Part shown: piece after piece, positions 1 through 64,000 of the stretch
How the letters are laid out: the number at the start of each line of letters is the position of its first letter
Position numbering within the stretch: position 1 is the first letter of the stretch
Origin: Nymphaea colorata
Taxonomy: Eukaryota > Streptophyta > Magnoliopsida > Nymphaeales > Nymphaeaceae
Reading direction: 5' to 3'
Length of the DNA: 64,000 nucleotides
Assembly (NCBI RefSeq): GCF_008831285.2
Contig: NC_045145.1
Coordinates: forward strand, 17,420,802 to 17,484,801
Made by a program: the position numbers and the translations under genes
Notes under the pieces: model-generated
What the model was told of the DNA's origin: nothing
Seen by the model: only the letters and a program-made list of their open reading frames with translations
Databases searched by the model: none

Positions 1-2266
<2,266 letters not shown>

Positions 2267-5100
2267 TCAACTTTTATATATTAAAAATCATAGATTGTGA
2301 TGAGAAGAAAGTGTCAAAGACAAGACGAGCACAGCATCATGCATGTCATACTGCAAAACTTATATGGACCACAAACCGTGAAGTTCCGAACGTCTAAACT
2401 TGATATATGAGTGGCCACCTTTCTGTTACATCATGGACAGCAGGTAAGCAACACATTAACATATAACCATATTTCGCGGTCGATCTCTGCCGTCCATTTT
2501 AATAATAAGCTCTGCATCATCAATTTCTCCATAGATGGTGTAGTTTTTTATGAACCCCATTACTTGCATTGCGAAAATTTGGTTGAGACTAACTGATCAG
2601 GCGAAGTTGTAGCTTTTGTTTCGAACATGTGAGTTCAAAGAAGAGAGAAAATTCCAAGCTAACATGATGTGTGGAGCGTATATTACGATTCCGATAAAGC
2701 AGCATGCGCAGAAGCAATTAGAATTTTCATGCCCTTCCATAAATAGCATGTGAAACACAAATAGCTTCATATATATGTAATTTAGCTATATCGACAGGTC
2801 ATGTTACCACTATTTCAGTAATGAAGAAAGTGATCTTAGGAACTGTGATGTGAATTTGGGGTGTGATAATACGTATCCAAAGACCAAATTAAATCTGATG
2901 CAGACCACAATATGAGGCTGACAACTTTGTCTCCAAATCCATGTCGAAGAAGCACAATATCATTGTGGAAATAGAATTGTTTGTCATTTTGTGTTTAAAC
3001 TTAACGTTTGAGCCAATATGTCTCCTTGGAAATTTATTTCAAAAGTTTGTGCTTCTTTTATTTGATTTTTATAAGTTCAACGGTGATTTGTTACCCGCTC
3101 AAATGCTAGGCGCCATCTTATACCTGTCATATGAGAATGATCATCTAGCTTGGCATAACAAACATTAAGAGGATTTGAGACGCAAATGTTTACATAACAG
3201 GATGGAAATTAGTTATTATATGAGCAGTAGCAGTTCGAACTCCAATGGTGTATGAGAAGATAATATTATGGGCTTTACCACTGGTTTAAGGGGACTAAGG
3301 CTTGAATTTTTGTCGTCATGAAAACTTTAAAAAAGGATCTTCATCACCATCTGATAAGCAACCCAATTCTAATCCATTTGAATGCAGTTTGAATGAGTAA
3401 GAATTTATTGGGTCTCAAAAGGTTCAGAAAATAGATTCGGACCAAGTTGAGCAGATTCTGGTTTGAATCCAACCCAAAAGAGCATAAGAATTAGGATAGT
3501 TAATTAGTTATTTAATAAAAGTAGACAAAGGAATAAAATAAATAAACTTTTAATTGACAAGCAAGGTAAAGGCAAACCGCTACCAGATAATATGTCATCA
3601 TACTCTTCGACCTCCTCCTTGGTAATCTTGGTGCAACCCCTTGACAGAAAAATAAGCATTTGTAATGTGCCATAGAAAACTTTAGAAGGAGAAATGAAAT
3701 CTAGGGCAAAAAATTCTCAGCCTTGCCACAGGAGAGCAAATACAAATAAGAAGATGCCAGATTCCTGCACCTAAAAACACCTAAGATGCAGAAACTTACG
3801 TGATTTCAGGTTCCAGTTGTTTTCACCCAAACATGCTATAGAAGTTTGTACATGCTATATAAGTTTGAACTTTGAACCTAAGTAATGCAAGCTTACTACC
3901 ACAGATTTCAGCCTTGAACCATTAGCCAAGAAGAAAATTCAGTTGTTCTCATCAGAACCATCTAAAAACAACTAGTTCTGTAGAAAAAAACAAAGCATAG
4001 CGACACTGGAGCAATCAAGATAAAAAAAGTTTCGTCTAAACATCGATCTTTTATCTGTTCCAGTGGTCCAGCATTCTCTACAAGTGAAGTTAAAAGTCAT
4101 CAGAAGTCGAGGTCCAGAACCACCAATACATTTGCACTTGTTATCGTCAGTGGATTGACAGAGATGCTATGCTTTCCCCATTTTGTTCCGCAGAGCTCCT
4201 GTATTCAACAATTTCATTTTTTATGCCCTCTCCATTTTGCTCCGCAGACCTCCTGTATTCGAACATTTCATTTTTGTATCTTTCCTTGTCGAGCAATCCT
4301 TTTTCTTGATATACCTGCATAACATATACAGTGTGGATTATATTCTTTCACTCTCTTTGCTATGATGAAAAGTGGAATTTATCAATAAATCCTTGCAAAC
4401 CCACATATTTTTCCCCATCTTGGTACTAGCTAGGTGATAACCATGTGAACCTCTGTGCAAGTGGTCTTCAGGATGATCGCTCTTTGCTAAGAGAATCAAA
4501 GATCTAATCAAAGAAATAACTGCATACAGAATGATAGAGCTGCAAACATTCAATTTGAATTTATATATTTAGGCAGTAATTTTGGTTCAATCCAGTATTT
4601 TGACCTTTAAGGGAACAATTGCTTAATTCATGGATAAGCCTGAATACCAAAACATTACATCGAGGTTTACAATATGATCTTCATTAGGCAATAATGAACT
4701 CGTGTTTGTCCGGTAGAATCAGAGAATAACTGACATTAAAAAACCGTTTGACCTTTCATAGGGCTATAATAGTACGATACTAACCAGAAAATAATATTGA
4801 CTTGACATGCAATACAGGATAGACGAGACAAAAACAACAACACACTATGGAGATACCCCGTAAGCTTCCAATTTTAACAATGAGTGACAATAAGAATAAC
4901 AAGATGCAATAGCAAATAAAAATAAACAGATGATGAATGAAATGGCCTATAGTGTTACGTAGTAAATACATACTAATGCCAATGAAAAGATGACACAGCA
5001 AATTGAAATGCTCAGAGTAGTAGAAACAAACATTTATATCCTCAAGAAATTTGAAATGCTTGGCAGCCCCCCGAGCCCAATATTTGTCAAGATGAAGACA

Positions 5101-5103
<3 letters not shown>

Positions 5104-5156
<53 letters not shown>
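5104..5156. repeat. (TA)n microsatellite
   Basis: About 53 bases of perfect TA dinucleotides. Confidence 0.96.
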
Positions 5157-5160
<4 letters not shown>

Positions 5161-5487
5161 GCCACATATACCAAAACTTGATGGGAATCAATTGGGCTGT
5201 CAATTCCAAGGAGATTAAGTTGCAAATATAGAAGCAAACATGTTCTTTGAAGAGTCTGAAATGCCCTTTAGATGAGAGAGAGAGAGAGAGAGGGAGATAA
5301 ATAAGTTTCCTTAAAAAAAAATACTTGACCTCATTTGAAGGACATCTCGGATTCTTGAAAAAACAACTTGACTTGTAGATTTGCAATTTAATCTCCATTG
5401 CCTAACCTCCTTCTAATTGATGACCCAGATAATTCCCATCAAAGTCTGGTATATGAGGGTCTGGTAGCTATCGGTTTTTCTACATAT

Positions 5488-5490
<3 letters not shown>

Positions 5491-5538
<48 letters not shown>
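5491..5538. repeat. (TA)n microsatellite
   Basis: About 48 bases of perfect AT dinucleotides, 335 bases from the preceding TA tract. Confidence 0.96.
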
Positions 5539-5541
<3 letters not shown>

Positions 5542-6406
5542 GTCACTCTAGAGTTCTTAACATTGCTAGAGACAATTTTAGTACATGAAATAGAAATAGT
5601 AAAGAGACACATCCACATAGGGAGCACACAATTGTGGTACTGAAACTACCATGAATCAATAGATTATTTCAACAAGCAAAAATTGACCTTCACATTATTA
5701 ACTAAAGATGATGTTTTTTCCATATTCTAAAATAAGTCATGCGTCCAGATAAGAAAACACAATGGAATTACCAAATAACAAATTAAGGACCAGAAAGTTT
5801 CTACAAAGAAATGAATTTACAAAAGCTTCTACAAAGTGTCAGTACCTATAAGAAAGCCAACGAAATGGAAGAAGGTCCTTGAAAGCCAACGGAAGTTATA
5901 TGGAAAAAGCCTTGCCAAAAAGATGGCCTGGGAAAATTATTGCAATTACGTGGATAGTGGACAGTTACTGGAGGAATATAGTGCAGAAGGAAAATAAAGA
6001 ACGAGAGCACAGTTGAAGGACCAAAGTATGAAATAATAGCCATGTCATACAGGTGCAGATTGCATGTGAAGCATTTTTCAGAAAAACACAGGTGTGGGTG
6101 CAGGTGTTTGTCTATGGGTGTGTGTGGTTAACAAGCTATCACTCTATCAATGATTTAACGAAAAATCACCAGCATCTGAGCTGTGTTAACTTTGGTGTGG
6201 CAACAGGTTTGAGAAGTCAGTTTGTCTTGGACTAATATAAACTGTCTACGTGCCAATACGATATTAGCATGAAAGGTTAGCTTGGATGTTTAGAGATCTC
6301 AAGATTCTCAACAGCCGGTGATCAATCCATAATAACAACCAAAGTTCAGGGCTCTTGAATGAAATCTTACACGGAACAGCTATTCATAAAACATGGTTCA
6401 CCATAC

Positions 6407-8415
6407 CGCTTTTTCATCTTCTGTAAGCTTGCTCCACAGAAGGCCAATCTTTTGACTGATCGCAGTATCTTTTGCAGAATATGATGGCTTCAGTCTTGCA
6501 TACTGCTCCGCAAAGAAGAAATTATAACCACTCCTCTTAAGTTTTGGACGTGTGGGGTCTTTTGTTCTTGATCTATTTCTCTTCCTGCCATGGTGTTGAT
6601 CACTATGTGAAGTTGAAGCACCATTTATTTGATAGGACTGAGCTGACTCCATGTCAACGGGTGAATGATATAAGACGCCTCTTAGCTTCTCAGAGCCGAT
6701 ACTCACAGTAACTAAGTATCCATACTCAAACTTCCCATCAATAACTCCCTTTACAGTGTGATTTGGAGATAGCACAGGACTTGCTGCAAAATCATGTACA
6801 AAATTATAGACCTCCACGATACATGGCAGCATTCAAATCATATACAGTATTAGGTTTGATAAACCTAGACCAACAAACTCCACTATCTAAGATTATACGC
6901 ACAAAAGGTGGCTATCTATAAATTACAGCACTTCGGGATACTTTTTTTTTGTTTAAATTGCTACTAAATTGATCTACCTTTCTCAATCCTCCTCTCCTTT
7001 CTAGGTGTGGTACTTCTAACTTGTGCAGTCCCAAGGAGAGCAGCTGGATTTTGTGCTGCAAAGGATGTCAAAAAGTAAGACGTGGTTGTAGAAACTAATC
7101 ACACAAGAAAGATGAATAGCTTCTTTTAGAAAAGAGATGAACCTGCACTTGCAACTGGACAGCCTTGGGTGCGAAAGAAATAAACTTGTTCATAGTGGTG
7201 AAGAAGAGAGATATAATATCTTCGCAAGACAAATGATGCATTTGTGATGGTGATTGGAAAATTAAATACAGCAATTACATCCCTCCATTTTCTATCCCTT
7301 ATAACCTGGAAGACAGAAACTTAAGCCTGTACATGAAGATGTAAGAAAAAATAATAGTAACCACCGTAATTATAGACAATTTGTTGGAAATTTCTTCACA
7401 TAATGAATTTCTCAAGTAAAGGAAAAGAAAAAAATTGTCTCGGTACCTTTAAGAAATTATAGGACAAGGTAAAAGTTTTAAGCAATAGGGAAGAGCAATA
7501 CAGACGAGGAGGATATTCCATTTGCTCAGATATCACATCATAGAAATACTCAAATGATATCTTTGAGATGGCATAACAGTAAGTTGAGAAAATCAATCCT
7601 TTTAACATCTTAATCAAAATTTACAAGTATGAGAATATCGATTACGAGATTGTTCCAGATTAAAAAAAAATAGTATCAAGGATGTGTATTCGAATAGTCA
7701 GTTAAACACACCTTCTCAAGGCCACCTCTGGATGTAACTTCCACAAAAAGCCGATGCAGGTCTAGCGCCTTTCCTCCCATAATAGGCACCCTAGAATTTG
7801 AACCAGTTCAATCACTCAACCGATATCACAGGTGAGAGATAAAAGAAGTTATAAGAAGGTTGGAGAACATATTCAGAACAACGACAGCAGTAGACTGTTC
7901 ATAAGTTAGCATTCTCCCTCTATTGAGAGTTGGAGACCAAACAAAAAGCAGACTTTCCCAAAATAAATTTTCCAATTGATAAAAATAGTGAAGTTAACTT
8001 CACTAATAGGTCTAAGCAGCGAAGGTTATACGCAGAGCCTCTTCTTCACGATTGGTTTACAAAAAGGACAATTCAAAATTGCATGACTCACTGTCACCTA
8101 CAGTTTCTATGAGCATGTCAAGTCACAGAAACACCAATGTAAGACAAGCAACGGAAATACACTTTACGCTTGTAACCAGGTGCAACAGGATTAAGAGAAT
8201 AAAATCCACAGTTTGCAAATCCCGAGAACAAAATAAGCGCACGAACTAATCCTCAAATGCCATTATAAGACAACAACAAACTTTCACCCTTCAAGATTGG
8301 AGAAGAAGAAAAGAGTCAAATCCTCCAAACCAGATACGATCAAAGAAAACCAAGACCAAATGACTAATCTTCCGTAGTGAAGACCATTAATCAGCAAAAG
8401 AAGAAATTCAAAGAG

Positions 8416-8487
<72 letters not shown>

Positions 8488-9028
8488 GAATTGTATGATT
8501 CGCAGAATAACACCAACAGATGGGTACCCAAGTTCCCAAATGGACAAAATGAGAGGAAAAACCCCTTAGTCTTTCTGCAAAATGCTGCCATAAGCTCCCG
8601 ATACAACCATTAAACAACTCTGTCCCCGGGAGAAGGAGATGGAAAAAGAAAACCCCATAGAAGAGAGACCTTGGGCCATCCAAAAACAAGTGAAAAAAGA
8701 CAAACATCCTGAGGCCGCCATAGAAGAAACCAATGGAAGACAAAAAACATGAATACGCAGAAAAATAGAAGCAGGGTAACAACTAATAAGGAAGAAATAG
8801 CATCAACAATATACAAAAGAGAAAGAAACTCAATAGTGCATCATACATGAACTTTGTCCCCATCGATTTATGTAACCTCTCAAGCGTTTCCATGAAAACC
8901 GCTTCATTTGCGGCAACCTCTTCGTATGTTGCAGATGGCAGCGGGTATCCCTTCGCATGAGTAGGAGTAGATGAAGCATGGTCACTCGAGGCAGCCGGTG
9001 AAGCAAACGGGCTCCCCTGGTCTTGCAT
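6407..9028 (-). CDS. ARID-HMG box DNA-binding protein (HMGB9/10/11/15-type), 3' end not found
   Basis: Nuclear protein of the plant ARID-HMG family, which joins an AT-rich interaction domain to one HMG box and binds and bends AT-rich DNA. Exons read on the minus strand: 8847-9028, 7712-7790, 7143-7305, 6978-7055 and 6407-6783. All have GT-AG borders and matching phases, giving 293 residues so far. The ARID spans about residues 31-138 (LERLHKSMGTKFM, LDLHRLFVEVTSRGGLEK, then YYISLLHHYEQVYFFRTQG). A basic linker and an HMG box from about residue 244 (PKLKRSGYNFFF, IGLLWSKLTEDEK) follow. The start is the ATG at 9028; an upstream in-frame TTG is not used. Reading past the last donor gives Val-Trp-stop, so helix III of the HMG box is missing unless another exon lies further left. 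Intron 1 holds a 66-bp TA repeat. Family assignment is firm; the exact orthologue is not. Confidence 0.85.
8419..8484. repeat. (TA)n microsatellite in intron 1 of the ARID-HMG gene
   Basis: About 66 bases of perfect TA repeat between exon 1 (8847-9028) and exon 2 (7712-7790). Confidence 0.96.
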
Positions 9029-10669
9029 TATAATCTCCAAAGTCGGTTGGCAAAAGAAAAAATTTTAACCCAATCTTTTCAACTAACAGATACAGAAAAC
9101 CATAAGTGGAACATGGTATTGCAAGAGAAAATGATGTAATAAAAACCAACGAAATTGCAGGTTAAAAAGATAACAGACGGGTTATGATAACGAGAATTCT
9201 TTTGCAGTCTTCCCCCCCTATATTTTTGATGGTGGTAAACATGTGATCATAGGACAACTTGTTTGGCGTTTACAATTTTAGTTTGTCAGTCCCCATCTTA
9301 GTCTGCAGTCTTAAAATATTTACCACATGACCTCAGACTTAACAAAGAGAAAGCATTCTGTGGGCAAGGAGAGAGGAACTGAAATGAAAATGAAATATTC
9401 ACTTGCAAGTTGATGATGTTAAAGCAATAAATCTAGGGTTTTGCTTCCAAGACACGAAGGTTTTACTAGCATGGTCATGAGTCAGAGGGTCAATCGAAGA
9501 TGTTGGGTCGGCCCATGCTGTCTCACACTTTTGGTTAGAAAAGCTGCCATTCTAGAGGACCGGGCCATGTCCAACGACCATGTGGCGAGGGTTTTGGCGC
9601 CCACAGCAGCCATGAACATGATAGATGGTCGCTTCACCAATAGTCACTCAACCAGGGTCTGTGAAACCACCCACCCACCTGAAAAGTTGATTACTCTATC
9701 TCGTTCCTACCAACTAAATCAACGATCGAAACCTCTCTCTTAAGTCTTAAACAATCCGGTAGTTAAAAAGCACTACAAATTTCAAAATTTGAGACGCATT
9801 TCTTATGTAATCTGGTAACTAAGGCGGCCTCATTTTAGTCGCAGCAACATAGAAAAAATATACAACTGAAAAGAAATAGCCCTGAAGCTTCTCCCCCTCG
9901 TCGAGTGACAGCTATCCTGCTTTCCCCAATCCAAACCAGTCATATGCACAGGTAGACACGAGTTAATGTGACAGATCGACATTCAAGTGCATTTTAGTAC
10001 AGTCCAGTTAAAGGAGCTTGCTCACAGACAAGAAGGAGACCCTTTGGTTTCAAATGTTTGTCAAGCAACTATTTGCATTTGCTTCAAGGGACATAGCATA
10101 GTGGACAGATGAAATTTTTTTGAACTGCAAATGGTGGTTGTGTGACGTTTAATTGAGAGATGGCTTATTCCCTACCCATGTCACGAAGTGGCAGTACAAA
10201 TGTCATGAAGTAGCAGTAAAAAAAAAAAAAAAAGAGAAAAGAAGAAGAAGAAGATGTTTTTACGGTGTCTTCCCCACCAAACGGCCGTTAGCCAACTACA
10301 GTTAGATCTTCTCACAAGCAGTGCAAGAGCTCCCTAGCCGATACAAATAATTAATGGCTGTCTTTGAGCGGAAGCAAAGACAGGGAAACCAATCCAAGTG
10401 GTTTTCTGCAGTAAACTTTGAAATCAGTGTCTAAAGTTCATAAAATATTGATCACCACCTCTAGCTGTGGGCTCACAACATTTATTGCTTGAATTGCCCG
10501 CGGGAAACGTGAAAGTACTCAGCGGTGTTAGAACACCGATCCTTTCCATTACAAAGATGGAGTTTAACTTCGTATCTTGCAGTAATATTATAAGCATTAT
10601 GGTGTACCATGCCATCCCTATTTTACAAGTCATTGGGTGCGATGGTACATGGTAACATGGGGTTGTCAT
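9029..10669. other. Upstream region of the ARID-HMG gene, no gene recognised
   Basis: Presumed promoter and 5' leader of the leftward ARID-HMG gene, followed by intergenic DNA. The 100-residue frame at 9441-9743 has no resemblance to a family I know. An A-rich and GAA-rich tract lies near 10219-10253. Confidence 0.4.
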
Positions 10670-11177
10670 GGCATCTGTAAATGAGGGAGGAGGATATGAA
10701 GCATATGGAATATTAATAAATCTGATTTGAATCGGATATCTATCTGATTGAAACACTTAAAAAATCGAATATGAAAAATGATTATAAGATTGGACCGGAT
10801 CAGATTCAGATTTTTAAAATGACGTTCAATTGGATTTGGATTTGCTTTTAAATAAATATCTGATTGTATTCAAATATGGATTTAAGTTTAGATCTAATTT
10901 TAATAAATATCTTAGATCTAATATCCATGCATTTTGAAAGCGGATCTTAACATATTGTATGTGATTTGGATTTGGTTTCAAAGTCAGATTTGGATTCTTT
11001 AGTGAATTTTTAGAAAGTGGATTGTAATTGTGAATTCAGATTCACATATATAGTGTAAACTTTTCTTCATTTGAATTCAAACCTAATATGTAAATATTGA
11101 AGAAAGTGGATATGGTAAAGAATACATCCTATTTGAGTCTTATCCCTTGACATCCTTAGGCATCTGTGAAATGAGGG
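10670..11177 (+). repeat. Dispersed repeat copy 1, flanked by 18-19 bp direct repeats
   Basis: AT-rich element dominated by GGATTTGGATTT-like and AAATATC-like words. It aligns by eye with the region near 40 kb (opposite strand) and with 52.7-53.2 kb (same strand). Shared blocks include AATAAATATCTTA, CATTTTGAAA and TTTTCTTCATTTG. It is bracketed by near-identical sequences at 10670-10687 and 11159-11177 (GGCATCTGT, then AAATGAGGG), which look like a target-site duplication. No coding capacity seen. Class unknown. Confidence 0.6.
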
Positions 11178-13107
11178 AAAAGTTGTCCGAGGCATACTGT
11201 CTCTGTCGCACGAGTGGAGAGTGTCATATGCATGGACGAGTCCGACAAAAGAAAGGGTGAAAATGGTGCGAGACAAAGTGTTCCGGAACACCGGTCGCCA
11301 CCTTCCTAACACGATTCATTTTACATGTATTTTTCTGTGGTGCATATAAAATATAAAACAACGAAATATGTTAGATAAATTAAGAATATCAGCGCTTCTT
11401 GTTTCTATTTCTTGAGTAGGCACTTGCCCACCCTAGCCATGTCACATTTATATCTTCAGGGCATAGTTGAATCGACGAGACATTTTCCACGTTGCTTCAC
11501 TTCATGACAAAGTTGGCCGTGATTTAGTTCTTCCATTCGAAAAGAAGAGAAGTTATCCACAGCTGGCTTTTTTGGGGAGTACTGATCCTACTTCATCTTA
11601 CAAAAAATATACAATAATCTAACTTTCTACCGCAGGATGGGGTACGCAGGCAGCCCACTACTCTCCCAGGCCTCGATGTAGTTCATGACCTCAAAGACAA
11701 GAGGAATGGAAGGACCTTCAAGCTTCATTCAGGCGGCGAAGAGATAACTTTTTCTCTAGTTTCTACAACATGGTAAATGATTGCCCTTCTTGCGATACAA
11801 TATATCTTCCTTAAAGTAATTTCAAACTTTCAAAGTGCTACCATTGAAACAAAAACTATACAAGCAACTATTGTTCTCTGTACGCCCTTTATTGTGTCGT
11901 ATGAGAAGCTTTCGTAGTCTTGAGAAGACGTCAAATTGGGGCAACAATAAACATGGTGCTGAAAGCTTGAAAGTAGAGAGTTTTTGCACAAATCAATCCA
12001 AGTTGATGAACAAATTGCGATTTTTTATTCCACAAGTTGATGAACAAGATGAAATGCGTCCTTTTTTATACTATATTATTGTGTGCTATGATTTAGTGCT
12101 TTTTGCAATTTATAATTGCATGATGATGTCATATTTTATTATCTCATATAAGATGTAAGCTTGAGATCATAAACTTTCTAAAAAGTCTTAACATTTCTGC
12201 TTTTTTTTTTTTCTCTGTACTTTTGAAATTTAATTTCCTTAAAGGATGAACTTTATGAACACATCTTACAACGCTACTGCTGTGCACCCAAAACTTTCTA
12301 CAGCCCACTAGGTTGCCTGTCAAGTCAGTGAAGAGAAAATATATGAATTTCTTGTACTTTCTTTTTCAGAAGTGGGTTGTTAATCTCTTACTCAACAAGG
12401 AAAACAAAATCATAATCAAGTTATTTACAAGGCAAGAGAATTTCTTTTATTGCAGAATCTTGCCAAACACTAAAAAGCAATTGTTTTCACTTAGTGGATC
12501 ATCAACGGGGTACTAAATCACAGATCTAATGAGTCACTAATTGCTCTGAAATAAGTTGGCCCAGCACAAACAAAACAGAGAAAAGCAACACTATGCATGT
12601 CCATGTGGTGAATTGTATTTGCCCTGAAATTAGAAAAGCAACATTATGTATATCCATGTGACTGAATTGTACTTTCTGCAAAACTCTGAGGTTGACATCT
12701 TTTACCATGCACATTCACAGCCTCCCAACTTCAAGAGTTACTGTATCGAATATGTGGCCGACATTAGATATTTTAGAGTCACCCAGCCATCTAATCAAAA
12801 CTGTTTGATCCTACATGATGGACAGTTAAAAGAAAAACAAAGAGAAAAAAAGATGATTATTTCAACCATCCATCTGCTTCAAATAGATATCTCACATGCA
12901 AGGACTCAGATACACACTATGAGCTAGTGCGATATTAATAAGTCAGGAAAAACAAAAAAGAGGTCCACTTTGGGAATGAAATTAAAATGACACATAAAGT
13001 TCTCTAGAGATGTCATTAATGGTCTAGTAATTCTCTTTCTCTTTTTTTGTAACAACCCAACTCACTCCTACACCAACCCTAATCAGTCACTTGACCTATT
13101 ACATATT
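11178..13107. other. Intergenic, no gene recognised
   Basis: Short unconvincing reading frames only. It contains a local 41-bp direct duplication (12579-12619 and 12632-12673), annotated separately. Confidence 0.4.
12579..12673. repeat. 41-bp direct duplication, period 53 bp
   Basis: Two copies beginning AGAAAAGCAACA and ending near TGAATTGTA, at 12579-12619 and 12632-12673. They differ at a handful of positions and by one base in length. Probably a local slippage or repair duplication. Confidence 0.75.
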
Positions 13108-13112
13108 CTCTC

Positions 13113-13168
<56 letters not shown>
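13108..13168. repeat. (CT)n microsatellite
   Basis: About 61 bases of nearly perfect CT repeat with two TTTC interruptions at its left end. Confidence 0.95.
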
Positions 13169-13171
<3 letters not shown>

Positions 13172-13262
13172 AATAAATGTCTGCACATGTCTAGTTTTAA
13201 TTTGGCAACTTATTAGTATAAGACAAGCCTTTAGAGTGGGCCTAATATATCAGTTTAGGTAT

Positions 13263-13342
<80 letters not shown>
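13263..13342. repeat. Compound (CT)n(TA)n microsatellite
   Basis: CT repeat to about 13287 passing directly into a TA repeat ending at about 13342. Confidence 0.95.
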
Positions 13343-13345
<3 letters not shown>

Positions 13346-16300
13346 TGGATGTTGCAGACCCTATATATTAGACTATGCTCAGTTTCTTTCCTGGTTCGAT
13401 AAAGTTTAGACGTAGCAGACTAACCAAGATAGGTGCTCCATGTACTCAATTCTTGGCCTCCTTCAATAGCTAGCCAAATCACGGAGCTCTTCTCAGCTGC
13501 ACATGGCCTTCCCTTTCCTTTTCAACTTTGTCTTCGCTGCTTCATCCACATCCTTGAGTGGCGGATATAAGAAAATAAACCTTAAGATGTTCAATTTTGA
13601 CACATAGGTCTGAACAAACCATGTTCTTGTTGCATGAAACCCATAGGAAATAGCAATGATATATATATCTCCTCAGCCCTAAGTTGTGTACCAATAGCTT
13701 TAACTTGCATATAAAGCAACTACCTCCATGAAAATACTACAAAAACACTAGACCCCGCCTTGCTTGGAGTCGTCCTGGCTGGTGGACAGAGAGAAATTGA
13801 CAAAAAGGACTTCCCAAGATGAGAAATATTTTCCCCAACTAAAACTTGGCTTGAACATCACTCCCCAAGTACACTGAGCCAGAAATCTCAAGCAATGTGG
13901 GCAAAATTCACTTTGTGTTCAAATACGAGGCTGAGTGTCTTGAGAAGGATGAGACCAAGTGTCCGGAAACACTCAATCTCTAATATCTCAACTATACACT
14001 AGAAACCTTCACATAGAAGTATGTGCGACTGAAGGGAGAGAGGGATTCGTGAGACATACCATCTTCGTGACTAAACGTCTGAGATGGTACCTCGTGACAC
14101 CCTTATCGCACAACTCTAACTCGTCTCATGACGTACTATATTGAAGCTTTGTGTTCAGGACCAGGATGTAGCTCGACTCTGGCTTTAGCAAATTTGTGAT
14201 TAATGTCAAACCAATGCGAGCACATTTAACAGGATTTCTTTCAACACATTTCACGCGCCAAAAAATGAGGTCGCTGATCTGAACCAGTTGTTGTCTGCTA
14301 TGTCTTAGTCTCTTTTTTACACAGTGAATGTGAATCCTTTCTTTTTATGAAATTTCCTGTACTTCGCAGGATAAGGAGCATAAATCATGTGACTAGTTAT
14401 TCCTTGTGTTTTCTTCTTTTGAGGATAACAACACATTGGTTCATTTTTTATTTATGATCTCAATTGTCTCAAAGTTGTATCATCTCTCGATCCGTGCAAG
14501 GGTGTATAAGAATACGTGCTCAGGCGCTCAGCAAATTAAGACCAAACCAAAGATATAAGCGAGGGAAAACATTGGAAATTGCATCAAATGAAGTGTATTT
14601 TGATCATTTTGGATTGTCTGACACAAAAGGGTTGGCGCTCATACAGGGTGGGCAGTCACTGTTAAAGAGGAAGAATCACAGTTCAATTCTGATGGGAATC
14701 TCTCCTCAGCTGTTGTCGCCTGCCCCAAAGTGGATCCTCTCATTTTGCTCTGTTAGCAGGGCTTGCTTTGTTGCATTCTCGCTCTAGAAATTCAAGAAGA
14801 CAAACACCTTCCCATGGAGGGGGAAAACCCTGTGCTTACAGTACTGACAACAAAGGATCGATTCATCTCAGCCTTCAATCACTCAAATTTGGTGGGCCGC
14901 CTAAATTTGATGCAGTTTTCGGTGATCTATTGTGGGAAGATCCGAAAGTCAGTGGGCTTTACAGGGCATAACACAAGCGGCCGGCTTTTGTGCGTGGAAG
15001 TTGTGAGATTGAAGAAGGTGGGCTGTCATGGTTCCTAGATGAAATTTTTGCCTGAGTGAGCAAATTGACAAGTGTGTCTGACTGCATAAAGGAGAAGAAG
15101 ATGGATGCGCTTAGTCTGTGGGGTCCCTGCGGTGGAGATCTAGGTGGGTTTGGTTGGTTGTATTTGGACATTAGACTCTGGAGTCTAAATAAGGATATTC
15201 CCATCTGCACATATCCAAAATTTGATATCCACAGTCCACACCACCTGTTTCTAAGATTTTAGAAAGTTCAAGAAGAAAATGGGCTGCCATTTGACTATAC
15301 GTCAGTCGTTAGCCCACATATAGTCAATAGTTAGCCCGCAAGAAAATAAAGAGTATAACAAAAGGAGAGAGGCAAGCAAATCTTTGGCGAAAAAGGAGCA
15401 TCCGATAATTTCTTTAGAGGAGATTTACATCTACGATCACCAACTTGCCTTGCCGTGTTTTACTGAACTTCTACAGCTCTTTTAGTTGGGCATTCCATCT
15501 ACCTCATCTCTACCAAACATTTCACAGATGCTGGAGAAGTTTCAAGCCTACGGCACTTGTCCTTCAACCATCCCGACCTGCCAGTCCAAGAAGGAGCAAA
15601 CGGCGTCATCAAGAAGCCAGCGTGGGTAGAAACCCTAAAAGCCTCTGCTGTTGATCAGAGTGTGAGCAAGCATTTTGATCGGCAATAAACATTACTGGAG
15701 TTGTACTGTTGATATTCTCCACTAGAACCAGTACCAACTTGGGCATTTTATATTGCTACGATTCTTTTGTGGAAGCAGTAAAGACGTCGGATGTCACAAA
15801 GTGGGAACTGAATTCCAAATCCATGAAAAGGAAGAGAGAAAAAATATGATAGAACTGGATTCCTATTGCAATAGCCACGTAGGTCCATACACAAAGACAT
15901 GCAAGTGGGGCGAATCTGAATCTGGTACATGATCTTGATCGCCGTTCTTTGTTGCAGGATCCTAGTGAAATTTATTTTAGCCTTACCCCGTTGGAACTTG
16001 AAAGAAAGCTTACAAAAGGCTATATAATAGAAAACCTATTTGGCCTTCACAAGGTTTTAGTATCATAAAACTGCCTATCCATGTCATTGCCTATGTATGT
16101 CACTCGACAATATATATACATTTGGTCTTACTAAGTTAGCAGTATATTAATAAGTGCATACTAAAAATTTATTTAAACGATCTTAAACGACCATGAAACT
16201 AAGCTCGGACCTCAGTCCTCATCACAGGAACATGAGAAGATCAGCAGTAGCATGTCTTAAGAAAGTGAACATCTTTTTTAACCGATCTGTAAAATTTAAT

Positions 16301-17099
16301 TATAATATCCTATATCCATCAAGTATCAAAATATATTGCATAACATAACATAGTATGCATATAAACATTACTCTTGCAAAGTAATACATCTGTATGTATA
16401 AATAGTACAGTGTGTACATGTAAATATATTAGTTGCACAGGTACCATTCCATACGAGTTGGTCCAACCTGAGCAGCTAGCGTCCATAGTTGGCTTATTCA
16501 AATATGGAAATGAACCAAAGCTTTGCTCGCCAAGTTTATCGAAGGATCATGAACTAGCAATTTCATGGGCTAAAGTGCGGAGCACCAAGAGCTGCTATAA
16601 GTTCATTTCCTAGCCCTACCTCCAACAGCACCTGTCTGCTAAAATGCATTACCGTGAGTTTCTGCTTCCAAGCAAAGCATGTTCTGAAACAAACAAAATT
16701 TCTTGCATTTAGAGGCCAAGATAATGCAACTTTATGTTCCTGAGCAATTTAAATAGAAAGATTCAGCAAAGTTGAGAGGATAAGAAAACTTCAAGAGACA
16801 TGATGCTAGAGAAAATAACTGCCATTTGGGGACTATGGCCCCAGGGCACAACAGCAGTACCATCTAAGAATTTAAGAGAAACCAACGAAATAGACTTGCA
16901 ACCCAAATGTCCTTCAGGTCCAAATCCTTGACCATGTGTTAAAAGGCCCTCACCTGTGACAAGGTCCGAACCTATTTTCACCCCTCATACTTCCCATACA
17001 CTGTACAGTGCCACCTACTGCAGACGCTTTGCCATCTAGAAAAATTAACAGGAAGAACTAGTAGAGGATCACCTCAACAGATCGAGTCAGATAGCATCA
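13343..17099. other. Intergenic, no gene recognised
   Basis: No reading frame here matches a family I recognise. The longest (14464-14787, 107 residues) lacks conserved motifs and overlaps others in different frames. The right end probably includes the old 3' flank of the WD40 pseudogene. Confidence 0.4.
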
Positions 17100-20000
17100 A
17101 CTGTTGATCCGCAGGCATTGTAGAAGACTGCCATAAGTTCATACCAGAGTCCAAACGAGAAACAATTTGGTGTCTGGGCTGAATGACACGGTAGTGATCT
17201 CACCAAAGAAATTGATCTCTTGCTCTTTGCTCCCACCATTCTTTGTGTCAAACAGTTGGACAAAGTCAGGTGGCTCAGTCATTCACAATAACTGCCCATC
17301 AGAAGTAAACTGGAAAGATCCGAGTGCACTCAAGTTGCCCTGATACCCCTTGTTTTTTTTTTTGTTTTTTTTGAGCAAGAGATTCGACAGGTAACTAAGG
17401 TCCCAAATGCAGTATGTCTTATCTTGCTTTCCAGTGGCAAAAAGGGAGTTCCATGCAGTTCCAAAGGAACAATCCAGGTGACTTAACAGGGGCATAACCA
17501 TCTGCATGGAAACCACGTTTGAGCTAGCTTACTCATGAAAAACAATTTTAGAGGGTATTTGTTCCTATCAACTCCTGAAAACATGCCTCACTTTCATTAC
17601 AAATGCCAGTAAAGCAACAAAAGAGGATCCGTAAAAACAGAAAACAACAGCTACAAAAGAAGATCATCATAAAAAAAAAATTCTACAAGCAACTTTTTAC
17701 TAAGAAACTTTCACGAAAAAGAAGTGGTCAGTAAGGCACTTAGAAGTGGAAGGAAAAACTCTTTAAATTACAGAAACAATTAAATTGCCCTATCGTGTGG
17801 TCATAATAGTACTATATTTAAGTTCTCAATTTTCTGTGGTGCTGCCAAATATATTCTTATACAAATTTCATGAGATTTAAGATCATTTTCTTATTTTCTC
17901 AGTTATACAACAGCAATTATCATTTGTGAATATCATAGTAACCTATGCACACGGCTGCATCTACGTGTTGACAGGGTGCAGGCCATTCTAGAAACACTTG
18001 GCTGCAGGGACTTGGCCAAGCCTGAGTTTGTGTATCTATCATAGCAAATTAAAATTTTAAATTGTTTTAAGCAAGCAAATAACAAGCAATACATTCATAA
18101 ACCAAAATTCATACTTACAAATTGATAAACAAAGTAACAAACATACAAAAATCAATGTAAATTAATTTAATTTAAACTTAAAAAAGTGGGAAATAGATTT
18201 GGTCAAGGTAACCAAAGTCCATTTTTGGACAAATCCAGCAGACTGCACACAACATGACATTCACCATCTCCATGGCAAACCCAGTGCCACACTAATGTCC
18301 AACTATGTTGACACGGGTGCAGCATCTTCCTAGCAGAATCCACTTTTATGTGGCTGCCTGGGTCATCCAGGTCCCCAACACTCTGCGTGGTGGCATCTTA
18401 GTTTTGTCGGCTCATGAAATTATCTGAACCTTTTTCCTTTCCGTGCTCGCCCTTTTGTCCCCAGATATCTTTTGTTTCAGGATCCAGTCTTATAGAGAGC
18501 TTCCTGGACAAAAAAACTGAGATTCAAATCCCTGTGGTTTTGGACATTTGAGTCCATCTGTACACATATCTCAATAACAACAGGCAGCACAGATGTTAGA
18601 CAACATAATCTAAGAATCCCAGCTTATATATTCTATAGAAGAGAACACAAAAAAATATACATATAACAAATGCAGCCCTCTAGTACGACCAATTAAATCA
18701 GTGCTTTAAATGAGGGTAAGTACTCAAGCAACATTACCCTGCTGCACTAAGAATCAACCAGCATTCCATCAGGGTGGCTGCCCACAATGATGATAATCTT
18801 ACCAACCGGACCTAGTGAAGTGTTTGCTGTGAAATAAAAATATCAAAATACAACCTTCAAGACACTCTTGAACCAAAAGGCAGCATAAGGGCCTGACAAA
18901 CAGCCAGACAAGAAGGAAATCAATCAACAGAGACTCACATACACTGGCCATGGAAAAGTAAAATGCTTCGGAGGTGAAACCTCTTCACATCAAACTCTGA
19001 CTCCACAATCAGTTATTTGAAGCTATGACAATGGGAGCACCAGTATACCAGAGAAACACATGTACGATAATAATATCTTATAGTTGAATCATTTACAAGT
19101 CATCAGGCATAAACAACTAAATACCCAGAACTATTGTATATTTCAACAGCATTTGTTATCGCAGTGCCATCGTCTGTCATTCTGGTGCAGGACACTCCAA
19201 ACTGAACTAAATAATGTAACACAAGAAACACATAAAGCATAATAAAGTAAAGACTTGTTAACTGGGAAGGATAACAAAACGCTAATAAAATGTTCTCAAG
19301 GTTGTTATTAGCACATCACCAATAAAAAAGACAGGAAATTTTCATCTAGAGGAAAATCTCTTGGTCATCTCTCTCTCTATATCTCTCCCCCTCTTTTTCC
19401 ATTTTTTCATTTTCTTACTTCGCACGTGGATGCTTTGAGGCTTGTGGTTACAGGTTAAGAAAATGACATTCAATAGTTGCATGTTCCTAATTGTCAAAAT
19501 TACTTCCTTCCAGCATTTGGGCGTTCACTTCTTTTGTCTCTTTAATCTCCTTCCCCTTTTCCTCACAATTTGGATGATTTGATGCATGTGTTTACAAGAT
19601 GACATATTGACATCAAAACATTTCATACTTTTAACTGTCAAAAGGCAAACAATTCTATGGAGCATCAAGTTCAGGATGCTCGATTTGCCTGGGATGCAAT
19701 CATAGGAAGTTCTAGAGTTTTTACACAAGGAAGCATGTTGCAGATATATGGATACTATTTATGCATTTTTCTCTAGACAAGTACTATCAATATGCACAAG
19801 CTTCTTAGCCTCAAAGTATTCGCTGTCTGAACAAGAAAATTACAAAAACTTTAGTTCTACAGTACATGGAAAAGGCCCCTGAACAAAGGGAGAAACCTTC
19901 AAAAATTCTGTTTACCAGTGTCAGCATTCACTTCAAAGCACCGAAAGAGATTTATTTGAAGTTTCAAAGGATAAGTTCTTCATGAAGTCCACCAGCGACT

Positions 20001-22197
20001 AACAACTTATCCTTTAGGCCAATCTACCGGACTAAAGTTTGGGTAAATTCTTGCAGTAGGCTGACTGGGGTTTCCCTGTAGATGAGCAAATGATGTCAAC
20101 TTCTGCTTAAACCAATGAAGAGGGAATTAAAGGTCTAAAATAGTGAATACGCCTCAAGCTTTTTTCCCTCATAACCATAATTTGGAAAAACAAACACCTT
20201 ACCTCAGATGGCGTCAGAAATTTAGTCCCGTATCGAAGATTGTGAGGGATCTTCAAGAACTTATAAAGGGAGGTCATTAATGAGATGATTGACCTGGTTC
20301 CTAGCCTTTTTAGGGTTGGAGCCGAAACTGCTAGGGGGCCCGGTTAGGATCCGTCGAACTAGGGGCCCGAGCCCGAGAGTGGGTCGGGTTGTTATATGAC
20401 GCCACATCCCCTAAACACTCAAAACTTCTGATGTAGCAGAAGATAAGGAGGACCGGGTAATGGAAAAACCAGATGTAAGGTACAAATCGAGCACTCCTGA
20501 GCCCAGAACAAATTCTTTATCTGAAGAAATATTGATAAGGTGATAAGTTAATAGACAGAAATTTGATTTCCAACAGGAATAATTTGGCACTAAATTTTGT
20601 ACAGTATAAGAAGAAAGCAAGACAGTTTTGCAGGTATCGGCTACCCAGTAGCTCTGATATTCACCATCTTAATAATAGTCTACACTACAATAAATGAAAC
20701 CAGATGTAGTCACATAAATCATGAATTAGGTTTTTGAATGTCACATTTGCACTTCTTAAATATATGAAAAAATACTTGCAGCCCAGCATAAGGTTGTACT
20801 ACCGTAGAAAACAACTCTGCTGCACAGCTGCCAAGAGGAGGAAAAGAAATAGATGTAATCACAAGAATCATGACTCAAATTTCTGAATGCCACATTTAGA
20901 TAATCAAAGACTTCTCGAATATATATTGCATGATAACGTCAGGCCAAGGTAATGTGGCACACTTGCAGAATAGAACAATGTAGCACAACTGCCAACGCAG
21001 GAAATCAGAAACTGAAATAAATGAACTTCTCATAGATAAAATCTTACACAAATACCTTCTTAAAAGGTAAGGCACTGTGAAGTTGGATTGCAGCCTTTGA
21101 ATCACCTTTTGACTTACTAAATAATCACAACATCAACGTGATTTAAGCATATAACTGTTAACAGCATACTATTAGCTCCAATTTCTTAGGCATGACGGGT
21201 CATGAATAACCTCTGATTCTCTGCTGCATCGCTTCTTTCATGCTTCAGTTTCCCTATGATTATATGGCATTGTAAATTAAGTAAGCCAGCTAAAAGGTAA
21301 TCTTCCAAGTTCCAAATCAACCAGAGGATTTCGTTAAAAAGAAAAGAAAGCACCTTCTGGTTATGCACGCCAAACAGTCACCCAGTCGTACACACCATGG
21401 CACCTGGGAAGCAGGAAGAGTGCCTATTACATAAAAAAAGAGAGGTCACATGTGATGTAGAAGAATAGACAGCAGGAAACTTAAACAAAACAAGCCAAGC
21501 GCCAACTCAGATCACCTGAAAATGCAGAACCATGAATTTCACATATCAAACGCTATGCCAAAATTGGTAGCACCTGCCATTTGTCATTCGCTTTTCTGCC
21601 TTCCTGTGCATGTACAGTGATACTGAAATTATACAACGCCTAAACCCACAGAGCCATTCCACCAGTTGCTCCGTGGAACTGTGGTGGCACCAAATGATGT
21701 GCTAACGAGAAAACCAGGGGTCGAGAACTGGTGCATAATGAACACTTGATGCAGGTAGTTCCATGCAAGACGAACAAAGTACTACCTCAGACCGATCTCA
21801 GATGGAAGAATGTTTCATAATTCTTGAGCGGTTCCAACCTAACTTGCCGATATTTTTCTCCAGCTATACTTAGCCTCTCCCAGGCGGATCTCCTGAATGT
21901 CTTTTCCGTCTTTTCCTCTCCTGGGCTTGCGCCAAATAGGGTATCTGTCAATGTAACATCCCGGGAACAAAGCATGTGTGTTTATCACGGGCCAAAAAGC
22001 AATATCAAACATTGAATTCATTCTCATAAGCTTGAGGAACATTTTGAAAATCAAGTTGCAAAATTGAGAGGAAGGAAACTAACATTCTCGTAGTTATCTT
22101 CGGACCCAGATGCCCTTGCTCCTCTACAACAAAATACGCCGTCAATGTCATCATTAACGTCTCCCATTTCATTATAATCTTCCATGTACTCATCCAT
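17100..22197 (-). pseudogene. Decayed WD40-repeat gene (plant C2A9.03-like family)
   Basis: Fragments of a cytosolic/nuclear WD40 protein occur in order along the minus strand. The acidic N-terminus is at 22084-22197 (MDEYMEDYNEMGD). A RRGKD and AWERLSIAGEKYRQ segment is at about 21800-21960. TAITNAVEIYNSSG is at about 19125-19195, and DCGVR plus FDVKRFHLRS at about 18950-19020. IIVGSHPDGMLVDS is at about 18750-18800. FATGKQDKTYCIWDL and FTSDGQLL are at 17285-17501, and PPDFVQLFDTKNGG and NFFGEI at about 17130-17280. Lesions visible: TAG at 18747-18749 where the family has Gln after VDS; TGA at 17283-17285 after DGQLL; compensating frameshifts around RRGKD; a frameshift after DCGVR; an A-rich in-frame insertion after SNLL; and loss of about three residues before FATG. 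Introns are retained, so it is an unprocessed pseudogene, not a retrocopy. The middle exons (about 19.2-21.8 kb) were not recovered. The family comparison is from memory. Confidence 0.8.
20260..20400. repeat. GC-rich insertion-like segment inside the WD40 pseudogene
   Basis: A locally GC-rich stretch with words such as GGGGCCCGAGCCCGAG and GGGTCGGGTTGTTATA stands out from AT-rich surroundings, in what should be intron space. It resembles plant transposable-element ends in composition, but I could not define its borders. Confidence 0.3.
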
Positions 22198-23402
22198 TTC
22201 CACTTGATGACGAAACATCTCGCAGCAAAAATAATTCAGATGAACAAAATTCCTATCGACACAGAATTGTCCAAAATTTCTTATTAGGAAGTGACGCTCA
22301 TGCACATAAACGGATTGAAGAACCGGATCTAAACAAATCAGTTAAGCATTACCCTTTTTCTGCAAAAATGACGAGGGAGGGACAGTATTAGAAGAAAAAA
22401 AAAAACAGAAACAAGAAAAAGCTGAAAAGAAGGCCAAGCACTTAACACACAGAAACAGTGCAATAGTAAATTTTAGGCCAAAACAAGTTCGTAACAGGAT
22501 ACTGTAAAAAGAATGATAAAACCGTACCTGGATCATGCAGAGATGAGTCCAAAAAGAAAGATAAGTATCACGTATCGTTAAACAAGAAGACCTCAAGTCT
22601 TACGAAGAAAGAGAGTTTCCACCGTCATAGACAACGTTTTTATACACAAAGAGAGAGACAGATGATGATGATGATGATGATGAACTTCACCTTCTCAGAC
22701 GAATTTCTCAGAATTTCTTCAATGGGCCTCCACCGACCGTTAGATGTCGCAAGCCGGACACTCGTTCATATCGCGGAAGGCAGATCAGAAATTCTTGGGG
22801 CAGACTCGAGAAGAGCTATCATCCATTTTCCGGCGAGTGATCGCGAGATACAAAAAGAACTCCAGACCACGGACAGAGGATGGAGAGAGACAGAGGGAGG
22901 AAAGAATCCCGGGAAAAATGCCGCCAATCCGGCAGCGTCCCAAAGGACGGCACGTCGACGCGTGCATGAATGAAAACGATCTCACGCATATCAAAGACCC
23001 TCTCTCCTTCTCTTAATTACAGGATTACCCTCGCCCTCTTCCACTGGCTCATGGGCCTACCTGCGTCCAAAAGCTTTCTGTGGACTCTGAGTCGTCGCTT
23101 GTTTTGATCAGTTGCGGCTCTCTCCCTTCTCTCTCCTCAAAGGACCGACCACTGGAGCTTCTACTGGGCCATGAATTCTCTATCCATCATCCGTTCCCTG
23201 GCCCTGAGGAGTTGCTTCCCATTAGCCTGCTCCAGATTCTCTGCCAGCCGACGCACCACCACTTATCTCCCACTGCTTCTTCTTCCTCTCCTTCCGATTC
23301 GGATTGATCTCGGTGGCGTGCATTCGCATAAGAGAAAACTTGAGGAGCGGTGGTCGGCCTGCGGTAGCAGATTACTACCCAAGGTGCTGCGTCCTGAGGG
23401 AA
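22198..23402. other. Upstream of the WD40 pseudogene; no gene recognised
   Basis: Contains a (GAT)n run at about 22662-22682 and a more GC-rich right half. Overlapping frames on both strands reach about 100 residues but show no domain. It may hold the old WD40 promoter and the promoter of the candidate exon at 23403. Confidence 0.35.
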
Positions 23403-23944
23403 ATGGCGGCCGCTCACGCTTTAGTTTCTTCCTCCCCGTCTCTAGCCTCCAGCAGCTCGTCCTGGGACGCTGCAGCTGCTGTGAGGCAGCTCCTGAAGGG
23501 ACGAGCCCTTCCGTGCTCCTTCACCTCCAACTCCCGCTATCTTCCTCAACTCGCCAGGAGATCGGCTTCCCTCGTCGCCAGGGCTTCCTCCAGTACTCCA
23601 CCTGCCAAGTTCGTCTTTCTTCTGCCACTCTCGGTGTTCTCATTTCTCTTCCTTTTCTCATCTCCCCTCGTCAAATCATGCAGAGTTTTGACGTCTCTTA
23701 AATGGTTGACGTTCCTCATTTTTATTTCAGCAAAGGTGCAGACAGGGGTGGGAATCGCGGCGGAGATCCTCGCAAGCTCGGCCTTATCCAGGCGGAAACA
23801 AGCTCGGCCTTATCCCGGCGGAGACAAGCTCGGCCTTATCTCGGCGGAGACGGCCCTGCCATGGTTCAAGACCAGGGTGATCTCCCTGGTTGGCGCTTGC
23901 ACCTACGGGGCCGACCCCCCCACGCACCCGCTGAACCAGGCTAA
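23403..23944 (+). CDS. Possible plastid-leader exon plus short second exon (hypothetical)
   Basis: The ATG at 23403 opens 68 residues rich in Ser and Ala with few acidic residues (MAAAHALVSSSPSLASSSSS at the start, ARRSASLVARASSST near the end). That is typical of a chloroplast transit peptide. A donor GT follows at 23609 and a pyrimidine-rich acceptor ends at 23730. Splicing them gives about 139 residues, but the second part is low-complexity and built from the 3 x 26 bp array at 23773-23850. It matches no plastid protein I know. This could be a truncated nuclear gene for a plastid protein whose downstream part was replaced by repeat DNA, or chance. An overlapping frame from 23171 is less transit-like. 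Confidence 0.25.
23773..23850. repeat. Three tandem 26-bp GC-rich units
   Basis: Units at 23773-23798, 23799-23824 and 23825-23850 each start CAAGCTCGGCCTTATC and differ at only a few later positions. Since 26 is not a multiple of three, a frame crossing the array shifts its repeated peptide, which argues against a selected protein repeat. Confidence 0.9.
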
Positions 23945-24110
23945 CCCGTGCTCGATGGGGAAGTAGCATTACCTGGGCCTGTAGAAGGGGCTGGGTGGGT
24001 CAAGCGACCTGGCGTCTCCAGGTGGGCCTTAACCCGCTGAGGTTCGGCGAGGATAAGAAAATCAATGACGGAAGGGAATACCTCCAAAAGGCCGAAATTC
24101 CTGCTCCTAT
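23851..24110. other. GC-rich island, possible mobile-element end
   Basis: About 260 bases of markedly higher GC than the flanks, ending abruptly near 24060-24110 where AT-rich DNA resumes. No domain or clear terminal repeat seen. Confidence 0.3.
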
Positions 24111-24576
24111 GGTTATTCATTTTAACTTAATACTTAAGAGCATTCCTTTACACCAACAAAAATCAAGCGGATGAATAAGCTTTCACTAACCCTATGCTAT
24201 AACTATATCATGACTGAAGAATGTAAAAAATGGAAAGCTGGCCATGTTGGCAGTACCTTTAATTATCTAAAGGTTGGTTTACTTGGTACTATTAGGGGTC
24301 ATACCAGAACTTGCTAGCTCATTTGAACTAACCTATCAACGAAGTTGGTTATATATATCATGTATGAAACTTCATTGTGATGTTTTAATAGTGACAAAAA
24401 TTATTCATGAAACCTTTTGTATAGATAAAAAAACCATAAAAAGAAGATTTAGAGGTTAGGTGAAGGTAAAATTTGTCTGTGTGTACATCGTTATGACCAA
24501 TATGCATGTCTACGCAATAAAATAATCTTTTCATTTTTTTTGTTTCGCTCATAGCGTTATCTTATTATTTTACATT

Positions 24577-24713
24577 TATGTTTAGAATTATCTCATACAT
24601 CTATCTGTTATCAAATTATCACATAAATATTTTATTATCTCACAAATATTATTTCATACTTATATTTAGTGTCATCTTATACTTATGTTTAGCATTATCT
24701 CATACATCTATCT
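24577..24713. repeat. 30-bp direct repeat pair about 107 bp apart
   Basis: Segments 24577-24606 and 24684-24713 both begin TATGTTTAG and continue ATTATCTCATACATCTATCT, differing at one base. Weaker related words (CATAAAT, ATTATCTCA) fill the space between, so this may be a degenerate tandem array. Confidence 0.75.
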
Positions 24714-26808
24714 TTATGTCATTATCTCATAAATCTTTTGCATGAAAGTTATACATATTGATAGTATAATCTTATTTGGCATAGGTTCATTGTATACACG
24801 GAATGACGTATAGAACTTTCTCTCCCCATCAACAACATCCTCTCAACCCAACAATAGGGCTGGAGCCCTCCCCTTTCCCGTGATCCACAGCCTACCCTAC
24901 TGGTCGCTCTAAATCCTCCAAGCTACCAACAACAACATCCTCACCAGCCCAAATTCTTATTGATCTCAATGTATCGCAAGTGTCCTGTCTGTTTTTCATC
25001 TTTCACAATTGAAAATCTAAACATCCACAATATGTTCCTTTGCTAAGATAAGCATTATAGTTGTGTTCTGTCTGAGGTACCAAATCAGACGAACTGCTAA
25101 ATAATTGCATTACGTATCTTATTAACATAAGTTCACAAATTGGCAAATAAGTTAAGCTGACACATACTCTTCACAAAGGTTGCCGCACCCAAATTGACAC
25201 CGACTCAAGTGCAGGTGAAGTTCAGACATGGCTTGAGTGCAGGGGTGGAGGGAAGGGGGGCCCGCCTAGGCTCTGTTTCGATCCAGCTAATTGAAAAAAA
25301 AAATGACATTAAAAAAATTGAAAATTTTTATTTGCGTAATGTATTTTTTAGATTTGGGTTTAGTTTGACCCTATCGAATAAGTTCGTTGGACTGTTTGGC
25401 CTGCCCTTAAAAAAAAATCCTCGCTTGAGTATAATAATAAACAAATTGCTTTGAAACATTGATTAAGTCAAAGCTTGGTAGTTGTCAATAACAAGTGCTA
25501 GTTGTATTGTTTGTACATAATAGACCAAAACTTACACTCTTTTTTTTTTTTTTGCAAAAATGCCGCATCACACCCCCCCTCATCATTGGATTACCCAACA
25601 TTTGGATAGACAAGCAATTTTGTAGCCTACCCTAAGAATAAGGATGTGGCAATCTTACAGAGCAATTTCATAAAAACCTAATTTCTTAAATTTTTTGAAC
25701 CTTAGTTTGTGTGTTTGGATGACAATCTAAAATGTAGTTTTTGTTCATATGACAAAGCCAAATCTTTGAGGGTGCATATAAAAACTAATGGCAGCTTATG
25801 TTATACTTGATATACAATAACAAACACACTCATTGGCATTTGGCTATATTAAAATTCAATTCAAACAGCAAAGTTAAGATTTGCTTTACATAAATTTTTT
25901 TGCGTTCACGCTTATCTTCACATATAATTTAAAAATAAGTAAGAGCTTGAAGTATATTCATAAACCAGGAAAAAAAAAAAAGAACCAGCTAAGATTGTAA
26001 GAACGTAATTTTACTGATAGAGGATTTGGATAAGTTTGTAAAGAAAATGCTCAACTTAAAAAATTTACATTTGTAGCGAATGGGTTTTGATAAACTTTAC
26101 TTTTGAGTCACTGTCACCGGACATAACATTTAGAAGAAGAAGCCGTTTGATTGTTGTCATGTAGGACAAAAACGGATAGGACGTCCTTTCAAACAACGGC
26201 ATGAAACAAGTTTTTAATAACTTCAAAAAAGTTGAAAAAAATGGCAGCTGAATTTTTGTTCAACAATTAGTCTCTATCACTAGATTATGTTCTTCTGGTT
26301 CAGCTAGCATTATCGATTTAACGAAGATTCACTGTAAGCTTTTATTTGACAGTTTCTGTATAAAAGAATTGCAGAAGTTAATATCTTTTATGAGATTTTG
26401 ATTAAAAAACAACCTTGAAATCGAGAATTTCTCAGAAAAACTGAAAAGGCAACGAAGATCGATGGCGTTGCGTTGTCTCTCTTTTCTTCGAATGATGAAA
26501 GGCAGGAGAAGCACCAATACATATTTAAATTTCAAAACACAGAGAAGAGAATCCATGCCTGCCACCATAGCCATACGCGCCCCGATGTCCGTACAGAAAC
26601 ACTCCGACCCCTGATCTTTCGGATCTCCTTCCTCCACTTTTTCTTTTGTTTTCTTCCTTTACCCTTTTCTCGTTCTCCCCTCTCTGATTCAAAGGTGAAC
26701 TCCGGAGATAAGGCAGCCACCGGCTCGCTGACGTGCGCATCTTCTTGACTGGTAGCCGCAACTCTGCAACTCGACGGTGCAACACCGCAAGCTCCGCACA
26801 CAGACAAC
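24714..26808. other. Intergenic, no gene recognised
   Basis: AT-rich DNA with several homopolymer A and T runs. Frames here are short and without motifs. Confidence 0.4.
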
Positions 26809-26867
26809 CTCTCTCTCTCTCTCCCTCTCTCTCTCTGAGCAGAAGAGAGAGAGAGAGACAGAGAGAG
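26809..26867. repeat. Facing (CT)n and (GA)n tracts, potential hairpin
   Basis: A CT tract at about 26809-26836 is followed after a 4-base gap by a GA tract ending near 26867, so the halves are complementary inverted repeats. The low-complexity frames on both strands here (Ser-Leu or Arg-Glu runs) are translations of this repeat. Confidence 0.85.
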
Positions 26868-29090
26868 TGTGGGGGCGTGCGAGTCCATTTTTCCGGCCAC
26901 AGAGAGAAAGAGCGTTGGGGGTGTTGCTGCGAATCCAATATTCCTCCGGCCTGAGAAGGACAGGAAGAGAAAGACTCATGGTCTCTCTTTTTCTCTCCTC
27001 TCTCTTCACGCAACCTCCATCTCGACGTGGTTAAGAAATGTGAGAGAGAGAGAACCACTTGATTCGGTGCTGTCGGAAGGAAGACCAGAAGGCAAGACGT
27101 CGGCGATGGCATCTGCGTTCGTCGTGCTCTTAAGCTGATGACTTCCCACGTTGCATGGACAAACGGCGTGTCATGCGAGTGAAGGGAGGCTTAGAGCACA
27201 GGCATGTAATTCCCTGAGACGACGTCGAACACCTACTCTCCTATACCTCAGACGAAATTAACCAATATGGTCGCTGGTGGCTCCTCCCTTCTCCGCCATT
27301 CCTCTTGCTTTTATCGTCACCACGTCCAACTCCCATGCTCAGAAGCATGTCTTTTCATACTGCCATTTCTCTCCCTCTCTCTCACTTCTCTCGTTTTTGT
27401 AGGCGACAGAATTTAGGTTATCTTTAGAGTTTTTACCATGGAGACATAACCTTGATGCATTGATGAGAGCAACGTACAAGGCGTTTTGCAACTAGAGAAT
27501 GACTGTGGGTCCTGTTGGAAGGGAACATCTCTTCGTTGGTTGGTCTTCTCCCTGTAGCTTCTGCTAAAGCACATGGATCGTCAGCTAACTTCATACAAGT
27601 ACTTGGCCAAGCAGTTTGACATTCGTATAAGTTTCTCTAGTATTGTTAGGTAGGCGTTTGCCTAAACCCAGCATCATAATTTCCCCTTGATGATCTTCCT
27701 CCAGTAAAATTTTCTTTTGATCATTTTCCAGCGTGGGTTTTCGACAGATTCTCGACTCAACCTTTTGAACCAACAAGCAAGGACCATCATCGATACCGAG
27801 TGTACAGCGTGCTCAACCGTTATCTTTTGTGTTTTCCGCAGAATTTTCTCGAAACTTACCTGCAGTCGCATGATTCACTGATTCAAAATCGTGTATTGCA
27901 CGTTAGCCAACCACGAAGATTGAAGAGAAGAAGCAGATCATGATTCAGGACACTTTAGGTGGAGAATCTTTAAGATATGGAATCTAACCTCTTAGACTTT
28001 TGACCATTCAAGATCTACAAGTCCTCTCGACATCATTAGCCAACAAGAGTCCGGCAATATAACTGCGCTGTACATAAAATCTTCGAGAAAGTCAGTGTCC
28101 GGTTGTGCTTCTGCTGATGTAACGCGTTACCTTTATTCTATGTTTCAGCTAGCCTGTAGATCGTGAAGAAAATGGTAGCTATAATCTTATTCATGCATAA
28201 TTTGACTTCGATGACAATGGGACTCTAGATTAATCGGGAAAATGAAACTGGGATCAACTAGCAAGATGAAAGACAATCGCCTTAGTTGGATGACGAACTT
28301 GGGTAGTTGGATTTTGCATGATAAAGAAAAATTCATGTGGCGGAACAAGTCCCAGAGCGGTAATCACACAAGTGCACGAGAAAAGGTAAAAAGAAGAACC
28401 CGTGGAAGATGAAAACTAACTGTCATCAGGCATCAGGAAACTAAACATTAAAGGCTTCAATAGTTAGAAGAGCCTCCCAAACATTATTTCATATGAAAGT
28501 TGTACACATGCTGGCAGGGTTCTAAGCCTCCAGTTTGTTAGACAAAGGGCCTTCAAGAAGGCCTGTGTTTGCTTCCACTTATGTCAAAGAAATCTTCCTT
28601 TGCTTAATTAATGCGACCAACACCAATGTCAAAGAACTCTTCCTCTACTTGATTTATGATACCATGGCGTGGTTGAAACAACCAAGCAACGATACCCATT
28701 CACTGAATCTGCCAGGAAATCTTAAAACATACAGATAGTACTCCAAACTTGGAAGTTTTGCACTCTAAACATGAAATAGACAATCTGCAGGCAGGGAAGA
28801 CTGGGGATATCAGTGTTTCAGCAGAACGACCAGTGAGTGAACTGAGGCAAAGGGCTACATTTGTAGATTACACAGTGCCGATTTTCACTCTACCTGTTTC
28901 CACTGATGATTAACCAAAAGGCCTTCCCCAAAAAATTCAAGGCATTGCCACATTCACCGGGGAAGGCTAGGTTGCGTTTGCAAGCAGGAAAAGTGGATAG
29001 CACCTTTGCTGGTTTAAAGTTGAGTTTCAAAGTGGTCAACATATAACTGCACACCAACTGCCGTACCCATAATAACCTGCAATGGATTAC
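26868..29090. other. Intergenic; presumed 3' flank of the UBZ4 gene at its right end
   Basis: No gene recognised. The last few hundred bases before 29091 should include the 3' UTR of the leftward UBZ4 gene. Confidence 0.4.
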
Positions 29091-32000
29091 TTAATCTGAT
29101 CTGCACGGCTCAGGAGAATCATCAAGTATAATTACTTCTTGAGCAGACCTGGCACCAAAGCGTGCAAGAGCCTCCTTCTCCAGCTTGTGAGCAAACTCCA
29201 AATTTTGAGCGTTAAAAGAGTTTAATTGACCACAACTTTGGAACAGCGTCCTATGCTGAAAGTAGTTCTCACTTTTAGCATCAAATACTGTCTGCGAGGA
29301 GAATCTAGCCAGATTGTCATTGTGAATACTACGGTAGCTTTTTTGTTGTGTAGGTAGCGGAATCCTAGGGTTGCCAAAATTGCCCGGAGACCTTGAGAGA
29401 GTTTCATGCTGGAAATGTGTAAAAACAAAAGGATCTTCTTGGACTGAAGGAGTTGAAAGAAGCTGGTTGGGCTTACACCCACAAGTCCCGGAAAAACCAA
29501 GATTCCTAACGTATTCAGAATTAGGATGATTGGTTTTACTACAAGGAGTACTGACGTGCTGCAGTACAGCATCTGCTTCACCTTTGCTTGCCACCATGAG
29601 GTTCTTCCCCATCAATCGCAGCACACAATTTGCAGTTGGCTGAACTTTACAATGATCAGATACCTGAGAAGCTGTGCCTCCATGGGGCCTTTGAATCGCA
29701 TCAGTTTGTGATTTTGTGGGAATGCCAAGAAAAGGTGAGCGCACAATTATATTGGTCATTTTATCAGCAGTTGCTGCCTGCAAGTCTTGTGGCAACTCGG
29801 GTACGAGATCCGAAAGGCAAGTGGATGCAGGGAATCCATTTTCCCCATGTACGCAACCATCAATAAATAATGGATAAGGATTGCTGTTTTGTGCCAAAAT
29901 ATGTTGACCTGCAGATACTGCACAAGAGCCTCTGCAACATATTCCCTCCCTCTGAGATGATGTATGATAACCTTGGCAACAACTTGTTTTGTTAACTTGA
30001 AAATGTTGAGTACCTGTAAATACCATGGATGCTTCAAAAGGTAAATCTGGGCTAATATTCTGCCAGCCTGGTATTCCATTTGGTGATGCAAGTTGCTGAT
30101 CTTCGAAAAAGTGAGAACAACTTTTCCTTGTGGAGTCAGAATCTTGGCATGGGGAGCATATGTTCATTTTGGACGGTCCAAAACATGATTCTGGCTCAAT
30201 AACTCTGCATATGGGCTCTACTGCAGTTGAAACACGAGCGCCCAACCTAGTGGAGGTAGGAGTTACCTGTGCTGCCAATATATCAAACAGGTTGCACTGA
30301 TATTCAGAGCCAATAAAATTTAGACAGCCCAAGTTTACGTGTCTATTTTGTTCAGCAGTTGATTTCCCCACAAATGCATCAACAAACACGTCTTCTTGGG
30401 AGGAGGTGAAGCTTTCCCCTTTCCCTTGGCATATAAAAGTATTAACTTGAGATATAGTTGCCTTGGCTTCAGAAACATTTTGCTTACTTTTTTCATTAAT
30501 CTTCTCATCCACAGTTTGGGAAGTATCATGGGCAGCCTTATTGCTTCCTTGATTGCTAAAAGAGCTATCTTCTCTAGATAACTCAGACTGCAAGGCTTCT
30601 GCTAGATTTTCCATGCAAGGTTCCAATTGTGTACCACCACTTGAGGGTAGGCATTCAGCTGAAACAGTTGCCATCTCTCCATAGGATGAAACTTTCGTGG
30701 GATCTCCAATACTATAAGATGTAGGAGCCAGCGGGTTGTGGACATCCAATGTCATTTCATCACCATCAGGTTCTTTTGCACCACCAAAATGCATATATTG
30801 TGGACTATCTCCACGATCCATAGTATCATGTGGCAACTCGTTAGGACCTGATCGTTTCTTCACAGTGAGTGGATTTTCATTATTCAATTTCTCTTCAGAA
30901 TCTAGTGCAGTGCCTTCCACAAGAGACAAGTAGTTTTCAAGCTTACTATCTTTAGTCTCTAGGGGACCTTTTGAGCAACCTAAGCTACAAGTTTCTTTAC
31001 CAGCTTGCAGAGTAATTGGGACACTGAAATTGCATGTCCTACTGCATCTGTTGTCTATACGACAAACTAGCTCCATTTGTTTGCCACTTTCCCTACTAGG
31101 TAGCTCTTCCCGATACTCTCTGGGAAAAGCTTCCTCAACATCCTTCAACTTGGATACTTTCTTAGCCATGTGACTTTTAGAGGAGAACTTCTTTCCCAAG
31201 GTTAGAAGCTTCTTTCCAGCAGAAGGACAACAATTCTTATAGGATAGTATCTGCAAGGTGCTTTGATCACCCTTAGCAGCCCCAGTTGCAGCTTGACAAA
31301 TTTCTCCTCCTTCACTGGGTGAATGAACAAAGGTTTCTGTTGAAATAGTTGAAGTTGGGTCGCAACTGGTGCATGTAGATGGATCACCATTGTGCACAAC
31401 ATTGTCCTTGGAGACATCCATATTTCCTTTGCATACAACTCTTTTCAGGTCTCTGCGTTTTGAACGAACCCAATGCTTTAGATGTCCAGAGGACCTTATT
31501 TTCTCTTGGGTTTTCTCATGCAGAGAAACTTTCTTTTTCTCCTTTTGATGCTCACATATCCTCTGTGCTCCTTCAGGCAATTCATGGTTCTGCTTATCAT
31601 GAAATACCACAAATCATAAGCAAGAATTAATTTCATTTTTGGTTACACAAAAAAAAAAAAAAAAAAGATAATGCTAACAAGGCTCTAGTCTAAGCTGAGC
31701 AAAGAACTGAAATCAATAGTTCGCAGTATTAACCTCACCAGCAAAAGAACAGATAATGGTAACAGCTTGTACAAAACATGAAACATAGATTTAAAAACGT
31801 GAAAACTGAATAGCAGTATCTCAAGTAGTTTGGCAAATCAAATCATCAGTGCCAGATGAATTTGTATTTTACATTTCTCAAAAAAAAAATGAAAAAAAAA
31901 TCTTATTATTGATAATTCGCCATAACATAATGAGATGTCAGAAAAGCATATTAGTATATTATATTGAATTAAAGCCGTCATCAAGGAGATAATAACTAAG

Positions 32001-34999
32001 CTGTAAAAACAGCAAGAATCATTCAAGACAGCATAAAAGCAAGCATAAATTACTAGAACACCCAACAATAACATCAAAGTCTTTTCAACTGTTACATAGA
32101 CATGCTAGAACTAGTACGCAACAAATCTAAATATTTGAATGACGAACATTGCAATCCAAGGCAATAAAAAGGGGAAGTCAAAATTTCACTAGCAGAAAAT
32201 TCAAACTCGTTACAGCTAGAGACAAATGTAGGAAGCACAGTTACAATACAACCAATTATTTCGCGACTTCTCTGACACTGAAACAAATACCCAAGAAATG
32301 TTAATATTCAACGCCATGAATTGTAATTTGAAGCCCAGAAAAGGAAGAGTTCAGATTCTTTTTACAGGAGAACGAAATAAAAAAGATAATTATTTTGACA
32401 TCCAAATGCAGCACGGTTTCTTTCCCATTCGAATGATATTAATTGTGATTCAACGTTAAAAAGGCAGGAATCAGATTTCCTTAACAGAGACTTCCAAAGA
32501 TATATATATGTCAAAATTTAATTATTATACCATCCACCCCATGTGTAACTTCTTCTCCACTTTTAGACACGATGGAATTTATAATCAATAGATTTTAGCA
32601 TTCCACTGATATGCTTTACAATTCAAAACGGGAAAGAGGAAGAACTAAAATTGTCCAACAGGAATCACAAACACATTTTCGGGTAAATAATGGATATGAG
32701 AAAGAGAACGGGTGATGATTTGTATTTTACTATTTTATTCCATACACCAGGCCGAACTAACACTGCCCATGTTACAGGCGGTGTGCCTTTCGGTCGCTCC
32801 TAACCGCTTGTAAGCCGAAGTCACCAAGAAAAAGCATTGTTACAGTGGCTTCAGCCAAACCAAGGCTTTACTCACTCTAAGTAGAAAAACCAATTTTTGA
32901 ATAAAAGGTACACGATATCATGTCTCTCAAATGCCGGCAAGAAGTAGAAATTCTTTCAAGAAAAATGAAAAACAAGACATAAGGAACTAAAAAGCAAAAA
33001 TATATCACCAGATGTAGTTTGTACCTGATTCTCAAGGTCTGTAAGCATGGTCAGTTTCTTGCCCTCGGTTTTGAGAAGTGAAGCTTTGGAACTGCTGAAG
33101 ACAAGGCTTCTCTTGTTAGAGGTAAGTGGACACCTTTCATCACTCTCACTCTTTGAATACTTACTCGACGAAGGACCCTCCTCCGAAGTCAACTGTGATA
33201 GCATACGAACCTTTCTACCGTTGGAGTCGACATTAACAGCGTCAGCATCACTCTCATCAGCAGAATTCACTTCAGCTGGCCTTGTTCTCTTGTTTTCTCT
33301 AAAATCTTCACTGGTTAATGACACCATAAAATTATTCAGTGTCCCTGTCGTGCCATTCGTCCGATCAAGGTGTTCAAGAGTGCATGGTCGTGCAGTTGCA
33401 TAGATCTCTTCTATTGATTTCATCTTTCTCGGCTTCACCTTGTGCCGCCTTTGCCTGATAGCTAGTGGTAGTTGGGTAGTCGAGTCCGACGCCAAGCATT
33501 GATCTATATGGGCATTCAAAGTAGTATTGGACGTCGATGAGAAATTCCTACAAACAGGGCATACCTTGGAAGCCATAGGATCCAGCAGCGCGCTCAACTT
33601 CGAAACGAACCCTTCGCATCTGCCGGATTCTGGCTTCATCTCCGAGCACTCCTTGCTTACAGTAAGAGAGCTCTTATCCCCGGGCCTTTTTGCTGGTTTC
33701 GAGCCACAATTCTCGTCCACATCCAACGAAGACTTGCTGTTGCAGAAGGACGGAGCCGGCTGGGAGGCGCCAACCACTGAAGGCTTTCGGCGACCAACCG
33801 GAACGAACTTAGGTGGCAGAAGAGTTTCTCTCACGAGGTCATCGTTGGTTATGGTAGAGTCGGATTCTGGCATCCCTTTGGGAGAAGAAGACGGTCTCGA
33901 GCTTGTCGATTCTTCCTGCTTGCTTGTAGCACCTAGTTGGTCTACGCACGTAGCTGATGTCCGTTGAAGGCCCCCACCAACATCGTCTTCAAGATCGAGT
34001 GCCTCACCAGCCACCTTGGTTCTTACAAGGTCAGAGTTTAAGAGGTGCCAAGGCTTGAAGGAAGTCGGCGGTTCGAAAGGTGGCAGGACGTCCGTCACTC
34101 CATGGTCAAGGCAGAGTTGCAGGTAGGGAGGATGGAATGGCCAGTTCTGCTTTATGCTCTTCGTCCTTGATTGACAGACGTAGTCTCTGCAATACCCAAC
34201 AAGATCTTGGCTTAAAGAAGTAAAGAAAAGGCTTGTTACCTCCATAACAGAAATTGGAAGAGACCATCTTGTGATAACCTCCGTGTAATGAACGTTTCAA
34301 GGTGCTTTCAGGTGTGCACATGAACCCAAATCCTTGACTGCCAACATTCGCTGCCAAGTTTCCTCCGCACAAGAAAAAAAAAAGTTCTTTGGGAATTATT
34401 TTCCATAAAAAATTCCATCAGATTGACGGAAATGTAAAGGAGGAGCCTCGGGTTCTAGGGTTTGATGTGTGCATGGGATCACAGTCGGCTCATTAATAAA
34501 GGCACCAAATAATGAAGCTTCATGCCAGATTTCTTCCGAGACTCCATCAGAAAAACAGACAGTAAGGCAAACAGTGCCATCTGTCCTACCAAAACCAAAC
34601 AAAGTAAAATCATCACGCTTTTTAAGTTTTTCTGAGTAATAGCCAGGTCGAGAGACCGCAGCCACAGCCTAGGTGAATCATTTGGACCTTCTCAATGGAA
34701 AGAAAACCCCCATTAAAAAAACTGCCGAAAAGTAAAGAGGAGAGGGAGAGAGAAAAACAAATAACGCAGAAAAGGACGAGAGAAGGAAAAAAGGGAAAAA
34801 GAAAAAAAATATATATGTAGGAAAAGAAAGGAAGTTACCTGATGGAGAAGCTCAGGAGATCTAGCTGGTCAAGTGTTGAGGTTGGCAGATCTGCCTCATC
34901 AAGGGATAGTTCATCGGGAGCCTTTTCATTGCTTCTCTTCTTCCTCGCAGAAACCTCAGAAGAGCACGGAGAATCTGAAGGGTTTTGAGTGGATAACAT
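29091..34999 (-). CDS. UBZ4 (Rad18-type) zinc-finger protein, HAPLESS8-like (tentative), 1273 aa
   Basis: Three coding exons on the minus strand, 34839-34999, 33025-34186 and 29091-31589, with GT-AG borders and phases that join exactly. Residues 1-54 begin MLSTQNPSDS and hold a basic patch RKKRS. Then come a conserved-looking DYVCQSRTKSIKQNWPF block and GVTDVLPPFEPP. The zinc finger is CPVC, 13 residues, then HIDQC (Cys263, Cys266, His280, Cys284), which fits the ubiquitin-binding UBZ4 pattern with its N-x-H-x-D-x-C end. The rest is long, Ser-rich and probably disordered. The C-terminus EVIILDDSPEP (VIIL at 1260-1263, then Asp-Asp) fits a SUMO-interacting motif. Likely nuclear. I believe this is the plant family containing Arabidopsis HAPLESS8 (At5g56250), supported partly by its position near a WRKY2-like gene; that identity is from memory. 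Biochemical role unknown. The start is the first ATG of a well-phased exon. Confidence 0.82.
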
Positions 35000-36250
35000 C
35001 TGAAGGAAACCTCCCCTTCTTCTCTCTCCTTTTCCTTTCTCTCCTCTCTTTCTCCCTTTACTTACCGTATCATCCGTGGAATTTGGTACTCCGAGCTCCT
35101 TTCTCTACCACAAACTCGATCGACCTCCACCACCCTTTCTTATCCCATCTAAAACCGTTCACTGTTCGTCGTCACAAATCCTTTGTCATAAGCCACCAGG
35201 CACTTCTTGGTATCCCAGAAGGGCAAGGAAAATAGCAGAACCGAGAAGAAGAAGATGAGAATAAGTTCTTCCCCTGGCTTTTTCTGATACACCAACCATC
35301 CCGCGCAATTGAACAGAAACATCACGCCTGCAGCCAAAGCACGGAAATGGTTCAGAACAGAAGCAACACGGAACATGTAAACGCGTTTGGATTGTTATTT
35401 TATGTGAAAAATGGAAAGAAGAGGAGCAGAAACAGAAAAGCCATCCACCACACACGAGAAGAGACTAAAGCAGAACTAGTAAAAGAATGTCCCAAATCAG
35501 GCTTTTCTCAAGCGACTCGAACGCCATCATTTCATGCGACCAAAACTCCGAACCAAGGAGCAGAAAAACCAACCAAAGATGACTGGAAGAAAGATACCCC
35601 AACAAGATTTATTGCAGGAAATCTAAGCTACCATCTGGAAAACCAAGTCGACGAAATCCCAACAAGATTCAACTCTCAAATGCAAGCCCCAAGAACGAGA
35701 ACGAAGAGCCACCAGAAGAGACAAGACCAGTTGTTATTTTCAGACACATACCAGTTGAAAGAGGACCGATCAAATAAAGCCAAGGAAGAAGGAGAGGTGA
35801 AAACTCACATAAAATCTTGGCAAACTCCTGCAATACGAGAGAGGGAGAGAGAGGGAGGGAGATGTTTCTTTCCTTTCGACATACACAAGCATCAAGGAAG
35901 ATAAGATAAATAAAAAACCAACGACAGGGAAGAAAAGCACGCCCACTCACAAAAACCAGGCGCATCTGGTTCTTTCTTCCGCACCCAAATCAGCACCAAT
36001 CTGACTTAAATATATATATATATATGTATATATAGATGGAAAGAAAGAAAAACAATCCTAGAGAGCTAAACACAGTCACAGCACAACAGCGGCACAGAAG
36101 AGAAGAGAAGAGAAGGGGAAAGACGAGAGAGAGAGGAGAGAAAGAGACTGGGTTTACAAAGAGACGTCCTTTCCTATACCTACTCTACGGGAAGGCTTTT
36201 CCCCATTTTTTCCTCTGCAGATTTCGATTTTCAAACAGGTCGTTTTCTTG
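35000..36250 (-). promoter_or_regulatory. Presumed 5' leader and promoter of the UBZ4 gene
   Basis: Pyrimidine-rich on the plus strand near 34990-35110, and purine-rich with a small TA run (36008-36032) further out. The frames here are unconvincing. The extent of the leader and any leader intron cannot be fixed without transcripts. Confidence 0.35.
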
Positions 36251-39200
36251 AAGAAAATTACCAAAACATCTTCTTCCGTCACCGATGGCCCCTCGTCCCC
36301 ACCTCCCCATGTGATCGGCCACCGGCGAACCCCGCCATTGGCTCATTTTCTGTTCCGCCCACGTACCAAACTACTAAATGGCCAAGAGAGTCTCGTCCCT
36401 TTACGCAAGGCGACAGACACAGCCCTCGAATTCCGTCGCTTTCCCCACATTGAAGAGAGGGGCCACGGCATACGGCCCTCCCCAGAAAAAAGGCGTTACC
36501 GGAGAATTAAATGAGAGTTACGTCGGAAAACTTCACAAAGTGGACGGTAGAGAGAATTGGGAGGAAATCGGTGTCAAGCCCACATTATTCATACACGTAA
36601 GCACATCAACTAGGCCAAAGAAATTTTCTCCCAACCCTATCTGTAAAAGCATGTTTGCACTATAATTTGTTGATTTAAAATACTCCTGCCATTATTAAAA
36701 CTAATAAACAATTCTGCAACTCGGAAGAATAAGAAAAAGGAATTACGTACATACATCGTTTGTCTATTTTTACATATATTGCATTTAATGGAGCCCCAAG
36801 GAAAATTACCATTACGGCTTCCCATGGCCTGTAATTAGTTCACAGGTCAACACGGTTGATCTTTTGCCTAAAGAGTCGGAGAGGTGACGATGGCAGTGGC
36901 GGCCATGGAAGAAAACAGAGGCAGACAGCGTTAACTTTCCTAATTATGATAAAATGGGTACATTATTTTTTTTATTCCCAAGATCCTTTGAAATTCATCC
37001 CTTCCTTCACCATGGTTTCAGGGGTGTCAAATCAGAACTTATTTAAACCCCGTTCTTCCAGATTCTTTCAGAAAAATTACCAGTTTTTTTCTTTTTAATC
37101 CATATGAAACACCTTAAATACCTGTTTAATGTATCTCTCCTCGTTTGAATGTGGTTGGTGTACATTTACATGCAAAGGAGAGTCAGGAATTGAGCCAAAA
37201 CAGATCGACGACATTGACAAGGAAGATAGAAAGCTCAGATTTGCCAACACTATGTTTTCCGAAAAATTTGGTAATTTTTTTTCCAGCTTTTGTACAGCTC
37301 AAACTCAGTTTAGAGCATTTTGATGACAAATCAAAATTTGATTTTGAGTTTGATGATCAAGTTTAGTTTTGAAAAAGTTGAGAATGACCAGCTCTTGCTT
37401 AACATGGGGGTCAATTCTTTTGGTCATTACTTTCTTGCAATGCAAATGGTGAGTGCATGATGTTTAGTTTGGCGAGTGTCTAGCTTCTTATCTAAGACTT
37501 GGAACAACCTTAGACTCTAAGAACAAAAAAAAAAAAAGAATAAGATATCTCGGAATCATGTTTTCTTTTCCAAAACCAAGCACATGGATCCAATTCTTTA
37601 AGTTATTATTTTTATCAACAAATTTCATTCATCATGGCCTATTTGAAAAAATATTAATTACGTTAATTATTCTTTTCCCATTGGATGCAGTTCTTTAGGC
37701 AATTAATAAAAGCTGATGGCTCAAACTGTGCTAAAATAACTGGTGAAAATTTCAAGCCGATTTACCTCATTAATTTGGACTAAGTTTTGTGTTACATAGA
37801 AAATAAGCAACTAAAACACATTGAAGGCAGATCACATCTCGATTGTCGATTCTGGCATTTTCGAGAAGGCTAATCGTTGAAATTCCGATAAAGAAATGCT
37901 CTTATCAAACTACATTTCAATAGTGAATTGAATTGAAAGAAATTCAAAACCAAACGTGTTTCTATGAAAGCTCGACGTAAGTTTGTGAAAACACACACAC
38001 ATGCATATATAGTTTTCTACACTGTATCAAATGACAATGATTTTAAAGTCTCTACAAGCCTTCAAGAATTAGCATACGTTATTAATGCTCTTAATAAGAA
38101 CGAAACTTATATGTGAAACTTTTTATTTATTAGAAGAATAAAGCTTTATTAAATCTTTATAATTGCTCATTTTACTCCCTATTAAATTGATTGAGAGCAG
38201 AGACAGTAAAGATAAAGAGTGACACGACAAGATTATTGGATTCTAATTCATTAGTCAAGATTTAGTTTATTTGTGCAATATAGTAATGATGTCCATCGTG
38301 TGAAGCAATGAAAATGCCTACAGCTAGGAGGCTTGTAGTAATCAAAAGAATAAAGTGCCAGGAGAGACCCGTCCAGACTTGATAAACGGGTTAAGCAAAT
38401 GACCGTCGGATACTCCATCGAACGGCTGAAATTCATTAACATTTGTGACAAAGCGGGTGGCCGAAAACAGCTTCATCCCCTTATGCATTGATAGATGTTA
38501 ATTTAATTGTAGCTTGTTTTCTCTAAGTATGGGCAACAGGCTGGGTTGGACTTGGACTGGTTATTTGATATTTAGGTTGTAAAAAAAAAAAACTTTTTTT
38601 ATACTTTTTTATTTTTTTTCATTTTATTTTTTTCACTAAAGTATTCTAGTTATTAACCATAAAAATTCTTACATCAGTATAGATTCATACACAATATAAC
38701 ACATGTAACCAGGTTGGAAAAATGTAGCCCGTTCAAAAATCACATAAATAACTTACCAACGTGCCCGCCGAAGGATGCATGCACCCATGACATCATCTCA
38801 CGGAGGGAGAGAGGGAGATGCAGCTTTCATAGAAGGGACGCCAGAGTTGGTCGTCTCAATCAACTTTTCTTTCACTCTGCCCTGAGTTTGAGGCAACCAA
38901 CCGCCAATCTCATGCTACCCCAACCAACCAACAGAATCTAGTAGCAAAATGCCAGCCATTTAATCTAAGGGCCTTTTCAATCTGCTTTTTCTCCCTTTCC
39001 TCGCACACGCGTTGTTCATGGCACCTCCTGTTTGTTTTCTCTTTCCACCATGTGGAGCAAGGAAAGGAGGATGATGAGCAACTCGAGGGAATCAATTTTA
39101 TCCCACAACAGTCTCCTCTCCAAGCTTCTTCCTTCGTTAGGTGAATCGATTGCATGTGTTTCTTCTCAGTATCTATCTCTACATCTTCTCGAGTGCCGAA

Positions 39201-39939
39201 ACTACCGTGATCGAGCTGGTGACCATTGCATTTACTGTGTATCGTGGGCGCACTGCTACCCATCTTCTCAAGGAGGAAGACAATCCATTCCTACTGCTGC
39301 TGCTGCTACTGTCAAAGAAGATGAAAAGGTCCAATTGGTAGAAGTTGTTTGACAATGGTTTCTTAAGAATCTCTTCAATTACCAAGTACACGATTGATGT
39401 CTAGCTTCATCTCTGATACTTGGTCTTAATGCATCTTACTGTTGAACATGATCATATATAGTATTCTGCGCAATATTTATCCATTGCTGCTAATAACATT
39501 TATTTATTTTTTATTCTCAATGAAGCAAAAGATGAGCAATTGCCGACTGAAAGTGAATGTTTCATTACTGCAAAATTGCGTAGTTCAAACTTGAAAATGG
39601 TTCTTTGGAAATGACATTCGTGTTGAGTTTCTTATATATCATAATATACATTAACAAAAGGAGCTTCCTTTAAAATTTGAGCAAGTTATGATCATAGATG
39701 AATGAACATCAGAATATGAGATGTTGAATTAAGGAATCATAAAATGCCCAATGTATGATGTTTGATAAATGACATTTTTAATCGGCATATTGCTGAAGCC
39801 AACAATTTTTGAGGCTTTAAATGGGACGTCTAATTATAAGAATAACATGATTTGTTGATTTGAAACATTTGCAGTCCGTAATCTATAAATAAAACATGTT
39901 AAAAATATCAAATACATAATCGGAACAGCGGATTTACAG
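36251..39939. other. Intergenic, no gene recognised
   Basis: Short frames only. The frames on both strands at 38714-39391 overlap one another and lack motifs. Confidence 0.4.
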
Positions 39940-40390
39940 CAGAAAACATTTCCTATTGGATTTGAGTCGGATGTAGTTCTACCGTATTTGTTTTTTGGAT
40001 GCTTATCTATTTGGATTCAAATTTGGATTTGAATACAAATGAAGAAAAATCTATAACTTATCAGGATCTGAATTTACAACCTAAATATAATCTGAATCCG
40101 ATTTTTGAATTCCTATTTAAATATGAATCAAATTTTTAAACCGAGTCCAACTGCATCATAGTATGTTAAGAACCAATTTCCAAAATGTATGGCTAGTGGA
40201 TTTAAGATATTTATTTAAAACTAAATCCAATCTGAATCGAATCATATACTCATTTAAATTTGAATACAAACATGGATCCAATCCGATGTTATTTTAAAAT
40301 CCATATCTGATCCGGTTTCTCACTCGAATGTCAAACTTTTTTCATATTCGCCTTTCTTGAAGCAGTTCGATCAAATATCAAACCCCCTAA
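39940..40390 (-). repeat. Dispersed repeat copy 2 (inverted relative to copies 1 and 3)
   Basis: The reverse complement aligns by eye with 10.69-11.11 kb. Matching blocks include TTTTAAATAAATATCTTA, CATTTTGGAAATTGG, GTAAATTCAGAT and TTTTCTTCATTTG. Borders are approximate. No coding capacity seen. Confidence 0.6.
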
Positions 40391-41061
40391 TCTTATGTAT
40401 CGGCTGATAACAGGTAAAAAATGTGCTCATCCGTAACCAAAGTCATAAAGTGATTAATCATTCAGAAAATATGGAGATACATATGTAAAAGCCTTTGAGA
40501 GACATAAATATAATTAATAGATGCAACATTTATGTGATCAAAAAAAGAGAACAACAAGAAAACTCCTTCAGTCGAGACTATAGAAACTTTGATTTTCTTA
40601 TGCAAGAAATCAATATTAGCAAATTCACAATTTGAATTCCAACCAAACACCATCTGCCCACGAGACCCCCAAACTCACAACATTCCATGATTTGATTAAG
40701 GAAGATTGAAGTCAAACTGAATCTTAAAATAAGAAAAACAAATTAATAAAGGACTCCGGCTCTCTAAGAGATCACCAATATCCAAGAGAAACCAGCAATA
40801 AAAGGCTAGTTGTAGTACAACCATTTCTTAGAGTCTCGCGCGACCCCATTTTATATCAACTCTCGATCAAACGTACCTCCTTTTCTCTTTCTTTATTATC
40901 TACACAACGACGTTTTTCACTTTGGGAAACCTCCCCGTGAATAAACACTGGGTTATCATAAATTAGTGTGCTTAAAAATTAAAAACTTATTGTCTAAAAA
41001 TATCATGAATCGTTTGTGAAAAACATTATACAATAAAAAAATAATTCATGCGCAGCTACTG

Positions 41062-41065
<4 letters not shown>
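40391..41065. other. Intergenic, no gene recognised
   Basis: AT-rich with no supported feature. Confidence 0.4.

Positions 41066-41097
<32 letters not shown>
41066..41097. repeat. (TA)n microsatellite
   Basis: About 32 bases of TA repeat passing into a short GA tract. A second GA tract lies at about 41268-41292. Confidence 0.95.
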
Positions 41098-41104
<7 letters not shown>

Positions 41105-41689
41105 GGAGAGAGAAGGAATCAAATTTAAAGTGGTGAAAGCGTCATTGGATGGGACTTGAGAGGCAGGGACGTTGCCTGCTTTCCCCCCACTTACCAACAA
41201 GAAAGTAAAAGGACGGGGAAGATATTTATTGTCTTGTGAAGTACACACGACAGCCAAAGGCCTCAATAGAGAGAGAGAGAGAGAGAGAGAGAAAGAAACG
41301 GCAGAAAATGTGCCACGTCCGGTTGTGAATCATGTTATGAATGTGCTCGTTGCAGCGAAGCTCCTGTCTTTGCATTAATGGCTGCTTTCGCACTTTCTTC
41401 TCAACTTCCTTTCTATCAAGCCTACGCTAAGTTGGGGATTTCTCGAACCTCTTCTTCTTCTTCCTTTCAGTTTCTTAAGCAATGGCAGGAGAGACTGTAA
41501 AGTTCTAATTACTCGACGAAGTAAATTTTTCGAATTCCCACCTGTTCTTCCTTTGCTGTTAGTGTTAGATCAGTCAGGGATGTCTGTCGACTCGTGTTCT
41601 CATTATTAAGTTTGATGACAAGAGAAACCATCGTTATTTTTTCTTTGATGTTCAAACTTATGAACTTGGAAGCGCATGTTTTCTTCGTT

Positions 41690-41900
41690 ACTCATCGGAA
41701 CTTTGAAATCGAATTGGATCCGTATCGGATCTTGTGTTTTCAAATTTGAAATATACGTACCTTGAATTTGCAAGAAGTTTGAACCCCCATTAACACAAGA
41801 GTTACATCCCTACCAAATCAAATTAGCAATTGGATTTGAATTTTCGTTTGCCAGATACGACTAAACGGATTAGAAATTGGATGAGTAATAAAGTATATTC
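41690..41900. repeat. Possible fragment of the dispersed repeat family
   Basis: Contains GAATTGGATCCGTATCGGATC and GGATTTGAATTT-like words typical of the three fuller copies. It is too short and diverged to align with confidence. Confidence 0.3.
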
Positions 41901-42291
41901 GACTGGTTTACATGCCAACAATAAGCACATGATTGGCATATTAGCTTTCTCCATCAACTAAAAATTTACATATGGACGATACTTCACTAATTCTTTTGGC
42001 TTTTTGCTAGACACAAACCCAATCTCTTTTCTCTAGTTCTAAGGGTATAGTATAGCTGGTCATGGTGAAAGCCTAATTACCAATTTTATTTTTGTAGGTA
42101 CTATTCTTTCGTATTGTTCATATTGAAAATTGTGACAAACACTACTTTCGAGTTGAATGAAATAATAATAAGTTTACCAAGGCTTTGAAGCTTCCCTAAA
42201 CATGAGCAGAGCCAAGGGGACTTAGCCTCCCCAATACATGCCATCTTCAATTTGCTCCTGAATGGATACCGACCACCTGAGAACTTCTTCC

Positions 42292-42294
<3 letters not shown>

Positions 42295-42343
<49 letters not shown>
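42295..42343. repeat. (TA)n microsatellite
   Basis: About 49 bases of perfect TA repeat. Confidence 0.95.
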
Positions 42344-42346
<3 letters not shown>

Positions 42347-45300
42347 ACAAAGTCAGTCTGCAAAATATAAGCAACAAAGCACATAAAATGAAGAGATAAT
42401 TTGACATATATATCTTTTGAGATCCATCACTACTGGAGTGAAAAAGAAAGTGACAAAAAGAAAGCACAAAAACGGGGGGAGGGAGAGAGAGTTAATGGGA
42501 ATCGTTTGGATAGTCTATTGTAAAAGTAGAGATTAAGTTGCAAATATAGACTAAATTGTTTTTTTCAAGGATTTGAATTACCATGTAAAGGAGGATAAAG
42601 AAAGACATGGATGAAAATAAATGAATATCCATTGGCTACATTTGGTGTACGGTAGATTTCAACCCTTATATATATAAACGAGACTGATTCAGAAGTCACT
42701 TAATTCATTTGATTGATAGTTTATGTCAGATATAAAGTGACATGAGGCGCATTTGTTAACATTAATTAAATTGATAAAGTAGTTATATCTAGTTTTCGTA
42801 ACTTCACATTTTCTACATGTATACATTTGTGATCACATTATCTGGGTTTTCTAATCACCTTAGAAGTCATGATGTTTAAGTTTAAAATTATTATATTTAA
42901 TCTAGATTAATTTTTTTGTGTTTCTGGTTATTGGGACATGGAGATTACGATGCATGTGAGAACGAGTTTGACGAGGAGGTGCACTGAATGAATCCAGAGG
43001 CAGCAAACATTTTTTTTAAAAAAAAAAAAAATCTGAGGCAGATGTTGTTCTTGGGAAAACTTTACAGGTGGCATCAAACAACTCCCAAGCATAGTCTATT
43101 TCACACTAAGTTCAGTGAATGGGCATCTTTCAAACTGCAGAATCTTTAAAAATAATGAAAGCGAGGCAACCAAGGACCAGACTTGAGATCCACACCACTT
43201 AGAAGAACGCAAAACCAACTTGACTCTGAAAACGAAAGCCCCCAACATGTTCATGAATTCCATTTCCACCACGGCAAAGTAACTATGCTAAGAAAGGAGA
43301 TCTTAGGATGTTATTTTCAACTGTGGAACTTGAAAAGCAGGTGCTACCGAAAGTTTCCTTTCAAGAGATTGAACTTAGAAACCTAACCATGGCATCTCTT
43401 AACAAGAAAAAACAAAACAAATCTTAATTTTTGAGTGAGCAAAAGAAGCAGTTTATCGTATCATTCAAATGAGAGATGAAAGCTCTCACCCAATCCCTTG
43501 TTTCTTTAGGGTACATTACCTATTTACAGTATCTTATAAGTGTCACCATTGTCACACTTCACATAAACTATAGTTTATAGTTTATGTGTCAGGTGGCTCC
43601 CATTTTAGAGTACAGAAAATTGATGCTCTAGATATTAAAAACGAAAACTGGTCGTCTACCAATGCCTACCCCAACTTTTACGCCAACACCATTCATTTCC
43701 CCATTCATTTCTCTGCTTTCTTGGGAAAGATCTATATGTCAAACACGATTTCATCTTTTTTTAAGGCATATACATTTTTGAAAATATTTGGCTATAAGTT
43801 GTCCAGTTAGATGATCCTTGATAGAAGCCATTATTTTCTTTAAGAAAAACATTGTCGAGGGTGCAGTAGAGGTTGGGGAAGAAAAAACACTTCATGCAAG
43901 CAACCTTTTTATATTGTCTTGGTTAAATTTGACCCTGAAGTTGTGATACATTTTGTGGTCTGACTTCTTTATGCCCTTCCCAAATTTAAACTCTGGTTTT
44001 TTCATGACCGTTGAATTTTGAAATGACAGGCCGGAAGTACTTGGTACGTATCAGATTCTGACAAATCGTGGGTAGATTCTCCGCAAATCAATTATGTGCA
44101 TCACATTTACACAGTGAAACTTTATAAAAGCAACTTGCAATCATCTCATGTTTTCCGTATAGTTAAACATGTAATCAAGCTTTTACTAGTTCGCGACTAC
44201 TGATCTGATTGTACAAGATCTCTTCTCTATGAGATAGCTTCGACATGAGATCCGAGGTTGATTTTGAGTCCACGTGAAGGCAAATCCATAGCTTAAACAA
44301 AAGGTAGATTTCTCAACTGAGGATTTCAAACTTATGTTATCTTGTGAATACCACGGATTTGTGGCCCGACTGAGGAGGGATCTGACCACATGTCCATGGT
44401 TTTAAGAAGCAAGTCACAATATTAGCAAAGCCCATGAAGCACTCGCAAGTATCTTTGAATCTCAAACCCGAAGCTATCAAATATAACCAAACAAACTTTT
44501 AAGGGAGCCATTTAGTTGTTCGATGTACCAGCTTTTCCTTTGAAGATTCTATAGATTACATGAACAACCTGGATCAAAAAGATGTACTCTTTCACATGGA
44601 TACTCCAATTTGGCCTTCTAGTGTCTTAGGTCCCGTTTGTTTCAATCCTGGGTAATGCAAGAAAAGAACGATCATAGGATTGAATTTAATTGCCAAAACG
44701 AAATCATGTGAGAGGAGGCCAGTGTTCTTTCCTTCGTTGTTGGTCGTGCCCAGCCAAGAAATGTTTTGTTATTTTCCAGACGGAGTTATCTATCTTGATG
44801 GGAAAACGTACGAAGCAAAAGCTTTTGTGCCTCTTTCCAGCAAACTATTGGACCCGTGTGAGTAGTCACGTTGGTGTTCTTTTCCAGGTTAGATCACACG
44901 TTTCTGAAATGAGAATCACTTTCTCTCCGACCTTCTGAATTCGACTACAAATGAAGCAACCTGCATAATGCGCCTTTCATGAACATCCTCCGGTAATGAT
45001 GTGATCATTTTGGAAATACATACCAGCCGATTTGTCACCATGTGCTATCTCTCTCTCTCTAAACGGGTAACTAGACCTGAGAAAGCTTTTCTTTTACCAG
45101 AAGTCACCAGCACAAACACAAAGTCTACATTGGATGCCTTGGGAAAACCTGTCCGGGAATTGGATACCAGAACAAATACCAGGTTCTGTGTTTATAGTTC
45201 CTGCCCCAGCATGACAACCAACACAATTCACCAAGCCTCAGGCTTCAAGGGATGGTCAAGACGCAGCAAGCAAGAACACTCTCTTAGCTCATGTCTTCAT

Positions 45301-47956
45301 CTCATCCGGCAACTGCGCCACACAAACACACAGCACGAGCAGTGGGGGTCAGATCACATGTGAAAACAGTAGACCTGGTCGGTCGTCTATCAACTCTGTT
45401 TGATAGCGATCTTACAGTCCTTCTCATCCGACCAAACTTCTGAGTTGAGGTGTAACGACCCACTAAAAAGTAAGCTATCAATGCTCATAATCAGTGACCA
45501 TGGCGTGGAAAGATCCATGGACGCAATTCGGAAAAGTGATTTGGCAGATTACTGTATAGTTATGCTCACATGTGGATGCGTCCCCAGACTAGCTAATTTC
45601 CAACAGAGCATGCCAAGTCTCCTTTCTCCAAAGATTACAGGAACCATTCCAAGGGGGGGCCCTCCGGCTTGGGCCTCACCTTTCGGCCATACCGCACTAA
45701 TAAGCCCTCCAACTAAAAGTGGGTCAATGCGTGCATCATTTTAGTGCAGCTCAGATGAGAAGATCCAAGCTGTTGATAGCGCTTGTGAGAACGAAGAGAC
45801 AAAAAGAAGAGAAAGCAACTGGACTACATGCATACAAGGCTAGGCATTCCTCCACAGGTGGGAACAATGGTTGGCCCCTTCAATAGAGGAACAGCGCAGT
45901 CCAGGTTTAATCATATTTTATTAGCAAGTCGGGATTAAGCAGACCCTTACCATGTACCAAGCTGAGTGCGCGCCATTGTATCCAGTTCACGGTAAGAATA
46001 TGGCCCCGGCTGCACGAGAATTCTTCTCCAGGTACTTTTGTTTCTTGAACCTGAATTTAGAAGAACTTGCTTGGAAAGAAACAGATTCTTGTTCCCTTTG
46101 AAGCAACTGCACCTTGGGGTTATCAAACGGTCCGAACAAGGTGATGTCATCTAAATAGGCCCACCAACTCACAACAAAATCATGAATAAACAGTAATAGT
46201 AGCTTACGGACTCGTTACGGGCTTTGTTGAACAATAATTCAGAGCACAATCATGCCGTTCTCTTCAGCAAACAATTTACCTATTCACTTAAACCGATAGT
46301 ATCTTGATTTAAGAAGCCATAAATTTCTAATCTGTATCTCCCTTTGGTAATCAAGAGGGGGTAAAGAGAAAAAGGTGAGTCATGAACGAAGTTGAATATT
46401 ATGAATGATCAGTCATAATTCAGCTTACAAGGGTCTTCCGTCAAATACTTGACCCGCTTATATGATGAAATAAGGGGACGTTTTTACGATGTCTGGAATA
46501 CATGACCCGCGCCCAAGACCGAACCAGAAGAAAGACCGTTCTAATGAATGGACGTTTCATGAACACAAAAACAGCAAGCAATGATCATCTGTTTGCTGTA
46601 ATCTGCAAGAATGCATCTATAGGATGTTGAAGCGAACACTTAGCACCATTATAACAGCCTCTCCATCCCACGTTGAATTCAATAACAGCTGGAGGATTCC
46701 GTAGAACTACATTGTTTCTTGTGAAAGCAACGATTTAGATCGGGTTGGGAAAATCGACCTGTCCTTTTTAATCGTTTTTTCCAAAGAAGAAGACAATAAC
46801 TGCCCTAAATTCACCAAAGAAACAAGCAAGCACGGTTGCTATAGACAAATTCCCAAATCATGACAAAAGCAAAGCAACAGGAAAGCACAACCGAGGGAAG
46901 GAAAAAAAGGAATGACTGAGCATGGGTAATTGCTATAACAGAATGGAGTTCAAATTCAAGAATCAAGACCATCCAGTGGCATATGGGAGTTTCGTTGCAT
47001 AAGGAGTGGTCAAGCATTCACTGACTTGACCGAGATCACATTAAAGCCACTCCAGAAGTGGAAAAAACCAGTCGATGCATCTCATAGTCATCAAAAATTG
47101 AAAGAACGTGCATACGTCTGATGTTTACCATCACACCTTGAACCTCAAGCAGCCTTCATTGGATCCAGTTACAGGAAATATTTTCAGTATATACCTTTTT
47201 CAGACATTATACCGTTAACGTATATGAACTAGTCTCTAAAAGGCACCGAGCTGCAAGCACTTACCATGTAATATAAGCGACGAAGAAGAAGAATTAGACT
47301 AATGTTTCATTCCTTCCCATTTTGGGTTACCAGCGACTGTTTTAAGACTCGAAATTGCTAGCAATAACCAAGCTACACATATCCTCAAACGATCACTCAA
47401 AACCTGAAATCTGAGTTGCAGAATGAATGGCATAACTTGAAGCCAACTTTGAGTTGTTCAAGCAAAGTGATCTAAGAACATTTTTCTTATACCACCTACG
47501 ATTTTAATGGTTGTACAATGGAGAACTACCAAAGTAGGTGCAAGAGTGGTGCAATACTGTGCAGATGTCCAATAATGCGAGAAATCTCCCTATGAACTCC
47601 TTGCATTCCAAGGTCATTCAAGTTAACAAAGCATGATTTTGACTCCAACCAAATGCAGATTGCAGCTTGAAGAGAAAATAATTTCATTGACCACCACAAA
47701 AGTGACCTTCCCAGACATGAATATCTGAAGTAGTAAAAGACCAGAAATAAGACTGCCCCGGTATTCATGTAATTTGATTAGTACCATATTTCTAACAAAA
47801 GGACATCCTTTCACAACCACAAACAGGAGATACATTGACGTGACTAACATCATTCCACAAAAATATACTCATAACTTGGCTACAGTAGTTGGAACCCATC
47901 ATAGAGACTAATTGGGACAAAACAGAGTAAGAATGATTTGCAAAATACTGACAAGG
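42344..47956. other. Intergenic, no gene recognised
   Basis: More than 5 kb with only short frames. The longest (45001-45363 and 45400-45744) show no domain. The right end should contain the 3' UTR of the leftward At4g26450-like gene. Confidence 0.4.
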
Positions 47957-48988
47957 TCATAGGTCTGGCATATCCACAGAAATTTCTTCCAGAGACAGAT
48001 AGAATGGATCATCATAACAAGGAAGAACCTGTGCCAAACAAGAAAAAAAAATAATTAAGGCAAAACAACAAATAAGAATGTTTAAAAGGAATGAAGAAAC
48101 CAACATGCTGCAGGTAAAGCTTTTCCCTTCTTTCCTTTTATAAGCTAACAAATAACCAGAAGAAACCATATTTGATGATTCGTGAGCCAATAAATTGCAT
48201 AGTTGTATAAATGCCACAGGTCTTACCTCACCGAAACCAAGGTATACATCGCTATGAAGAGCATTAATAGCAGCGGCAGATGAATTGCTTAAGAGATCCA
48301 TGTCAAGCAAATCAGTGATGGCAGAACCATAGCCTCTATGAACCTTTGGAAGGCAATCAGCATTCCTGGTATGATCAAGAAGATCCTCCAAGCTTGAGTA
48401 TGCGGCTTGTGCCCTAGATGCACAGCAGGAGAAATCAGCATCAATATGACCAAGCCCAGCATAAGAAGAAACAAAGACTAAATGGTCATAGTAAGACCGG
48501 CTGAATGATTGAAATGGCTCAATGATTACTGCAAGTGGTACCTTACGTAACACGGGAACACAAATAAGGACAGGAACCTATCTGTAGAAGGCATAAAACC
48601 CAAACGAAGAGGAAGCTTAAGAATTCCAACCATTAGCCTAGGTCCAGGTTACATTTCTTGTGGTCCTACCACAAGCCGGTAAAAATATCAAATTTATGCG
48701 GTCACAAAACGACAAAATTATACAATGACTATCACAATGAGAACAAATCCTTTTTGTTTCTCATACCGCTACTTATGATTCACGTAGTTTGTTATTTTTG
48801 GCGATTTAATATAGAAATAATTTGCCACACTCGTTGCAAGATTTTCAGGCACCATAAAGCAATTGGAAACTGATACTGGAACATCGGTTCAAAGTTTAAA
48901 ACCTCAAATAACCGTAACTGGAAACCAACAATATTGATCGTGAGAACTTACCTGGGAAACAAAGTGGAAAGGGTAAGTTGCACACACG

Positions 48989-49023
<35 letters not shown>

Positions 49024-51629
49024 GACTGTCTTGAGACATCTTCTGAAAATATGAATACGTTTAGGGGAAGAAAGCACTAAACTTACTCTTGATTCAGACC
49101 AACGCAAACAAGGCAGTTGAGCTTTGTATTTTTGGCTTGATAGAGTCTTCGAACCAAAGGCAGCCTGCTGAAAAGATCTCGCAAAGCAGTATGAAAGACC
49201 CCAGCATCTATTGTATTGATATTCACCAGGCTGTCGTAACTGGTCCACTTGCCATTGCCCGGTGTTTCATTAAAGAAGTCATTGCATGGGTACATCCGAT
49301 TATGACAAATATCTCTTACAAGAGATCCGATGTGCTGAGAAGCCTCGTGCTCAACTTCTGATGCAGAGAATTCAGAAGAAACGTGACCTAGAATAGGATC
49401 AGCAATTGCTCCTGGAAAGTTCATGTCAAACATTTGGAATGAACAAGGCAGAAGCTGCTTCTCTTCCTGAGGCAAATTACCACAATTTGATAAAACAGGT
49501 TCCGTCGAAGACTCAAGCTGGGGCTCGTTTGATGGCATCATCGTTGCGTCATCTACCTTAGGAGGTGGCTCAACTACAGAAGCCATTTCCACGTCAGATG
49601 GAAGGTTCTTGTCATTTAAAATTGATGCTTCACCTCCGAAGTTCTGAATGAGAAAGTAATCATCAGCATGTGAATTCCGTGGTGATGGCCACTCTCTGGG
49701 CCTCTTAGAACCCACGACGATGAGGTCTTTAAAGTCTTTACAGTCTCTTACGGGGGACATTGATACACTTCTGACACTAAATGATGCCCTGTTATCTTGG
49801 AGAGGCATCTCAGTAGTCATATCACCAAAGCCGGGTGGATATTTCTCGACCTCTTCTTGGTGCAAACGAGATTCACCTGAGATGCTCCGTACGTTAGCAC
49901 CTTCCTCTTGATTCGCATCAATTGTTGGAACTGGTTCTACAAACTCATCGGTGTCTCTAACGGTAGCAACTGCAGGAACATCAGGGCCAGTTAATCCAGT
50001 TCCCTGCAGCTGTGACTCACTCGAAGAGATACCGACCGAGTTATAGGCCACCTGGTCCTTCCTATCTTCTACATCAATGCCGTCAACGGTGGGCTTGTTT
50101 TCTGAATTGGAAAATGAGGAACCAACTAATCGGGAGTCATCTGCTGTCTGGTCCTTCATATCTGCTACGTTCATGGCGTCAACGGCGGGCTTGTTTTCTA
50201 CATTCGAAAATGAGGAACCAACTGATATGGGATTATATTCTACGCGGTCCTTCATATCTGCTGCATCCGCGGCATCCACCATGGGCTTGTTGTCTGAATC
50301 GAAAAACGAGGAACCAATTGATGTGGAGTTATATGCTGCCTTGTCCTTTATCTCTGCAACACCCAAGTTATCAACAGCGGGTTTGCTTTCTGAATTGAAA
50401 TAAGATGAGACAACTGCTCCTTGATCAGTTTGTGACGGGGGCCTTCGTTTCAAAGAAGAACGGGCCCTGGTAGGCACTTTAGCTACGTTACAGAACTGCA
50501 ACAAATCACTGCCTAAGGAGGCCGTTGAATTGTTCAAGTTAATTTTCTTGCAGACATTGCTGTCCTCCATTTTACAATCATCTGCAGCCGCCTCTTTGTA
50601 GTCGTCATTTTCAGTTTGTTGGGGTTTTGAACTTTGCTTATCATCCATCACATCCATGCTTGCTACAGTATCAGCATTTTTACCACCTAAAGGTTCTTGT
50701 ATTTGGGCTTCCTCCAGGTTATTAGTCATCAGTTTCACATCATCAGTGATAGAGCAACCGTCTTTCAGCTTCACATCATCAGTGATGGCAGAATTGTCTT
50801 TCCTACTACTCGAGGAACTTTCCCCAGGAAGGGCACAAGTCTCAAGCTCCGAGCTTGAACCACCAGCATTTTCATCTGCTGGTGTGCGAAAAGGCGTATC
50901 ACTAACTTTCCGCGTCTCTTCTCCGTCAGTATCAGCCAGTTTATCACCACGGCAGTTGGGAGCATCTTCCTCACTCTCGGGCATTTCAGAGAATGTAGCG
51001 GGCCTCTCCGAACTGTGGCCCCCAGGCCTTCCATTTTCCCTACTCCAATCAGAGCCATAGCCTCTAAACGAACCCGCCCTGCGTCTCCCTCTTGTTCTCG
51101 ATCCTGGCTGCTCATCGGCAAACCTCCTCCTTCCATAGAAAGGCACATCCGAGTTCCCCACTTGCACAGACCAAACATCATCGTCTCTACCAGGCACACT
51201 GACGTCATGCCCTGCGTGCCCCAAACGAGCGAGGGCCGAAGTCCTGCCGTCCGACTGAGTCGGAAGGCTTCCCTTATCACGCGACCTGAAATCCTGAAAT
51301 TCACCCGCATAACCTTTCGAACTCCCGTTGGCCCACCGACCAGGCAGCAAATGTGCCGGCAACAGGCCTTGAGAAACCAAGTACTCGGCAGCAAGCCTAC
51401 CTGCTTCCATCAGAACATCACCTCTCCGAGGAGGCGGAGGGGGGGGTGGTGGCGAAGTATAATGTTTCGCTGGGCCCCTATTGTAAGCGCGACTGTATCC
51501 CCTATACTCCTGGCTGTAGAAGCCCTGGCCACGGACCGAATTCTCCGGCGATATTCGGCCGGCGCGCAAACCCACCCCTGGATTCTTCGACCTTGGTCCA
51601 TCTCCGGGACTTCGGCGTCTGGCTTGCAT
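47957..51629 (-). CDS. Plant-specific protein of the At4g26450 family, 933 aa, function unknown
   Basis: Three exons on the minus strand, 49087-51629, 48227-48413 and 47957-48028, with GT-AG borders (strong GTAAGT donor after exon 1) and exact phase joins. The N-terminus is Arg/Gly-rich (MQARRRSPGDG, GRISPEN, RGQGFYSQEYRG). A run of Pro follows (about residues 60-67), then the conserved-looking RGDVLMEAGRLAAEYLVSQG (69-88). An FCNVAKVPTRARSSLKRRP block (379-397) precedes four tandem 32-residue repeats (409-536). The C-terminus from exons 2-3 includes AAYSSLEDLLDHTRN and ends ISVDMPDL. It strongly resembles my recollection of the uncharacterised Arabidopsis protein At4g26450 in the N-terminal and KVPTRxRSSL blocks. 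Mostly disordered and acidic; the Arg/Gly N-terminus might bind RNA, but that is speculation. Start: first ATG of the long frame. Confidence 0.85.
48979..49023. repeat. (CA)n(TA)n microsatellite in intron 1 of the At4g26450-like gene
   Basis: CA repeat followed by a short TA repeat, lying 64-108 bases inside the intron from the exon 1 donor. Confidence 0.93.
50022..50405 (-). repeat. Four in-frame 96-bp tandem coding repeats
   Basis: Within exon 1 of the At4g26450-like gene the protein repeats a 32-residue unit four times (residues 409-440, 441-472, 473-504, 505-536). Shared positions include S-(F/Y)-x-(N/D), then KP-x-VD, then KD near position 20, then GS or SS at the end. The units are diverged, so the array is not a recent slippage product. 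Confidence 0.9.
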
Positions 51630-52500
51630 TTTTAGTTAACGAAGCGTATCCTGATCAAAACCCCTCAACAACCACACATCCCTTATTCGTTCTCCCCCTC
51701 CTGTAACCCTAGAAAACCCTAACTAATCGGTACCACTGAAGCGTTCGGCTCAACAACAAACACCAGTTCCTCCCTTCTCCGTATTCCACGAACAAGCACC
51801 CCAAAATCTAGACCGACAAATCGATCGACACCCAAAACCCTAACCTCCGCCCCCTTCATTTCACAATCCTCATCTTCACAGCACACGAAACAAGGGCAAA
51901 TCACCCGCGATCGCCCAGGTAATTTTCCCAGAATTCAATGTCCAAAAACAAGATCGCGACCAACCCACCAGAAAATCCCAACCCCCAATCCACCAAACGA
52001 ACCCTAAATCTCCAGCAATTCCAAGGACGGTAACAAATCGGAGAAGGCAGAACCTCCAAAATCTATATCAAAGCCTCTCCCCGGAACACAACCATTTGCT
52101 CATTATTCAGCGGTGAGGGCCCGATCGGGTCGCGGCCTTTCTCTAATCGACGGAGGGATCGGAAGGTGAATGAAGAGAGACCCGATCGAAGGATCGTCGA
52201 TCTCCCCTTAACCGGAAAACAAGGTAGGGTTCGGAAGATTCGCAGCAATCCCTCCTCGATTGGCTGATCCACTTAGGGTGGCCTAATTTCCGTCCTTCCG
52301 GGTTTCCGTTTTTCTCTTTTCCCCTCACTTCCCCATTTTCTGCCGATTTCTCACGAAAGGAGTGGTGGTGGTCGAAAACAATGAAGAACAACCGACGGTC
52401 AACCATCTCATGGTCCATTGTCGAGGCGCACCGACTCCGTCCTTCGCTCGGCTCAGCTCCCCAACTCTAGGCTCGGTCTCCACTCGTACAACAAATGAAT
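51630..52500 (-). promoter_or_regulatory. Presumed 5' leader and promoter of the At4g26450-like gene
   Basis: GC content is higher than in the surrounding intergenic DNA. AAACCCTA-like (telo-box) words occur at about 51713-51723 and 51834-51842, typical of broadly expressed plant genes. A short upstream minus-strand frame (51719-51904) could be a leader ORF, but there is no evidence that it is translated. Confidence 0.4.
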
Positions 52501-52564
52501 TGAATATAGTCGACTAACTATCGCATTCCATTCCATGCATGCCTACTCTATCTCTTATATTAAA

Positions 52565-52590
52565 TCAGCTCGAGCTCGAGCTCGAGCTGA
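52565..52590. repeat. 26-bp perfect palindrome of CTCGAG units
   Basis: Alternating GAGCTC/CTCGAG hexamers form a self-complementary block from 52565 to 52590, in AT-rich intergenic DNA just left of dispersed repeat copy 3. Confidence 0.9.
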
Positions 52591-52722
52591 GCTTGTTCAA
52601 CTTTTAAAAGTCGAGTGCTGATTTATTATCAAACCAAAAGGTAGCCACTTTTTTTCTAATTTTTCCTCATTTGAATGGTGCCCATTTAAGTTTGTTCTTC
52701 TTATTTGAAGTGGTGGCCCAAG

Positions 52723-53162
52723 TAGGGATGTTAGTATATTCAATTTGAATCAAATTTTCGATTGATCATTGATCTGGTTCGAAAAAATCAGATATAGAAA
52801 AAAATTTAATATCCCATTAAGAAATCAGATCGAATTCAAATTTAATAAATGGCATCCAATCAGATTTGGATATACATAAATATCTGATCAGATTTGGATG
52901 CAGACTCAAACCGGATTCATTTTAAACAGATATCATGTAACTAATGCCATTACATCTTGAAAATTGGCAAAAGTAAGTTCAAAATTCATATTATGATTGA
53001 GATCTAAATATGGAAATCAGATTCGGATTGAATTTAGATTACAAAATCGGATTTTGGATTCGGATTCAAATATGACTTTTTTTTATTCGTATTCGAACCA
53101 AAATATATGAATATCTGAAAAACAAATATGATTAAGGTATATCTGATTCATTGACATCCCTA
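52723..53162 (+). repeat. Dispersed repeat copy 3 with short terminal inverted repeats
   Basis: An AT-rich, non-coding element of 440 bp opens with TAGGGATGTTA (52723-52733) and closes with TGACATCCCTA (53152-53162). The ends are inverted repeats matching at 10 of 11 positions. The interior shares the GATTTGGAT, AAATATCTGAT and CATCTTGAAAATTGG words of copies 1 and 2. No clear target-site duplication was found by eye. It looks like a small non-autonomous element of unknown superfamily. Confidence 0.6.
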
Positions 53163-54714
53163 ACTCTAAGAGAGCTGATAACAATTATGGCTTTAGATAC
53201 AATAAGTTGAACCAGCATAATTTATATTCAAACTCGGTTTTGATAGAAAAAAATTCGGCCACAAGGGTATAGTTTTCGCATCGGTCTGGGAACTAGCACC
53301 CAACGCAACCCAAGACCTCAAAGACAAAAGCAAATGAGAAAAATAACCGGAAATTTGAATTGGGTCCAGCTGCTGGTGAGGGTCATGGGGCCATATCGGG
53401 ATGGGATGCATTACTGTGGGTGGGTGGGCGCGTGAACAATACCTGCATTAAATGGAACCATCAAACCGAGACAAGTATGGTCCACCCCAGATCTTCCCTG
53501 CTTTGAAAAGAGAGGTGGACCGATAAAATATGCGAGGGTAAGAGGCTCACTGCTCATGCGACATGAGTCCCCTCTTTCCTATTTCCATCAATGCACCCCA
53601 TCTCCATTATCAAAAATATATTTTAAAGAACTGTTTTTTAGAATGGTTCGTGTTTTTTTTTTAATTTTATTTTGTAAATTCAAACAAAACAGTCCAAAGT
53701 TTTGGATTTAAAGTTAAAATAATTTGCATACGCAAGAATCTTGATCGGCCGGGTAGATTATAAGTTATGGATCCGATCATGTGTTGCCAGTTTTGATATA
53801 GATAATAGTTAAATATAAACACCTTCAAAAGTCAAATATGAAAGGACGTCCCTTTGTAATATTATGAAAATACAGTTTTTCGTAAAACGTGCAAATTAAC
53901 AATGTTTTATTACTACGACGAGGAGAAGGGTCTATTTTTGTCTTTAACAGCACTTGGCAATTGAATCGGATAAGCAACAATTCAGTTGATTCAAGGGTGC
54001 CATGCATGAGCTTTTATTTTTCTTTTAATATTATAAAATTTTTATTTAATTACTTTTATATATTTTTAAAAATAATTTGATATTTTTATTCGGTTCACAA
54101 CTAATTCAGTTGAACAAGCCAATTTTTCATTTCTCAAATGGGCTTCAATGAGTGTAGAGGATAGGACTATTTGATTGTTATGAGTGTTACTTCCTTAAAA
54201 TGGATCACGACACTAATTGATTGTGTATCGTATTTCATCTAGGTTTCGATGTATCAGAAGACTTTCAAGGCGAGGTGAATGGGTGCGCCTTTAGGTCTTT
54301 TAGAGGCGTTAGAGACGGTGAATTGGCACAATATTTTTATGTTTCAATTGTTTTATCTTTCTTTCGTCTTTTAATCTTTTATTAAGATGTATGGTATTAA
54401 TTTCCATTGATCAAAAACGCTGTCCTGATTTCGATTCAATTGCTGGAATCTCTCAAATTTTTCAAAAACTAACTGGATTAATCAAAGATCCGCTTTCAAT
54501 TTTGCTGACTTACCTAAATGTTGTTGAAGATCAACTCAATCTAAAAAAGATTTTAACAACATTTGCCTGGAGTATTATAATACCCACAAAAAACAGACTA
54601 CATTTCAACTTTCACGGGCCCCACAAACCAAACCATTTACAATTATGTTCCTCTAGAAAGATTAAAGGAGAGAGAGAGGAGCCCAACCACAACCCTCATC
54701 TAAGCCTAAGCATT
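53163..54714. other. Intergenic, no gene recognised
   Basis: AT-rich DNA. The 123-residue frame at 54391-54762 has no recognisable motif. Confidence 0.4.
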
Positions 54715-55015
54715 CGGCCGACCCAAACTAACACCCGAAACCCGGGCCTGGGCTCGGCCTGACACTTAAAACTAGAGTTTGAGCATGGCTGAGGCCCAAC
54801 CTGATAAATTTAAAATATATATATTTTTAATATAAAATAATATATAAATATAACTAATTGTAATAAAATATTATAACTATTTATATAAATTAATTAAATA
54901 TATATTAAAAAATTTATCGAGCTCACCCGAGCTATTAGGCCTAGTCGGGCAAACCCAATGCCCTTTTTTCGGAGCCCAAACCTAAGCCCACTCCAGCCCA
55001 GGACGGCGAAAAGTC
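54715..55015. repeat. AT-rich core with GC-rich arms, transposable-element-like
   Basis: The left arm has CCCGGGCCTGGGCTCGGCC, the core is nearly pure A/T (about 54810-54910), and the right arm has GGCCTAGTCGGGC and CCAGCCCAGGACGG. This composition is common in small plant transposons, but I could not align the arms as exact inverted repeats. Confidence 0.4.
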
Positions 55016-55942
55016 TGTTTTTTTATTAAATATGAATATAGTAGCGGATATTATTGCCAACAGGTCTCCAAGATGTTTTAAATATTTATCACAACCTTTA
55101 TTAGCATATCATTTTAGAAAAAGTAATTAAATTTGTTATTGAAGTTAAATTCTTTAGTGAAAATCAAGAAAATGTACAATAAAACATCATACAGGTGCCT
55201 CTCAAAACTTAAAACTCATGTTAACCACTAGCGACTATGGCAAGCCACTGGCTATGGTTAAAGCAACAAAAATAAATTCCGATTAATCAATTAAAAAAAA
55301 TACTAGCAAAGTCGGGATCGAGACCGGGAAATTAAATAATTCCAATTTGTCAATTGCCTTGAAGTTAGGAATACAGTAAAGGAAAAAGAAAATATTATCC
55401 TTATGACAAACACTAAAAAGAAAAAGTTTGTGGGCTGACCAACAAAATAATAAACAAAGGAAAAATTTACAGAAGGACCCTCGGTTTCTGGTTATATAAC
55501 GGAAACGTCCCCAAGTTTGGAAAATTTCATTAAACCTTCATTTTGTCATTTAAAAGTGTTTAACGGAAATAGTTAGTTGAGCCAATCTACCAAAGAGCCA
55601 AGGGATGCGTTGGCAGCCTCTCTAGCACTTCCATGCCTTCAATTTAAAGAAGGGCCAAGGCAATATTTCTAGAAAGATCAGATTTTCACATAAAACTATT
55701 GACATTACAATGATATTCAATCAAGCAAAAAGATTAATTAGGTATACCTAGATATTCTTTTCTACCCAATGTACCACCACCTAAAAGGTTTAATAGTTTT
55801 CCTAATGTCTCTTGTTAATCATCCACCTGCTCTGGATCATCATACAAACCTTGAAATCTATGAACTCTTTCCTATATTGCAGCCATTGAGTAGATCACAA
55901 GTGAGCTGATCTCGAGCTTCAACTTCGTCATAGAGCATGAAC
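55016..55942. other. Intergenic, no gene recognised
   Basis: AT-rich, without a supported feature. Confidence 0.4.
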
Positions 55943-56126
55943 TTTGATGATGTTGCATGTCCGTTGCGGAGTATAGGTCAATAAAGGTACACTTGCTTTA
56001 CAGCAATCTGGGATCTGCAGTGATTTGAGATCATTTTGATGATGTTGCATGTCCGTTGCGGTGTATAGGTCAATAAAGGTACACTTGCTTTACCGCAATC
56101 TGAGATCTACAGTGATTTGAGATCAT
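55943..56126. repeat. 92-bp tandem duplication (two units)
   Basis: Units 55943-56034 and 56035-56126 begin TTTGATGATGTTGCATGTCC and differ at about four positions. They lie about 520 bp upstream of the RCC1 gene start and are not in a reading frame. Confidence 0.92.
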
Positions 56127-56641
56127 TATAGATTTCAAGTCAAACCAGTTTCGTATCCAACCTTAAATTCATAGGAATCTTACAATGCACATCTTTGAAT
56201 ACAGTTTCATATATGAGATCCGAGGCTATCAACAATTCTCAAACAGCCATCAAAGTTGAAGTAATGTCACCAAAGTTCTGACCACACAAACAAACACGCT
56301 CTTAAACGAGAACAATGTAACCCGGGTGAAGTTTTTCTAAAGAGATTCAGTCACCATTTAGTCCAAAGATGTCCCAAAATGTGACGGTTTAATCCACCTT
56401 AAAATATTTTTCCAGTTATTAAACGCCCATTAGAATTGTTGTTGAATTGTTAAAATCAGAAAAGTACTTTTTCATTGATCAAAATAGAAAACGCCGTGTC
56501 TTTTGTGTCCAAGTTCGAAGAACAAAGTTCGAATGAGAGAGTTTTGTGACTTTAGCAGTCTAGGCATCCCCGTGACGTGCATAGATAGGCAAGACATCGT
56601 TGCCGACGAGGGAGAGACAGAGAAAAGAGGGACGGATCGCG

Positions 56642-58870
56642 ATGCAGAAGGCTCGGAGTCTTCGGCAATTGGTCAGCACATGCTTCTTGGGCAGTGCCGC
56701 CGACGCTTCACTATCTTCAGGCCCAGGGGGACGACGCCTGTTTAGCCAACCGTCGGAATCTTCTGTTTGGAGCTTCGGTGATGGGAGCCATGGGGCTCTT
56801 GGCTTGCCCCTTCTCGTGGGCAGCGACGTCTACGAGCCCACTAGGGTTCCCGACCTTCCCTCCGACGTCCGCGCCGTCTGCGCCGGCCATTACCATTCTC
56901 TTGCCGTCACCTCCGCAGGTGAAATCTGGGCGTGGGGTCGGAATGATGAAGGTCAACTTGGCAGGGGACAACTTCTTGATTCCAGGTTATTTCTACTGCC
57001 TTTTCTGCCTCTTTACTTTCTATGCTTGAAGTGACAAAAAGAATGTTCAATGAAATTAAGATTTTGATCCCTTCCTCGTGTGGGGCGTCATTTATCGAAC
57101 TGTTGTTCTTGATGGCAGGGATGAATGGAGCCGGCCTGGGAGAGTACAGGGGCTAGATCACGTCAGAGTGAGGAGTGCGTTTGCATCTGGTGTTGTTTCA
57201 ATGGCGGTTGGTGACGATGGCTCGTTGTGGGCCTGGGGGAGATCGAAACGCGGACAGCTTGGGCTCGGCAGAGGAATCCTAGAGGTTCGGTTACCTACCA
57301 AGGTTGAAGCACTAGCAGGGGAAGAAGTGGCTAAGGTATGATTATGCAGTTGGATTGCTTTTGTTACAATTTTTCTGCAATTTCACTGCAGCTTGTCATT
57401 TTTTGTCCTGTGATCATGTGAATCGAGATCATTGAGCTCTTCCCTACTGGTGCTACACTGCTACTAAAGCTGAAGCGCTAGCAAGGAAGGCTAATGTATG
57501 CACCATGAATGTGAATACAGATTGCTGTCTCATAATTTTCGTGCAATTGCATTGCGCCTGATCCTTTCTCCTACTCTTAAGTCTATAACGATACACGGAT
57601 CCTGACCTTTGTGCTTACGTTGTGGTGCTATATGTTAAAGCAAGTGTATCCATTGGAAAAGCTTCTATTTCAATAAGTTCAAGAGTTCAATACCCTGAAT
57701 CCATCTTTAAGTTGAAAAATCAAGACTTCAATAATTGACTACATCTCTGCAGCTGAGTTTACTTCGAATTGAAGTTGGCATAAACAAAAGAGGTCATAAT
57801 TCAATACTCTGAACACATCTCTCGATTTAAAGAACCAATGCCTGGTTCGCCGCAGTTCAATGCTCTGATGCTGCAATTCTACTAACTCAACCTACAGTGG
57901 ACCGAAGAGAGAAGATCCGTCCAGTGTTATATATCTTTGATTGTTCTCCCTTGCAACAGGTAGGACTCGGATGGGGCCACGCTCTGGCGCAGACCAAAGA
58001 TGGAAAGTTGTACGGATGGGGCTACTCAGCAGAGGGAAGGTTGGGAAAACTTGGAGAAAATTTGGAGCCCACTCGGCCTTCGTATTCTGATTATACAGAA
58101 GTTGGCAAGACAGCTAGCGCGTGCAGTGATTCAGCGCTAAACATCGCAGCTAAGATGGTGGCAGAGGACATTGAGAAAGAGAAGAACATGCCTATTGTTT
58201 GGGAGCCTTGCCAGGTGCCTGAATTACATGGACTGAACGTTATGGATGTAGCTTGTGGGCATGATCATTCTTTAGTCCTCTGTTGTATGTCTCCTATACC
58301 CTGATCTGTGTTTCATTTGCGCTGCAAGTATTTGTGGGATGTTTTTGTTTGTGACTTTGTTGTTAATTTTATCATGCTTTAGGCACTGGTCTTCTGCTAA
58401 GTGGAGGAAGCAACGTATACAATCAGCTGGGCAGAGTTCCTGCTCAAATCCAGTCACTGCAGCCGATCGACTTAGAATACAGGCCTTATGCTGTATCCTG
58501 TGGTCTAGGACATTCTCTCGCATTATGTTTGAATCCCTCGTGTGCAATTGCAGATGCAACTCCCAGCTTATTTTCATGGGGATGGAATCTCACTTCTCAA
58601 CTTGGTCGAGGGGGTAGGGAGGACATGCCGTCTATGGTGGAAGCCTTAAAGGGAAAGAAAATTAAGAGAGCTTGTGGTGGCCGTGTGCATTCTGTTGCTG
58701 TGAGTTCTCAAGGGGAGATCTTCTCATGGGGCTCAGGGCGAAATGGCAGGTTAGGGTTAGGAAGCTCAGCAGATGAGCCAGAACCCACCATCATAGAAGC
58801 TTTGCAGGGTTTGGAGGTTTTGGAAGCAGTTTGCGGTCATGATCATAACCTGGTTCTGGTTGCTGAATGA
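56642..58870 (+). CDS. RCC1-family beta-propeller protein, probably organelle-targeted, 457 aa
   Basis: Four exons, 56642-56985, 57119-57335, 57960-58284 and 58383-58870, all GT-AG with matching phases. The first about 45 residues are Arg/Ser/Ala-rich and lack acidic residues (MQKARSLRQLVSTCFLGSAA), like a mitochondrial presequence. RCC1 repeats then run to the end: WSFGDGSHGALGLP, IWAWGRNDEGQLG, LWAWGRSKRGQLGLG, LYGWGYSAEGRLG, LLSGGSNVYNQLG, LFSWGWNLTSQLG and IFSWGSGRNGRLGLG, seven blades in all. RCC1-like proteins in plants include UVR8 and the RUG proteins; some RUG members act in mitochondrial RNA splicing. The leader and closeness to the RUG1-type layout suggest an organellar role, but the orthologue is uncertain. 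The start is the ATG at 56642; the in-frame codon further upstream is TTG. The stop is 334 bp from the convergent WRKY stop. Confidence 0.9.
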
Positions 58871-59204
58871 TAAGCAACCGCAGAGATGGTGAAGTTACAC
58901 AAGCATAGTTAGAGCATTACACAGACATAGAGTCCTTCATCGGTCCGATCATCTACTGTAAGTTGTTTTGTCTCACAGCGAGAATTCAGGAACCTGAATT
59001 TGGACGTCTTACTCTTAGGTTTGTAGTTATTCCAAAACGTAAAAAAAAACAACTGAGACATGGGTCCTTTGATTCCTTGTATTCGGCAAATAATATATTT
59101 TCTATATATATTAAACTCAACCAATATGCCTTTCAGAAAAAAAGAGGACTAGCTTCTTTCTATTTGACATGTACAGCAAAAAAATTGTTCTTCAATGTGT
59201 TATC
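58871..59204. other. Shared 3' region of convergent RCC1 and WRKY genes
   Basis: Only 334 bp separate the two stop codons, so both 3' UTRs must lie here and may overlap. A-rich stretches near 59040 and an AATATATT-like run near 59095 could serve polyadenylation on either strand. Confidence 0.55.
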
Positions 59205-62200
59205 TTACATCTGTGGTCCTAGCGGAAGTGTGCCCATGATCTGATGATACAGTGACCCGTGCGTACCAGGCATTCCAGATTCAAATACGGGTTCCTCCTT
59301 CAGCTCGCCAGGCAGTCTTGATGGTGGCGCCACTTCGGTCAGCTTGTGCTGCATCAAATATGGTCCAACACCCAGCTTCTCATGGCCAATGGGAAGCCCT
59401 GAGAATTTGAAGTTTCCAAGTCCCATCTGCTGATTCAGTGGGAAACTTGAAAGACCAGAATAGAGAGACTGTCCCATCTGCGGTGTGTTAGCAGGACCAA
59501 ACCCGGGCAAGGATGGCATGCTCAATCGTTCATGCAGATTATTGAACCTCATGATGTTGTTCTGTTGTGGCACAGGCTCTGGCTTGAGGATGTGAGACGA
59601 CGAAGCTGGTGCAGTTCCCATGCTGGAGGTTGTGGAAGTAAGATGGTTGCTGCCAGTGTTGCTTCTAGCAGCAGGCACGTCATGGTTATGTTTTCCTTCA
59701 TATGTGGTGATCACAGACTTGAGGTCATGGGATGCCCTCTCCACATGCTTCCTCACCGGGCACCCTGGGCTGGTGCACTTATAGTAGCTCCTGCAAACGT
59801 TTCAGATTCGAAAAATGAATGGTAGCAGTTGCTTTTTTTTTTTCGTCAAAATGCCTTAAAGCAGTTTATCAGGGAAGAAATATAATTTGGACTGACTACG
59901 AGAGCCAAGAACTGGTTGAAATCATTTATCAAAGAGTGATTTTTGAGTGCCTCTGATTGCAATCGCATAAGATAAAAGTGTCCAACGGTAACTTGATAGC
60001 CTAGATATTGTTAAGCAATGAAGAGTTGAAGTACCTAGGATTTGGATTTCCTTTAACCACCTTCTGCCCATACTTGCGCCAACGGTATCCATCATCAAGG
60101 ATGTCAACCTCACTGGTTGTCTGAACTACAACTCTTGGTTCACGAATGCCTCTGGATGTCATTGCAGCATCCACGGCACAGCCATCCTTTTTCCTGCAAA
60201 AACCAGGAGTGAGCAGTTGCTAGGCAAGTGATTCATATGGTACGTGCTCTAACATATGCAAAAGGAGTAGATTTGAAGAGATTAATAAGCATATTGCAAA
60301 GAGATTCACCTTCTCTTTGATTCTAGCTCGTCTTCATCACCCTCATCTCCTAGTGACATGCTGAAATTTGTGGCCATCTCATCATCATCATCGCCACCAG
60401 ATAAGGTGGATGAGATCTCTGGCGCATCAGTCATCTCATGATGACCGAAGCTTCGGGACTGAGCACTAATAGATTGATTACAGAAATCAGTACTGGGGGC
60501 AAGGGAAGTCATCTCCGAGGAATCAGCCTTCCAGTCCTGGCTACCTGCAGCGGTCTCTAGTTGGTTGCCCTTCCACACTGGCTGACTCTCTGCAGTCTCG
60601 TGTAGTCCTTGGTCTTGGCGATCCAGGACTGCATCTTCAATTGCAGCCAATGCACCAAGTGATCGTCGGCTGGGGGGAGGTTTGGGGTGATTGTGGGCAC
60701 CCTTGTAAATGATTTCAGTGATGTGCCCATCGTGAGCACGCTCAATCTTCTTCCTCACTTGACAGTTTGTATGAGTACACTTGTAATAGCTACGAGGAAA
60801 TTCACTACTTTTCACCTGCTTTTGACCATATTTCCTCCAGTTGTATCCATCCTCCGAAGATACTCCAACAGATGCAGGTGCAAAGGATGTCTCCTTATCT
60901 CCATCATCATCTAGATGGTCCTCAGTTGGAGGAGATTGTTCACTGCAAATGATACCAACGGAAGCTTGTGTATCGGATGTAGCAGTTTTTATGTTACTCT
61001 CTCCAGATGACAGTGTGAGAGAATCTGCTTGATTATATGACTCGTTTTGGTGTTGGCCCTCTGCTTGTGTTTCGAATAGGAGCTTGGGGGCAGCATTTTG
61101 AGCCTCAATAAAGGGTTTGGGCAGGAATGCGTCCTCAACTCTGGACCATGAAGGCTCTTGAATGGTGGAAGATGCCTGTACAGAAGGGGAAATGGAGTCA
61201 TGAAAGCATAAAGTGACCAAATCACATCCAAATCTAGCATGGTTTATGCTGAAATATCCAAGCATACCAGTGTCCCACATAATGCAGTTAAAAGCTCCAC
61301 AGGGTTTTTGGTGATCCGGAGAGATCCAGTTCCAAAGAAAATTCTATCCTTTCCATAAGAGCCTACTACAGCTACAATATGCGTAATCTAATTGCACTTT
61401 CTTTATTCTCTAGCTGGGATGGTCTGGCCACTTCTGGATGACTTAAAGACTACCGAACACTTAACCTCGAGGTCATATAAACCGACCTCCTAGCTGGTTG
61501 TCGGAAGTTCATATTGTTAACAGTAGGACCAACATTTTTGGACGGGAGATGCATCTCTATTCTAGTTGCCCTGTTCTGCTGGTTGTCTGGTTATTCTTGG
61601 TATGCAACGTTCGGTAACCCTCCCTTGCTCACCAGGAAAGAAAGGCTATTTTTCATGGAAAAAGTGGAAAAGCCCTTAGTACAGGACTAAAGGGTCTCAC
61701 CTGGTTTCCTGAACTCTGGAAGCAGGACACAGGTCCTCCAACATGAGGCTTGAAGGCAAACGATGAATCACTATATTGTTCACATGTCCGTTGTTCTTTG
61801 CCAGCAGCAGCAGAAACTCTGGTTGTATGTGTGATCGTGGAATCGTTTCTTTGGCTGAGCGACGGTAAGGGAAATGCACCAGTCGTTGGAGAAGGTTGAG
61901 CCTGAACCAAAATCAACCGAATTGTTAACCAGAGATCAAAATGAAATCTTCAACTTCGACCACCATGACCAGATCTTGGTAAAGCAACCCATTTCGATCC
62001 CGAAAAAATTATCATGAGATGGGCTGCCATCACGGCAGTCCAGAAAAGGAACTTCCTCAAAAAAAGAATGATTTCAGACTCGCAAATCAATTCCTCGAAA
62101 ACTACACACCAATCTCTGGTGGCTGATTTTCATGTAGTCGGCAGATCACAGTTTCCTGGTTGTGCAGCACTCTCCTCACTGCAGAGGCAGGGAACCTATA

Positions 62201-62521
62201 TTTCATCTGTGCCACTCAAGCCATGTGCAGAGAGTGGCCAAACTTTGCTCAGATCTAGGTGGGAACTCTCCCATTCTTTCTACATTACAGTACATGCTAC
62301 AATGATTTCCACCCTGTTCTTTATTCTACTTGCGCTCTATTTTGTCAAAATTTACTTCTCTATTGGAAGTCATGAGGCAGTCAACAACCAGGAGACCAGA
62401 AGAGACAACAGAAATTTATCGGAGATCTATCCATCCGAAGAAGCAACTGGAAATCCCTCCAAACCGTTACCACCGAGATAACAAACACGCGCGCGCGCAC
62501 TCACACGTACAAATACACGCA

Positions 62522-62560
<39 letters not shown>

Positions 62561-63000
62561 GTGTTGCAATTCCTTGCCTGAGAATTGAAAAGGAAAACTG
62601 GGGAATCGAGCAAGGTGGTGGGGCTTAGCCCCGGAGGAATGGTAAGACACGGCGATCGAGCGCCACGGGGGGAAGCCAACGCGCCATCCCCCAACCGAAC
62701 CCGCGCGGTGTTCAACCTGGGGGCGCTGAACCCCGCTCTTGCCGCCACCCTCTCCCCGAGTCCCCCGACCGCCGCCGTCGGCCTCCTCCCGCAACTGAAC
62801 CCGCCGAAGCTCCCAGAGAGCTCGTTTTCCCTTTCCGCCGCAGAAGCCGTACCGTCGCTGCTCCCCACCACCGCCCCACTCTCGCACGCCATTCCGGCCT
62901 CCACCCGCTTCTTCATGCCGGAAATAGCGGCAAGATCGTCGTCGAGGAAGGAAGGAAAGCTCGCGTCCGCGAACGTGAAATTATTGTCGATGCTTGCCAT
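59205..63000 (-). CDS. WRKY2: Group I WRKY transcription factor, WRKY2/34 clade, 744 aa
   Basis: Sequence-specific nuclear transcription factor that binds W-boxes (TTGAC C/T). Five exons on the minus strand: 62578-63000, 61701-61901, 60310-61175, 60035-60193 and 59205-59790; phases join exactly. An N-terminal Ser-Pro cluster, the usual MAP-kinase target, runs over SP at 116, 126, 133 and 145 and spans the exon 1/2 junction. WRKY domain 1 has WRKYGQK at 321-327 and zinc ligands Cys341, Cys346, His369, His371. The basic ESKRRKKD stretch (about 493-500) is a likely nuclear signal. WRKY domain 2 has WRKYGQK at 535-541 and ligands Cys555, Cys560, His584, His586, with the conserved intron in the Pro-Arg codon. 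Acidic GGDDDDE and GDEGDEDE runs lie between the domains. [14 protein letters not shown] after domain 1 favours the WRKY2/34 clade. Intron 1 appears to start with GC rather than GT. The symbol marks the clade, not proven orthology. Confidence 0.93.
62486..62560. repeat. (CG)n, (CA)n and (GA)n compound microsatellite in WRKY intron 1
   Basis: Alternating CG (about 62488-62498), then CA, then a GA tract ending at about 62560. On the transcribed sense this is a CU repeat then a GU repeat starting about 18 bases after the exon 1 donor. Alternating purine-pyrimidine DNA of this kind can adopt Z-form. Confidence 0.92.
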
Positions 63001-63107
63001 CCCCCGCTCTTGGGATTAGCCAGCAGCGGACGAAATCGCGAAGGATGATGGAGGAGGAAAGCAAGAGCACAAAAATGAGAGGAGGGGGAAGCAATATCTA
63101 AATGAGC

Positions 63108-63110
<3 letters not shown>

Positions 63111-63144
<34 letters not shown>
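63111..63144. repeat. (TA)n microsatellite in the WRKY leader/promoter
   Basis: About 34 bases of perfect TA repeat, 111-144 bases upstream of the WRKY ATG. Confidence 0.95.
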
Positions 63145-63148
<4 letters not shown>

Positions 63149-63541
63149 AACATTTATGTTTACATGTATATGGTCACATATACTTTAACGTTCTGCACAG
63201 ATTGGGCAGGGAAGCTTCTCTGGGAGGAAGAACCCAAATGAGATTCGAGACAGAAAGTGAGAGAGAGTGAAAAAAAAGCAAGGGAGAAGGAGATTTATGT
63301 ATGTGTTCAAGAAAAATCTACAAATAACCAAATTTTTGATGCGTTTATAAAGAACATGACCTGAGTTTACAAAAACAACTCACAAGCGCAGGTCTGATAA
63401 GTTAAATTATCAAAAATATTCCTTTGGAAAAACGAAGTTTGTAGTTTACGAGGCGGAGAAATTTTATAGAAAGAAGCGCGGGGAGATTTTTTTTCTCTTG
63501 CGCTTTTCATATTTTACACTTTCACAGGAAAAGAAGAGAAG

Positions 63542-63553
63542 TTGACTGGTCAA
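63542..63553. promoter_or_regulatory. Palindromic pair of W-boxes
   Basis: TTGACTGGTCAA contains TTGACT on the plus strand and TTGACC on the minus strand. Both fit the WRKY binding site, about 540 bp upstream of the WRKY start codon. This suggests auto- or cross-regulation by WRKY factors. Confidence 0.6.
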
Positions 63554-63622
63554 GGTAGAAAGAGAGGTTTGCTCTTATCTGCTGGTGCACTCTCTGTCCT
63601 GTCGGGGCTTTAAAGAAGGGGG

Positions 63623-63643
63623 CCACGTCGACACGACACGTGG
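63623..63643. promoter_or_regulatory. Two ACGT-core elements, one G-box/ABRE-like
   Basis: CCACGTC at 63623-63629 and ACACGTGG at 63636-63643, seven bases apart. Paired ACGT elements are the classic binding arrangement for bZIP factors of the abscisic-acid pathway. Position is about 625-640 bp upstream of the WRKY ATG. Confidence 0.5.
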
Positions 63644-64000
63644 AGGGGACCCAACGACCGGGACCCCGCTCCGACCGACCAGCGATCCTGGCCGTCCACC
63701 GACGCGATGTGCGGAGCGGAACGTCTTGTGTGGAGATAACTCGAGATGGAGACCCACGGGGGGTGTGGGGCCCACGGCGTAACGTAGGGTGCGGGGGATG
63801 TGGAGAGAGGAAACTGCCACAGCCCCATAATGGACCCCCGTGACTTGAAATTTTATTTAAGGGAATTGCATGTTGGTGACCAAAACTTTGCTTTTTTACT
63901 TTTTACTTTTTTTTTTCTTTTTAGTTTGGCTGATCGCTGTGGTTTAAGCTGAAATTATAACTTTTTGAGAGGGTTGGTGCCAATAGGCGGAGAGCAGTTA

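What the first reader, a model, noticed from the sequence alone, without database searches (positions are those of the whole stretch)
6407..63000. Possible ancestral gene block that is split across several Arabidopsis chromosomes
The window carries ARID-HMG, a WD40 C2A9.03-like relic, a UBZ4/HAPLESS8-like gene, an At4g26450-like gene and a WRKY2/34-type gene. From memory, Arabidopsis has ARID-HMG next to this WD40 family twice (At3g13350/At3g13340 and At1g55650/At1g55680). It also has the WD40 family, HAPLESS8 and WRKY2 near one another (At5g56190, At5g56250, At5g56270), and WRKY34 next to At4g26450. No single Arabidopsis segment holds all of them, but together they reconstruct this order. That fits a pre-duplication linkage group followed by reciprocal loss.
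Basis: partly seen in the sequence, partly recalled or inferred. Interest (0 to 1): 0.7.

Follow-up and report, generated by a model that had tools for sequence, protein, structure and literature searches.

The report
Ancient linked genes, four water-lily copies

Summary
The gene block is real and its linkage is old, but the window is not a "pre-duplication" block. It lies in a 407.8 Mb genome that fits Nymphaea colorata. No Arabidopsis sequences were available, so I tested the idea inside the same genome. Relatives are linked again in three segments: C3:26.70-26.75 (FPWD, HAPLESS8-like), C2:8.65-8.67 (FPWD, WRKY), C3:3.66-3.77 (HAPLESS8-like, WRKY, ARID-HMG). Five such links lie within 110 kb; 0.04 were expected and 0 of 200,000 random placements reached five. 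Ks pairs the window with C3:26.7 (1.16, 1.24) and C2 with C3:3.66 (0.82, one gene), near the published Nymphaealean duplication peak (~0.9); between the pairs Ks is 1.7 to saturated. Two rounds of duplication with reciprocal loss fit best: the window's FPWD decayed while its C3 twin looks whole. The Arabidopsis side rests on published locus numbers and on sequences recalled from memory; the recalled WRKY tree does not resolve the age of the older split. Ordinary paleopolyploidy, unusually legible.

The parts
4180..9028 (-). ARID-HMG protein gene, no stop seen in the matched exons; at least five exons, ends approximate; HMGB10/11-type in a tree with recalled rows, though HMGB15 scores slightly higher by raw bits
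17088..22218 (-). FPWD (WD40, C2A9.03-like) pseudogene in place, exon-like spacing, 5 stop codons in the aligned frames; query residues 95-171 matched at most weakly (E 0.12)
   Evidence: sister of the copy at C3:26698347-26707342
29094..34999 (-). HAPLESS8-like gene, exons 34999-34839, 34186-33025, 31589-29094 (second junction weakly scored, 1.3 and 1.8)
   Evidence: paralog C3:26744310-26745488 at 51%, first-exon region 80% identical in DNA
47957..51629 (-). At4g26450-like gene, main exon 51629-49087, tentative tail exon near 48022-47960; one match in the genome at E 0.001
   Evidence: no Pfam match; family name recalled
56642..58867 (+).
   Evidence: next best matches to its last exon are 31-45%
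59208..63000 (-). group I WRKY gene, WRKY2/34-like
   Evidence: summed tblastn bits of recalled proteins: WRKY2 406, WRKY34 347, WRKY20 333, WRKY10 118

Best explanation
The window is one of four surviving copies of an ancestral flowering-plant gene neighbourhood (WRKY2-type, HAPLESS8-like, FPWD, ARID-HMG, perhaps with the At4g26450-like gene). An old duplication made two blocks, A and B. The later Nymphaealean whole-genome duplication doubled each: A = window (C8:17.42-17.48) and C3:26.70-26.75; B = C2:8.65-8.67 and C3:3.66-3.77. Different copies were then lost in each (fractionation): in the window FPWD decayed by stops and gaps while its C3 twin looks whole, and near the C3 twin no WRKY, ARID-HMG, RCC1 or At4g26450-like gene was found. 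The separate Arabidopsis clusters are best read as the same neighbourhood thinned independently. Shown: four linked segments, two tiers of Ks, the decay. Inferred: that the copying events were whole-genome ones (for the B pair this rests on a single shared gene), how old the A/B split is, and the homology of the Arabidopsis clusters.
For: Nearest of the compared group I genes to the window's WRKY are C2:8.67 and C3:3.67 (8 loci compared, three further group I places at C4:11.93, C7:7.87 and C7:20.86 not compared). FPWD at C3:26.70, C2:8.65, C10:8.76 and the window relic; HAP8-like at window, C3:26.74, C3:3.66; ARID-HMG at window, C3:3.77, C2:19.44. Five links within 110 kb, 0.038 expected, 0 of 200,000; with about 80 WRKY loci instead of 8, 5 of 100,000. 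Same order and strand of the shared genes in window, C3:26.7 and C2. Ks: FPWD relic-C3:26.7 1.16 [0.87-1.67], HAP8 window-C3:26.7 1.24 [0.96-1.73], WRKY C2-C3:3.66 0.82 [0.60-1.18]; WRKY window-C2 1.73 [1.24-saturated], window-C3:3.66 2.39 [1.41-saturated]; FPWD, HAP8 and ARID A-against-B saturated. Trees: FPWD relic + C3:26.7 (97/93), WRKY C2 + C3:3.66 (99.8/76). Published Nymphaealean WGD, Ks about 0.9 (PMC7015852, passages). DNA identity at and beside HAP8 exon 1. Arabidopsis locus numbers, some recalled: 7 pairs within 10 loci, 0.11 expected, 0 of 100,000.
Against: C3:3.66-3.77 has another order and strand (HAP8-like on +, ARID-HMG 98 kb from WRKY), and three of the five links come from this one segment. 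C2 and C3:3.66 share only WRKY. C2:8.58-8.74 holds no match to ARID-HMG, HAP8-like, At4g26450-like or RCC1. RCC1 and the At4g26450-like gene have no second copy and say nothing about the duplications. The intervals of WRKY A-against-B Ks overlap those of the A pair. RraA, between HAP8 and WRKY2 in Arabidopsis by recall, is on C11, not linked. One FPWD (C10) and one ARID-HMG (C2:19.4) lie outside. In the WRKY tree recalled WRKY2/34/10 stand together apart from all water-lily copies (100/98), and window + C2 + C3:3.66 form a weak group (24/30), which if true would make the A/B split of WRKY specific to the water-lily line. By raw bits the window ARID-HMG is a little closer to recalled HMGB15 than to HMGB10. 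No real Arabidopsis sequence was compared.
Confidence: 0.8

Rival explanations
1. Only the window and C3:26.7 form a duplicated block; the other linked copies come from separate small-scale duplications or moves.
For: C2 and C3:3.66 each share few genes with the window and C3:3.66 is rearranged.
Against: Both nearest relatives of the window WRKY sit beside other members of the block; random placement does not give this.
Confidence: 0.12
2. One reading: the window keeps the unduplicated ancestral order and only Arabidopsis duplicated and lost genes.
For: The window holds the largest set of these genes in one place.
Against: The genome it fits has its own duplication (PMC7015852, passages); there is a paralogous block at C3:26.7 with Ks near that event, and an FPWD relic in the window.
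Confidence: 0.04
3. The genes stay together because of a shared function or regulation, not merely common descent.
For: WRKY34 and WRKY2 act in male gametogenesis (PMC4022456, abstract and passages); one FPWD cluster is described as largely pollen-specific (PMC4964407, passage); HAPLESS8 by its name is a male-gamete mutant (recalled).
Against: The copies lost members freely; an FPWD inside the block decayed; gaps are 7-100 kb; no expression was tested.
Confidence: 0.04

Closest known systems
Nymphaealean whole-genome duplication blocks of Nymphaea colorata (PMC7015852, passages seen)
   Same: Within-pair Ks 0.82-1.24 around the published peak of about 0.9; two copies of a region with gene loss.
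   Different: The passages that I saw do not name this block; here an older tier of copies is also visible.
Fractionated paleopolyploid segments of Arabidopsis (alpha/beta/gamma; recalled)
   Same: ARID-HMG beside FPWD on chr1 and chr3; FPWD, HAP8 and WRKY2 on chr5; WRKY34 beside At4g26450 on chr4 by locus number.
   Different: Water lily lacks those duplications (recalled); its copies arose separately, so shared linkage would be older than both.
FPWD (Fungal-Plant WD) gene family (PMC4964407, PMC4686805, passages seen)
   Same: The relic and the C3, C2 and C10 copies match a recalled plant FPWD query; five Arabidopsis members in two clusters.
   Different: PMC4686805 reports other conserved neighbours (trehalose-6-phosphate phosphatase, GH3, actin), not this block.

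Membership tests
Nymphaealean WGD block pair (window with C3:26.7) | At least two paralogous genes in the same order and strand | tested here: met
   FPWD and HAP8-like on both, minus strand, same order
Nymphaealean WGD block pair (window with C3:26.7) | Ks near the published peak of about 0.9 (0.7-1.2 used there for dating) | tested here: met
   1.16 (interval 0.87-1.67, one side a pseudogene) and 1.24 (0.96-1.73, point value just above 1.2)
Nymphaealean WGD block pair (C2:8.65 with C3:3.66) | At least two shared paralogs in order | tested here: not met
   Only WRKY is shared; FPWD on one, HAP8-like and ARID-HMG on the other. The pairing is therefore proposed, not filed.
Nymphaealean WGD block pair (C2:8.65 with C3:3.66) | Ks near the peak | tested here: met
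   WRKY 0.82, interval 0.60-1.18
Pre-angiosperm (epsilon-type) paralogon, A against B | Several linked families split into two lineages older than the Nymphaealean event | tested here: met
   WRKY 1.73 and 2.39, FPWD, HAP8-like and ARID-HMG saturated; WRKY intervals overlap those of the A pair
Pre-angiosperm (epsilon-type) paralogon, A against B | A and B lineages each have Arabidopsis members in gene trees | tested here: inconclusive
   ARID-HMG: window + HMGB10 (93/94), C2:19.4 + HMGB9 (98.5/99), leaving C3:3.66 with HMGB15 (66/57); FPWD: recalled FPWD on the A side of C2 + C10 (82/83); WRKY: recalled WRKY2/34/10 apart from all (100/98), window with B at 24/30.
Block collinear with Arabidopsis At1g55, At3g13, At4g26, At5g56 | Best hits of the window proteins at those loci | not testable with these tools
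   No plant genome other than the window's own was found to be held; locus numbers from papers only
Group I WRKY | Two WRKY domains | tested here: met
   WRKY domain whole in one exon, second half of another in a later exon, first half of it at C8:17480829
ARID-HMG | ARID domain and HMG box in one gene | tested here: met
   HMG_box 25.5 bits (cut-off 25.4); ARID 23.5 bits on one exon of several (cut-off 24.1); tblastn of recalled ARID-HMG proteins over five exons
HAPLESS8 family | Similarity to the At5g56250 protein | not tested
   Sequence not held; resemblance recalled
At4g26450 family | Similarity to the At4g26450 protein | not tested
   Sequence not held; no Pfam model matches

The most novel reading that the evidence does not exclude
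The A/B split is a piece of the duplication that preceded all living flowering plants (the debated epsilon event), still readable as microsynteny: four linked families (WRKY2-type, HAP8-like, FPWD, ARID-HMG) each keep one older lineage in A and one in B inside a single water-lily genome, and Arabidopsis HMGB10/11 against HMGB15 are its descendants.
Probability: 0.45. Interest if true: 0.6.

Novelty: new member of a known kind. Interest (0 to 1): 0.42.

Why it matters
Evidence for duplications older than living angiosperms comes mostly from gene-tree dating (recalled); linked families that split together in one early-diverging genome would give a positional test. It also shows how scattered Arabidopsis clusters can be tied together by an outgroup lineage, and gives a clear example of a gene (FPWD) decaying in place while its duplicate stays whole.

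Tried and rejected
Searching the gaps of the window for further genes of the block: 20 chosen reading frames against Pfam, none over a cut-off. RraA (recalled neighbour of WRKY2 and HAP8 in Arabidopsis) has one match, on C11, not linked. COP9 subunit 6 (PF13012; recalled neighbour of WRKY2 and WRKY34) could not be searched: 16 requests did not complete. A genome-wide ranking of the window WRKY exon, to place the three group I loci not compared, also did not complete six times, so I do not claim that C2 and C3:3.67 are the only WRKY2-type relatives. Solved-structure search of the ARID-HMG exon gave only general HMG boxes. Paper searches for paired locus numbers gave nothing. I looked for an earlier description of this block only through the listings and the passages seen; supplements were not open. 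In the co-location count the places C7:16.27 and C11:16.55 were dropped as showing one domain only; the count was repeated with about 80 WRKY loci. The gene joiner failed for ARID-HMG, RCC1 and WRKY; their exons were used singly.
Full report
What is in the window. Six genes or relics were found. On the minus strand, from high to low coordinates: a group I WRKY gene (63000-59208), an At4g26450-like gene (51629-49087 plus a tentative tail), a HAPLESS8-like gene (34999-29094), a decayed FPWD (WD40) gene (22218-17088) and an ARID-HMG gene (9028-4180). The HAPLESS8-like and At4g26450-like exons match no Pfam family; their names rest on recall. The FPWD relic keeps the order of the protein and an exon-like spacing, with 349 of 446 query positions matched and 5 stop codons in the aligned frames, so it looks like a gene that died where it stood, not a retrocopy.

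Where the window comes from. The tools place it at C8:17420802-17484801 of a 407.8 Mb genome with 783 contigs; all WRKY matches listed fall on contigs C1 to C14. The published N. colorata genome is 409 Mb on 14 pseudochromosomes with a Nymphaealean whole-genome duplication, Ks peak about 0.9 (PMC7015852, passages). The species name is my inference; no tool stated it.

The test that could be made. No Arabidopsis, Amborella or rice sequence was at hand, so I asked whether the same families are linked again in the same genome. FPWD: C3:26.698-26.707, C2:8.649-8.658 and C10:8.759-8.766. In the aligned codons the C3 copy has one stop, at query position 121 beside an intron edge, the C2 and C10 copies none; 430, 424 and 366 of 446 positions are matched. 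So the C3 and C2 copies look whole, and C10 was seen in part. HAP8-like: C3:26.744 at 51% identity, and a distant one at C3:3.6585-3.6594. WRKY: among the 8 loci compared, C3:3.67 and C2:8.67 score best against the window gene; three other group I places (C4:11.93, C7:7.87, C7:20.86) were not compared, and the search that would have ranked them did not complete. ARID-HMG: C3:3.766 at 58% and C2:19.44 at 50%. At4g26450-like: window only at E 0.001. RCC1: the next best matches are 31-45%. The families therefore meet again in three places: C3:26.70-26.75 (FPWD, HAP8-like), C2:8.65-8.67 (FPWD, WRKY) and C3:3.66-3.77 (HAP8-like, WRKY, ARID-HMG).

Is it chance? Links between families among the non-window copies (3 FPWD, 2 HAP8-like, 8 group I WRKY, 2 ARID-HMG) within 110 kb number 5, with 0.038 expected and 0 of 200,000 random placements reaching 5; at 50 kb 3 against 0.017, 1 of 50,000; at 200 kb 5 against 0.07, 1 of 50,000. 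With about 80 WRKY loci it is 5 of 100,000, with the two nearest WRKY copies alone 0 of 100,000. The cut of 110 kb was chosen after seeing the data, and three of the five links come from the one segment C3:3.66-3.77.

Two tiers of duplication. Ks (Nei-Gojobori on aligned codons, codon bootstrap) is 1.16 [0.87-1.67] for the FPWD relic against C3:26.7 (340 codons), 1.24 [0.96-1.73] for HAP8-like window against C3:26.7 (392 codons) and 0.82 [0.60-1.18] for WRKY C2 against C3:3.66 (273 codons), near the published peak. Older: WRKY window against C2 1.73 [1.24-saturated] and against C3:3.66 2.39 [1.41-saturated]; FPWD C2 against C3:26.7 and against the relic, HAP8-like C3:3.66 against both A copies, and ARID-HMG window against C3:3.66 saturated. 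The WRKY intervals overlap those of the A pair. Trees: FPWD relic with C3:26.7 (97/93), WRKY C2 with C3:3.66 (99.8/76). DNA at HAP8 exon 1 is 80% identical between window and C3:26.7, and 83% over 133 bases of what my model makes intron 1. The reading is block A (window, C3:26.7) and block B (C2, C3:3.66), each doubled by the Nymphaealean event, with A and B separated earlier. The B pair shares only one gene, so it is proposed, not proved.

Loss pattern. In block A the window lost FPWD (relic) and C3 keeps it; C3 shows no WRKY, RCC1, At4g26450-like or ARID-HMG match in the 40 kb examined (30 kb above HAP8, 10 kb below FPWD), and searches place none there. In block B, C2 keeps FPWD and WRKY, C3:3.66 keeps HAP8-like, WRKY and ARID-HMG; the 160 kb of C2 examined has none of the other window genes. 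This is reciprocal loss inside one genome. Where two or more shared genes can be compared in order, window and C3:26.7, and window and C2, agree in order and strand; C3:3.66 does not.

The Arabidopsis side. Published locus numbers: FPWD At1g36070, At1g78070, At1g55680, At3g13340, At5g56190; HAP8 At5g56250; WRKY10 At1g55600, WRKY2 At5g56270, WRKY34 At4g26440, WRKY20 At4g26640; ARID genes At1g04880, At1g76110, At3g13350 (PMC3485569, passage). At1g55650 as HMGB11 and several WRKY numbers are recalled. Seven inter-family pairs lie within ten loci, 0.11 expected, 0 of 100,000 random placements; they fall in three clusters, and those on chr1 and chr3 are probably duplicates of each other (recalled), so they are not independent. 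The order on chr1 (WRKY - ARID-HMG - FPWD) differs from the window.

Recalled sequences, leads only. Against this, summed bits (my addition) are about 317 for HMGB15, 308 for HMGB10 and 271 for HMGB9. In the FPWD tree the recalled protein stands on the A side of C2 + C10 (82/83). In the WRKY tree recalled WRKY2/34/10 stand together apart from all water-lily copies (100/98) and window + C2 + C3:3.66 form a weak group (24/30); taken at face value that would make the WRKY split a water-lily one. So the age of the A/B split stays open.

Against. C3:3.66-3.77 is rearranged and wide; RraA is not linked; COP9 subunit 6 could not be searched; one FPWD and one ARID-HMG copy lie outside; the At4g26450-like and RCC1 genes have no second copy.

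Verdict. An ordinary process, paleopolyploidy with fractionation, in an unusually clear case.

Noticed in passing
window 56642-58867 (+): RCC1-repeat gene on the opposite strand from its neighbours, with no close relative found for its last exon in the genome (next best matches 31-45%).
   Followed up: partly
window 50038-50400: A 96-base tandem repeat, 3.8 copies, lies inside the open frame of the At4g26450-like gene, which would make a 32-residue protein repeat.
   Followed up: no
window 20215-20396: A stretch inside the FPWD relic is 92% identical to C3:26.7753 and, in part, 79% to another place in the same 30 kb; probably a mobile element.
   Followed up: no
window 55943-56127: A 92-base unit in two head-to-tail copies, 95% alike, upstream of the RCC1 gene.
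   Followed up: no
L030-L031 (C2:8.686-8.693): Two AT-rich runs of similar long frames in opposite orientation; one frame has a peptide like an aspartic protease motif (motif recalled), so perhaps a retroelement.
   Followed up: no
Arabidopsis At1g55650 (PMC6914339, passages): Listed with imprinted genes bound by PHERES1, maternal read ratio 1.0; it is close to WRKY10, recalled as the endosperm regulator MINI3.
   Followed up: no
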